Part shown: positions 1 through 64,000 of the stretch, in pieces
How the letters are laid out: every line of letters starts with the position of its first letter
How positions within the stretch are numbered: position 1 is the stretch's first letter
From: Asterochloris sp. CNOR1
Lineage: Eukaryota > Chlorophyta > Trebouxiophyceae > Trebouxiales > Trebouxiaceae
Direction: 5' to 3'
Assembly (NCBI GenBank): GCA_963969365.1
Contig: OZ017757.1
Location: 496,001-560,000 of the forward strand
DNA length: 64,000 nucleotides
Position numbers and translations under genes: made by a program
Notes under the pieces: generated by a model
What the model saw: the letters and a program-made list of their open reading frames with translations, nothing else
Databases searched by the model: none
Told to the model about the DNA's origin: nothing

Positions 1-3000
1 CTGGTGCCGAACAACCCGCCTGTCGAGCTGGCCCCAAAGTTGAAACTGGGCACGCCGGATGTGGGTGCCGGGCTGGCAGCAGCTGAGCTCGCGCCAAACA
101 TCGTGCCCTGGCTGCTGCCACCGTCAAAGGGAGGTGCCTGGCTGACGGCAGGCCTGCTGGCCTGTGCTGCGCTGCTGCCAAAGGCAAACGGTGGCAGGCC
201 AAAGGACGGCGCCGCACTGCCCCCCAAGGTCTGGCTGGCAGCGCCCGAGCTGACTCCAAACACTGGGGGCCCCTGGCTGCGGCTGCCCACTGGAGGGGTC
301 TGCGAGACCTCCTCTGCAATGGGCGGCAGGCTGGGCCCAGCAGGGGCGCCGCCGAACCCTCTGTCAAACCCTCCATAGGCTGCTGAGCCTCCAGGGGTTG
401 CTGCAGAGCCAGGTGCGGCTGCCGCAACGCTGCTGGCTGCAGGCGGTCCTGTGCTGGGGCTCCCAAACCCAAAGGTGTTGTTTGACCCGTCGCCAGCATG
501 GCCAAAGCTCCCTGCTGCCTTGCTCAGGGGATCGCTGCCTGTCATTGCAGCGCCTGCACCAGCACAGCCAGGGCAATTGACAACGCAACCATTTCCAAAG
601 GTGAAGAGGACATAGGGCTGAGCTGAGAGACAGCAGAGTGACAGTCAGATGCAGCAGGGCCTGCATTGCATTGCCGAGCTGAACGCACATGGGAGAGGGA
701 CAACATCAAGCTGGCGCTGGTGGGGCACAAGCGGCACCAGCATGTTCTCAAAGTGTAACCAGAGCCCCTGCCAGACAAGGCCTACACCACCCAGGTGCCA
801 GCAGTACCTCACAACCTGCTTGCTGTACAACAGACCCTGCATCCTCACTGTCACTGCTTGCCTGCAATGCCATCTGCGGCTCCCATGGCAGGCTGCCAGC
901 TCACTCCAGAGGCAACCCCGCCCTTGCTGCTGGCAGGCGAACCAAAGAGGCCGACTGTGCTGCTCTTGCCTGCCGCTGCTGCAGCTTCCGAGCTGCCACC
1001 CGCCCCAAACTTGGTGCTGGTGTCCGCCCCAAACAGTGGCTGCGCTGGCCTGCCTGCTTCAGACCCAGCGTGGCCTGCAGGGTTTGAGACAACATCAGCG
1101 CTGATGCTGCAGCGGCGAGGCAGTCACTCAATGATTCAGCGCAGCCTGGAGAGTGCTGGGTGTTGCCCAGTGCCGTCTGAATGATTTGGACTGTATGCCT
1201 AAGCTGAGGGAATGGACAACAGAACAGCTGTGTGTGTTCTGCGTTTGCTTGTTAGCCTGCAGGGTGCAGCGCCCCATTTGCACTGGTGATGCTGTCACAG
1301 CTTAGCTTGTTGATGGTTGCATGTTTGTGCCTCAGCCACAGTCTGGGCAGGTCTGCCCGATGTTGATTGAGGCCTTATCTGCATGTCCTGTGAGGTGGGA
1401 TGCAGCGCAGGGCTGCTGCTGCTGCAGGAGGTTGTTATACAAAGAGGGCAGTGTGACTCACCTCCAGTGAGCTGCACAATGAGCTGCACGTGGTTTGCCT
1501 CTTTCCTCATGAGGGCTTTGCATGATAACATCAGATATGATGGCTGTGCAACATGCTTGTCCATCGATAAGTCAGTCCAAAAGGTGAGTATCTTGAAGCT
1601 GCGAGGACTGAGGACGCTTGGCTGTGCTGGGCACCGTGAACAGGGGCTCACCATGCTGCTTGCCTGTTGTCAGGCCAGCAGCTCGGCAGGCATACAACTG
1701 GCAATGCAACAACACCCACCCGGGGCAATGCGTCCACCTTTGGAAGTAGGGGCATGCTGCCGGCTGGTGTCCTGCTTGATGGGGCGGCCAAGCAAGCCTC
1801 GACCTGAGTCATTCCCCTTGGACCACCTGTCTGACAGGCTGGCTTCGAGCCCCACGTTGCTCCCTTGTGCAGACTCTTTGACACCACAGAGCCTGCCAAG
1901 CACTCGTCCGACTCAGGCAAAACTCAGGAGGCGCACCGAAGCTGAATCTGGACTGGAGCTCACCATGCAGAGCAAAGCGACTCCGCTGCCTCCCGCCTCC
2001 ACAGTGGTCGTTGAAGCTGGACAAGCTGGCAACACGCAGCTGCATGCCTTTGCCTCTCATGCAGGCCCCGTGAACTCACTCTGTTGCCTACAGATACGAA
2101 AGTTGGTCATCCACTGTTCCCAGATACCGCAGCTCCTGCGTACGGGCCTCTCGTGACATGCAGCTTCACAGGCATTGCAGGCGCAGCAAGACTACCCCTA
2201 AGGTCATCTCACAGTTCAGGGATGGGCTCTTCCCCTGCCTCCAGAGTGGTGATTGATGCTGGACAAGCAGCAAGAAGCAGCTGCATAACATGCAGTAATC
2301 AAAGCTTACCATTTGACAGTGCATGCGCTGGCAGATCGTCCCCTGCCCCCAGCTCTCGCAGCTCCTGAGAAAAGTCCTTCCTGATGCCATCTGCAAAGTC
2401 CAGGTAGTCCTGCAGGCCTGGGCTCCAGAAACCCTCAGGGTGCTCCCTGAACTGGTCCTCTACCCATCTGCAGGGCAGCCGTCATGAACAAGGCTTTGGC
2501 TTGACTCTCCTGCAGTGTGCTCCCTCAAGGGAAGGCACCCTCTGATGAGGCCCAGGCGATGTTGTGGTGTTTTCTGTTTGACGCTGCGAGCCTAAACATG
2601 ATGCTGAAGCACCCAGCATCTTGTCAGCCTGCCACCACAGAATTTTTTGTTGGTGCAGGGGCCAGGCACAAACCTGGCAGACAGCAGTGACAGGAGCCCC
2701 AGAAGAGGTGCAGCATCACTGTGCAACCTGACATTGCAGCCATGCCAGTAGGCAGCGCCATCACTTGCCTGGCAAACTGCTTGTTCAGAGCTCTGAGGTG
2801 CCTGTACAGCTCCAGTGTGCGTCGCTGCTTGGCCTGCACCATCCGGGGACTTTAGCAATACTGGGCGATGCATCATGGGCCTGACGATGCTGAGGGCTGC
2901 CTAGCAAGATCGCCTGGAGCCATATCAGGCAATCTGCATCCCATGCAAATGCAAAACATGATTGCATGGATCGCGCTACCTGTGGAGCATCGGTGTCTGC

Positions 3001-3036
3001 CCCAGTGCCATCTGCCTTGCGCTTCCCCTTCTTCAT
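1..3036 (-). CDS. Nup50-type FG nucleoporin, 3' end off the window
   Basis: Seen: exon 1 (3036-2980) begins MKKGKRKADG. Exon 2 (2833-2769) gives LYRHLRALNKQFAR and exon 3 (2467-2310) gives WVEDQFREHPEGFWSPGLQD followed by DYLDFADGIRKDF; phases join exactly. Further left come FG-rich exons (about 1090-900 and 560-1) with PLFGADTS, KFGAGG, GLFGSPA, NTFGFGSP, FGLPPFAFG and FNFGASSTGGLFG. Known: Nup50/Nup2 proteins have a basic N-terminus, a short helical segment of the ALN...W type, FG repeats and a C-terminal Ran-binding domain, and work at the nuclear basket in importin recycling. Inference: the Ran-binding domain would lie left of position 1. The exon 2 donor is GC (CCAG|GCAAGTG). The start is the first ATG; the open frame also runs up to a GTG at 3048. 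Exons between 2310 and 1100 are uncertain. It could be another FG nucleoporin. Confidence 0.68.
1963..2258 (-). repeat. Duplicated exon cassette in the nucleoporin gene
   Basis: Two similar acceptor-exon-donor blocks sit about 242 bases apart on the minus strand: 2258-2213 and 2016-1963. Both follow a TTGTCCAG acceptor and read as a small residue followed by S(I/T)TT(L/V)EAG, and both end at a GTGAG donor. Each accepts the phase left by the exon ending at 2310, but they leave in different phases, so they could be alternative exons or one could be dead. Confidence 0.5.
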
Positions 3037-3106
3037 GCTGATGTTCACAACCTTGCCAAACAGATTTTGTTTGACCTAAATTAAGCTATAGCTCAGAACA
3101 GGACTT

Positions 3107-3148
3107 AGATCAATTGTGCTAAATCAATTGTGCTAGATCAATTGTGCT
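3107..3148. repeat. 14-base unit in three tandem copies
   Basis: AGATCAATTGTGCT, AAATCAATTGTGCT and AGATCAATTGTGCT lie end to end. The CAATTG core is palindromic, so the array offers three evenly spaced sites for a dimeric DNA-binding protein. It lies about 70 bases upstream of the nucleoporin start codon. Confidence 0.8.
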
Positions 3149-3206
3149 CATGCTCATCGATTTTAGAAACGACTGATCTCACAGCCCTGGAAAGCAGGTC
3201 TTGTAA

Positions 3207-3320
3207 GCACAGCAAGTATGCTGCCTCCCAACAGGAGCTGAAAAGGCTAGTTACCACCTGAGTCTCCCGATAAGTAGTGCCATGCAGCTCCTGTTGGGGA
3301 GGCAGCAAACTTGCTATGCT
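3207..3320. other. Foldback with arms of about 35 bases
   Basis: The left arm (about 3207-3240) and right arm (about 3285-3320) are reverse complements except for one extra G and two mismatches. A loop of about 44 bases separates them. A transcript would fold into a near-perfect hairpin of the size of a small-RNA precursor. It could equally be a small foldback or MITE-like element. No terminal duplication was recognised. Confidence 0.6.
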
Positions 3321-3587
3321 CACATCAGAATGTTGGACAGCCTGCAGCATCCTAGGCCAGGTCCACCCTTGTGTGCCTCGCGCAGCCTTGTTCGTGGCTG
3401 TGGCGTGTACAAGCCAAGGTGTGACATCCCATGTGATGCACTTTGGCAAAACGGGCACCTGTGAGCAGCACCTCATCCCTGCAGGCCTACCCATGCCCTC
3501 AGAAAGCGCCTCGCCACCACAGCGCAGACTCAGGATCCAAAGGGGATTGCTGCGCACCAGGCGTGTTGTGGGTCCATCACTGAAACA

Positions 3588-5813
3588 ATGTCATGCGGCA
3601 CAGTCGTCATTGGCAGGCCGTTCTTTGACAGGGAGATGGAGCAGGCCAACTTGCTTGACCGGCTTGGAAAGGCCCCAAGCAACATGCTGCTTGTCCTGGG
3701 CCCTCTCAGCAGTGGGAACCCGCCTGCTTCGAGAGGTCCTGCTGAGCGGCAAGCTCGACACCCCGGTGTCATGGTTCAGCCGCCGTTATCAGAAGCTGTC
3801 AGATGCCAGTGTGATGGCTGAGGCCTTGACCCGCAAGCTTGCTGCCCAGCTCAATGCTCTGGAAAAGCTTAGGCAGGGGGGGATGGTCGGAGCTAAGCAG
3901 TTGGTGCAGATTAAGTTTAGCATCGACATCAAGTTGCTTGATGGCAATGAGACCATTAAGCTGTTGCCTGCAGCACTGGCAGCATCAGCAACACCCACTT
4001 CAGCTGCCATAAACATGCTGATTGGTGCATTTGATGATTTGCTGACTAAAAGGAAGGAAGCCTCTGGGTCGCCGCCGGTCATCTGCATTGATGAGTTCAA
4101 TGTGCTGATGGACTGGTTTGAAGGTGACAGAGCGTTGCAGACTGATCTCGATGCTCTGCTGAGGTTCTTTGTCCAGGTGGGAAGATCTGCTTGTTGCTGC
4201 ATGTCATTGCCTATGATGTGCACATGACTTAGGACACCTTTGCTGCATGCAGATCATCAAAGAAAGCTCACGGGCTCATGTCATACTTGCGACCTCTGAC
4301 TACAGCTTTCTGACCTGGCTGAAAAGGAGTGAGCCTTCGAAATTTGTCATCAGCAGCCATGTTCATGCCGCAGCTCACCCTCTTGTCTCATGCAGAGGTG
4401 AAGGTTGGCTTCTTCATCACAGAGGTCATTGGGGACTTCCCTGAACCAGAGGCACGCAAGTTTTTCCAGGAGCTCATGAGCAACAACAGAGAGGTCACTG
4501 ACAAAAAATGGGCTACCATCTTTGAGGTGCATCGTAAGCAAATCTCTTACCTGTCATTTGATCTGGTGCAGCTTCTGCTGGAGCTGGTGCCTTCTGCTGC
4601 ATTGCAGGTTTGTCTTACCTGTCATTTGATCTGGTGCAGCTTCTGCTGGAGCTGGTGCCTTCTGCTGCATTGCAGGTTTATCTTACCTGTCATTTGATCT
4701 GGTGCAGCTTCTGCTGGAGCAATTGCTTCTGCTGCATTGCAGGTGTGTGGGGGCAATGCTGGCTGCCTGGTCACCTCTTCACAGTTGGTGGAATCCTCAG
4801 ACAATGTCCAAGCAGGTTAGTCACTTGTGCTGGCTGTGCATCATGTCCAGCCTACGCTAGATACACTGACAGGATCACCCATCTGTGTCACAGCTCTGGA
4901 GCTGATCTGGCGCGAACCCTTTGATGCGGCAGAGTCTGGCCTCACGGGAGATCTTCCGTGGACAACAGAGCAGTATCGCACAATGCTGCAGCTCATCTGT
5001 GAGTCTGACCATGCAGCAGTCATTGCTACAGATGCATACCAGGAGCTGAACCCAGGCGGCAAGCAGGCTGTGCAGGCCATGGTGAAGGCTGACATGTTGG
5101 CCTATAGGCTGGCATCAGGTAAGCATGTTGCCACTTGATGCTGTTGCCTGCCCTGCTCCAGCGCAGACAACGGAGCCCTCCATCAAACTTGAGCCTCCCT
5201 TGCGCTGTAGCATGGGCACAAGACATCCCGGCGGAGGCAGTTGGCCCATGCCAGAAGGCCATGCTTACTGCACCCTCAGCCACACACCTCTACTGTATGC
5301 GCCTCCTGCAGAGTGACGCTGCCTTGAAAGTAAGCGAGTGATTATGGTTGTGTGAGAGGCAGGTGCACATGGTGGCACACAGTGCCAGATGCCATTGACT
5401 GAGTCATGCATGGTTGTGAGAGGCCCTCAGCCTGAGGCCACAGTATGTTGTGACTGCACCCTGGGCCATAAACCTGTCCAGCATGTTTTGCGCACAAGGA
5501 TGGCTCCCTTCAGGCAGGAACTGAGGTAAATGCTTGCAATGGTAGAGTGCTAAGGCTGCTGACTATTCTGAGGCTCCTCAGTTAGTTGCAGGTGCTGCTG
5601 ATGCTGTCTGTTGATGTTTGCAGGCTGCACCCAGCAAGTCTTGAAGCAGCACATCCAGGATGTGGGTGGCAAGATGACCAGAGGAAAAGCAAGAATGAAG
5701 GTGCTGCGCAACACCAAGCCAGAGGGCTGGGAGGATGGGCTTCGTACTTGCGTAAACAGGACGAGCAGCTCCATAAGAAGGAGCTCCTGCTCCTGCGCAA
5801 GTTAGACACTTGA
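3588..5813 (+). pseudogene. P-loop ATPase (archaeal-ATPase type), frameshifted in Walker A
   Basis: Seen: exon 1 starts MSCGTVVIGRPFFDREMEQA and runs to VLGPLSSG, where the frame breaks. The next frame resumes at TRLLREVLLSGKLDTP. Later it has a Walker B-like PPVICIDEFNVLMDWF, then exons 4253-4328 (HVILATSDYSFL), 4396-4526 (KVGFFITEVIGDFPEPEA), 4743-4815 (VCGGNAGCLV), 4894-5118 and 5223-5329. A terminal exon from about 5635 reads QVLKQHIQDVGGKMTRGKAR and needs another one-base shift near 5737 to reach a basic C-terminus ending at 5813. Known: the order GRxxE, Walker A, Walker B, then GGNxG matches the archaeal-type/STAND ATPase families. Inference: a two-base loss fell on the invariant Lys-Thr of Walker A, so ATP binding should be lost unless this is a sequencing error. 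The last exon could instead stop early at 5644. Confidence 0.6.
4545..4742 (+). repeat. 68-bp tandem repeat, three copies, inside an ATPase intron
   Basis: Copies start at 4545, 4613 and 4681, an exact 68-base period. Each begins TCTTACCTGTCATTTG and ends GCATTGCAGGT, so each carries a usable splice acceptor. The third copy has an internal change and precedes the exon that gives VCGGNAG. Confidence 0.9.
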
Positions 5814-5959
5814 GTGCAGTCAGTGTACTGGTCCAACAATGAGTGTGTGATGCTGTCTATCTAAGTCGTGTAGCCTCACAAACAGTATATGGCTAAGGTT
5901 GTGAGTGCCTGTCAATCTATTGCTTGTTGATTGCTGTGCATGGAGATTGCAATGTGCAG

Positions 5960-7740
5960 TGCTATATAAGAGAGTCCCAATGTCCATCCCTCTTGCTCAA
6001 TATCAATCTGCACACATCCCTTTTGTCACATCCATCACGCATTTGCTTCAAGGACATTGAGGTGAGCAGAGGATGTGATTTGTTACATGGGCAGGTGAGT
6101 CCTCAACATCACCAAAAGCCAGGGGAGGAGGGGCTCATGTCTTCAAGTGGTTGTCCTGCTCAACACAGTCTGTGCTGAAGTAGATGAAGCTTCAGTGTCT
6201 GAGCATCACCAAAATCACCAAATTCACCAAAATCCAGGGGGGGGGGTCCATGTGCTCAAGTCCATTTCTTTTGCTCAACATCAATCTGTGCCAATGCAAA
6301 CAGAGCATCACCATAATCACCAAAAAGCAGGGGAGGGGGGCCCCATGTTGGGAGGGGTGTGGGCCTCATATGCGCATGTCAGATGTCTGCTTCATGTGAC
6401 TGTGTGTTGTTGCCATGCAGATCTGCGGTAGCAAAGAAGAGACCTTCTGACTGACTGGAAAACACATGCCCAGACGCTGCTGTCGCAGCACAATCCTCTC
6501 CTGCTGGGCAAGGCTTTTGCCAGACTTGTGTGGTGCAACCCCAAGCAGCCCCGCTTTGCCTCAGTGTATTGCAAAGTAGTGAAGGAACCAGGCGCATTGG
6601 TGCTCACTGAGCCAGGTGAGGATCTGAAGGCTTGCCAGTGTTGCACAAGCTGAACCACTGTGTACTGTGTCAGCTTGCCCTCAGCCAGTCTTGATGACTG
6701 CAGGATTGCCAGAGTTCATGAGGTGGAAAGAACTTGCGTGGCACCTTTACATTGAGAGTTCACAGGTGCTGCAGACCTTCTGTGACTGGGTGGGGGGCGA
6801 GATTGAGGAGTTCGAAGAGGCTGGCCCCCTGTCAGCCCAGCACAAAAAAATTAAAAGGCTGGTGAAAGAGCGTGCAGCTCAGCATGAGCGTAACGAGCAG
6901 CTATTTACCAAAAACAGTGTCATTGCACAGATTCGCCATGAAGACCAGACACGTGGGCTCAAGAGTCAGATCTGGAACTTCTAGATGCACCCGCAGAGCC
7001 CCTACACCAAAGCGACATCCTTGCATTGCCTTCACCCTCCTCCCTCAACATTTAGTGATTTCAGTGATTTGATTCTGAGATGCCTACCTCCAGCAGCTCG
7101 GCCAAGACCACATGCATGTACTCAAGAAACAGATCTGGATCACCTGAATGCAGTTGCAAGCATAGTTTTACAAGACCAGACTTGCCCCACCCCCCCTCTA
7201 CATTAATGCTTGGAGAAGCAATGGAATGAATGTGGATTAGTGTCTGAGCATCACCAAAATCACCAACACTTAGGGGAGGGGGCGCTAGTGTGCTCTTGTC
7301 CATCCCTTCCGCTCATATCAATCTGTGCTAAGGCAAAAAAAGCTGGTCTGGGCAGGTAATCGTCACCATGAACACCAAGAATCGGAAGAGGAGGGCTCAT
7401 GCGGGCATGCCAATCCTTCTTGATTGACATCAGTCTGTGCTGAAGCAAACAGAGCTGAACTGTGCAAGCACCACCACACTCACTCAAAGCCAGGGGAGGG
7501 GGGGCTCATGTCAGGGGGGAAGGGGCTCATATGCCCCTGTCATGTGTTCATGTCCATCTTCTGCTTGACATGAATCTGTGCTAGCTATCTGCCTAGCAAA
7601 TGCAGCTGGTCCGCGCAGGTGAGCAGTACCAGATTCACCAAAACTCACGGGGGGAGGGGCTCGCATGCGCGTGCTAAACCTTTTTGCTCAGCATTAGTCT
7701 GTGCACAGGCAGACAGAGGTGGCTGCTTTCTTGAGCAGGC
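5960..7740 (+). repeat. Donor-led dispersed repeat family, about 7-8 diverged units
   Basis: Units of about 90-130 bases recur near 5970, 6095, 6195, 6300, 7235, 7360, 7465 and 7615. A typical unit runs GAGCATCACCAAAATCACC, then a GGGGAGGGGG block, CTCATG, TCCATC, then TTGCTCAACATCAATCTGTG and CTGAAGCAAACAGAG. Several units begin exactly at a donor-like CAGGTGAG or CAGGTAA. They lie on both sides of the exons at 6432-6984. A transposon-derived minisatellite or an introner-like family would both fit. Confidence 0.65.
6432..6984 (+). CDS. Unrecognised protein, two C-terminal exons
   Basis: Exon a (about 6432-6615) includes DLLTDWKTHAQTLLSQHNPL and KAFARLVWCNPKQPRFASVY. It joins in phase across CCAG|GTGAGG and GCAG|GATTG to exon b (6714-6984), which includes LPEFMRWKELAWHLYIESSQ and a charged helical tail (QHKKIKRLVKERAAQHERNE) ending IWNF and a stop. 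The 5' part was not found among the surrounding repeats. The charged tail suggests a coiled coil. No family is recognised. It may belong to the mobile-element island or be the end of a gene interrupted by repeats. Confidence 0.45.
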
Positions 7741-7744
7741 AACG

Positions 7745-8698
7745 ATGAAGTCTAAGTGCAAGGCAGCAGCGAGAGGGTCAATTGCAATTGTCGTCATGCG
7801 AGATCGTCGTCATGGGCTGAGCTCTTACTTAGAGTTTTTCAATCTCACCATAGGAAAGCAGGCTATGATGGCAAATTTAAAGCCAGGCAGCGGCAAGAGG
7901 CAAGAGCGCAACTTTGAAATTGTTGTCAACCACATCACCATCAGTAAAGACCTGCTGCCCCAGGTCTCGCAGCAGAGCGTGGTGGCTCTGAAGAATGTCT
8001 TTGGACACAACATAAAGAAGTACTCAGGCACCCTTCACCACAAGCCGGGCAATGACCATGTCCATTTCCTAGTGATGTCTGAGGCTCCCAAGACCACAAG
8101 CGCTGTCAAAGCCCGTATTGCTAACTCCATGGCACTCATCTTTAGCACAGAGACTGGGTCTGTGGAGGTCAAGATGTTCAATGAGTTGAAAGCAGATGCT
8201 GGACCAGCTCACGGCCTGAAGGGGCTTGGCGACTACAGGTTGCTGTACGTGAACAACAACGACCATGAGAATCATCGCCCAAAGGATCCTGAGCACAGGA
8301 CAGTGGAGTTCATGTGCGGTGGAGAATGGGAGATCTCGCATGGAGGCGCCAGAAATGGTGCTGGGCGACAAGGCACTGCGGTGCAGGTGGCCACAGCAGC
8401 TATCAAGGCAGCGACTCCAGAGTTGCAGTGCAAGACGTATGAGGAATTTGAGCGTCTGCTGAAATCTGCTGCAGAGAGTGTGGGTTGCACAACAAGCAAC
8501 TTGCCAAAGGTGTTGGCCAAGGACTCCTTTGGCAAAGTGCCGATGCATAAGGACGGCAAACTGATTTGCAACCCTGCCTATGATGAGGACGAGTTCAAGG
8601 CCCTCCCAAAGGAGCAGAAGACTGTCCAGCGGAAGCGCTCCATGAAGTACCTGCAACGCCCCCAACGGAAGCCTGCGAGAGGAGTCACTGGTGGTTGA
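7745..8698 (+). CDS. Candidate HUH-type replication endonuclease (317 aa)
   Basis: One uninterrupted frame from ATG 7745 to TGA. In order it shows a hydrophobic FFNLTIG near residues 31-37, a GNDHVHFLV block with His105-Val-His107, and DYRLLYV with Tyr164 and Tyr168. Known: HUH nucleases of rolling-circle Rep proteins, Helitrons and Replitrons have a UUTU-like motif, a hydrophobic-flanked HUH metal site and one or two catalytic tyrosines, the latter spaced YxxxY. Inference: order and spacing fit a Rep-like HUH enzyme, and the location between repeats and two other mobile elements supports a transposon role. No helicase domain is seen nearby on this strand. The GARNGAGRQG segment and lysine-rich C-terminus look DNA-binding. 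HUH motifs are short, so this needs a structure or profile test. Confidence 0.45.
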   Translation: MKSKCKAAARGSIAIVVMRDRRHGLSSYLEFFNLTIGKQAMMANLKPGSGKRQERNFEIVVNHITISKDLLPQVSQQSVVALKNVFGHNIKKYSGTLHHKPGNDHVHFLVMSEAPKTTSAVKARIANSMALIFSTETGSVEVKMFNELKADAGPAHGLKGLGDYRLLYVNNNDHENHRPKDPEHRTVEFMCGGEWEISHGGARNGAGRQGTAVQVATAAIKAATPELQCKTYEEFERLLKSAAESVGCTTSNLPKVLAKDSFGKVPMHKDGKLICNPAYDEDEFKALPKEQKTVQRKRSMKYLQRPQRKPARGVTGG

Positions 8699-9528
8699 TC
8701 ATGAATTTTTAGAGGCGCACCCTCCTGACTTCTATTGATTCAGGCTTCTTCAGCCTGTCAGGAAGTTCCAATCTGGACATGGCAACCTTTCGATTGCCAA
8801 GCTGAAGCAGCACTATGACGAGGCATTCATCAATCTTTTTGACAATTACCCACCTCCTGGATGGACGGCTGGTCGTGCGCCAGCAAGGGCATGTGTCAGT
8901 TACAATCTGCCGGCCACTGTTCTTGCTGATGTGATGAAGGCCAGATGATGCAGGCTTGTTTACAAGATCATGAAGTTGTTTGAATCACCATACCACAGCA
9001 CAGGTGTGGAAAGCGCACCCATGTACCCACACTGTATGACTTTGTAACAGATGCACAGATTGCACGAGTGCAGCCCTTTTCAAGCCCCCAGGAGGTCCTC
9101 TTTTGCCACCAGGGATTCAAGTGTAGCCAGTGCCAGGTCCAGAAAGCCACCACATGTGTGACAAGTTTTGGTCGGGCTGGATCCCTCAGGTTGATGTCTT
9201 CAAGTGGACTTCAAGTGGAGTGGAACTTTTTTGTGCAGCGGCTAGCCAAAAATGTCTGATTGGCCCAGAGAAAAGGGTTACGCGGGAGGGCAGATCATCG
9301 ACTCATGTAGACCAAGAGTGTTTCAAGTGTAGTCTGTCGGGGGCCAAGCCTTTTAAGGCTTGCCCCCTGCGTGAGATGTGATTTGTGGAGTGAAATCTGA
9401 CTTTTTGAGTGAAATGTTACACTGTTCAGTAAGATATGACTTTCAGCAGAAAAATGTGACTTGTGAGGAAAATGGCGGTAGGCATTGTCAATGCAGATCA
9501 GCAAATAATCAATTGATCAAAGGCTTGC
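8699..9528 (+). other. Possible remnant downstream of the HUH frame
   Basis: A short open stretch at about 8754-8948 (KLKQHYDEAFINLFDNYPPP) and a cysteine-containing stretch near 9300-9380 look protein-derived but do not join into a gene. Between 9380 and 9480 the motif GTGAAAT..TGACTTT recurs irregularly. TTACA at 9417-9421 is a fitting poly(A) signal for the minus-strand recombinase gene. Confidence 0.3.
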
Positions 9529-11890
9529 TCAGCCGCTCTGCTTACGCTTGCCGAGCTTGGAATCACTGCTGTACTTGCTGCATAGCTGTTGCAGTGAGCT
9601 GACTGACCTGATGCGGGGGGTGCGCTCGCGTTCCATCTCTAAAGCCCCGACAACAGCAGCCATGGTGCTTCCCAAGGCAGCCATGCGGTTTCTGACCTCA
9701 GCAGCAAGGCCATTCTTGAATCTTGAGAAGGCCGTGCTGCTGGCCCTCGCTTCCTTCTTGCTGCCACGCCATCTGCAAAAGTCTGAAGGCACCGCTGAGA
9801 TCTTGGAAAACGCCTCAAATGCTTCTGGGACTGTTTGAAACTCTGAGAGCTTCCAGACCTGCAGCTCACAAGGAGAAGTACAGTCTGACCAGTACACAGG
9901 CGCTCAAGCTGAAAGGCAAATGACTGCACACCTGCTTCTCGAACAAAGAGGAGTCCCTCTCATCCGAGGCGCTCAGCGCACTGAGGGACTGAGGCAGCAG
10001 AGTAACACCATAGCTGGCCTGTGAAGCCAGAGGCACCCATGGGATCGGTTTGGCTGATGCTGGGGGCTGGACCCCGGAAAGAGGCGCCTGAGGCAGCATC
10101 ACCACCGGGGCCAGAGGCGTGGCCTCCTTTCCACCCAGCGTTTTGAAGAAGAAAGCCTGCGACATGGAAGGGCAAAGGTTCAGAGCAATGCATGTCTGAC
10201 TACAACACCTAGGGCCGAAGCGCTCACCGTTGGGTTGGTGAACAACAAATTCCTGTCGCTGAGAACCGCCTCAGCAGCAACGTGTTTGTCCCACGTCTCC
10301 TGCCGCAGCTGCTTGCCTACAGCGCTCCGCAGAAGGCGATTGGCGGCTGGCGGGATGGTGCAAAGCCACTGGTCCCCATATGAATTAATTCTCAAGCTGG
10401 CATTCTGCACAAACACTTGCCGCAGGTGGTCAATGGCCCTTAAGGGCGCCAGCAAAGGATGTGCAGGGTGGCGACAGCCAGGTCGGCAAGCGCTGCCTGA
10501 GGACAGATGCGATGGTCCCGGTACCTGTGGCAGAGGAGGCGTTATGACTGAGAACACGCTGCAGCACACCGCCTAACTGTGTCTGACAGCATGAATGCGC
10601 ATACCTGACGACACCAGGAATATCCACCTGCCCAGGCTTCACAGTCTTCCCCTGCACGCTACCACAGAGGATTGCCACAGAGGGCACTGGGCCCACACCA
10701 TCCTGCGTCCGCAGTGCCAGGCAGCTCCAGGGAAGCTTGCGCAGGTCATCAGAGCGGCCCAGTGTGGCTGGCATGAACGTCATTGCCATCCTCAGCAGGT
10801 AGGCCCACTGCCACTGCTTCTGCTGAAAAGCTGTTAGCAGGGACTGGCGAAGCTGCCCTGCGCTCAATGCGGCATCCACCTGCAGATGCAAGCATATAGG
10901 TGGGGTTAGACACGCCATCACTCTGTTTGCACAAGACGCTCTGACCAGGCCGGTACCCACTTGCGCGTTGAGGTTCTCAGCCTGCATCTCCCTGCCACGT
11001 GCGCGGACCAAGTCCCTGACCGCCTGGATCTCCAGGGGCGCGGGTACATCTGAGGTGATGCGGCCCTGTGAGTATTGCTCTCTGCGGACCTCCTTGAGGT
11101 GGCATAGATAATCGCTGCATGCACCAGGCCAAAGTTAGGGAGGGCAGGACATGAGCGCAGCTCAGACAGGGGATGCCTCTCACCCCACGCTGCTGAACGA
11201 GTAGCGTGCACCATTCTGCTGCACTGCCTCATCCACAAGCCACATTGAGAACTCAAGAATCTTGGCCTGAGACATGAGGTCGCCATCAGGGTACCGGTGC
11301 GCCTCCTGCTCACATTATCTCTGCAGGACCACATGTGTCTGAGTGACATGGCCTTGGAAGCCTCAAGGGCGCCACAAGAAAAGGAGTGAAGGCCATGCGG
11401 TGCCTACCTTCCAGAGCTTGGCAGCGGACTGTTCAGCCTGGACTGTGTTTTGTGGCTTAGCCGCAGCATGACGGGCATTGATGAGCTGGGTGAGCTGTGG
11501 GATTCGAGCTTCCTCCTCAGAAGTGCTAGGCATGGCTGCTGCCAAGCCAACTGCTGCATCTGAGACTGGTGCTCCATTCTGCTGGCCTAAAGTCTCTAAG
11601 CTGTGCACACCAGGGGCAGAGGCCGGCACTGGCTGGAGATCATCTATCACTCCAGACAGGTGTCTGCAGGCTTGATCAATGGCCGCTCTGAGGGAAGGGG
11701 GGCTGTTTGGGGAGCAGCTGGCACGCAGTTGTGCAATGTAGTCCTCAGCCAGCCCCAGGCTGATGACATGGTTTATGTAGCTGCTGTACTCAACAGATGG
11801 CACCTGGTAGTGCTGCATGAATGATGATGATGATGATGATTTAAATTTAAAGTCCGTAGCCTCAATGCACGGGCATAGGACTATGATCAT
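9529..11890 (-). CDS. Crypton-type tyrosine recombinase, probably with a frame break
   Basis: Exon 1 (11890-11408) starts at ATG and includes a serine run and QHYQVPSVEYSSYINHVISL. A second exon gives MSQAKILEFSMWLVDEAV, then DYLCHLKEVRREQYSQGRIT. The next holds FMPATLGRSDDLRKLPWSCL and ends GQVDIPGVVR, joining in phase to YRDHRICPQAALADLAV. Known: tyrosine recombinases of the Crypton/Ndc10-like group pair a helical core-binding domain with an Arg of the type R.DDLR and a later RH...CP..AL segment. The Arg in GRSDDLR is the candidate first catalytic arginine. Near 10440 the frame runs into a stop (CWRP then TAA) while the adjacent frame continues (RAIDHLRQVFVQNASLRI), so there is a frameshift or an unseen intron. 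The C-terminal exon (about 9870-9529) ends KLGKRKQSG. The catalytic tyrosine was not pinned down. Confidence 0.6.
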
Positions 11891-12385
11891 TTCATCCTAC
11901 CAATGAACTCTGCTGAAGGTGTAGGGGTACAAAAAGAAGCAGTACAGGCATATCAAGCAGGTCACTGTACTTGGCTGGTAAAGAGGGAGCCGGCGCTCAT
12001 AGCAGGCCTTGGCACTGTGCTGGGCTTCATCACCACGTTGGACTGCTAGCTGAGGTTGCTGCCCGAAATGCAAACACCCTGGATCCTGTATGGCGCAGGG
12101 GGGGGCTCAGCCCCCCTGACTGGCTTGCCACGCCCTCTCAGCTCGTAGACTTCGCAGTCATGAGAGAGTTATGCTTGGGTATGACTGTGACCAGCAGTCT
12201 TCCCCTCGCAGGGCACCAGGCTCCAAGGCGGCACACCCCAAGCAACAACTCAGCATGGGGACCTTAGGGGAAGACAATCATGTGATGAGTCTAGCGCATT
12301 GCTATGAAATTGGGGCTCTAATCAGCAGCTGGTGAGCTGGGGACACATCACGGCACATAGAGGGGTCACCCAGGGTGTCTGTTCC
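11891..12385. other. Gap between the recombinase and LINE frame, probable LINE 3' UTR
   Basis: No coding exon is seen. A strong GC foldback, eight G and a mirrored six-C arm around CTCAG, lies at 12097-12117. Since the LINE reads right to left, its 3' UTR should lie here. No poly(A) or microsatellite tail could be assigned with confidence; an ATG-trinucleotide run at about 11818-11840 lies inside the recombinase frame. Confidence 0.35.
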
Positions 12386-15300
12386 TCATTTAGGCCCAGA
12401 TGTGCCCCCAGTGATGCCCAGCATATTTGCGTGCTGGAGCAGTGCTGCCCTGATGTATGTGGCAACTCGGCTTGGTGGTTGTTCAAACAGCGTTGCCAAC
12501 GACTGCTGCTGCTCCACAAACAGGTGGCTGTGAGCAGACCGGAGGTCTGCAAGTCTTGGGCAGTGTAGCAGGATATGGCTTTCATCCTCAATCTCATTCG
12601 GTGACCCACAGATTCGGCATGTCCGGTCCTCTCGCTTGAGCTGGGGCAACAGGTATCGCCCAGTCTGTACGCGCAGCTGGTGGCTGCTGCACCTGATGCT
12701 GGCATAGGCTCTGCGTAGCCTGAAGCCTCTGATCCTGGTCAGGTATGTCTGCATGGCATAGGCCGTGTTGGGACCCCGCATCTGCATGTAGGTGGCCACG
12801 GTGGCGGCCTGGCAGTCCCTGAAGCGCTGCTCATGCTGTTCCTTGCCAGGGGCTGTCTCTGCGCTGCCATGTGCCTGTAGTGCACAGAAGGGGGCCAAGG
12901 AGAGGTCGCGGTACAGCGGCAGGTAGCAGACGCCGTCATACATAGCCCATAGCAGGGGCTCCTTCTGAAGCTTCGGCTTGAGGTCCCAAATGCGTTGTCT
13001 GAACCTGTCCACTTGCCGCTGCCAATGCACTGCCAGGGGATATCTGCCAAACTCAGCAAGTGCAATCAGACTGTGTGTGTGGCAGTGGATGCCAAGCAAT
13101 CTGCGCAAAAATTGTGCATGCAGAGACTCAAGCTGCGCTGTGGCTTGTGTGCCTGCTCTGTGGTCCCAGAACCAGACCTCACAGCCATAGCTCAATATGG
13201 GCAGCACCAAGGCATCAAACAACTTGCAGATGCGGCGCGGGCACGTCAAACTGATCTGTGCACAGCGCCTGAGCATGTTGTTCATGGTTTTACGCGCAGC
13301 TTCCAGGTGCTCGCCAAGGGATTTGGCAAAGCCCTCCTTGGTGGCTTCAAACCACAGGCCCAGGTACTTGAATGAATCCGAGCGCGTCAGGGGGTGCCCA
13401 CTGTATGTGAAGGTGCTGCATTCTTGGCGCTGTGTCTCAAACACCACCACTTCCGTCTTGACCAAACTGACTCTGAGCCGCCTGTTTTCACAGAATATCT
13501 GTAAAGCATTCAGCAATCGTTGCAGTCCTTCTTCACTTGTGCTCATGAGCACCAAATCGTCTGCGAAGAGCAGCAGCGGCACATCATGAAACATGAGCGT
13601 GGGTGCATGGTTTCCTTTAACTTTGCGCATGACCTTGTCCAGCACATCGATCAGCAGTCCAAAGAGGAGTGGGCTGAGGGGGCTGCCTTGCTGCACTCCT
13701 TGCAGGCACCTGAATGCCTCAGATATGCCCCCTCCAGCCCTGACCGCTGCCGAGTCTTGGGCGTACATGCTTTGCAGGCAGCTCATGAAGTGTCCACACA
13801 CCCCCAGGTTTTGTAGGACAGCCCACAGCACCCCGCGATCCACTGTGTCAAAGGCCTTCTCAAAATCAACAAAGCAGCAGAAAAGCTTGCTGTTGTGCCG
13901 CCTATATTTTCTTACCAGAATGTTCAGTGTGCTCAGCTGTCCAGCTGTGCTGTGGCCCCTGCGGAAGCCAGCCTGCGGTGGTGCTCTGAGATTGAGCGCT
14001 TCCGCCCACCGGGTCATGCGCTGCTCCATCACTGTGGCAAATAGCTTGGCCAGCACAGGAACGACCGTGATTGGCCGGTAGCTGTTCATGTTGAGAGGAT
14101 CCCTCCGTTTTCCCTTGTATACTGCAGTGACTAGGCCAGTGCTGAGCGACGTGGGATAGGTCCCCTTGAGCATGCTGGTGAACAGCTTGGCTAGGCAGTG
14201 TTGCATGTGGAATGGCCCATGCTTCAGCAGCTCTGCACTCATGCCATCGATGCCAGCTGCTTTGCCAGCACTCAGTTTGCGCAGACCAGCCCGCACATCA
14301 GAAATGGTGCAGTCAGCATTCAGGAAAGCATCTGTGCCAATATGTACTCCTGTGATGGTGTCTTCAGGGAGCAGCTTTGGGACGGCAGCAGATGCGGGAT
14401 GGCTGCCCAGCACCTTCTGCATGTGCGCAGCCTGGATGGCACTGGACAGCGGGCACCCAGGGCGCCTGCGCCACCCTGCTATGCGATGAAGATCCGGCAA
14501 TGAGAGGTGATCCATGCGGCGCATCTCGTTGGTCAGAAACTGTCGATATTTGCGGCGTCGGACAGCCCGGTGCCTGCATCTTAAACTGTTAGCAGCAGCG
14601 TGGTAGGCAGTCAGCACAGGAGCCCTTGCTGCTGCTTTCCACTCACGCCATGAGGCCCAGCATTCTGCATCAAACCACACCGGAAACTGGCGGGGTTTCT
14701 GGCCCCTTCCCTTCTTCAGGGCAAAAGTCTGCACAGCAGCGTCAGCCAAGCATCGTGTCATAGTCAGGACCCCAGCCTCTGGGTCTGCACAGGCCGCATC
14801 TAGCTGCTGCTGGTCTGCAGCACACAGAAAATGCTGCCAGTACTGCTCCTCCCTTTCGGCCTCAAACTTCACAGCAGGCACTTGCAGACACCCTGTCTTT
14901 GAGTGGGCTGGCTGGTCAGCCTGGCCATTGTAGGCTGGGGGCTCCTGTGCAGCAGGCAGCCTGAACCGTGCCATCACAGGGTGGTGGTCTGAGCAGCTCA
15001 TGTATGGTGTGCTTACTTTCTGCAGGACTTCAAGCCGCTCTGCCCAGGGGTAGAGGGCTGACGAGGCCATGTGGTAGTCCAGCGTGGTGCGCACCACACG
15101 CTTGCGGCCGCGCATGAAGGTGGTCCTGCCAGTTGGGTCGCCATGGACTCTGCCATTGAGAATGAGCAGGGAATTGTCCTTGCAGAACTGCAGTTGCTGG
15201 CGACCTCTCCTGTCTACTGCATGGGGGCACTCATTTCTTCTTTCTGGCACGTGCTCTGGCAGTTCATCTAGAGCCTGTACAGCATCAGGGATTTCAGGGC

Positions 15301-15925
15301 CCTCCAGCATCACATGGTCTGGCAAGGTCCCCGTGTGGGCATTGGTGTCCCCACACACCCAGAACTGAAGACCTCTGGGCAACTCTTGAGAGAGTAATCT
15401 CATGTCTGCAGATAAATCCTTGAAAGTGGACAGATCTTTGTGCTTGTGGCCTGGGGGCATGTAGCATGTGGCAAAGGCAACGTGCTGAGGGTGATCACCC
15501 CCCAGGCGAACATGCAGCCACAGGTAAGTGCCATCTGGAGCACATTTCCAAACAGAACAGCGGTCAGCCCACTCGCGCTTTATGTAGACAGCAATACCCC
15601 CATGCGGTACCTTGCCACTTTGTAGGTGGCTGGGGCGCACAAGGTCATGGTAAACATATCCTTGCATGTCAGGCAGGTGTTCGCCATCGGCGTGCCAGGT
15701 CTCTGTCAGGCAAATGAATGTGCAGTTCAGTGCCACCAAGTTCTGTAGTGCATCAGGCATTGACAGGTGTGCTCTGCTGAGCCCCCCGCGCATGTTCCAT
15801 AATACCGCGGAGAGCTCGGCAGCATGGGTCCCTTCTGTCGATCTAGGGCACTTTGGCGCGCTAGGGTTTCTTGACCTAGTGCTTAGGTCGGGAGGCAGAA
15901 CTGAGACGAACCTAATTGCTGCTGA
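12386..15925 (-). mobile_element. LINE (non-LTR retrotransposon) ORF2, endonuclease plus reverse transcriptase
   Basis: An intact frame of 1135 codons runs from ATG 15793; it stays open without another Met to about 15925. The APE-type endonuclease shows SAVLWNMRGG, FICLTETWH, WVCGDTNAHTG, RTTLDYHMAS and CSDHHPVMARF. The reverse transcriptase shows YRPITVVPVLAKLFATVMEQ, QAGFRRGHSTAGQLS, FVDFEKAFDTVDRGVLW, GVQQGSPLSPLLFGLLIDVL and the catalytic LLLFADDLVLM (encoded near 13550-13580). A C-terminal zinc knuckle CRICGSPNEIEDESHILLHC follows. Known: these nick target DNA and prime reverse transcription there. The endonuclease fold begins before the first ATG (SAVLWNM), so the true start lies in the open stretch upstream, in a lost ORF1 fusion or behind a splice. 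No ORF1 was found. An intact ORF2 suggests recent activity. Confidence 0.93.
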
Positions 15926-16066
15926 CTGTCAGGCTCAGCAGACAACTCCTGCGTCACTTCTTCTATCAGTAAGCCGCGATTATCTTGACACAAGCAAGTT
16001 TTCATGTGCCTTTTCGCTGACCTCTGAGCGCACAGCTGCACCTGTGTACAGGAAACTGCTTTAAAG

Positions 16067-19000
16067 ATGGTGGACAACAGAAAGCTGGCCACAGATGCCC
16101 TTCTTCAGCTGGAAGGAGAAGAATGGAGGGATGCTGCACTGGCTATGCTCTACAGCACAAGCCATAATGCTGATCTGCAGCAGCTGGTCCTGGACCTTCG
16201 CAACACTGCTGCACTGGCTGGAGCAGTCAGGGCCTTTGTGTCTCAGCATCAAGCAGGTGTGTAGCTATTTCCCTGGGTGCTGGCTTCATGCTGAGATGCG
16301 CTGGAGCAGTCTGGTGGGTGGCTTGCCAATGTGGCAACATGGGTTTAGAGCGCATGCCTACAGGGCTGCTTGCGATGGCAGGCAACGTGCTGAGTGGGGG
16401 GCGCTTCATGGGTTTTGCAAGGGCTGATAGTGGTCGGAGTCTGCCGGTGGCATCCTGCTCAAGGGACAGCTTTACTTGCAGCACCCACAAGCATACTGCG
16501 CCTCTCTATATTGTGATGGGTGGTACACCAACAGCAGGTCATGACGAAGCCTGGCCAACATCGACTTGTGATGGGTCTGGGCAAGTGGGCTGCAGCTTGT
16601 GTGCTGGCTCACCTGATGGTTGTTTCCAAAAACATGGGGACCCATCGCCTTGTGATAGGGTAATATGGCCCCATGACCACAGAGAAAGGTGGCCGCGCCA
16701 TGACTTCACTGCAATTATTAAAGCCAGTGCCTGGGCGTGCTGCATGGCTGTTTGCTGGCGGGTGCTGCAAATGGCTGAGCTGATGGCTGTTCAAGGGACC
16801 GGAAGTCTATTGCGCAACCTGTCATGCTGCTTCTGCTGATGCTGTGAAGTCGCGGCTGCTGCTATGGAGTCTGGATGCCCTAGTGCATGTTGATGTAAGC
16901 AGTTCTCCTCCTGATGGGTGCAGCAAGGGGCTTGCTGTGTTCCTTTTCAGGCATCATGCTGCTTCAGGGGGGCCTGACGCTTTGGTCTTGTGGGTTCATG
17001 ACCAGCTGCCTGCAACCTCTTTGGGCTGCCATCAAGGGTCCTCCTACAAGGGTCTGGGCAAGCAGGCTGACAGTGGCTCCCGACTCCCCTGCCCACGCCA
17101 AGTCAGTTTGGGATTCCACCTTTTTCCAAACATGTTGGCGATCTGTCTCATTGCGGCCTCACCACACTGCTGTATGGTGCCTTGCAATCAGCCCAATAGT
17201 GGCTGGAGCTGAGGCTGGAGGGGCATTGGCTGATATCCCTGGGGTTCATCAATGGTCAAGCTGTTCCGGTCATTAATGGGATTGTATGTCTGCAGGTGCA
17301 CTCAGCGCAACGTTACCCTCCCGTGCAGCGATAGCAGGTCCCAGCCCTCATGGAGGTGAATGCCAATGTTTTATGGGGCATGGTTGAGTACTTTCCTCTG
17401 ACATCAGGTCCTTCCTGCAGAGGGCTTTGGAGAGTTTGTGAAAGCCCTGTCATCCGAGCTGTTGGGTCCGCTCATGACCGGTTTGCGAGCTGCAATGAAG
17501 GATGAGTTGAACCTTCAGGCCTCATCATGCAACAGCACCAACATGTTTGAGGCTCTGAAGCGCCTCGGCTTGACAGCTTGCCGCAACCTGGCAGTGCCTT
17601 GCTGCCTGGCGCCAGACAAATCATTGATGCCAACCGCACTCCGCAAGTTCAAGTGAGGCCCCTTTGTGTAGAGGACGCCTCTCCATCCCCTTCGTCACGC
17701 TCTTGTTGTGTATCAACAGGTACGATGACAATTTGTCTGGTTTGCAGGTGGGTGGGGTCTGAGACAAATCCGGTAGACGTCAAAGCAGGTGTCCTGTGGC
17801 TGAAGGACCACGTTGCCCTTGATGGGCAAGATGTTCTGGCCATCACCAATCAGTCATTTCTGAGAGCCAGCTTCCTGGATGCCAACATGGTCATCAACGG
17901 TAGCAAGACAGACTTTGTGGTGATCTCAGCTCAGGTGGGTGGATGCCTGCATTGGTCCCACATCTGCACATCACTAATATGCCCAAGGTAGGCACTGGGT
18001 GGCTTGCTCATCATAAAGGCTAGGCACCTCATATCTTGCAATGCAGGCAGTAGACACGCTGCATTTGAGGCCAGGCCAGCAGCCAAACGAAGTTCAGCTG
18101 CTCAGGTTGCTGAGGTACATAGCAGGATTTTATGAGTCAAAGACCACCAAGCGCTTGGAAGGTGAGTAGCTGGGCTGACTCCAGAGGCATGGACTCTAAT
18201 GATCTGGGAGGACCCCCATGCCACTGCATATCATGTTCAGTTGCAGTGAAATGCAGCAGCCAATCCAGCTCAGCTCTTGGAACGCTGCTGCAGAGCGGGG
18301 TGGCGTAGGCTGCATGTGGACGCAGGTGGCTGCTCAAGCCATAGCCATTCAGCAGATGCGCCTTGTTGACTGCAAGGACATTGAGAACAGCAAGGTGCCA
18401 GTTTTTGGAGGGGACTTCAATGACCACATGATTCTCCACCACTCTGACCAGGAGCTGCACCTGATGTACCACAAGCCCGACGATGCTGAACGGCGTGTGG
18501 CTGTGGCTTGCATGCGGCACTTGCTGACAGAGACGGCAGCTAAGATGCCATCAGGTAGGGAGTGGTCTGCCAAACTGCTGATCTGAATGCAGAGCATGCA
18601 GTGGTGCCTTTCTTTAAAAGCATCACAGACTTCTCAGGTGCTGATGATCCTCGCAGACGATGGCCTGGCGGCAGGGGAGGAAAGCGGCCAGGATGATGAG
18701 CTGTTGCCAGATGCTCCTGGTGGCAGCTCAGAAGATGGGGGCCCCTCAGGGGAAGCTCATGGTGATGCTGGTGCCTCCAGAGAAGCTGCTGGAGATGCTG
18801 GTGGTACTCAGGCCAAGCACTTTACCCGATCAACTGCAGCCAAGCGCACAAGGCAGCGCCTGAATGCCATGCTGGGACCTCAGGTGGATGCTGAGTACAG
18901 TACAGCATTGAACAGGCTGTTGCGCAATCCAGAGGGACATAAATCATTGGGCATGTCCTGCCCACCTCACAGCATTGAACACACGCCATTTAGTGAGCAG

Positions 19001-19174
19001 GTTAGATCTTGGACCATTGCTGCCACCAGCCAGGACCTGAGATGATGGCTCATCATTGATGTCTATGGCTTGCTGCCTCAGCCTGGCACATCCTGTCTAA
19101 GCCTTGTGCAGGACGCCTTGCCCTTCGTTGAACTCATGAGCTCGATCATACAGTACGCCTCTGTGAGCCATTGA
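16067..19174 (+). CDS. PD-(D/E)XK nuclease-like protein (463 aa, 7 exons)
   Basis: Exons 16067-16256, 17421-17652, 17748-17934, 18047-18161, 18294-18554, 18657-19000 and 19112-19174 join with every phase consistent. The protein starts MVDNRKLATDALLQLEGEEW and ends SSIIQYASVSH. Seen: GSKTDFVVIS (Asp about 196), FYESKTTK (Glu233-Ser-Lys235) and VAAQAIAIQQ (Gln256). Known: restriction-endonuclease-fold nucleases have D, then E-x-K on adjacent strands, then a helix with a QA...Q pattern. Inference: a PD-(D/E)XK domain occupies about residues 160-290. An acidic, Gly/Ser-rich linker and a basic segment (AAKRTRQRLNAML) follow. Next to a P-loop ATPase gene and mobile elements, it recalls nuclease modules of Crinkler/RHS-type effectors, but no header domain is seen. 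It could be an unrelated lineage-specific protein. Confidence 0.55.
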
Positions 19175-20950
19175 TGAAGCACAGGCACCTTTGAGCTGCT
19201 GCATTTCGAATTTCACCTCCAGGAACCCCGCCAGTCTGAGCCACAGACATCTTTCCGAATGGGGAACTATCTTGAATAGCTCCTGTTACAGGGGTCTCAC
19301 ATGGTCTGTGAGTGTGTGATCATGACATGTTGCGGGGTGTCACGTGGCCTGTTATATAATGACCTAAGCTCAGCGTCTGATAGTTGAAAAGAACATCCGT
19401 GAACATGGGTTCCGTGAAAGCTATCGAGCGCGATGTCAGGACTCGAAACAAGTGGAATCATCACCAGCTGCTCAAGGCAGTCAGAAGTGGCAACTCCAGG
19501 CTCGAGAGACAATCAGGCAGGCCCATTTTATTGATGCATGCTACCCCCAAATGCTGGCTGCTGTGGCACATAGTGACCTGCGGTCTGATCTACAAGCCTG
19601 CACCTGCTGCGAAAGTTCATGCAGCGAGTCACTTGAACAGAAAGGCCCTCTCCCTGCAGGCTCTGGCAATCATGCCATGCATGTGACACCTAAAAAGGGC
19701 GGCGCAGGCAAGCATGGTTGGGGCAGGTGAGGTTCCTGTTGTTGGGTGTGGGAGGCTCCCATGACTGATGAGTGAACAGCTCACCTCCAGGGCCCCTACT
19801 CCTGCCATGCTGTGCAGTTTCAGTGATGATATCAAGGAAGGCATGCATGAGGTCAAGTCCGCTTGAGGACTCCCAGCTGCTAGCAGCAGAGAGAAGCAGG
19901 CTTATTATGCAACACAAGTGTTATTTTTTCCCAGGAAGCCTCTTTTTGTCGTGATTGCAGCAACAAGTCATTGATTTGCTCAACGCATGGAGGCAGTTCA
20001 TCAAGATGCAGTGGCACCAGTATAAAGTTTAGCCACGGTGAACAACATCGCTGCGTGTGTTACAAGTATGCCCTGCAAAAAAGGTGGGCCCTACTTGCAG
20101 AACTCGCAGGTGTTGGCCCCTATTTCATCCCAGGGCGGTCAGGGTCTGCTGGTTTTGGCATCCCAGCCGCACAGCTGGCTGGATTTGCTGTCGGGGTGGG
20201 CTGGTGGGCGGAGGCAACCTTAGTGGCTGCGGTCGCTGCTGACCGATTCTGCAGAAGCCTGCATAGCAACAAGCAGCTGGTTTAGAGGCACATTGCACTG
20301 ATGGGATCTGGCCGCTGAGCTTGCAGATGGTGTGCAATATATCAGGATTGTTTGTTGAGCACTTTGTGGATCTCGAAGCAGTGTCAAACTTGCCTCAGAG
20401 CAGTGTGAACGTCAAACTGCCAAGCTGAACCCTCCTTAGGTTTGGGTGCCTTGCAAGCAGCACCCCAATGCTGGCAACGCTGCCGCAGTATTTTGTCAGA
20501 AGGCATCTTGCAACCAGGTGTCAGGCGTGCTTGCCTGTCTGCCAAGCAGCCTGGCTGGGTACCTGTCTTCTGCAATTGCCAGACAGAGGCCACCACAAAC
20601 CTTCCTGCTGGCAGGCCTCTCACCTGGCCGTGGCTAGCGTGCGGCCCACAGTGAAGGGTAGCATGCCAGCACTGCCAGGCAGCATGCAGCTGCTGGTGCA
20701 TACTGCAGACGAGGCTTGGCAGAACCCGCATGTGCTCTGCCTGCTGCGCAGCCACCCACCTGGCGACAGTTTGCAAGGCTGCTGAAAGGGAGCGCATAGC
20801 AGGCACTGCCAAATAACTACTACCTGCACCCCGTCTGCCAGACTCTCCTGCCCAGCACGGCTGGTGTGGAGCCCCCAATTATTTGAACACCTCAGCAGCA
20901 GCACCCGCTGCACGCGAAACCAGTGGATACCAGGCCTCAGCTCATCTGGC
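19175..20950 (+). other. Unassigned region with two coding-like stretches
   Basis: Frame 19452-19730 reads QKWQLQARETIRQAHFIDAC then a cysteine cluster CTCCESSC. About 19970-20030 gives QQVIDLLNAWRQFIKMQWHQ after an acceptor. They may be exons of a decayed gene or transposase remnant; no family is recognised and no start or stop could be fixed. Nothing coding was recognised from 20290 to 20950. Confidence 0.2.
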
Positions 20951-20954
20951 GGGA

Positions 20955-21010
20955 GCGGCCGGCACGAGGCACCCTGACCAGCAACAGGGCCGCTTTTGCA
21001 CAGGAATGCT
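20955..21010 (-). repeat. Degraded copy of the last FAM210 exon segment
   Basis: CACCCTGACCAGCAACAGGG and the following GCTTTTGCACAGGAATGC match the coding stretch at about 21072-21115 (ACCCTGACCGGCAGCAGGGC, then TTTGTTGCACAGGAACGC). The copy lies about 110 bases downstream of the gene segment it resembles. Confidence 0.75.
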
Positions 21011-21036
21011 GCTGCTGCTGCTGCTAATGAGCCAGC

Positions 21037-21881
21037 TCACCGGGCGACGGCCGGTGTGAGTCCCACTGTGATCGGGACCCTGACCGGCAGCAGGGCTTTG
21101 TTGCACAGGAACGCGAGTGCAACTGTGGAGCCAGGTCCAGACAGCAAGTTGGCGAACCAGCCCCGCTTGTCGCTGTCGCCATCCTCCTTCACAGCCTTGT
21201 CTGTAGCGCAGGCAGGCAGGTGCTGAGAGCAACTGAAGCAGCACAGCTGTCTGGCAAGCCCAGCCACAACAAGCGTCAGCCTGCATTGCGCTTTCGGCAG
21301 AGCAGGAAGTGCCCCAACATGAGCACTACAGTAAAGAGGCTGCGCTGGGGTGCATGCAGCATCAATCAATTTGCAGGGTGTATGAAGGATGCTGGCAGCT
21401 GTCTGGCAGTGCTGCAGCTGAGGGCACTGCCCTGGATGGTGCCCATGCTCCAACAGCCCCAGCATACTGTATGGTGTATAAGGCACCACTTTGACATCTT
21501 TGTACTGTAAGTAAAGGACGGCGCATGACCCATTGAACTCAGCAGCCATGGCAGAGGCGTGGCATCACAGCTCCATGCAGTGTGCCAGAACCAGGACCAG
21601 GCGGCAGGCAGTGCGGAGCTGAGGAGAAGCCTTTACCTGAAAGCAGGCCATACTGGGAGAGCAGCTTGTGAGGGTCCAGGCCCCTTTCAATGGCAACATA
21701 CAGGCCTGCAGCAGTGGGGACCAAAGTGGTGCTGCTGCACAGCTCTGCAGCACTGCAAGCACCCAGCCTCATGCATCGGCCTGCCTGTAAAAGAGGCTGT
21801 GTACACTGCCAGGTGCACGCCCACGGCTGTCCGGCCATACTGCTTGAAGAGCTGTTGGATGCGACCGGTTGACTGTGGCAT
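21037..21881 (-). CDS. FAM210/DUF1279-like organellar membrane protein (109 aa core)
   Basis: Exons 21881-21785, 21705-21637 and 21200-21037 join in phase. They read MPQSTGRIQQLFKQYGRTAV, GVHLAVYTASFT, GLYVAIERGLDPHKLLSQYG, DSDKRGWFANLLSGPGSTVA and CNKALLPVRVPITVGLTPAV, then a stop. Known: DUF1279/FAM210 domains begin with an LFKEYG-type helix, have YVAIE near the middle and end with a hydrophobic segment followed by (R/K)VP(I/L)T..LTP; members sit in mitochondrial or plastid membranes. The model is barely the domain length, so a transit-peptide exon may lie upstream. The first intron uses a GC donor (ACAG|GCAGGC). The gene is divergent from the PPR gene, so the region 21882-22103 probably serves both promoters. 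Confidence 0.78.
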
Positions 21882-22103
21882 TTCAGGACTTCCTCAGGTG
21901 CCTGCCTGAGGCATCATGCTGCACCCAGCTTCGAACCAATGATTTTCCACAATGAGTGCTGCCCTTTCACGGCTGGTTCCACTGGTTGCTGCCGCGCTCC
22001 TGTCAAGTGAGCAGGAACTGGGCTGGCGGAGGGCAGTGGAGTGGAGCACGTGAAATTGCTTCCCTCAACTTCAGTGACTATCCACAGCTCAAGTTCCCAC
22101 GGC

Positions 22104-23321
22104 ATGCCCTGCCTTGTGCACACTTCAGTGGTATGGCCATGCAGACCAAGGCCTCAGACACCGGATCTGCAAGATTCACAGGCGGCAAGGGGAGCTGTGC
22201 TGCATGGCAGGCCAGGCAGAAATCAGTGTAGACTTGAATGCCATGCAGTGCAGGTGAGTTTCCTGTGCATGGCCTCTGCCATCTTGGCCCTTCAAGTCTT
22301 AGCGGCTCTGTCTTCCCGCAGGCTGCTGAGGCTGACAATGCACGGCAGATACTGGCTGACACCACAAAGAGAATCAGCCTCCTAGGGAAGCAGGGGAAAG
22401 CGCGGGAGGCTGTGAAGCAGTTAGCAGACATGGCGCGGCAGCATGGCGTGCAGCCAGACACCCAGGCTGCCACAGCCCTGCTGGCAGCCTGCTGCAGGAA
22501 CAGGCAGGTGGACCTGGCTCGCTCAGTCTTTGACGAGCTGTTTGGTGAGCCTGGCTGGTGCTGACTTGGCCAATGGTCCCCCTCTGGCTGCTTCTGCTGT
22601 GTACCTGGTCTATGCAGCTACTATGCTGTGCACCATGGCCGTCAGGTCTGACAGATCTGATTGCATGAGATGCCTGCCTGCAGGAAATGCCAAGTTCCTG
22701 ACGGCAGATGATGTCACATTTGCGGTGCTTGTGCGGGGCTATGGCAGCTGCCAACCCCCCGACTGGTCGGCAATCAGCCTGCTGCTCAACACAATGGAGC
22801 AGCAGTACCAGTGCAAGCCCGGCATAGGTGCGCAGTACAGAGGAGCATATGTACAGCTATGTGCCATGAAGCAGACCAAGGCCCCATATCAATAAGGCTG
22901 GCATCATCTCTCCTTGCCCAAGCTGTTCCTGCTCAAGCAGCCCCTGGCTGTGAGTTGCCAGGCTGCAGCCCTGTTTTGCTGCATGTGCTGCCATCCAAGA
23001 GAAGCAGGCCCCCGCAAGCCAGCTCCTCAGGCATCATTGCTCAAGCTGCCACCTACCACATCTCAATCAAATTGCCAGGGGGCACTGGTTTCCACCTGTC
23101 TTCAAGCAGTCCTGGGCCTGCCTGCAGCGGTGTACAATGCCCTGCTGGAGGCGTGTGTGCAGAGCCGGGATGAGGAACGGGGCACAGCTATCATTGAAAG
23201 GATGAGGGCAGCGGGGGTGAACCCCAATGAGTTCACCTTCAGAGCCGTAGACAAGCGCAAGGTCCTCAGGCGCCAGATTTCTCGCCTTTTTTCTGCTCAA
23301 CAGTCAGATGATGAACTTTAG
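22104..23321 (+). CDS. Pentatricopeptide repeat (PPR) protein
   Basis: Exons 22104-22253, 22322-22544, 22684-22827 and 23128-23321 join in phase (about 237 aa from the first ATG; the frame is open upstream to 22011, so another start or exon is possible). Repeat-like units: GKQGKAREAVKQLADMARQH followed by GVQPDTQAATALLAAC; NRQVDLARSVFDELFG; DVTFAVLVRGYG; and VYNALLEACVQSRDEERGTA with IIERMRAAGVNPNEFTFRAV. Known: PPR proteins are helical-repeat proteins that bind RNA, usually in plastids or mitochondria. The N-terminus is rich in Arg, Ser and Gln with few acids, as in a transit peptide. With only about three or four motifs it is short for the family. Confidence 0.75.
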
Positions 23322-23536
23322 CAGCCTCAGGCCTCTCCCTGTCCTGTGACATACCTCAGCGAGGAGGACTACGGCCCGCAGTCCATAACAGACTGGCAAC
23401 TGCCTATTGCATGCTGCAGAATGATTTTGTGAGCACATGTAGCGCATCATGAAATTAGTCCTAGGGTTGAAGCACTGATGAAATGAAGAGGAGCCGCAGA
23501 CAAACAAGAACAGGACAGCAGTGGTCACAGCATCCG

Positions 23537-26480
23537 TCATCTAGACGCCTTGATCTTGGGAGAGAAGGGCTGTGTGCGGCTGCCATCATGGCTGCCAGGG
23601 TAGGGCAAGGTGGTTGCCAAGGGACTTCTGGCCCCCAAACCACCCCCAGCTGGCGAAGTGGGGCTGCGGCCAGGAGAGCATGGGGACAGCCTCTGCTGCT
23701 GCCGCACGTCTGCTGTGTTCAGCCTGGGGACCAGGGGAGGACTGACTGGCGACTTCTTGCCCTGCTGTGGGCGACCAAACGTGCTGTCAAATCGGGGGAC
23801 CACATCCTCAGTGCGCTGCCGCTGCAGGGCTGCCTTATTGCTGCCAGGCAGCCCGCCCTTGACCCTTGCCTGCAGCTGGGCAAAAGTAGCCTCTCGGCAG
23901 CCTTCCTGAAGGTCGCTGAGGACTACTGATGTCACCGAGTGGGTGCTCAGGACTGCTCCAAAGCTGCTGGGCAGCCCAGCCCTGAGCCCCTCCTAGCGGC
24001 AGCCAACTCAGCCTATACCACACCAGAGTAGCAGGGCAGGCATGTGCCAGCTGAGAGCATGCGCAGGGCTGGCTCAATGCTGCCATGCAGCCTGCACCTG
24101 TGCCTGCAGCGCGGCGCAAGCCTGCACTTTGCTGCTGACTCTGCTTGGACCTGCGGGCTCATGAGTCAATGGCATGGGTGTGCAGCACCCTGAGGCAATT
24201 CAGCGGCTCCAGGGCATCATCCCTGTCATGCACTGCATGCTCACTTGTGGCTGAAAGTTGCAGCTGTCCCAGCCAGTCACGGCAAAGCCAGCCCTGACTG
24301 GTACCGCAGCGCTTGTGGCCCCTCTGGTTGCCTAGCCCACCTGCTTATTGGCAGCCACCTCCACTTCCGCGGCTGCCGCCTGCAGCGAGGGCGACTGCAA
24401 CCCTGCCTGATGTGAAACTTGCTGCAGCAACTGCGCCTGCGGCGCTGCCTGCAGCCATGGCTTGGGCTGGGGGCTGGTAGCAGACCGCGCTGATGCCTGC
24501 AGGCAAGGATGACATCGATGCTGCCAAGCAGGTCACCACAATTTTGGCAGCAGTCCAAGTGAGGTTGACATCCACACCTATGCAGACTCACAGCTCTCAC
24601 AGCTTGCAGTCACAGATTGCAATCGCAGTTTGCTTACAGCGCCAGCATTGCTCCACATAGCAGAAGCTGAACGGCTGAGCCAGCATGACAGGGTCAGGAT
24701 GTCTCAGTCTGACATTCAGAGCAGGTGATAACCACTGAATCCATCTCCTATCAGCATTTGGTGAAGTGTGGAGCCATCACTGCAGGGTGCGTCTGCAGTG
24801 CAGCTTACATGTGCTGACAAACTTGACAAGCGTGGAGCACTACATGTGTACCGCTGCCTGGGGGGGACTGCAGTGGCGGCTGGCCGCCAAGGGATTGCAG
24901 TTCGCCACCTCTGCTGACAAGCCAGCAGGCTCCCTGCCGCTGGGACCACACTGCTGAGCCATCAGAGTGGTTGCAGCCTCACAGTGAAAGGGTTCAGACA
25001 TGCTGACTATGCGGACAACATGTGGTAGCTCACCTGCGCCTATTGCTGGGGAGGGGCTGCGGGCTGGTCAGCCACTGCATGTCCCTCAGTGATGCCAACC
25101 GCCCAGCGCCCTCCCCGACAACAGGAGCTGAGCTGGGCCAGCACAGCAGGTCAGTCAGGGTGGCCTCGCACAATGCATCAAGCTGCAACCAGTGTGCACT
25201 GACGCACCTGTGCCCAGTGCTGGTGGGGGGGAGGCGGCGGCTGCGGGGAGCCTAGTTGCCAGGTGTGAGGTAGCGGGGGTGCTGTCACACTGGCAGCAGG
25301 AGAGGCTGGCATGCGGCTGTAGGTGTCCAGCCTACCCAGCCCATACTTCAGGGGGCTGCCCATGTACTCAGGGGAGTACTGCTCTGCAGGCAGGCAGGGC
25401 AGCAGTGCTAGGATAGCCTCACCAGTTCTGGGGTGACCGTAGGCTTGGCTGTTTTTGATGTTATTGTGGCCAGTCCCTGAGGGGGTTTTGCATGCTTGGC
25501 AGGGAAGCACAGCAGACAGGGTCCACATCACACTTCCAGGCTGCCCTATACTCAGAAATGAAATGCTCCTCAGGGACATAGTCTTGGGTTGCTCAGCCTG
25601 GAGGTCGGGGAAAGGCGGCCAGGGGGACAACTTAGTGTCCATGCAAGCTGCCTGCAAGCATACAAGCAGGTTATCTATGCAGGCACGTCCCAAGATTGGG
25701 CCAAAAGGCTGCAGCTCGCTGCAGGCTCCCGGTCTGCCTTAGAGTAGCTTCGCTGCACTGGCGAAAACATTACTCCACGTGAGCCAAGCTGCTGAAGTTC
25801 GATTGAGCGACTGCCAGCATGAACATGCTCACAAGGCCGCCTTCAGTCCACCTTGAAGCCTGCAACCCCCTCAGCAGCAAGCACTGCTCACCTGCGGAGT
25901 CCATCCTGTCGGACACGTTGCCGGCCGCAAGCAGGTGGCGCGCCTCGTATGGGGATGCAGGGCTTGGGGACCCCCTTGAAGGGGTCTGGCTGCGTAGCTG
26001 CTGTGGGGTGGCAGCCAGCATCAAGGCATTCTGGGCGCGCATGGTGGCTCGCTGGACCTGGAGGCAACAGGTTGCGTCAAGAAAGGCGAGGCCTGTGGAG
26101 CATGCTGCTTTTTTGAAGCGGCCCAGGCACAATGCCAGAGCCATCGTCACGGCGATCTGAGTGCGCAAGGTGGCACGCTGGGCCTTGAGCTAGGGCTGCC
26201 TCTGAGGCAAGATAAGGTCGTCAGGAACACAGGACGGGGTCATGCAATGTCATGCCAGTTTGCGCCTGCTGGCCCTGCTTGTCTAAGCAGGGCATGGCAG
26301 TCTGGCCCTGCGATGTTGCTTTCAGGGCCCAAAGCAGGCAAGGCAGACTGCAGCCAAAGCAGCTGCATGGCCAGGGAACCACAGGCAAAGTCAGGCCTAG
26401 GTGCTTGAAGTTGCACAAAATTCAGTACAGGCAGTGGGATCAGTGTGAGCTCTGCCGCCCAGCTGACAACTGCAAGCTGC
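23537..26480 (-). other. Low-complexity C-terminal tail exons of the PLAT gene
   Basis: Coding-like exons without a known domain: about 26150-25890 (QRATMRAQNALMLAATPQQL, SPSPASPYEARHLLAAGNVS), about 25415-25240 (EYMGSPLKYGLGRLDTYSRM), about 24510-24340 (Gln/Ala-rich, QVSHQAGLQSPSLQAAAAEV) and the last one 23935-23537 (SDLQEGCREATFAQLQARVK, RFDSTFGRPQQGKKSPVSPP, stop). Proline, serine and glutamine dominate, as in disordered tails. Joins between them are not resolved. Confidence 0.4.
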
Positions 26481-29400
26481 CGAGCGCTCACCTCGTGTGC
26501 TGCATGAGTGCGCGACAGGGTCTGAGGGGGGTACAGAGGTGGGTTGAGGGCCTGCTGCAGCTGCAGAATGCGGTGGAAACCCGCCCGCTTGTTGATCCAG
26601 GTGTAGCAGCCAAAGATGTGGCACACGTTTGTGGGCAGATGTGTCACCTCAACATGCCTGCATTCAGAGTGACCGTGATGTGGGCCGCCGGATGTGCGCC
26701 ACACCATGTCTAGACAGGAGCTGGACCTCCACATGCTGCAGGCAGTGACACCTGGAGGAGGCAGAGCTTTCAGTATGTGCCAGAGCTCAAGGTCCTCTGG
26801 CGTGACATCGTCGGTTGGGACATGACTGTGGACAAGGAAAGGGCCACTTGCCAGATGACGTGGCCCAGATGACGCGGCCTGCACCAGTAGTTGCCAATGC
26901 CCCACTCTCATGCAGCCATCACTAGCAGTGCCAATCGCTAATTCATCTAAGTGTCACTGTTGAAGCAGCCTCTACCATTCAGGCCACTGCTGTGGTCCCT
27001 GACACAGTGACACTTGCGGTTTCAGCATCTGTGTTTCCTCAGAGGTCACCCTTGGAAGCAGCTCTGCCATTTCTATTTTCTACGGTCCCTCACACAGCCA
27101 CATTGGCAGTGTCAGCACATGCCCCACCTGAGGTGCCACCCTGGGAAGCAGCCTGCACCGTCAGTGCCCACCCGGAGCTCCTGCAGGGGCCCAACCCAAG
27201 GCAGCAGGGGGTAGGTGAAGGTGTCTGTCCGCCCCCGCTTGAAGCTGCGCTCAGTGGCTGCAGGGATAATGGCACCTGAGCTGGTCTGCTGGCCGATTAG
27301 CTCGAAGAAGACCTGCAGGAGGGAGCCATCAACTGTCAGCCTCAAGCAGCAGGCATGCCCTGCAGGACAGCTGTGCTGCTGCCCTGTGAGCTTGCAAAGA
27401 AGGTGCAGTCAACACGGTCAATATAGTTGCCTGGGAGCTTGCAAACGCAGCAGAATGGGGCCATTTCCTCTTGGAAAGGCCCATGCAGGTCCAGCATGCC
27501 CCACAGTCTGCTTGGTGATTGGCCCCGGCAACGCTTGGCCACCACTTCCAGGAGACTTTGTCAGATGTGAGACGAACCACCTCATCATTGGTTCCATGGG
27601 AAGGACCCCTCAGGCCGGGCAGAAGCGCTCGGCAAATTGGGCTTATACACAGAAGCCATGCTGCACCCACAAGTCAAGACAGAAGTGATCAGTGCCCTCA
27701 CCTGGGAATTTGTCCCGCTGAAGCAGCCATTGGCTGTGAAGAATGTGACTCGATAGCCTGCACCATCCCCTGAATCCCATGCGTTGCCCTCGCTAGGAGC
27801 CAGATCCACCTCTCCCTGCAGGCAGCGAAGCGGTGGATGGAGCCACCTCAGCTGCCCAGTCAGATGGCAAAGGCCCACCAGCTTGCAACCAGGCATGCTT
27901 TGCAGCATGCTGCTGACCAGCCTGGCATTGCAGAGGCTGGTCAGCACTTTCAGAGGCTGGGGGCCTGCAGCTGCTGCTGATGACCGCCAAGGCAAGACGC
28001 CTGCCCCCATGCCAGGTGACCACTCACCCCAAAGTCCTGTCGGGCATGAGTTGACCCTAGAGCGTCCACGACCCCTGCGGCTGAGTGCAGTACCTTCACC
28101 ACCTCAGGGCCATCCAAGCGGTCCACCCACCTGCAGGCATCGCACATTCGACCAGAATCTCTGTGCTCCTTGCCAATTCAACAAGGCAGTCAAGCGCATC
28201 TGCTAGACCAGGCCCTGGCCCCATGTGCAGGCAGTCGTTTTGCCTCACAATGGGCGTCCTGCTTAGCTGGTCCAGCAGCCTCAGGAATGGCAGCTGGGCA
28301 GAGGGGCAGAGCAGGTGTTGGTGGTGCAGCCAAGGCTGTTAAACCCCACCTGTTGCATTTGAAGGTTGCTGTCTCGCCAGTGGTCAAGTTGGTTACCCTC
28401 ACCCACTCCAAGTGCCACCTGTCCCTCTCATCTTGCCCATCGTGACCAATGTCCACCTGCAGATGCATAGGTGGGCACTCTGCGGCTTCTGCGGCACCAC
28501 AGCTTTAGGTTCGCACACAAGGGACAGCGCACAACGCTGCTTTATGCCTGCCCAGGCCTATCCCTGCATTGGTTACCACCTGCACAAAAATTTCAACGCT
28601 TCCAAAATGCAATGACACAGCCTGCAGCAGCAACACGTCCAACAATGTGTTGAACAGATCAGAGGCAGCTTGAGCAGCACTCCCTGGCCAAGCTTCCCCC
28701 TCTCCCCGCCTCCCCCTACATGTACTGTTGCTTGACAGACACCATGAGTTGTATTGCTCCAGCCAGCCACTCGCCTGTTCGATGGGCCCCACATCTGGCA
28801 GCTGGTCAATGGTAAATGAGTCCAGCTGGCCCTCCCGGAAGTTGTCATCGTCATTGATCAGCTCGCAGGGACCTGCAGGCCGCAGGGTACAACCTGCATT
28901 GTATGTGTGGAGCCACCCTATGCTGGCAAGCTTGCGGGCTGCAGCACCCAACAGGTATGGACTACATTCATCAAGAAACCCTGGCAAAGTCCAGCATGGC
29001 TTTGGCAGCCACACAGCTGCCACCAGCAGCCAGCTCCATCCCAGAAGAAAAAGCAGGGCCAATCAGGATACAGCCCTGACACAGCGATGTCGCCTGCGCT
29101 GCAAACAATTCTGGTGGCCCAGCATGTCAGCTGGTCCTGCAACAAGCAGCACAAGTGCCCCACAATGCCTCCAAGAGGCCCACCTGCCTCTCCCCCAGGA
29201 CCGTAGATGGTGGCAGCCGCATTCGCTGTGGTGCCAGCCCCTCTGAAGTCGCTGGTCTGCACTTCTATACGGTAGGTGCACAGGGTGCTGTCCAGTCCTG
29301 TCTCCTCCTGCAGGCCCAACAGCAGGAAGTGAGGCATGTCGCTGAAGGATGGAACCTTTTGCAAATTCTGTGCTCCTCACAGCACGCATGACTCAGCATC

Positions 29401-32400
29401 TCTGGCACCAGGGGCTGACTTTTACTATGCACCATTGTTTAGACTGAGCCACCAGTTGCTGCCGCACAAGTACTGTGCAGATCAGGCAGGAGAGCTGCTC
29501 AACAACCGGGCTAGGCATGCAAGACTGTGCCACACAGATGTAGCCCAGCGCATTGCAGCATGTAGAGAAACAGAGCAAGAAACGCACACAAAGAGCAGCA
29601 GGCCAACTGGCCACTTCTGGCAGCTGCAACCCAGCCAGGGTGTGGATGCTTTGCCACAGAAACAGACGCAGTATGGGCACTGACCAGGCTTGGCATGGAT
29701 GAGACATAGAAGACACGCTCCACAGCTCCGTCCCCAGAGGTGGCATCAAACCAGGCGTTGCAGTTGAACACTGCCGTCTCATCTGTGGCCTCGTTGTACA
29801 CCTCCACCCTGCTCAGGTGCCAGGACGACCCTACTCCTGCAGATGCATGGTGGTGGCTGCATCTGTCCACACTTGCCCCTGCCCACGCAGGCGGGCCTGT
29901 TTTGCTGCACGGACTTGCTGATGCCTGCATTCTGCCTGCTGTTGCTGCGATGCACGTGAGGAGCCACCACATGCTGACTTTGACACACTGGCACAGATCA
30001 GTGTAGGTCAGGAAGGTAGCCCTCACCTCTGTCATCGTGCCCAATCCTGATGCGCTCCATGGGCCCGACGCTGGGAGCCTCTATGAAACAGGTCTCCACA
30101 CTGCCGCGGGCAAAGCCAGTCTTGCCAGCGTCCAGCGTGTGGGACCCTGTGTCCCCTTGGGCTCCATACACGACAATGTGGGCTGTGCAGGTGGTGCCTG
30201 CCCCAGCCAAGTCGCTGGTGTGCACCGTGACATGGTAGACTGCCAGGTCTGCCCCAGGCTGCAGCACAACAGGTGCAGGGACCTTGAGACAACCTCAAGG
30301 TTGTGGGCTGTGCAAGTGACACTGGCTCTGCCAGGTCACGTGGCATGATTTTGAGACGTGCCCTGGGCGGCAGCCTGCGCAGCACAGCTGCAAAGGACCT
30401 GGGCTGATGTGTGTGACCGGCTGCAGCATACAAGACGGTAGCCAGGGGTATGCAGGTGTGTGGGCTGCCCTGACTGCAGCCCTTGTGTCTGTCCATGCAC
30501 AGGCAGCGCATCCCCAGCTTTCTTGACAGTATGCCCAGCTCTCTTTCAGTGTCCAAGCAGCTTCCATGAGGAGGGGCGGGCGTCAGGGTACAACAGGAGG
30601 CAGTCCCCCCTCAGAGGTCTGATGCGGTCCACTTGTGGGTGATGACAGCAGGAAACCCCAAAGCAGCCCTCCTTAGAAACAAAGGCTGCCAACTTTCTTT
30701 GACCCTGCCAGGAAGCCACTTCTACCCATGAACAGTGCTCAGGCACTCCTCAGTCATGGTTCAAGTATGGGCCAGGTCAGACAACACACCTTGTGACCAG
30801 TCCATCCGTAGCGCATCACAGGCAGCCTTTGCAACTTAGATTAAGAGCAATACTGTACACGACCCTCTTGGCCTTGCCATGGGCCCGTGAACCTGCCCCT
30901 CTCAGTTGTCAATTACACACCTCCCACAGGGATTTGTGCTTAGGCAGCTCTTGATCAGGGCTGTCTCAACAGCTCACCACAGGCGACCTGCAAAGTTTAG
31001 CTAGCAACTGTGCACAGGCAGCCCACCTTAAGGGTCCTGACAGTGAGGCCATCCTCCCTGTTCTCATCCAGCCACCTCCCACAGGGGAACAGCCACTGGC
31101 GCCCTGTGGCTGTGTGGGTGACCACAACCTTTTTCAGGTGCCACCCGCTTCCCCACCCACGCCCATCATGCCCAATGGTGACCTGCTGCAGCTCGCCGAG
31201 ATCACGCAGCTGCAATGCGAAGGTGTCCGCCTGCAGGGTGCAGCTGACAGCTGACATCAGCTGCTTGACTGGACAGCTGTTTGAGTGCAAGATGATACTC
31301 TCGGCCAGTGATCAGCTGCTGCAGCTTGCACAAGGCTTCAAAGGGAAGATGGCAGGGCTGCACTGCATGGGCAGCATTCCCTTCCTGGTGCCGCATGCAG
31401 TCCTCAAGCAGCACTGTCTAGTGCTGGACTGCCCCAGCTCTTCACAACGAAGCTGGGAACAGCTGCTATCAAGGCCGAAGCAGGTAAATGACATGCTTGG
31501 CTGCCTGACAGCCATCACACAATTGCATGTGTGGCACAGTCACACCCGCACTTGCTAAACAGTCCAGAGCTGAACTGCAGCTGCTGGACGCCCCTGGCAC
31601 CAAAATGGTGTCACAGCTCTCTTGAGACACCAGCATTGCCGCATGGGGGCCTCACCTGGGCTCGCTGGAAGCTGGCGGCGCTGGAGTGGAGCTGCTGCAC
31701 TCCGCTGGCCCCCCTGTTGCCTTGGAGGTCCACCCACACTTGTGCAGTCGTGGCTGCGTTGCGCAAGTCGCTTGTTACAGTGGTGACCTGCAGGGTGTTG
31801 CGGCGCCGATGTGACTCCCAGGGGGTGTCGACAGGTGGCCAAGTGGAGGCAAGTGCAGGCAAGTGCATTCTGCACCAGGCAGCATACTCAAGCTCCAGCC
31901 CTGATCAGAGGGCTGACGACAGGAAGGCATCCGAACAAGGAAAGCAGCTATGCCTTCGGGGGCCGCAAGAGTGGCAAATTACCTCATATGTGACCACAGC
32001 TGGGGCAGGGGCATGCCCGCCAGCTGGCGGCTCCAGAGGCAAGCGGCGCCCCAGGGGGAGCACCTGCCTCCAGTCAGTGCCACGGTCCAGACGGTGCCCA
32101 CAGGGGAAGTACCAGGTCCTGCCTGTGCCCTGATCCTGAACCTCGATGCCATGGAGGTGCCAGGCAGCCTCCTCACCCTGCAGGCAGAGTGGCGCTGGAA
32201 GTCTGGTAAGTCTGTCTGTGGTCTGTTCCTGCAACCAACATGGCATGAGGTTGCAAAGCAGCGGCCTCCCCCTCTGAGTCTTGATGCGATGGAGGTCTTG
32301 GGCAGCTACCCAACCCTGCAGGCAGATCGATCCATGTGAGGCTGATGCTGTTGCGGAGAGGCCATGTCCTTCACAGCAAGCGCTGCAGGCTGCAGCACCT

Positions 32401-35400
32401 CATGGGTTCATCTGGCAGCTGCTTACCTGTGAGTACCCAGTGGTCCATAACGCACTGACAGCTCACGCAGCAGCCTCATCCCAGCAGCCACCAACTGTAT
32501 CCTACAAGTTTGCTTCACCTGCAGTGGCTCAAGCTTCACCTTCTTGGCTCAAGCTTCACCTGCAGTGGCTCAAGCTTGCCCACAGCCATGGCTTCACACC
32601 AATGAGGGGGAAATACTGACTGGTCTCAACCAAGGAAGGGCGGCACTCTCAGATGCGCCAAGGCACAGTCCATTTGTATTGAGTGGCGGCCACACTCACC
32701 GGCAGTGCTTCAAGCGTGACCACAAGCTTCTCGAGTTCGCCCACAGCTTTGCCCTCCACAGCGAATGAGGTGGCGCTGTTGCGCTCCAGCGGCGTCTGGG
32801 AGTTGTCAAAATCCAAGGGCCCGGCGATGCCCTCAACGCCATGCAGCTCCAGCACGATGGTGGCGCTGGTGGTTGCATCTGGCTCCTCTGCCGTCTCGAA
32901 GGTGACCTGCAACAGCAACACAGTGTGAGGTGGCACAGCCATGCCAGCCTCAGTGGTGGCCTGCCTCATAAGGGGCCTGCAGCCATGAAATTGAGATGCC
33001 CTCAGTGCTTGCAGCAGCATTGATTGGACAAGTAATGTGCAGCGGGTGATGGAGCATGCGGTCTGCACTGCCCACCTGCAGGAAAGACGTTGTGCTGGTG
33101 GTTGCAGTTGTAGGAGGAAGAGCAATGCACCAGGTTGCACCACAGCTTATCTGCAAGGTCATCGCGGTGCAGCATGGACACAGACAACAGAATGACTTTC
33201 TCAGCAGTTCGCCAGGGGCACTCACCCTGTGTACAAGTGCAGCTCTGAGCACTGCAGAACGGACTGTAACCTGTCAATCACGCCAACACAGATGCCAGCC
33301 TGCTCTGCAGAGCGGCAGCAATTGCAGATGCTAGTGAGAGAGTCACATTGGGCGTCCCACGGCAAGGACTGCTGCACTTCGAGTTAAGATTTTGAGACTG
33401 ACCCAGACGCTTGCTTCAGTCTATGAACTGTACCTTATATTGTGTCATGGGCTCGCTCAGAGCCTGAGGGCTGCCCTCTGGAAACAGGTCGCGTTCCAGC
33501 ATGCCATCTCCACGCCCACGCGCAAACCAGCGCCAGCACGGGAACCTCACGGTCACCCCAGAGGTGAGGTCCGTCACCTCCACCAGGCTGCAGTGCCATT
33601 CTGGCTGGGCACCCTGCACCAAACAACACAATAGTGAAACATCCAGATTGCTGGGCAGGCCACTACAGCTCCCCTGGTGAGGCTACAACCTCATGTTGCC
33701 TTGATGCTGAGCCCTGAGCTCCTACAGCAGTGGCTGCCCCTCCATCCTCCAGGCATGCACAGTCCCTCAAGTCCAAATATAGAGCCACCCTGTAGGCATG
33801 GTCAGTATGCAGCTTGTTGAACAGCAGTCTGCTCTCGCGGGCAGTTAGCCCTGCACAGCCCCGTGTGATAAGTCAGGACCCCACCTTGCCATCATTGCAA
33901 CTCTGACCGACAACAGCTGCCCCCAGCTGCATGGTGGTCAACTTACGGTACCTCTCACAGTTCTGGACGCTCACCTTCCCATCATGGCCAATATGCAACT
34001 TCCACAGCTGTCCCAGCTGCTGGCTCTCCAACGTGAATGCGTCCACAGCCCCCTGGGTGAAGGCAGTGCCTCGCGGCACTGGATTCAGCTGCATGCGGTG
34101 GCCAGTTGCTGTACTGCCGTAAAGGACAGCAGTGACACGGGCGTCTGTGGCAGCACTCGCGAAAGGCGAAGTGTACACCGTGATGCGGTAGTCTGTTAAT
34201 GCGCCTGTGCAGCACAGAAGAAAGTCTGACATGGAGACTGCGCAGCTGGGCACCAGCAACACCCAGCCTGTCGATTACACATGCTGCACAGCAGTAGCAA
34301 TGCCCTGAGGCGACCATAGACGCAGCTGCCTGTGCTGGCAGGGGCAGCCAAACACAACCGCACTGCAATCATGAGGCCTCAAAGGTTTGCCACCCATGTG
34401 GGCCACTTGGAGACACTGGAGGCTAGGCAAGACCCCATCTGGCGTGCTGATGCAAAGAATCCCATAGGGATAGGGCACTCACATGGCCTCAGACGTATCC
34501 TGCCCATGCCGGGCATTTGCAACCACTGATAGGCCCAGAAGCTCCAGGCATGACCTGTGCCCTGCCTGACCACACGCAGTGACTGCAGCAGCCACTGCTC
34601 TGCAGACTGTTGTGCCTGCAGCTGAAGCTCCACCTCCAAGAGTTCTCCCACATCCTCGGCCTGCAAGTTGCAGCGGGTGCACTGCCCCTGTGCAAAGGGC
34701 TGCAGGGCTGAGCCCTGCAGGTGCTGCAACCGCGTAGCACCTGCAACGGAGGTATGTGAGCTTTGTGGCGGTGTTGTTCGCTGAAGAATTGCAGTATCTA
34801 CTGTCCCTGTACATTAGGCTGCGGGGCTGGGACCCTGCGGCTGCGTTATTCCTGCAGCTGCAATCTTGGGAGCTTTGCAGCCATGTTGACTGCTGCAAGG
34901 GGCAGCAAGTGCGCTGCTTGTGTGTCAAGGCTGCAATGTTGGGCCTTGCAGGTGCTTGATTCTGTAGCACGACCACAAGCGGTTCAAGAGCTTTTCTGCA
35001 AAGGGCTGTTGCACTGGAGCCTGCTGCAAGCACTGCAAGAGTGTCACAGATGACGGCCGTTGTCATTCTGCCTGAAGGGGCCAGAAGTGCAAAGGCAGCT
35101 GGGCCAGGCTGCTTGAGGTTGCCTGTCAGGGGACCTCTTCAGACATGCCATGTGCCTAAGAAATGCTGCAAGGCAAGTGACACCCAAGCACAACTGGACT
35201 GTGCCCTGCCTCCTCTCATGCTAGATGCAATCAACTGGGCTGCCTCAGCAACAAGACTGTCCACGAGGCTAAAGGCAGGCAAGTGGGGCACGCGGGTGCA
35301 GCCCAAATATATCAACATGCAGCCACGTTGTCTGCCTTTCCCTCACCTGCACTGCCGAACATCTGCAGAGTGACCGATCCAGATGTCCCTGCCTCAGTCT

Positions 35401-38400
35401 CATCAGCTGTCTGCACAACGACGCTGTAGGGCACCAGAAGCGGCACTGCTAAAGCGACCACCTGAGGCTCTGGGACCTCCTGTGCTGGTTGCTGTGCAAC
35501 TTCTTGTGCTGGCTCCTGTGCAGCAATGCACAGCTCCATGTCAGCACACTGGTGCAGATGGCTTGGAACACTTTTGCGCTTACCTTTCCGCCAGTTTGGC
35601 TGATGGCAACTCAACATGGAAAAGGGGGTGGGTGCCGCAACAAAGCGCATCTGACATAGCTGCCCTCCTGCTCTCAGCCACAGCTGTGCCAAGATGACAT
35701 GTCAGGCTGTCTATATAGTAGTCAGCCTGAGAGATCGCTATAGATGAGCCAGCTGAAGTGACCCATGTAAGGCTTTTGGGCACGCATTGAACCTGGAAGC
35801 ACTGCCATGACTTTGTACAGCTGGAGCACACCCACAGTGATGAACAGCCAAGGTGCACTGCCTGGGCCAAATCAAGTGGCCCACTGATGGTGCTCTTTTG
35901 AGCTGAGCATTATCGAACAATGTGGCACTTCAGCTTGGCACCACAGCAGTGGCAATCAGGCACAGCGCAGCCATGCGTAGCCACTGTCCTGAGAAAATGG
36001 CATGGCTGACATAAGCACAGGCTCACCCAGCACCATGAGGGCATGGCCTGGCTCACCTCAGCCTGGGGTGCTTTCTGAAGATGTGGCTCCTGCAGCTGAG
36101 CTGGGATGAGGCGCTCCAGTCCCTGCTGCACACTCAGCCACTCCCCACAGGGGAACCACCACCTGCAGGCAGGAACGGGGTTGCAGGGGCCGCTCTGCTG
36201 TGTTTATTGCATATACATGGAGACTGCCCCTGGCAGTCATTCATCACCGTCTGAGTGGTTGCTCTGCTGTGTTATGCTGAACACAACAGCCACTTTGCAC
36301 AGGAAAGTCACCTTTGCAAGTGCGCATAGTGGTTTTGGCAGGGCAGTTTGCTGCATAACAGCCAATGCATTCAAGTTATTACTGCTCCCCACACCATGCA
36401 GCATGCCTGGATTTCCCCCTAGAAGACCATGGCCTATAGGTCCAGACCTTTGTGCAATTGACCGGCCCCACCAAGCACTGGAGCAGCTGTTACCGTCTGC
36501 TGGCAGAAAGTTGAAGGGACAAGCTCAGCTAGCCTTCACCAAGCATGTCAGGAGCACCTTGCCGGCAAGGCCCTCATGGCTCTGCACTGACATGGTCCTG
36601 ACAGATCAGATCAACAAATTATTGGCGTCCATAGACTGTGTACCGCATCCTGACCACCCTCAGCAGCTGCAGAGGATGCACTGGGCTCAGCCCTGTGCAG
36701 ACTGCAAGTGTAGCTGCAACGCCACTTGTCAGACTCTGAGCTCCCTCAGCAGCCCCAGAGGCCGCAATCTAGGCTTGCAGCTTGCTCACTGCTGCCCTGA
36801 CGGCACGTGCTGGATCACAACCAGCTCCAGCCACCAGGCATCCACAGGCTGCTGCCCCGTGTGCCAGATCCTGAGCTCCCTGAGCGGCCCCAGGGGCTGC
36901 AGAGGCATCTCAAAGGTGTCGCTGCTGCCCCTGCTGAAGGCAGTGGGGCTGCTGCTGGCCAGCTGGCGGGGCCCACTCTCAGCCTGAGCGCCATGGATGT
37001 CCACCCAGACATCTGCCTCTGTGCCAGCATTCCTGGCTGTGCCTGTGGTCACCGTCAGCTTGTAGGTATGCAGGCCAGCTCGGGGGTCAATTGTGGAGCC
37101 CTGAAGCCTGCACATGCCTGGGTGCTGATTGCCCAGCCACCTGCAGAAGACCATGTGTCTTATTGCATGGCTTGCTGTGGTGCTGACAGGTTGAAGAGGC
37201 ACCTGCACAGGCAGGCTGTAAGACACCATGTCTCAAAAGACTGAATAATGGGGGATGCTGCAGGCTCAACTGGGGACTTTGTGAGTTGTTCTGAAGGCAC
37301 TTGCTCAAACTGATTTGTGGTGAGGTTTCCCAGCAGCTGTAGCGTGTCAGCCCACCTGTCACACCAGAAGTAGGTGACCACCCCAGCAGCAGTGTCCTCC
37401 ACCACCACCAACTTGCACTGCCACCCTCTGTGCAGGGGCCCCTCCTGCAGGCTGAGCGACAGCTCCTGCAGAGGCCCCAGCGGCTGCAACTGCAGGCCAA
37501 AGTCGTCCACCTGCACGCAAGACACATGTTGGAGAAATGGCAAGACCTGGAGGGGCTCTGGTGGATGAGTCTGCAGGCTGTACTCATCTACCTGCACAGA
37601 GACACTTGGTCAGCCTGTGGGAATATGACCTGCTCTCATCTATGACATCAGGTGAGGCCACCTGCAGGGCATGCACCATCAAGGCTTATCTGCCGCAAAG
37701 CACACTATCTGCGCCTGTGCCATATCCTCCCGACAGCAAGCCCTATGAAGGCCACTAATTAACAACATAGACATGTTATTTAGCAGCTTGTATGACAGTA
37801 ATGACCGGCCACCACCCTGTGCAACATGCATCAATGCTAGAGCTGGTCCATCTGTGACACGTGGACGAGTCGCCACATAGTGATCTTGAGCTCAACATCG
37901 CTGACATGAGTGGATGCACCTTGCCCACAAGTGGTGTATTGGGCAGAGCACTCAGCTGTGATATTTCCCATGCAATCAAACAGCCACAGTCCATGCCTCG
38001 TACACAGTTATCTATGCTTGTAGCCAGGTTGCCGATGATTATCCTCAAATTCCCCTCTGAGTACTCGCAGACCAACAAGAGGGATTGCAGCTTGCCCTGA
38101 CCAGCGCCCCAGGGGTGGAGAGTCCAGGCCTGAAGGCTTGCTGCTGCCAGACTGCTGGAAGAGCTCAAAATCCACCCGCTTCTGGAAGTAGCATACCTTG
38201 CCCCTGGCAAACGCCCCAGGTGGAGCGTCCAGCACCTGCTGCTTACTGCTCCCAGAGGCGCCATGCAGTTCCATGCTGACAACTCCATCTGTGCCCGCAC
38301 CAGGGCAGCTGCTGGTGTGCACCCAGACCTTGTACAGCTTAAGCCCTCCATCGGTGGCTGGGAACAGGGTGCGCTGCAGGCCATTTGCTGAGTCCAGCCA

Positions 38401-41400
38401 GTCCCTGCAGGGCAGCAGTGCTGTCAAAGTCTGTGGGTGTTGACCAGGGGACAATTGAGCCACCGCTATGCCCAGCACTCAGCTGCCTTGATGCACCTCA
38501 AAGGCATGCATTGCACAAGATGTTGGTGGTGCCAATTACTGCCACCACCTCTGTGTGGCAAGCAGTTGCAAGCGTGGCAACAGTAAATGACCTCGACACG
38601 GCAGATTCATGCCTAGGCTACACTGACCTGCAGATGAACAAGTAGCGAGTGCTGCCAGCTGGCGTCACCACCGTCAGCTCAATGCAATCAAGGTGCCACG
38701 ACGGGTGTTGTCCAGCATCGTCATGAGAGATCCTGATCTTCTGCACAGGGCCTACATCTGCATCCTGTAAGCAATCACAATGTGTAACAGTCTCATGCCG
38801 GGCTCATGATGGTCTTGAAACGGGGGCAAGCTTGAGGGCTTCAGACCATTTTATGCATCAAGCAGCAAGCGAGGGCAGAGGCGCAGGTACGTGAGGACTG
38901 CTTCAAGCAACCTGGCGGTACCTGAATCTCAAAGACATCTCGCCGGTTCCTGGTGAAGTTGAGGGGGCTGTTCTCAAGGAGCCACGGACCCACTGAGTTG
39001 ACTTCCCCAAAGACCTCCAGTTGCACAGCTGCTGAGGTGCCAGCCCCCCGCTGGTCAGAGGTATGCACAGCTGCTGTGTACTTGACGCTGTCCACAGCGC
39101 CTGCAGGTGCAGCTGTCGCAACTTCATGGGGTTGGGGGTGGGATGTATGTGTTGCATCTCATGCATCTCATGCATGCAACAGCGGACTCCAACGAGCGTG
39201 CCTGCTGAGGATCTGCAACCCAGGAGCCACATCTCTGTCGCCAGGGCTCTTCTTGATACACAGCAATAAACCTCGGCTTGCAGTCACCTGTGTGAGGCAC
39301 AAGGTCTCTAGAAATAGCTCCATCGTCCTCTGTCTTGCAGAGCCACCGGCGGCAGTAGAACGTGACGGTCTCCTGTGTGGCATGGTCCAGAACAACCACC
39401 TGCAGCGTCAAAGCTCAACTGGATGCTCGGCAGACATGAGAAACTGTTGGGAAGGCACCAGGACACGATTGGGCAAGAGCTCAGCGGCCACAGACACCGC
39501 CCAGTGTGTTGTTTGCCAGGCCTTACAAGCACAGACAATGCGTTGGCCTTTGTCTCAGGCGCCGGCAGCTGAGGCGATCTTGAGCAGCTGCTTAAACCCC
39601 TGTTCAGCACCCAGAAGAAACACAAAGTGAGGCCACCTTCTCCAAGTGCCAGCCTGGATTGGCGCCGGTGTTGTCATGCCAGATGTGCAGCAGGCGCAGC
39701 GTCCCCAGCTCTGCGCAGGTGAAGTCAAAGGCGTCCACCGACCCCCGCGAGAAAGCACCCGCAATATCCTGCAGGCAAGGTGTAAGCAGCATGCGTAGTC
39801 AGCAAGAAGGGGTGTGCTGTATCCTCAAGGAGAACACTCCGCAAAGTCTCTCTGCAAGAGGTGGCCGACCGGTCTCATGCAACGCCTGGTACCTATGCAT
39901 TGACTCAGCGCTATTGCAACAGGCTGTATGCCGACCAGCCCAGCAGGCAGCGGCAGCAAGAGGGGCAGCAACAGCATATGTGCATCCCATCCTGGCAAGC
40001 TTGGAAGCGCCACAATGTGCTTGCAATCCAGCAAGCTTCTGTGATCGCAGACACAGCTTGGCTACAGCATTGAGCATACAACAGGTGATATGATTGGGTA
40101 TTATTATCCACTCACCTCGAGGCAGTGCACCCCGCTGTCTCCCTGAGCCCCAACCAGCTGCAACGCCACGCTGGCATCAGTGCCTGCCCCACGCAGGCTG
40201 CTAGTGTGAACCTCAGCTGTATAGGTGTTAAGTTTGCTAGCAACAGGCGGCGTCAGACTGGCCGCCAGGGTGCGCTCAATTGCGCCGTCCTCATGGTCAC
40301 GAGAGAACCACCTCTGGCATGCAAAGTAGTAGACAGTGCCTGCAGGAGCAGGCAGATGCACGCCTGCCGTGCGCTTGGACACTAGAGCAGCTCCGCTGGC
40401 AAGACGCAGGGCCCAAGGGAAGAGCTAGATGCTGAAAACCCTCAAAATGCATCTCGAGTTTGCCTTTCACAACGCTTTACGGCTGGTCTTGAGCGAGCCT
40501 TTCTGCCTCTTAGATGCACACTCTGTGCAGAAGACATGCACCCACCTGTGTCCTCGTCCAAGACCTCGGCCCTGTCCAAGTGCCAGGTCGGTGACTGTCC
40601 CTGGTTGTTGTGCCCTATTGTCAAGGCTTCAACAGTGCCCACAGAGGGGAACTCCACCCTGAAGCTGTTGTGGGCACCCCTTGCAAAGTCTCCCTCCTGT
40701 GCAGGCAGCCGCACTCGGGGGCTGACCCCAGAACTGCCGTGCAACATGACAAAGACGTCTGCGTCTGTGGTTGCACTTCGCAGATCACTGGTCCACGTCT
40801 GGACGGTGTACCAGGTCATTGGCTGCAGTGAGCTGCAAGGCACAGTGACATGGGCTCAGGACTGACTCTCTGCGCGCTGCCAGCTGCACGGGCACATGAC
40901 TTGTTCAGCATGCAGCATGCTGCAGTCAAGTCAGCAACTGCTGCCCAGCTCCAGGGCATGCATAGACAGGGTCAGACTGCTTGAAGCCAGAAGAATACGT
41001 CAGCAGCCAGAGGCAATCATTGCGCATCACAGGCCGCCAAAGGCAGCTGCCAGCTGCAGTAGGGCTCTACCATGCAGCATCCGGGCATGCACAGCGGCAC
41101 AAACACATAAGCCAGGAGTCATGTGCATCACAGCTCTGCCTGGACTGTGGCAATGCAGCCTGTGCCTGAGAGCTGGCCCTGCCCACCAATGAGTGCACTG
41201 TAAGTTGGAAACAGGCAAATTGCAAGAAGTGTGCTATGTACCTGCCTCACTGCAGAAACCTCACTCCCACTAGGCCTCTGGCAAACCCCTGCTCTGCACT
41301 TCAGCCGCTGTCGGCAAGCAGACAGCAGCAATGGTGCAGGAGGGCAGACGGCACCGTTAAAGAGATTTGGCATACGAGCATGCCTCACCTTGCAGGGTAC

Positions 41401-44400
41401 AGCTCTCGTTCAGTCTTGCCATCCCCACGCTTTGCATCAAACCACTGGCAGCACGGAAACAACCACTGCTGGCCTGAGACCACATGAGTGATGACTACAT
41501 GGTCCAAGTGCCAGGCAGGGGAGCTGCCGTGACCATCATGGCCAATCACAATGTGGGTCAGGTCGCCCAGGTCTGTATCTGTCACCCTGGACTCTGTCTG
41601 GCTTCCCCTGCAGGCCAGAAGAGAAATGTTTTGCAGCCAGGCAGGGCCCGGGAGCAGACTGGTCAGCATGTGTTCTGCTTTAGGTTTCATACATGGTGAC
41701 GCTGCCGGTGCAGCTGGCGAGCCGTTGCAACAGAGGCTGTTGGTACACTGCAGGCACCAGCTGGCAGTGCCAGGGTGCTGCCGGAGGGCCATCAACAACC
41801 TGTCAGGTCTGAACATGCAGGTGCTGTGGTATGACCTGCCTGTCAAAGTCACTGGGCAAGCCTGCCAGCTGGTGCAAACGGCCGGCACCATGGTTGCCAA
41901 ACATCTGCAGCTGCACACTGGCGTCTGACCCAGCCCCTGGCAGGTCGCTTGTCAACACTACGACAAGGTACTTTGTTCCAGCTGGCTCCTCCCCACGCAG
42001 CAGTTCCCTGCAAATGCTCCTGCAGTGCATCCATGTGGGCGTCACATCAGTTCTGAGCAAATGTTCCTGCAATATGTCAGGAGTCATCTTGCTCAGCAGC
42101 TCTCACAATGCACTCCTGCACCGCATCAGAGCTTCCGGAGGAAGGCCTATGCGCCTCGGTAATGCTGGCTCCACAGGTGCTCCCACCACATGTGCCGGCT
42201 CTTCCTCAATTTCCGGGATAAGGGGAGCTATGTCGAAGCCATGTATGAAAGCCAAACTAACAGAAAGATGCAGACTTTGCACAGTGCACTGAAGAAGCAT
42301 CGCTTCATGACAGCCCACGCATATCAGGCTGTGGCGTGCCTTGTGATGACTGTGCATCATGTGAGTTGCTGCTTGCACCACATAATACTGCCACACACCA
42401 ACCTCAAATGCATTAGGACAGCAAAGTCCGTCCTGTAGGCCCACTCACCCATCGTCCTCGTCGATTGAAAGCCACCGCCCACAATAAAAGTACGCCCATC
42501 CATCCTCTCCCTGCAGCCAGTGAGATTCACAACTGTCATCATCATGAGGCACCCGCCGCATCTTGTGCGCAGGATAGATGCAGATTGTGGTAGTGCCACC
42601 ATCAAGTTTGAGGCTTTGATGGACTTTGCGAGATGAGAGACAGAAATGCATGATTGAGACCACTCCACCACGGCAGGCCAAAAGCTCTGCTGCGTGTGGA
42701 GGCGGTCTCAATGGTACCTGTGAAACAGTAGGGCTGGCAGCATCCCTGAATTACACACACAAGCAGCCCCATCATACCTGCCTGCGCACTCGAATGGCCT
42801 CCAGACACCACCCAGGCTGTGAGCCAGAGTTGTCATGGGATACACGCACCATCCAGAGGTATCCAAGATCTTCACAGGGAATCTGCAGGGTGTCAGACTA
42901 GGGACTGGCAATGGCTGTGATGCCTCACAGCAGGGCAGCGAGCTGCTAGCTCTTGCAGACTATGCTGCCTGGCTGAGTCTTGCATCTTGCTGCACTGGCA
43001 CAGCAGGCCTCCTGTGTTTGAGGCCTGCTGTGGTTGCCGCAGGTTGCAGCTGAGCTTGTGGCAGGTCGTGCATGGACTGACCGGCGGCAGCAAGGGTTTT
43101 GCAGCCTGTCCAGGTGCAGACAGGAGGCGTGATACCCTGCACAGGTCTGTCGCAGATCTGACAAAGCAGCAGCTGCCTGTAGCACACTGAAGCCTGCTGG
43201 GGACGCCACAGATAGCAGGTCAGCTTGTCACATGCCATGCATGTTTACACTGCCGGCAAATAGGCTGTGGTGGCCTTCCAGGCAAATAGCGTGCTGACAG
43301 AAGTATGTCGGTCTGCACAGCTGTGCCAGGCTTGTCTCATAGCCCCCCAGCAAAGCAGCTGCCTGCCACCCACCTCAAAGGCATCTGTCTGGCCCCGGCA
43401 GAAGGGCGTCTGCTGTGCCGGCCCCTGCTGCAGCAGAAACTCCCCAGACTGCTTCCCCTCCTCAGCGCCATGCAGCTCCAGCAAGACCTGGGCATCGGTT
43501 CCTGCACCCTGCAGGTGCAGCGGTGACACATCTTTGCAATCAAGCAGCACAGCCTCTGCTGCAGCAGAAGTCGTCAGCCTGCCAAGTAATAAAGCTAGCA
43601 GAAGCTGGGCATCACTCCCCATAGTCCCTTGCTGCAGCCCTAACTTACCGCAGCAGCTCTTGCTACATTCACAGCCTGCAGCCTCTCAAACACCTCTACA
43701 AGCTTGTGGTATGTGCACGCTGACCCAGCCTCCGGCAGGTTCCAGGGCATTGCCAGTGACCCTCATATTTGCAGGTTGCTGACGACAACCTGCAGACTGC
43801 CACTGAGTGCAGATCGATCCTAGGCGCACACACTTGTAAATTGCTGTCCCCTCGAAGCAGATGCCCCACGGCTGGGGCCGCCAGCATCTGCCTCTCACAT
43901 TGCAGTCAACCACCCACACAAGCAGGTGGGCAGTCACTGCACTGCGCCAGCCGGTGCATGCCCACCTGCAAGCCTCATGTCATGGAACCACAGCTGCCAG
44001 GCACTGGCATCTGCCTCCCTCTTTGCAGCTTACTACCAATGCAAAGTAGAAGAGCAGTGACTGCTCAGCACCCCACGTTACGGTCTGCTAACACTTTGTG
44101 CATAGGGACAGCAACTGCAAGGTTTTCTTCCACCTTGCTGGTCCGTTTTGCACAGGGGTGCAACCTCACGCTCCAGCACATGTGCGCACACCTTGCAGTC
44201 TGCTGTGATGACCTCCACGTCATATACCACGTCAGCAGCGCCCTCCTTTACAGTCATGTTGGCAGCATCCTGCACGGACCCTGGGCTGGCAACTGGCTGC
44301 TGCTTTGCAGGCTGCGGGGAGGCGCCTCGTGAGGCGACAGATTGCGCCTCAAGCTCAGCCAGGCGCCGCTGGGAATCCAGCCACCGCCTGCAGCCAGTAA

Positions 44401-47338
44401 GACACACACTCACCGCAACACAATGGGTGGCACAGACAGCCCAGAACATTAGCGTGGTGATGCTCCAAGTCTGATCACTGCCAGCAGAAGGGACACATAT
44501 GGTAACCACATCAACAGCAGAGGGACTGGTGGCCTCTCACACAGAGCCAGCTGTGTCACGATATCAGGCAATGCCTTCTCGTGCTGCGCAGGGCAGCTTA
44601 GGCGGGGTTCACTGGGGCAGAAGGCGCATCACAAGGTCCAGGGGCAAAGCCATCGCTCAGCTTTGCGGTGCTCCCGGGCGGTTGAGAAATTGGCCAGGCT
44701 GTCAAAGCAGCCCATGCAACTTCAAGGCATACTCACAGGACAGCAAAGCAGGTTGGAGCGTGCCCATAGAGATGCAGTCTCTGCCTAACTGCAGCCACTT
44801 AGCGTCGAAACATCCCCCTAGCAGGGGTAACCCAGTCTCCATATGACGCAGAAACAATGCCTGCAGGGACCCTGTTACGAGACACAGCATTGAGGCACAC
44901 AGCATCATAGAGGCCAGACAGCGAGGGGACCAACAGCAATGAAGCTGATGACTGCTGCATGAGGCTACAGTTGACCCCAGCGAGCATGTAGACTGCATGG
45001 CGGTCATTCTTGCTGCCTGCTTCCACGTGACCGGCATGGCTGCCGCAGCCAGCCTTCTAGACTTGCAGCGGCGGCTCCACCTCTGCATGTCGTCGCCTTG
45101 TGCCTGGCGCTCTGTCAGGGAGCGCCTGAGATCAGCATTCTCAGCTGCCAGAGCTTGCGCCTGGGTGAACGAGTCCTCAAGGTTCCTGGAGGCCCTGAAC
45201 TTGCGCGCGGTGTGTTTCCCACAGTGCACCCAGGTCTCTGTGATCTTCTGAACCCAGAGCTGCAATATGGGCAGCAAGGCAATTTCAGTGGACAACCAAA
45301 AGTTTGCCCTTTCACCATTTGCAGTGCACCCTTCTCTTTGTGAAAATCTGGACTCAAAGGTGGCAGTGGGGGCAGCAGAGCAGCATTAATTTGTGGAACT
45401 TGTGCACGGTGTGCTTGCTGTAGCGCAGCCCAGGTTGCACATTGAGAGTCAGGAAGGGCTGCCTGCCAGCATGTAAATAGCCAGAGTGCCACAGCAGGCT
45501 GGAGGCCCATCCCGTCCTGGTATGGCTCAAGCAGGAGGTGAGATGCCATGCATAGGGGGCTGCGCAATGCACATCAGGTTGCATCTTGGCGTCAGCGAGG
45601 CATGCAGCTACTATGAGATGAGTGTGGCTGACACACTGCCTCCCAGAGCATACTGGCTGCCCAGACACCAAGTAGGCTTTCTGTGCGATGCAGAACTGGC
45701 TGCACCTCGCCTCAGCAGGGCTTTCTGCCACAGAATCAAAGTAAGTGCCAGCTTCGAACGCCAGAGGCGCATTCCCCTCAAACAGCCCCTCGAACAGGAG
45801 GTGGCTGCCGTGCAATGCGCTCCTGGCCGCAGCAGGCCCTGTGGCCGGCAGAAAGGCCACACTAAGCTGAAGACGCACCAGCTGCGCCTGCCAGGAGGGG
45901 CTGTGCACTTCAGGTCAGGCCACACCTTAGCCTCAGCAGGACTTGCGGCCGCCATGAGATGGGTGTGACTGCCGCACTGTACGCTGAAGACACAGCCTTT
46001 CCTGCTGCGCCTCTCGAAAGTCTCATCCGTTTTGTCCACCTGTCTGCAGAGCAGCAGATGGCTAAGATGTGAGGCGTCAGACAACAGAGGCTGCACATCA
46101 ATTGTCATAGGCTTCAAGGTTATTCAGGATCGGGCTGCAAAAGCCCAGCAGACGATTTGCTTGCTGGGCTAGTATTGACTCAGGCCAAGGATCTGCAGGC
46201 TCTGCCCGTGACTCCCTTCCAGCAGGGCTGCTGGCTTGAATGCAGTCCGCCTGCCAATTGTCAACAGAGGCGCTCAAGCAGCCAAGTGTGCTGCTTCAGG
46301 ATCTGCAAGTCAAAATCACTTACACACACTCAAAGTGTACATCAGAGTTGTGGCTTGCTCACCGATCCTCAATGACAGTGACGCCAATCTGAGGCCCATA
46401 CCCCCGTGGCAAGGCCCTGACAGGGATCCTGTCCAGTGGGACGTACCGCACGTCGTGGCAGTCATCCTGCTCAGCTGAATAGCACAGCCTGTCGTCCAGC
46501 AGAAAGAACTGCACGGCAGAATTCAGCAGCCACTGAACACACAGCTCCTCTGCTGACTTGTTTGCTGGGCTCAAGGACATGGCCAACTGCCCAGGAGACA
46601 AGAACTTGCAAGGCAGAGAACAGAACACATCATCTCCTGTCAACAGTTCTGCTGGGCTGTGTGTTGCGGCTGGTTGCTGAGCAGAAAGGACTGCAGGACC
46701 TCAAACCCTGGGCATTCTAGCAACATATGCTGCCAGAGCTTCATGCAGCTGGGCAAAATGTTGCATCATCTCACTGCACTGGGTAGTCATAACTTGTCGC
46801 TGCACAGCACAGGTTCAATGTGGCAATACCCGACAACTTGCTGCAATTTTAGTGAGCTCCATGGTGATCCAAAGGCACCACTGCCTGGCACGAGTATGCG
46901 CCCCCTGCCATATCTGCAGCTGTGACAGCCATAAGCTGAAACAACCGCAGGGCATACTACAAGGCATACACCAGGTTGGGGCCAGTGCTTGCTGGCCTGA
47001 CCTTACTGCCATGCGCAAAACAGCAGCAGACCATATGACAGGCTGTCACGCAGCTGCCACCTGTCATTTGTTGAGATCAATTGAGAGGCTCTCATAGGGC
47101 TTCAGCTGATGGCTTGAAATGGGAGACATCAACTACGTTTTGCAGTTGAATGCAACTCTATGCTCAAGGCACGGCCAGCTGGCCAGAGATGACCTTGCCT
47201 CACCCATCGGCGGCGCCACTGGGTGTTGGGGCCGGTGCCATGGGGCCCGGTGCCATGCGCCTTCAGCAGCCAGCCTGAGAAACGCACATCCTCCAGAAAC
47301 TCAGCAGTTCCTACAGTCTGGAGGTCTTCTGTTGCCAT
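23537..47338 (-). CDS. Giant PH and multi-PLAT (lipoxygenase-homology) protein gene
   Basis: ATG at 47338 opens MATEDLQTVGTAEFLEDVRF and a PH domain. The minus strand then carries a coiled-coil middle and about 14 successive PLAT domains, each ending where the next begins, with no start or stop context between them. The last frame stops at 23537 (FSPKIKASR). Known: proteins made almost wholly of PLAT repeats, such as animal LOXHD1 with 15, link membranes to proteins; single PLAT domains occur in lipoxygenases and polycystins. Inference: one transcription unit of about 24 kb with dozens of short exons, giving a protein of roughly two thousand residues or more at the cell cortex, with PH and PLAT both favouring membrane contact. 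Splice joins were checked only at a few domains. The tail left of 26500 and the segment 44300-46100 could belong to separate genes. Confidence 0.6.
26510..44230 (-). other. Array of about 14 PLAT/LH2 domains
   Basis: From N- to C-terminus, approximate positions: 44220-42460, 41990-41395, 40825-40270, 40240-39290, 39095-38630, 38350-37290, 37090-36065, 35450-34510, 34215-33430, 32910-31980, 31860-31020, 30240-29690, 29300-27960, 27700-26510. The shared pattern is Y.V.V.TSD..GAGTDA.V.L.L.G, then F.RG..D.F......LG.L..I.IGHD, then WHL..V.V......W.FPC..WL. Clear examples are YHVTVHTSDLAGAGTT and MERIRIGHDDRGEG; YLVVVLTSDLPGAGSDASVQ and LTHIVIGHDGHGSSPAWHLD; CRRWLCKTEDDGAISRDL. The TSD..GAG loop, which binds calcium in some PLAT domains, is well kept in about half. 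Domains near 35 and 32.8 kb are the most diverged. Confidence 0.9.
44250..46340 (-). other. Middle region of the PLAT gene, coiled coil plus unclassified exons
   Basis: Exons at about 46070-45905 (DKTDETFERRSRKGCVFSVQ, CGSHTHLMAAASPAEAKVWP), about 45860-45670 (LLFEGLFEGNAPLAFEAGTY) and about 45250-45060 (LEDSFTQAQALAAENADLRR, SLTERQAQGDDMQRWSRR) look coding. The last is a heptad-like coiled coil, and CRRWLDSQRRLAELEAQSVA near 44390-44340 may continue it. The alternating short hydrophobic strands before it could be beta-trefoil-like, but this is speculative. A degraded copy of the first exon lies near 45640-45545. Confidence 0.4.
46364..47338 (-). other. PH-domain exons at the N-terminus of the PLAT gene
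   Basis: Exon 1 gives FLEDVRFSGWLLKAHGTGP and ends QWRRRW at a GTGAGG donor. A second exon (about 46640-46370) gives QFFLLDDRLCYSAEQDDCHD, VRYVPLDRIPVRALPRGYG and IGVTVIEDR. Known: PH domains open with a GWL.K strand, then (K/R)RRW..., a FFLLxxxxLCY strand and a ..IPL strand, and bind phosphoinositides or proteins. The exact exon join is not settled, since several acceptors are possible. The C-terminal helix may be the CIQASSPAGRESRAEPADPW exon near 46240. Confidence 0.65.
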
Positions 47339-47606
47339 CCTGCAGATAGGCCAGAGCTACATCACCAACACAATGAGAAAGCTGTTTGCACGCAGGCGTC
47401 ATCTACAATGATGCCAATCTGAATGCACAGCTTGACACCTCAGCCAAATGCCCACCTGAGAACATCAGGAGAGGGTGATGCATTGCTGCTGGGGCCCTGA
47501 AAGGGACTGCTCATGGTAGCAACTGGAAGCAAGGCCCAATCCAGGGATGACTCTCACGTGAGGCTAGCCATGTCAGAGCCGGGGTAAACGTTACCTGAAC
47601 CGCGAC
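47339..47606. promoter_or_regulatory. Bidirectional promoter region, PLAT gene and SPO11
   Basis: 268 bases separate two start codons pointing apart (47338 minus, 47607 plus). No coding signal was recognised within it. It must hold both 5' UTRs and core promoters unless upstream untranslated exons exist. Confidence 0.55.
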
Positions 47607-50600
47607 ATGGATTTCTGGTCAAACGTGACCGACATGCTGTCTTGCGAGTTCGTGTGCGCAGTTATGGAGTTTGATCTTGCTGAAGTCCATGCTACCGAGC
47701 AGGAGAACCCTGTGGACCAGCAAGACACCGATGAGGAGCCAGACTTCATCGAGCTGGACATGGGAGCAGGGAGGAGCCAGGTGCTGAATCTCATTGAGCA
47801 GCAGGTGGTGGAGCTGCTGGAGGGGCTGGCCAACAATAGGGTGCCAGCTCTCCAAATCGTGAGTCACCAGGGAACATGGGAGGGAAGCGCAGCTGCAGGC
47901 CTATGAGGCGCTTCCACTGGCACTGTGGCTGCAGAACATCTCCAGGGGCATCAACACAGCTGACGGCGTCACTAAAGTGCCAGAGAACACCAAGTTCAGC
48001 CTGTCCCTGCATGTCCGTCAATAGTGCTGACTACAGCTGCATCCTCGGCAGCCCTGCGCAGCAGATGTCGGCTTGGTCAAGAGGTCAGAACGGCTGCCAG
48101 GCATGCCCTGTGCCTGCTACAGCTCAGGAGGGACACCAGCAACGCTCAGTACATCCAGCGACCAGGCGGCACTGTGCAGCTGAGGGTGCAGGATGGCATG
48201 CGACGGATCTCAATGACTGACAGACAGGCTGAAAAGGCGTTCCTCTACGTCAGAATCTTCAAGGTACATTCAACACGAAGCGTGCGTGAACGGCGGGGCC
48301 TGATCAGCATGAGCAACGACTCTGCATGCAGCACAGCTCTGAGCATCACCCTGGAAGACCTGTTGCTCTCAATGGGCAGTCCTGCCGGCTTTGTCTGTGA
48401 TTGCATCACAGAGGGCTGTGTACGACGGAGCAGCCAGCAGCTGCCAGCAGGTTCCAGACACTGCACAGGAACTTTTCAGAATCAGCAGACACTAGTCAGC
48501 ATCACTCAAATCTGTGCACTTTGCTGACCACAGGCTCACCTGCATATCTTGGAGGTTGAAGCAATGCCCGTCATACTGCTCAGCACAGGGCAAGTGTTCA
48601 GCGCTATCATCCTGCACTGCTGGCAGGTTCTCAACAGGCTTGCAGAAGCTGCTCAGCACAGGCTGGCAGGCCAAGCAGCGCGATGTGTACACCCCATTCA
48701 AGGCTGAAACAACTTTCCTGTGTCCCTTCTGCGCTCCCTGGAGGTGCCTACAGGTCACACAGGAGCTGTGCCAGCAGCGCACAGACTGCTTTCTGAGATC
48801 CCCTTATGGCTCCTCTGGCTTGCCCGCAGGGCCTCAAGGCGTACTGAAGCTGCTTGGCACAGGCTGCACTCCAGCATCAACTAGAAGTGCCTGCAGGTGC
48901 TTGAGGTTGTGCAGGAGCTGCTCAGCACAGGCAGACAGGCGACGCAGCGTGACCTATACTACCGCCTGCTGTGCCCACCCATCTTCAACAGCCCAGCTGA
49001 TGTGCATGGTGCCATCCAGGTCAGCGACAGTAACCAACAGCCGCAGACTGCAGGTCTGTCTGACAGTGGCGGGGGCTTTGCTTCGTTTGTGCCCTGCTGT
49101 GTCCACACTATGACAGACCCGCGCCCTAGAGCTGTTTATTGTCCGCGGGCTGGGGCGCCGAGCAGCTGAGCAAGTAGTAAGGCCTACACGGCTGTGAACT
49201 CCTGCCTCACCTAGCCCTCACTGCTGCATCATGTAGCCCTGAAGGCGCCAGTCATAATGCCATGCGTCTCAGGCCGAGCAAGTCTCCGCAGATGCTGCAG
49301 CCCTTGGCAAGTGACGAGACAGGCAGGCTGACGGACAAGACTGCCCAAGCCTGGCAGCTGACGGCTGCAGTCCCCTGGTGCGACAAGCTCCCCTCGTCCC
49401 TGTCCCTGCCCAATGGTATGCCCTACAGGATGTGGTGTGCCTTCTGCGAGTGCCACGTTCAGCACTGGGCATCATCTGCAGCAGCCGCGGCCTTGTAGGT
49501 GGGCGCCTGGAGGTGCAGGAGGCTCCCGGGGGACCTTGGCTGAGCTGCAACTGTCCTGGAGGCAGGTGGGTTTCCAGTGCTTTCTACTCCAGTGGCAACG
49601 AGCTGCACGAGCTGCTGCTGCTTTGGCGGCACGTGGAGTTACCATTGCTTTGTGTACTGGTGGCCCTCTCTGCTCTACTAGCAACGAGATGCATGAGCTG
49701 CTGCTGCATTGGCGGCAGGTGGGGTCACCAGTGCTCTATGCACATATGGCAGGGGCTGCCCTGCCCCTCTTGCCTGAAGCAGATGTAGTGCTTTAGCCAG
49801 GCTGCTTCCTCTGCAGGAGCATCACTGGCAATGTTAATGCCATCCTCAACTACAACTTCAGGACAGATGCTAGGTGGAGAGCTTGATCTGGCTGCCAGTG
49901 GTGTTCAGCCTCTCGCTTGCCTTCCAGCAATGCTTGCTCAGGGTGACTGCTAAGGAGGGCGGCTTAGTGTGGCCTGTCATACAATTTGCTCAGCTTGCCT
50001 GGCACGCAGTTCATCCTCAGGCAACCTGCATCTTCAAGTGCAGGGGCTTGCACCAACATGTTGAGCATGCCATGCAGTGTGATCCTTGTGATTGAGAAGG
50101 ATGCTGTGTTCCAGAGGCTCATGGAAGATAGCTTTCCCTCGCTGGTGCCATCAGTCATGGTGACAGGCAGGGGCATGCCCGACATGGCCACGCGTGAGTA
50201 ATCCAGTGCCTGCCACCCATCTGGTCTGTCTGCGCCTTGCTGAGGAGGCCCAGGCCGACCTGCATCGCACGGTGGACCAAGACTGGAATGAGCTCACGAC
50301 AGCATGGCCGGCCGCATCATTTTGCATGCAGCCCAGCACCTGGCGGTCTCTCTGCAAGCCTGTGCCCTTCCAAAGATGCACAGATGCTCTGATGCAGCCT
50401 CAGCACTGAGTTCAGCAATCTGCAGACGATCTGGACATCACCAAGCAAAGTCCACCACACCTTACCCTCCCTCCCTCTGTGTTTTGCCCTGCAACCTGAG
50501 ATTGCAAATTTGCTGTGCACTTGGCTCTACAGGTGTGCTGCTTACCTGCCTGCACAATGCCTTCCCTGTCCTGCCTGTGGTGGGCCTGGTGGACTGGAAT

Positions 50601-51223
50601 CCATCTGGTGTAGCCATTCTTGCATCCTACAAGATGGGCAGCACGCGCATGGGCCTGGAGTCAACCAGGCAAGCCTGCATGATCAGTTTCTGCACTGGCA
50701 AGCCAGCCTTTTCAAGCTTACCTGTGTGGAAAGTCGCACGGGCAAGCTCTCTCCCTTGTCCCAGCAAGAGGCACTCTGTGTCCCTGCTGTCTGCCATTTG
50801 CATGTCCATTCAAATCTTCACTCAAGCTTCTCAGTCAGGCTTAGCTAAATGTATAGGGGAGGCAGTCTGTGTTTGAAGCCAGCTGTTTGTTGATTGCTCA
50901 GCTTTCCCTTGAAGTCAGCGGTGCCTTGCCCCTTGTGCTGCAGGTATGTCGTTCCAAGCATGAAATGGCTTGGAGTGCTGAGCTGCATGCTGGATGATGT
51001 TGAGGGAGACGTGTGGCAGCCACTGACGGCGCGGGACCACAGCCTGATTAGCACCTTGAAGGCTGGGCCCCTAGAGCACTTTGAAGCATGGGCTAACGAG
51101 CTTGACCTGATGGTGGAGTGGAACTGCAAGGCGGATATTGAGGCACTGTACTCCATAACAGGATTTGAGTGGTTTTCACAAGCGTTAGCAGAATCACTTA
51201 GAATCAGGCTATATCTCAACTAA
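47607..51223 (+). CDS. SPO11: SPO11 / topoisomerase VI subunit A-like meiotic DNA cleavage protein
   Basis: Eight exons join with all phases consistent: 47607-47858, 48123-48263, 48897-49019, 49429-49565, 49817-49873, 50078-50193, 50533-50668, 50944-51223, giving 413 aa. Key residues: QRDLYYRLL holds the tyrosine pair 152-153, one of them the catalytic Tyr of the winged-helix domain; VIEKDAVFQRL (Glu243) and VVGLVDWNPSG (Asp296, Asn298) are the Toprim metal site; MVTGRGMPD and MKWLGVL are conserved flanks. Known: SPO11 dimers cut DNA through a 5'-tyrosyl link to start meiotic recombination; plants also have a Topo VI-A paralogue (SPO11-3) for endoreduplication. Which paralogue this is cannot be said from the sequence alone. 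The length is usual for the family. Intron 7 has a GC donor (CCAG|GCAAGC). Confidence 0.93.
48625..48960 (+). repeat. Degraded upstream copies of SPO11 exon 3
   Basis: Before the true exon (AGGAGCTGCTCAGCACAGGC within 48897-49019) stand two imperfect copies: about 48630-48690 (CAGAAGCTGCTCAGCACAGG, continuing to a GCGATGTGTAC that parallels the exon's GTGACCTATAC) and about 48841-48870 (CTGAAGCTGCTTGGCACAGG). The first has one extra base relative to the exon, so it is out of frame, and it lacks the second tyrosine of the active-site pair. Confidence 0.8.
49535..49735 (+). repeat. Triplicated exon end with splice donor in SPO11
   Basis: The true end of exon 4 (TGGAGGCAG then GTGGG at 49566) is followed by two look-alikes: TTGGCGGCACGTGGAG (donor-like GT at 49633) and TTGGCGGCAGGTGGGG (GT at 49719). 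Each is preceded by GAGCTGCTGCTGC and followed by CCA(G/T)TGCT. The last two also share GCAACGAG(C/A)TGCA. Confidence 0.85.
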
Positions 51224-52505
51224 TGGCAATGAATGTGTTTGAGCAGGCAACCCAAATGCAGTTAAGACATGTGGCGAGGCCAACTGCATGGGGTTTTCCA
51301 TTGGCATCAAGAGTACAGGATTGTAAGAAAGGCAGGGGTGCTAGGTGGCTACATACTCAAGAGGCCCACTTGGTCTGGTTATCTTGCCTGGCTCAATTCT
51401 GGCAACACATGCTCAGCCCACAGAGCCTGGCTTGTTTGGGACATCCTTGGACGTCTGCTCTCCAGTGCCCACGCGCTCCTCCTCTGCCTCTGTCATACCT
51501 GTCCGGTTGGTGGTGTCTGCAGCTCTGTGGGCTGCGGTATACAACTCTGTTACTGACATGCCCTCCTGCTTGGCCTTGGACTTTTGACTGAACGATTCAT
51601 AGTGATCTACTGGATGCTGCTCCGGATCCCTGTAGGCAAGGTCGGAGCATTGTCAAGCCAGGGATTCATTGCTGCCCTTCAAAGCAGGGTAAGAGACAAG
51701 GCCCCGCCTCTGGCAGACGATCAGCTAGCTCCTCACACGCCCATGAGAAGTGAGCTACTACAACTGGTAGGGCAGGAGCCACAAGTGTATGCCAGACATT
51801 GTGGCGGCTGAAGTGCTTCTGCTTCCAGCAGGAGGTCGGTCATGCAGCACTGCCATGCACATGCAACTGTGAAGAGACCCACTTGTTCTGCATCACACCG
51901 GCTGGCTCCATGTTTTCGCTGGCCATGTGCTTCTGCCTGCCGGTGGCCCTGTCAAATGTCTGCAGGTGGGCAGCTTACAATCGACATATGTTGATGTTAG
52001 GTGATGCTCGAAGAGGCACGCCAGATGGCAGGGCATACCCGCTTGACTTCATGCGCGGTGGCCGTGACTCCTTGCGTGGCCCAGTTGCCAGCATCCTGCA
52101 CCTTGGCTCCTGTGCTGGCATCTTGTGATGCCACCTGCATCAGCATTGCTGTTCAAGTCCCTGAGCCATACAGCTGCACAGGGGAGGCTTTGACCCGACC
52201 CACTGACATTGTCATCTGGAGCAACCTTTGTCATCAAGCGCAGCTGGCACAGGCATGGTGCCTGGACCCGATCGAGGGCCCTCTTGGCAACTTGAGCTGG
52301 CAGCATACTCCAAAAATTGCCACGAAAGGCAGCCAGGAAGGTCAAGAAGGCAAAGTAGCAGAGGATTCTCAAGGTTTGTCACTAGATCGCAACCAGCTTC
52401 CGGCAAAGCTGCCATCACCCAGCTTGTAGTCTTGGAGCCCGGTGCAGACACAACTAGCAGCCAGTGGAGGTGACTGGACAGTACGAGAGGGAGAGATCGG
52501 CCAGC
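51224..52505. other. Intergenic region downstream of SPO11
   Basis: TGTAA at 51322-51326, about 100 bases past the SPO11 stop, is a fitting poly(A) signal. Several open frames (for example 51584-51811 and 52001-52429) show no domain and no consistent splice partners. The promoter of the membrane-protein gene should lie at the right end. Confidence 0.5.
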
Positions 52506-54540
52506 ATGAAGCAGGGGCTTCCAGTGAGGCTGCCCCTGCTGCTGCTGCTCACACTTCTGGCAGGCCAGGGGACAGCACAGATCTCGGGTGCGTGCCAGTC
52601 CCCACGTGCCTTGCTTCACTTGCAGACACCTTCTGGCTGCAGCACTCAGGCCAGACAGTAATGTCTGGGCCCCGGTGCAGCTCTGAAAGCAGAGGCACTG
52701 CCAGAAGGAGACTTCAGCAGTGCCTGCTAAGTGCTATGCCTGCAATGTTGTTGCCTGCAAAGATGTTGGATGTGCTTTCCAGCTCCCAAAAGAGTCAGCT
52801 GCAGTATGGGACACAGAGTCTGTGGGCTGCTGCTGTCTTTGTGCAGCCTGGTGCTAGCCCTCAGGCACTGACTTGCTGCTGGACACAGTCACTGCCTGGC
52901 ACCTGCATCAAAAGCATCCAAAACCGTGCAGTGAGAGTCCTCCCACTCTCTCACTGATCTGGAACCCTGTGTTCCTGCAGGCTGGGCGCCTCAGCGGCGC
53001 CTGCAGCAGGCGTCTGATTATGCAGTCACGGCCACCCTGTCGCTGAGGGGGGCACCAGCCCTCTCAACCCCCTCTCTGGCGGCTGCGGTCATGACTCAGC
53101 TGCCGGAGGCCACCTCCATACAGGTTCCCTCTGTGGAGACCCGCAGCGACAACAATGGGTCAGTGTCACTGGCCTTAGTCCAGGTGCTGGCCAACTCATC
53201 AGCTGATGCTGACACCGTGGCCAGCAGACTTGGTGGGCTCACCCACAGCACAGCCCTGCTGGACGAGCTCAACGCTGAGGGCGTGACCGCCACAGATGTG
53301 GCAGTTACAGACATCAGCAAGCCGTCTGCGGGGGGGCAGCCCGCGGCCGGGAGCCAGCCTGCAGCCAGGGGCCAACAGGCGGCCCCGAAGCTCACAAGGG
53401 ACCCCAACTCGCTGTCTGGGAGCGCCCTGGCAGGTGCGACACTTGCTGTGGGGTGTGGCGGTAGGCCAGGAGCCAGCTGCTGGAGCAGTGGCAGCGCCTG
53501 ACAGGCTGGCGCCCCTACTCACCTCAGTGCGCTCTGGCAGGTGTTCCTGATGTGCCAAGTTGCAAGGGATTGTGCTGGAGATTCAGGAGGTGCCTTGGTG
53601 CTGGCTTGCCCAAGCCCGTGGCGGGTGGCTGGAGGTTCCACAGCTCACATGAAATCCCACTGGCTGTCTGGTGTCACCTAGGCAGGTGGGGCTTGCCTTC
53701 AACTGGCCTGGTTTCATCTTGCTGGCCTCAGAGGAGGGTCTTGGGGCTGACGTAAGACCTGTCTTAGGCTCCGGAGGTGCCATAGCGGGCATGCCTCTCG
53801 TATCTTCCCACAGCAGCCTTAACAGGGCTGCCATAGCTGGGCATGTGAAGCGCTGTGGTAGGGTGCCTGCTGGCGTGATTTTGCACAAGTGCCGCTTAGG
53901 CCTGCTTTGCAAGAACCTGCCAAACGGTCTCCGCAGGGTGTCTGCCTTTTGATGGTATATTGCAGCAGGCCCTGACTTCAGGCCTATAGAGTTTGCAAGG
54001 CCTCTTGATGCCTGTGGGCGGTGCTGTTTGTAACTTGAATCTGCAGCTTCCCAGAGCGCTGCACGCCATGGCACATTGTCTCAGCAATGTGCATCTCTGG
54101 CACAGGGCCATCGTCCCTGATTTGGCAAGTCACTATGCCTGTTTATTGCAGCTGTGCCGGTGATCATCAAAATTGGCGGCTGCTTGTGGTCACGTCTGTG
54201 CATGCCACCATGCAGCATCTGGCCCTTGTGCCCACTACAGGCTTGCTGGTGGTGTTGGGGAATGGCTACGCATCCCACCAATGCCAGGGCAAGAGTGTAC
54301 TGTGTCCCTTCTGCAGGTGTGCTGGTGGTGATTGGGATTGGGCTGCTTCTGGTGATCACCATGGCAGGCTTCGGCATACGCAGCCTGTTGCAGATTCGTG
54401 ATGAGATGGCAAAGCGGAAGGCAGGCTACAAGGTAGTGGAGCTCAATGGGGACCACCATGGGGATCACCTGTCCTCAGCCGATGCAAAAGACATGGAAAT
54501 TGGACACTATGACAGCAACCCGACAGCCAAGCGGTCCTGA
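52506..54540 (+). CDS. Small type I membrane protein, unknown function (252 aa)
   Basis: Exons 52506-52587, 52981-53433 and 54317-54540 join in phase. The N-terminus MKQGLPVRLPLLLLLTLLAG is a classic signal peptide with likely cleavage after GQGTA. About 150 residues of Ser/Thr/Ala/Gly/Pro-rich extracellular sequence follow, including an Ala-Gly-Gln-Pro repeat stretch (GGQPAAGSQPAARGQQAA). One membrane span, VLVVIGIGLLLVITMAGFGI (about residues 180-199), leads to a charged cytoplasmic tail ending SNPTAKRS. No family is recognised. The layout resembles small cell-wall-associated or stalk membrane proteins. A TGTAA lies at 54686-54690. An alternative transmembrane exon at 54152 is possible. Confidence 0.7.
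54145..54360 (+). repeat. Three look-alike starts of the transmembrane exon
   Basis: The real exon start (CTGCAGGTGTGCTGGTGGTG, 54311) is preceded by TTGCAGCTGTGCCGGTGATC (54146) and CTACAGGCTTGCTGGTGGTG (about 54236). Each has an acceptor followed by a hydrophobic-coding GTG/ATC/ATT run. The first copy also matches the acceptor phase. Confidence 0.75.
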
Positions 54541-55022
54541 CGCGGTGGCCCCTGCTGTCCTGACTGTTTTGTAGGGGGTGTGGGCCGTCTTGTGAGTTCT
54601 TTGTTTTCTGCTTTACAACATTAGAATGTGTACCATCAGAAGTGTTGGACCACATGTCAAAGACCCTTCGTTATGAAACAGCAAGTGTAACTCCATGCAT
54701 ATGCTACTACAAGACATCTGCAAGACATGCAGGTAGCCACTCTAGTTTGCCCGCTTGCAGCCTGTAGCTTCAGCTTGAGCCCATCACCCATGCGGCTGGC
54801 ATGTCTTACATACGCCTCTCAACAACCCTGCCCTTGTTCTGCCCCATCCTGCACCTTCCTCCCACAGGCTAACTGAGGACCCCGCAGCTTGGACCAGGAG
54901 GTGTGGGGAGGGAAGGGGGCGAGATTGCCTTAAGCACCTCACAGCCATCCCGGATGCCAGGCTCAACTAGTCTTGCATTGGAAAGATGTCAAGATAAATA
55001 ATGTGCTGCTTGAGCCACTTCT
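54541..55022. terminator. Shared 3' region of two convergent genes
   Basis: The membrane-protein gene (plus) and the zinc-ribbon gene (minus) end toward each other. TGTAA at 54686-54690 serves the plus-strand gene and TTACA at 54806-54810 the minus-strand one, 146 and about 215 bases past the stops, so the two transcripts may just avoid overlapping. No other feature is seen. Confidence 0.55.
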
Positions 55023-55907
55023 TCAGATCTGCTTGGTGACCTTGATGAAAACTTGATAAACTCTCTGTTGCCACTGCCTGCCATCTGGATTTTTCCAGCA
55101 AACCTCTTGATGTGATAGACAGGTCACATTATGAGGGGTCAAGTCTCCATTTAACCCGTAATCCCACAGGTCTGCTGCCTCTGGGCACTGCACAGCAAGG
55201 GAGTTGCAGGCACATACAGCATGGCCAGATGGGAATGGGGAGCCAGTGTTCAGTCCTGTGCGACTCTTTGGTGGTGTCTGCCATCTGTGCACCAGGCCCA
55301 GCTTGCACTCGTCCCTGTGGATCCAGTGCGTCTCCTTGTCTGAGCCCAGAGTCACCTGGTCTGGGTGCCAGCCACTTTTTTCATTGGCATCCCAGTCCCA
55401 CTCAGCCAGCAGGTGTGGTGCTCCTCTGCTGATGCTGGGCTGCCTCGTCTTCTTGCATCGCGCCTCATGTCCACACTGGGGGCATCCAGTCCCTCTTGTT
55501 CTCTTGCCAACAGCGGCGCTCCATCTGTGCCCACAGAGGGCACACCTCCAGGCTGCCTTGATGTTGCTGCTTGCTGCCACAGTCTCTGGTGTCCTCTCCC
55601 CATTGGTCGCCCAGTCCCACTCTGCTGCCACCTCTGGGAAGTTGTGGGCCAGGTTATTGCAGGGGCAAACTGCTCTGCCACTGTTGTAGGGGCAGCTCCT
55701 GCCATTTGAGCGGTTCTGAATCTGGGCCTGCCACCTGTGTGGCTGCCCAGTCTTGCACATGCCACTGCTCCACCACACCTTCCTCCCACTCTGAGGAGTG
55801 ATGGTGAGGCCGCCCAGGTGGGTGTTGGCCACGTGGTCCCACTCCTGTTGCAGGTGCACAGCCAATCTGCTGATGTCGGGCCCAGCCTGCTCATCAGGCG
55901 TGCCTGC
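55023..55907 (-). CDS. Zinc-ribbon repeat protein (DUF4379 type), 5' exon not found
   Basis: A continuous exon from acceptor TTTTTGCAG at about 55907 to the stop at 55023 holds repeated units of the type LAxEWDxxxN...P..V..GS...W...GHRW. Examples: HLQQEWDHVANTHLGG; FPEVAAEWDWATNGERTPET with WRCALCGHRWSAAV and GCPQCGHEAR; PHLLAEWDWDANEKSGWHPD; CPEAADLWDYGLNGDLTPHN. Known: DUF4379 treble-clef/zinc-ribbon repeats are common in green algae, other protists and large DNA viruses; their role is unproven, but nucleic-acid binding is assumed. Only the middle unit keeps the full CxxC...CxxC set; the outer ones lose cysteines. The open frame extends to 55961 only through a GTG, and no ATG is available, so the first exon lies upstream, perhaps in 56340-56790. 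Confidence 0.75.
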   Translation of the reverse strand, partial: AGTPDEQAGPDISRLAVHLQQEWDHVANTHLGGLTITPQSGRKVWWSSGMCKTGQPHRWQAQIQNRSNGRSCPYNSGRAVCPCNNLAHNFPEVAAEWDWATNGERTPETVAASSNIKAAWRCALCGHRWSAAVGKRTRGTGCPQCGHEARCKKTRQPSISRGAPHLLAEWDWDANEKSGWHPDQVTLGSDKETHWIHRDECKLGLVHRWQTPPKSRTGLNTGSPFPSGHAVCACNSLAVQCPEAADLWDYGLNGDLTPHNVTCLSHQEVCWKNPDGRQWQQRVYQVFIKVTKQI

Positions 55908-56129
55908 AAAAAGCAGATGTTGTGCTGCTTTGCTCAGGCAGGCAGTGATCCTGGATGACACGACTGCAGCACCAGGGAAGTGTGCTTGCCTTGACTACCA
56001 CTGATCAGTCTTTGCATGGCCTTGCTCAACATAGCTGTGTGGTGGAGGCTCCTCTGCAGCTTTGGCAGCACCACTGGACTGTGAATTCTCCAGGACGAGC
56101 TGATGGCATCCAGCATGCTTCACTTCCCC

Positions 56130-56345
56130 TTGCTACTTGTTGATTGTAAGATTCAGCATGAATCCACAGCTGTGGGCTTGTGTGACCCGCCTCCAATGTG
56201 ACTGCCACACCTTGTTGCTGTGGGGTTGATGATGATGCTGCCTCATGTGGGAATCAACTGCATGGTCCCACGCCTGCTGCAGGCGCAGGACGGCTCGCGG
56301 CAGGCTCATGGCAGGGCCAGCCTGCTGCCCTCTGGCTGTCTGCTG
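56130..56345 (-). repeat. Degraded upstream copy of the first zinc-ribbon unit
   Basis: On the minus strand this reads QAGPAMSLPRAVLRLQQAWD then HAVDSHM, parallel to QAGPDISRLAVHLQQEWD and HVANTHL of the gene 430 bases further on. The DNA shows TGGTCCCACGCCTGCTGCAG against TGGTCCCACTCCTGTTGCAG. It also includes the acceptor before the exon. Trp and Cys positions of the fold are mostly lost. Confidence 0.75.
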
Positions 56346-56799
56346 ACCTTTCTGCAGGCACAGAGGGAGGGATGGACTGTCTTGGGCGCCTGCTGAGCAA
56401 CCTGCAGGCAGAGCACAGTACTGCCAGGGTGTTCAGCTGGGGCCACAGCTGCCGGAAGAACCACAACTGCTCTGCTCTGCAACACAGATGGTGATCGGCT
56501 TCCAGGAGTGGAAGGCGTGGCACTTGTAGAATCTGAATAATGGGGGCAGGACTGACCGTGAGTGTCCATGGCAGACTGCATCTCCGTTTCATGAAAGGGG
56601 CCAGGTAGAGGTTCTATGCATGTAGTTTCTATGCATTACAATGGATGCCTGCATCCTGCCGTGTGTTCTGTCTTTGAGGGGGCTGGTACATGCAAGAATG
56701 GCGACAATGTAAGAGATGTGGGGCGCTGTTCATGTCTGACTTCACAGCACCTGTCTGCTTGTAAACTATGCAACTCAACACTGGCGGGTAAACGAAGTT

Positions 56800-59700
56800 T
56801 CAGCCCTTGGCACGAGACTTGGCGGCGTTGAACATGAAAGCAGACTCGAACTCCTGCTGATTAAAGCCCTCATGGATGCGCCTGCTGCTGGTCCCACGCT
56901 GCGTAGGCGCCTTCCGTCGCATGTGCTGCCTCTCAGACCTGCCTTGCTGCCCTGCTGAGGAGACCTGTTCTGTACTTTGCTGTTCCCTACCACTAGCTCC
57001 GTTCAACTGGCCCGCATCGTCGCAATGTCCAGCACCGTTGACGTGCCCAGCCCCATTGAGGTGCTGAGCTGCAACGTTCACGGCTTCAGCTGCCTCATCA
57101 GCTGCCGTTTCAGCCAGCCCCTCAGCTGCCAGCTGACTTTCCAGAGCGGGGGCGTCGCCGTCCTGTGCAAATGGCTGGCTGCCAAAGGACTGGGGCTCCA
57201 GGCGCGATGCCCCCCTGGCAGTGGCCAGGGCGGCAATGCGGGTGTGCAGGGTGGACAGGCGGTCATGGCTGCGCATCGCGGCCACAGCTGTGGCCAAGGC
57301 TCCCTGTGTCCCCACCACGACCACCAGCTGCTTGGCGCGGGTCAGGGCTGCAGGCAGAAAAGAACAATTCATTTCCAATACATTGCATGAGCTGTTCTGC
57401 CCATCTCAATTCACACTGCTGTGGCTCCTTTGCTGTGCTGCTAACAGAGACTAGGGGCACAGTGGACCTTGAGCCTCTGGCAAAGCTGTTGCAGCCGTTG
57501 CAGTCAATAACAGATCTGCCCCATGCAGCCTGGCTCAGGCAGCAAGGGCTGACTCACCAGTGTACAGAAGGCGCCGGTTGAGCAGCACTCGATGCTGGGG
57601 AGCCAGCACAAGGACCACGCCCTTGAACTCGGCGCCCTGAGCCTTGTGCACAGTGGTGGCCCAAGCCAGCTGCAGCTCGGCAAGTTCTGTGGCGCCAAAG
57701 TAGGGCACATCAGTCACCTGGCCTGCAGAGGGCAGCAGGAGACGCATGGGCTCAGAATGTAGCGCTGGGCATGGCTGCAATCAATCAGCTGCTTGCTGGC
57801 TTGCAGCTCAGCTGGCCCCTATGGCGCCGCAGACCCCCACAGTGGCAGCGGAAAAGGCATATGTACACCAGGCAGCTCAGCACACTGTGTGGCGCTGAAA
57901 TTAGGCATCTGAGTCACCTTGCCAGCAGAGCAGACGCAGCTCTGGCTGGTGAGGCTGTCATGAAAAGTAATGCTTTCATGAGACTATGACAAAGAGAAAA
58001 GCAGGAGGAGGGGATTGAGGGGGCCCTGTCTCCCCACCCGGGAGTGCTCTGCACACATTCAGGCCATGGTGCACCAGCACGCTTATCACCAGCTGCAGCC
58101 AAGTCGGCGCTCTTTGGCAGTCCTGCACCTACTTTGATCATCAGACGGGTGCCCTCTCCGTGGCACACGCCAAGGGATTGCAAACCCCCAAGCACGTCTC
58201 GACTGCGCTGCATCCAGCATAGCTGCAGCTACTCAACAACCGTGGCTGGGGTGGCGGCGAGCAGGGTCAGCTGATGGAGGCCCTGTGGCACCTCACACGA
58301 ATGCGTCATGTCGTGCATGCAGCTGGGCCTGTACCTACCCTTGTCAAGCTGATTATATGCCTGCATATTTGCAGACCTGAAGCGCCTGTGTAGCCGACTC
58401 AGTGAAAAGGCCCGCCCAGCTCCCAGGCGTGACTTTACACTGGCAGACTGTCACCTCACATGCCAGGCAGTGCCACTGCAGTCATCTCAGAGGGCTGCAG
58501 AGCCCCATCTGGCCTTTTTGCAGGGAAGAACACTGTCAGCCGGCTGTCCTGGAGGTTGACTGCCACCTCAAGCCACTTAGGAGCCCTCCACTTAGAAAGC
58601 TAGCAGTGCTGATTCACAAAGCATACGGACACAGTGGCACAATTGTGCATCAGCAGCCGGCTTTGCCTAGAGCCCACCTGCACATGGGCCCCCGGATAAG
58701 GTTCATCCCTCCAAGTGACCTGTTTGCATACATGCCGGTGCAAGTGCCCCACTGAGTCACCTGGCTCCAGAGCAGGGAATTGCACCGTTAGCCGGCTTTC
58801 CCTGGGGTTGACTGCCACGACAAAGCCCACGTCTCCATTGAAGACCTCCTTGTCGTAGTTGTTGAACGCCTGAATGACTTTGTCGCCGATCATGAAGTCA
58901 GGTGAGGCATCCTCCTGGCTGCTGGCGCCACTGCCTGCAGACACAGGTCAGGGAGCCAGCCTGATTGACAGCACCACCAGCTACTCCAGGGACAGCATCA
59001 TACATGAAGTCAAGTGGGGAGTGCTCATGGCTGCTTTGCCCTGCTGCCTGTAGGGGCCATGATCACACAGGAATGTCAGGCTCAACTGCACTGGATCAGG
59101 TGTCAAACCACAGGTGGCCGACATTCAAGCGTGAGCTAGATTGAGTACAGACTCCTTCTGACATGGCAGCGGGCCCAAGCCAGCAGCACTGCTGGCACTG
59201 CCAAAGGCAGCACCCCACCTGTTTGAGCACTGCTGCCTGAGGTGCACATGCTAGCTTTGCAGACGGTATGCCAGGAACTGCTTTTTGTACACCACTTCTC
59301 ACCTGCTGTAGCGCCACTGGTGCCAGCAACACTGCTGAGGATGGGGAGCGCTGACTTCTGGGATGCGCCAGCCGTCGGTGACAGGCTGTTCAGGCGGCTC
59401 TGCAAGACTGTGTTCAGGTGGTTGGTGCCAGCTGCCACCTTCCGCATGGGAGTGATCACCTGCAGGCACATGGAACCCACATAAGCTTCAGAGGCTGGCT
59501 GTTCAGCAGGCTCAGGTCTCAGCCTGTGAGCTGCCAGGGGGGCAGTGGGGGTCTGCTGTGATGCAGCATCACATGGACAGGCGCCAGGCTTCATGATCCA
59601 TCGCTGGCTAAATTCTACCCTTTGAGCTGCAGCAGCCGCAGCTGCAGGCACGACTGTTCTCTGGTGTCTGCCCTGCGCACTCCTCGGTGCTCAGACGACC

Positions 59701-62700
59701 TATGACTGCTGGCAAGCGACTGGCTTACATAGACATACCCGTTCCTGACTGGCTTGCAGGGTGGCGCTGTTGGCATGGGCCGCTGTGATGAGATGGCAGG
59801 CCTTCATCCCAGCAACACAAAGGCACAGCGCCAGGTACCAGACCGCCTTGCCTGTTCGCAAGCTGCCTCAGCGGGCCATCAGGCAAGGCAGTCACTTTCC
59901 CCCAGGCAGCAGACCGGCTGCAGAGCTGACAGGACACTGCTCACTTCAGATATAAATGGCCCACCTGCACCTCCTTAGCGATGTCAAATCTGCCCAAGGG
60001 GGCAATCAGATTGAACAGAGCATCCTGCACTGCCCCTTCCACGTGGTCCCCATGTGACACCTCCACAAACAGGGCATCACTCTGCACCAGCGCCTGTGCT
60101 GCTTCCGGGGCGAGGTGCTCCTGCAACAGAGAGGAACGGTTCGGCTTTGCATCTTGAGATCACTGTCTGCAACTGTAGCAGTGCAGGCGCTGACTCAGGC
60201 GCCAAGAGACTCTGCGGATGCAGCGCTGTGCCAGCTGACATGCTGCCCAGGAAATCTGCACAGCATGTGCACAACGCAAGCAATATCACACCGCACGGTG
60301 CAGGGGCAATGCTGGTTGTGTTGCTGGGCTCCAGCCACTGCACCAGGCCATGCAGGATGACGCATAGCACAAGACGGCACACCAGTACTGTGTCTGCCTC
60401 TATGCTGCTGGGCTCCCATCTTTCAGAGCAGCAAACTGCTGTAAGCGGACCACCATGACGTGATTGCACTGGGCTTGCCTGAATGCTGTTAGGCTTCACG
60501 TGCTGCAAGCGCTGTAGCAGACTTGGCAGGCTGCCACTGAGAATGGCGTGGGCTGCCCCCACGATGGCGCTCTGCTGCGCCTGCCTGAAGATCTCTCGGA
60601 GGTCGATGACAGGCACGACCCCCGAGCGGATCGCGTCTGCCAGGACGGTGCCAGGGCCCACAGGAGGTAGCTGGTCCACATCACCTGCAGGCAGCATGAA
60701 GCAAACGCTGCTGCAGGGGGACATGCAATGATGTGGCAGCTGAAGACATTGCCTGCAGTCACACACATTGACTGGAAAGCAAATGTTAGTCGCAGAGGGA
60801 ATGGCATGGAGTAGAGCGGGCTGCTGCAGAGCAGGACAGAGGCCCACACCAGCTGGCCCATGAGACGTGCGAAATTGCTCTGCCGGCACCACCGAGAAGC
60901 CTTCTGATGATGGCTTGGCTGGCGGGGACTATGACATGCTGTTTTGCTAGCAGCAGGGCCAGTGCCACAGTCGATCTCTGCTCCTCTCCGTAAGCCCATA
61001 GACCAGCTGGCAGTGTGCTGGCAACACCACCAGCAATGCTACTGCTGGGACATCTCCAAGTGCAGCCTGGGCCCAGACTTCACAACAAGCATGTACCAGT
61101 TGGAATTGACTGGCAACGAGCTGGCAGGACATCCAGCAGAGCTGTCCCCAGGCGGCACCTGTCACTGTTGAGCAACCAAGAAAACTCACATGGGGACTCA
61201 CAAACAAGCATCAGTACGCAGTGGGCTGGCAGTGCATCCAGCAGTGCCACACCCCATCCTGTCAACACTCCACATTTGAGCACGCCAGGGGCTGCAGCAT
61301 ACGCTCCACACACTGACTCACTCACAAGCACCAGCTGGCAGTGCTAGCAGAGCACTCAGAAGTGCTGTGCCCCAGGGGCACCCTGCCACCCTTTCAGCTG
61401 AACCTCACAGTCAAGCCAGGGATGGACTCACCAACAAGCACCAGCTGGCAGTGCGCTGGCAGCGCATCCAGCAGGGCTGACCCCAGGGGCAGGTCCAGCA
61501 TGGAGGCCTCGTCCACCAGCACGGCATCGCATGTCAGGGGGTCATCCTGCAGGCAGCTAGTTCATCAAACCAAAGCGAAGTGCTGCACGCTGGGCCTGGG
61601 GTCTGCACCATGCTGCCATACGCCTGCATGAGCTGAACCCCTGGCACCACTCCTGCATGGTGCAAAGCTGTCATAGCTGCGACGGATATACATGCCGTTG
61701 CCTGTTGCAGGCATGGTACCTCCTCCCACACATGAGACCGGCACAACTGCCCCTGGCAGATAACAGGTCGGCTCACCGCTGTGTGGTTGAAGCGATAACG
61801 GCTGCTGGAGCTGGAGTCATCGTCTTTCTCGTTGTGGGCCCCCTTGGTCTTCCAGCCCAGCATGCGGTGGATTGTCTCAGAGGGATGCTGCGAAGCCTCT
61901 TGCAAGCGTTGGGAGGCGCGGCCTGCAGCAGATTGCAGACGGCAATCAGATATGAGTGGTGGGGTGGGACAGGAGAGTTCTGACTGACTGCAAGTGCAGA
62001 AGGACTGTGATAGACAGGAGTGATGACAGCCAAATGCGCAACCACATGTGATGTTGGTGCTTGTGCAGGGCTTCTGACACGTCAACCATTCGAGCGTCGC
62101 ATCACGATGAGCAACCCCTGTGAGCTTACCCGTGGGAGCACACAAGTTGACTGCCTTCCCCAGCTTGTGCCACATAGAGACGATGTGCTTGGTGGTTGTG
62201 GTTTTGCCGCACCCAGGCCCGCCGGTGAGCACCAGGACTGGCGCTGTCGCAGCCTGCAGAACGGCTGCTCGCTGCCCCTGAGACAGCACTTGCCCATCTG
62301 CACGTCAGGTTCCAGCGCATCAGTACGAGGCCATTGCAGATGAGACCTGTCCGGTGTCTGCTCTTGACGCTTTGCTGCATAGGCCCCCTTGCATGTCAGC
62401 CATCAGGCATGCCACTGAGGCGCGTACAGCATGTTCAGGTTGTAAACCTATAAGATCACCAGAACCCTCCAGGGCAAACAACATGCAGGCTCAGGCGAGC
62501 TGGAATGGAGCTGCTGCTGGTGCCATGCTTTCAGATGCTGTCTGACATGGGCATCAGGACCCCAGGTAATCTATGCTGAAGTAGGGCTCTGTGGTTGACT
62601 AGCTTATATTGTTTTGATGTTGCAGTGTTGCATTGTGGAGGGCAGCATCCTCTGAGCAAGAGATGAGGCACAACATATGGAGATGTGGCCTGCAACAATG

Positions 62701-63977
62701 CTGGTCCACAATGCTGCGGTCACAAGTACCTCATTGAGCAGGCAGCAAGCTCTTTGGAAGCAGAGCTCAGCAGTCAATCCCGCCTAGCATGTTGAGCTGT
62801 CCCCTGTGCATGTGTTGACCAGATCTGGGTCAACAACCTTTATGTGCAGCTCCCCTTCGGGCACGCCAAGCGGCAAGCAGCAGGGTGGCAGATCCCCATC
62901 AACAAGCACCAGAAAGCAAGCAACTTGCAATATCACAATGAGCTGCTGTGTGACCCGGCACTGAGGAACGAGCTGGTGATGACATGAGCAATTCAGCCTC
63001 ACCCGTAGAGCTGAGCTGCTGGATGAGCCCCTGCAGGTGCCTCTCTAGCGCAGGACCCTCGGTGACTTGGGGTCCACTGATCTTCACTGGCACAGGCGGC
63101 CGACGTGCCAGCTCTGCCAACCTCTGGGACACACGCACCTGCAGACAGGGGCCCACACACATTGCTATCTGGTCCGAGACACTTTGTGCGTCATCGTCTC
63201 TATCCCTTGGTAACATCAAGGTAGACATGGTGAGATCCTAGTAGGGCGACAACAAACATGGTGAAACCCTCGTGGGGCAACAACAACAACAGCAACAAAG
63301 AGCGTGGGCTTCAGAGTGGCTTTCTGTGCACAAAGCACAGCAGCTTCCCCCCCAAAACAAGTCAGCAGGGAACTTCAGCATGCAGCTGCAAGCTCATGCT
63401 GTGCCTCAACACATGTCAGCAGGGAATGTCAGCGTGCAGCTGCACATCCGTGTCATGCCTCAACACAAGTCAGCAGGGAACTTCAGCATGCAGTTGCAAT
63501 CCCATGACATGCAGGATCTCACCTGTGACAGCACCAGTACCAAGCAGGCACTCAAAGCGCATTTGCAGGGTGCAACACAGCTGTCCCTCACCCAGAAGGC
63601 ACACTTCAACCTGCGACTGCTACAGGACTGACCTGCACCTGGCAGCAGATCTGCTCTGCATCATGTAAGCTTGGAGAGGTTGCGGCGTACAGCATGTCCC
63701 ACTGCTGCTCAATGGAAAGCTCTTGGTGCAGCTCACTGCTGCATATAGCAGCGCTCAGCTGCTCTGTTGCCTGGGAGTCATTCAGTGCCCAGAACACCTT
63801 GGCTCACCTCAGCATTGTACATGTCTGGCAGGTAGCAGCGTGCAGAGTCATCCCACTGCAGCTGGGCAGGGGCAGCGTCGCGCGGCTCCGCTGTACCTCC
63901 CTCCACCACCAGTAGGCCCTTCAGGAACATGTCTAGGGCCACATCCTCCATGCTCTGCTCACAGGCATAGGGCCGAC
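56800..63977 (-). CDS. RecD-like SF1 DNA helicase, 5' end off the window
   Basis: Eleven exons join in phase: 63977-63808, 63138-63003, 62297-62130, 61922-61777, 61546-61432, 60684-60479, 60120-59965, 59459-59303, 58934-58761, 57722-57558, 57347-56800. Motifs in order: [14 protein letters not shown] (Walker A), [35 protein letters not shown] (Walker B), [82 protein letters not shown] and [13 protein letters not shown]. Known: this set is that of RecD2/TraA-type 5'-3' helicases, with a UvrD-like C-terminal half. The upstream exon YLPDMYNAE fits the RecD2 N-terminal region. The C-terminal 140 residues are low complexity (Ala/Gly/Gln repeats such as [13 protein letters not shown]) and unlike bacterial RecD2. 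One intron has a GC donor (CAG|GCAAGC at 60479). TTACA at 56636-56640 is a likely poly(A) signal. Confidence 0.9.
57885..57930 (-). repeat. Copy of the 5' end of the helicase motif-VI-side exon
   Basis: TAGGCATCTGAGTCACCTTG then CCAGCAGAGCAG parallels TAGGGCACATCAGTCACCTG then GCCTGCAGAGGGCAG at 57700-57735. The copy includes the splice acceptor and lies about 185 bases upstream on the minus strand. Confidence 0.6.
58518..58825 (-). repeat. Repeated exon end downstream of the helicase GDKV exon
   Basis: The coding stretch at about 58786-58820 (TTAGCCGGCTTTCCCTGGGG, then TTGACTGCCAC) has a copy at 58533-58566 (TCAGCCGGCTGTCCTGGAGG, then TTGACTGCCAC) and a weaker one near 58648 (AGCAGCCGGCTTTGCC). 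The copy would read [12 protein letters not shown], against [12 protein letters not shown] in the gene. Confidence 0.8.
61000..61546 (-). repeat. Serial copies of the helicase Walker B exon end
   Basis: The true exon 61546-61432 ends CAGCTGGTGCTTGTTG at a GTGAGTCC donor. Downstream on the minus strand, copies of the same end with a GTGAGT-like donor lie at about 61351-61311, 61251-61191 and 61145-61073, with a fourth trace near 61030-61000. Plus-strand marks are CAACAAGCACCAGCTGGCAG (61432 on), CACAAGCACCAGCTGGCAGT, AAACAAGCATCAGTACGCAG and AACAAGCATGTACCAGTTGG. Decay generally increases away from the gene exon. Confidence 0.85.
63361..63522. repeat. 54-bp tandem repeat, three copies, in a helicase intron
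   Basis: GTCAGCAGGGAA recurs at 63361, 63415 and 63469, an exact 54-base period. Each unit continues with TCAGC(A/G)TGCAG(C/T)TGCA and CCTCAACACA. 54 is a multiple of three, and the plus strand stays open across it as an 18-residue repeat ([10 protein letters not shown]), but the gene here runs on the other strand, so coding is unlikely. Confidence 0.85.
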
Positions 63978-64000
63978 CTGCAGGCGCAGGAGGAGGGGAT

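Follow-up and report, generated by a model that had tools for sequence, protein, structure and literature searches.

The window, a 64,000-nt stretch of contig OZ017757.1 from Asterochloris sp. CNOR1, includes an ATPase-like gene (Pfam ATPase_2 below its cut-off), a 24-kb gene model whose protein, in the part examined by Pfam, is a run of PLAT domains, a Spo11/TOP6A-like gene (Pfam TOP6A-Spo11 and TP6A_N) and a RecD-like helicase gene. Gene models were generated ab initio by a self-trained predictor, and all junctions discussed below are predicted. Of the introns in the window, 93 are 90 nt or longer, and 14 of these hold a copy of their own exon-intron junction (8 at donors and 8 at acceptors, two introns having both). 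These 14 are spread over four gene models, 9 of them within the 24-kb model, and the preliminary description, which had counted at least eight unrelated genes, was not confirmed on this point. A fifth window gene with copies, the ATPase-like one, carries a 68-nt array at 4545-4748 that escaped the junction test because the gene model had split the array into micro-exons. The features are given below as position and strand, followed for each copy by its source, its distance from that source (d, in nt), score and identity.

4545..4748, + strand: 68-nt unit repeated 3.0 times across an intron acceptor (TRF, 94% matches)
23948..23988, - strand: copy of an exon start beside an acceptor; source 23825-23865, d 123, score 17, identity 0.71
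25031..25056, - strand: donor-junction copy, multi-PLAT gene; source 25205-25230, d 174, score 16, identity 0.81
26139..26189, - strand: acceptor-junction copy; source 26013-26063, d 126, score 29, identity 0.78
26994..27062, - strand: donor-region copy; source 27084-27152, d 90, score 31, identity 0.72
32274..32326, - strand: acceptor-junction copy; source 32136-32188, d 138, score 29, identity 0.77
32556..32584, - strand: donor-junction copy, exon end in PLAT region (Pfam); source 32696-32724, d 140, score 19, identity 0.83
33882..33905, - strand: donor-junction copy, PLAT region (Pfam); source 33972-33995, d 90, score 14, identity 0.79
34365..34418, - strand: donor-junction copy; source 34475-34528, d 110, score 20, identity 0.69
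37546..37597, - strand: acceptor-junction copy; source 37465-37516, d 81, score 20, identity 0.69
46649..46695, - strand: acceptor-junction copy; source 46467-46513, d 182, score 15, identity 0.66
48576..48589, + strand: exon-start copy, Spo11-like gene; source 48649-48662, d 73, score 14, identity 1.00 over 14 nt
49694..49723, + strand: donor-junction copy, Spo11/TOP6A-like gene; source 49541-49570, d 153, score 18, identity 0.80
53656..53688, + strand: donor-junction copy; source 53404-53436, d 252, score 17, identity 0.76
54227..54265, + strand: acceptor-junction copy; source 54303-54341, d 76, score 21, identity 0.77
57872..57930, - strand: acceptor-junction copy, helicase gene; source 57672-57730, d 200, score 29, identity 0.75
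61315..61344, - strand: exon-end copy, RecD-like helicase gene; source 61425-61454, d 110, score 26, identity 0.93

In the helicase gene, the exon whose end lies at 61432 (- strand) is followed by decayed copies at 61315-61370, 61195-61250, 61090-61145 and 60987-61042, identical to it at 36/56, 45/56, 36/56 and 36/56 positions, respectively, an arrangement that fits the earlier picture of one to four copies lying tens to hundreds of bases apart. The exon end copied at 33882..33905 encodes HIGHDGK. The donor junction at 27084-27152 is doubtful, a 3-nt exon being predicted at the other end of the same intron.

The 68-nt array is the young case of the window. Its unit crosses the acceptor TTGCAG/GT, with an exon share of at most about 5 nt, and two paralogues, L002 (C6) and L003 (C7), which match the array gene at 83-85%, contain the same intron and one 68-nt unit each. 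Read from this sequence comparison, three units here against one in each paralogue show the probable duplication step, in one case; alternatively, the unit may have been lost in both paralogues.

Junction copies were surveyed in 324 kb of sequence, comprising the window and 260 kb from other parts of the genome, with a sample of 543 introns. A donor probe of 30 nt of exon and 10 nt of intron was searched ungapped in its own intron at a cut-off score of at least 14, and 1629 length-matched introns from other genes served as the control for the junction probes. Of the 543 introns, 41 contain a copy of their own donor junction, against 5 of 1629 (0.31%) for introns of other genes, and 25 a copy of their own acceptor junction, against 4 of 1629 (0.25%), so that imperfect exon-edge copies occur in introns well above chance. 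Over the same 543 introns, the copies are direct at 41 donors and 25 acceptors and inverted at 1 and 0, respectively. With the predicted intron length as target, donor counts at equal distance reached 39 at offset 0, compared with 3-21 at sixteen other offsets, and acceptor counts reached 23, compared with 6-16 elsewhere, the peak being narrower than with a fixed 250-nt target. Self-alignment with other-gene controls therefore placed exon-intron similarity above control, and counts were highest at the junction for donors and acceptors; neither of the objections foreseen in the preliminary description, namely chance-level similarity and copies lying away from junctions, was borne out. Donor copies are short (median extent -25 to +6.5 relative to the junction), and read-through is impossible in 41 of 41 donor-copy introns and likewise in 475 of 502 others. 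A copy at the donor or acceptor is present in 63 of 543 introns, and at least one in 32 of 89 gene models with introns, in agreement with the earlier proposal that local duplication is common and intron sequence is partly fossil exon edge; its further claim, that many introns are built from fossil exon ends, is not clearly supported by a recognisable copy in 12% of introns, older ones being uncountable.

Repeats of similar kind are found in exons, introns and spacers. At the score applied, self-BLAST gave none closer together than 150 nt, and banded gapped alignment was employed instead, yielding 276 pairs at distances of 15-400 nt versus 4 at 3000-3385 nt (a far control covering about a fifth less sequence than the near scan) and, at a score of at least 40, 0 pairs in 50 kb of E. 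coli taken as an outside control. K-mer and ungapped tests made without annotation proved the local repeats, but not their position relative to genes. The share of bases lying in detectable gapped repeats is 9.6% in exons, 10.9% in introns and 4.9% between genes. Repeat coverage changes little across junctions and is marginally highest at the exon edge. The direction of the repeats is intron-ward: at the exon end, coverage by repeats with a downstream partner is 8.5-9.2% and by those with an upstream partner 1.7-2.4%, with the mirror image at acceptors. Up to about 100 nt, alignment length and distance are roughly equal; their median ratio falls from 1.60 for distances of 40-70 nt to 0.99 for 70-100 nt, 0.68 for 100-130 nt and 0.26-0.43 for 130-400 nt, where tandem origin is less certain because the alignments span under half of the supposed unit; looser BLAST scoring gave a ratio of 0.99, with 8 pairs at 160-220 nt. 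Gapped extension under loose scoring found similarity past the copied stretch exceeding control on either side, in an analysis whose span values are not relied on. Detectable pairs are mostly about 65-85% identical (median 0.71) and are probably mostly old, as if duplication had formerly been more active; the mismatch excess at third codon positions is weak (0.276 vs 0.235 and 0.223).

Most of this pattern is probably accounted for by ordinary short tandem duplications together with selection on exons, a reading to which we assign a probability of roughly 0.7. Short direct tandem duplications, with units mainly of 15-300 nt, would arise all along genes; where a unit spanned a donor or acceptor, the surviving version would be one retaining the original reading frame, in which the first donor or last acceptor was still used and the extra unit was removed with the intron. 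The intron would thereby gain one unit in length and a copy of the exon edge. Since the exon partner would be conserved under selection while the intron copy was free to decay, exon-intron pairs would outlast intron-intron pairs in recognisability, and the surviving signal would consequently gather at exon edges, directed into introns. The choice of donor or acceptor, the selection filter and an older peak of activity are what we infer to underlie the observed distribution.

A null simulation with a uniform duplication rate, old duplications, protected exons and no junction mechanism (24 runs; old burst, exon constraint and rate picked after the data had been seen) reproduces the acceptor peak (real 37, simulated 36 ± 6) and about 70% of the donor one (real 54, simulated 38 ± 6; highest of the 24 runs 52), these counts coming from the fixed 250-nt target. 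On the exon side of the donor, real counts of 9, 15, 19, 22 and 27 correspond to simulated counts of 11, 14, 19, 25 and 31. Real counts exceed the simulation at donor +20 and +40 (31 vs 21 ± 4 and 21 vs 10 ± 3), at acceptor -40 (17 vs 8 ± 3) and for exon-ward junction counts (15 and 14 vs 6 and 6), and fall below it at acceptor +40 (14 vs 24 ± 5). The real median pair identity of 0.71 compares with 0.70-0.71 in three old-burst runs and with 0.76 and 0.82 in two runs at a steady rate, while old-burst runs gave 0.62-0.70 pairs per kb against 0.92 in reality and 3-5 exon-exon pairs against 63. A second setting (16 runs) fitted more poorly, with 42 ± 5 at the donor against the real 54 and 19-23 in the donor intron interior (+60 to +100) against 11-14. 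A steady-rate simulation was rejected, as it matched intron interiors about as often as junctions and produced too many young pairs.

The donor residual of 54 against 38 invites a bolder reading, which can be offered tentatively and with the odds against it: the genome would once have undergone a wave of short tandem duplication, its fossils still covering about one tenth of exons and introns, that duplicated donors more than other sites and lengthened introns stepwise by exon-edge capture, a ratchet driven by reading-frame selection. Less likely still is a process in which duplication or copying was triggered preferentially at splice junctions, donors above all, placing short copies in the intron. 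Such a process would suit the donor excess over simulation and the sharp donor peak, which persists at a model margin of at least 3 (30/397 at offset 0; 2-12 at offsets of at least 20 nt), as well as the shortness of the donor copies, the rest of whose unit shows lower similarity than tandem duplicates in the simulation do (of 38 real donor hits, 18% have a remainder scoring at least 30, vs 45-57% simulated and 0 in the control). Ungapped pairs (378) also cross predicted junctions more often than shifted positions, at donors (75 vs 48 ± 7) and acceptors (64 vs 49 ± 7). Gapped pairs, however, give no junction excess for a donor in one copy (60 vs 63 ± 7 shifted) or an acceptor in one copy (60 vs 62 ± 6), although those with an acceptor in both copies do exceed shifted positions (22 vs 12 ± 3), and the acceptor junction has no excess over simulation. 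Donor hits, moreover, are commonest at exon ends with the lowest coding score (19, 10, 7 and 5 per quartile of about 135 each), and in the better-coding half the donor peak is broad (17/271 at 0, 14 at -40, 9 at -20 and 11 at +20). A process specific to junctions is not clearly supported: the excess seen with ungapped pairs is gone in gapped ones, save for those with an acceptor in both copies, and the null simulation accounts for the acceptor peak and most of the donor peak.

It is improbable that gene prediction created the pattern by placing exon ends on repeats within true introns, the junction copies being intron minisatellites only. Some observations do point that way: the 4545 array is split into two 15-nt exons, a pseudo-exon is modelled at 61190-61291, an RPL8 acceptor adds five residues relative to the solved chain, and copied exon ends of a P450 (residue 186) and the mitochondrial RNA polymerase (residue 545) fall at two-residue alignment gaps. 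Coding score is low at donor hits, although the confidence measures for donors disagree, coding score and forbidding the site pointing opposite ways. On the other hand, two copied donor junctions align cleanly with solved proteins (MCM5 residue 48; mitochondrial RNA polymerase residue 462) and others lie within the PLAT region, coding scores at acceptor hits are normal or above (1, 6, 10 and 8 by quartile), and hit margins are not lower (medians 5.6 vs 5.0 for donors, 5.4 vs 5.5 for acceptors). That tandem duplication of AGGT-containing exon sequence created the introns themselves, as the preliminary description had envisaged, is very improbable: junctions of the form CAG/GTGAG and CTGCAG/G could let AGGT duplicates supply both ends, but donor-acceptor context similarity (n=668) is not clearly above control (34 vs 23 at >=9 and 4 vs 0 at >=12, but 11 vs 14 at >=10 and 0 vs 0 at >=14), and the intron of the young 68-nt case already exists in the paralogues.

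If ordinary tandem duplication and exon selection are indeed responsible, a process acting at junctions is largely unnecessary for introns to acquire copies of the exon edges beside them, since exons are kept readable by selection and the copies are taken up by introns. This offers a measurable route to the share of intron length due to exon-edge duplication, together with a caution that ab initio gene models may turn exon-edge fossils into false exons. Internal gene duplication, reportedly treated by Gao and Lynch in PNAS in 2009, is said to be direct, to lie within genes and to take in exon, intron and splice sites. The duplications described here are alike in these respects, but their copies are mostly old and decayed, and an existing intron is lengthened rather than a new one made. 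Intron gain via tandem genomic duplication, as set out in a review (PMC3443670) and a report of Drosophila cases (PMC2891723), similarly involves a short duplication with splice motifs, one copy of which is spliced out; in contrast, donor and acceptor contexts show no clear similarity here, and the intron pre-exists in the single case for which paralogues are at hand. Introners (PMC9860276) likewise concern introns with repetitive sequence, whereas the present copies match their own locus and not other introns. Introners were rejected: three window introns (one with the array), searched in their own genome with very common words skipped, found only themselves or their own array, and the junction probes rarely match introns of other genes, at the 5/1629 and 4/1629 given above. 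The pattern seems to be a clear instance of an already known type of process and not of a novel type.

Imperfect copies of exon edges in the adjoining introns are most readily read, at a probability of about 0.7, as decayed tandem duplications that lengthened existing introns, both inside the window and across the remaining sample. The DNA is recognisable as eukaryotic from its introns and genes, and the base composition, gene repertoire, and size of the genome may point to a green alga. The 324-kb sample comprised the window (C12:496001-560000) and 260 kb of the same 56.4-Mb, 21-contig genome (18 stretches of 10 kb from scattered places, plus two blocks of 40 kb), and was the sole training material of a hidden Markov model gene finder. 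At convergence, this finder returned 98 models and 674 introns (median length 198.5 nt) with the splice consensus CAG/GTGAG (donor) and CTGCAG/G (acceptor). The acceptor context is very strong among all predicted introns of the 324 kb (T 0.90, G 0.91, C 0.97). Sufficient flank was available for 668 of the 674 introns, and the 543 of at least 90 nt form the base of most tests.

That such copies are real, as the preliminary description proposed, is evident at the predicted junctions: 41/543 introns carry a donor copy and 25/543 an acceptor copy, versus 5/1629 and 4/1629 length-matched introns of other genes. Copies at either junction occur in 63/543 introns, spread over 32 of 89 gene models; inverted copies were found in 1/543 (donor) and 0/543 (acceptor), and probes shifted 40-80 nt into the exons gave 19/543 and 9/543. 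The copies also centre on junctions, with 39 donor matches there against 3-21 at other offsets (-160 to +160) and 23 acceptor matches against 6-16 elsewhere, all at equal target distance; targets placed on the exon side gave 9 and 9 matches. Of the window's 93 introns, 14 hold a total of 16 copies (eight donor, eight acceptor) and fall in four gene models, nine of them in a single 24-kb model, the PLAT gene model at 23537-47514; the junction-copy test thus does not support the "at least eight unrelated genes" described previously. The helicase exon with its end at 61432 provides the clearest case in the window.

Features of the window
4545-4748: three copies of a 68-nt unit spanning the acceptor TTGCAG/GT and including no more than about 5 exonic nt
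6100-7540: imperfect repeats clustered round ATCACCAAA and CAGGGGAGG, outside gene models
12386-15793, minus strand: uninterrupted 1135-aa frame, which by its motifs we take to resemble a non-LTR retrotransposon reverse transcriptase
23537-47514, minus strand: predicted PLAT gene model, 49 exons, 2560 aa; PLAT (E 5e-96, six stretches) in the 809 of 2560 residues submitted to Pfam
48641-48690 and 48910-48959, plus strand: Spo11/TOP6A-like model in which one stretch occurs in two versions, LLSTGWQAKQRDVY and LLSTGRQATQRDLYY, perhaps a fossil or alternative exon
61432: end of a RecD-like helicase exon, with four decayed intron copies following it at a spacing of about 105-120 nt

Pfam searches covered nine proteins or protein parts, picked by eye and mostly because they bear copies; eight could be assigned clearly to a family (PLAT, Spo11/TOP6A, RecD-like helicase, MCM, P450, ribosomal L2, FtsJ/Spb1, and glycosyltransferase 28) and the remaining one had a match below the cut-off. 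Errors of the models include an RPL8 acceptor adding five residues relative to the solved chain, the 4545 array split into two 15-nt exons, and a pseudo-exon (61190-61291) whose protein repeats the end of the preceding exon.

Short-range direct repeats are widespread and not restricted to junctions, with 276 gapped pairs at 15-400 nt versus 4 at 3000-3385 nt at equal score. Counted stretch by stretch, 62 of the short-range pairs come from the 64 kb of the window and 214 from the remaining 260 kb, and the same count found no repeat pairs in 50 kb of E. coli. Gapped repeats occupy 9.6% of exonic, 10.9% of intronic, and 4.9% of intergenic bases; exon-exon pairs exceed the shifted expectation (62 vs. 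37.5 ± 5.5) and intron-intron pairs fall below it (54 vs. 68 ± 7). What clearly changes at junctions is the direction of the repeat partner, which near exon ends lies downstream at 8.5-9.2% of sites and upstream at 1.7-2.4%, with the reverse at acceptors.

Selection and decay can largely produce the junction centring. In a null model, the real gene structures underwent tandem duplication at a uniform rate, exons were kept intact, and junction-spanning copies turned intronic. A steady rate did not fit, as simulated intron interiors scored like junctions and young pairs were excessive. With old duplication (an active phase of 0.1 followed by a quiet phase of 0.25 substitutions per site; 24 runs; mean of 611 simulated introns, 649 real), the simulation gave 36 ± 6 acceptor matches at the junction (real 37), a donor exon-side series of 11, 14, 19, 25, 31 (real 9, 15, 19, 22, 27), and low other-side counts; shortening the quiet phase to 0.20 (16 runs) gave a poorer fit. 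Median pair identity was 0.71 in the real sequence, 0.70-0.71 in three old runs, and 0.76 and 0.82 in two steady runs. Uniform old duplication with protected exons can suffice for the pattern, a fit that shows sufficiency rather than cause because the settings were tuned after the data had been seen. Misfits concern donors at +20 and +40 (real 31 and 21, simulated 21 and 10), acceptors at -40 and +40 (17 and 14 vs. 8 and 24), exon-ward junction counts (15 and 14 vs. 6 and 6), pair density (0.92 per kb vs. 0.62-0.70 in old runs), and exon-exon pairs (63 vs. 3-5).

Donors at the junction likewise exceeded the simulation (54 vs. 38 ± 6, maximum 52 in the 24 old-duplication runs), and a donor bias of about 1.4-fold may exist. 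A process directed at junctions, the rival to uniform duplication, seems improbable; it draws on the 378 ungapped pairs, which lie over junctions more often than over shifted positions (donor 75 vs. 48 ± 7, acceptor 64 vs. 49 ± 7). The count of the 276 gapped, longer pairs conflicts with this, showing no excess over shifting for a junction in one copy (donor 60 vs. 63 ± 7, acceptor 60 vs. 62 ± 6) or a donor in both (14 vs. 11 ± 3), but an excess for an acceptor in both (22 vs. 12 ± 3). Donor matches by quartile of exon-end coding score, lowest first, number 19, 10, 7, and 5, and the better-coding half has a broad peak (17/271 at the junction, 14 at -40, 9 at -20, 11 at +20). Model margins of donor matches are not low and the peak is kept at margins of at least 3 (30/397), which suggests that it is not a mere prediction artefact; alignment of five donor junctions to solved proteins gave a mixed outcome.

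Donor junctions aligned to solved proteins
MCM5, residue 48: clean alignment
Mitochondrial RNA polymerase, residue 462: clean alignment
Mitochondrial RNA polymerase, residue 545: two-residue gap at the junction
P450, residue 186: two-residue gap at the junction
Mitochondrial RNA polymerase, residue 201: very weak alignment

Duplication of AGGT-containing sequence, previously advanced as a route of intron gain, would, if recent, leave both intron ends alike, and no clear mark of this emerged among 668 introns (34 vs. 23 in the control at scores of at least 9, 11 vs. 14 at 10, 4 vs. 0 at 12, and 0 vs. 0 at 14). Introners were rejected, as three window stretches matched only themselves or their own array in a whole-genome search.

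Lengthening of existing introns has its single observed case at an acceptor, the 4545-4748 array, which is the assumed step itself. Three related ATPase-like genes, 83-85% identical, lie on three contigs (window 3300-5900, plus strand; L002; L003). As the 68-nt unit is present three times in the window and once in each of the two paralogues, the array is most simply read as an intron that pre-existed and then gained two units.
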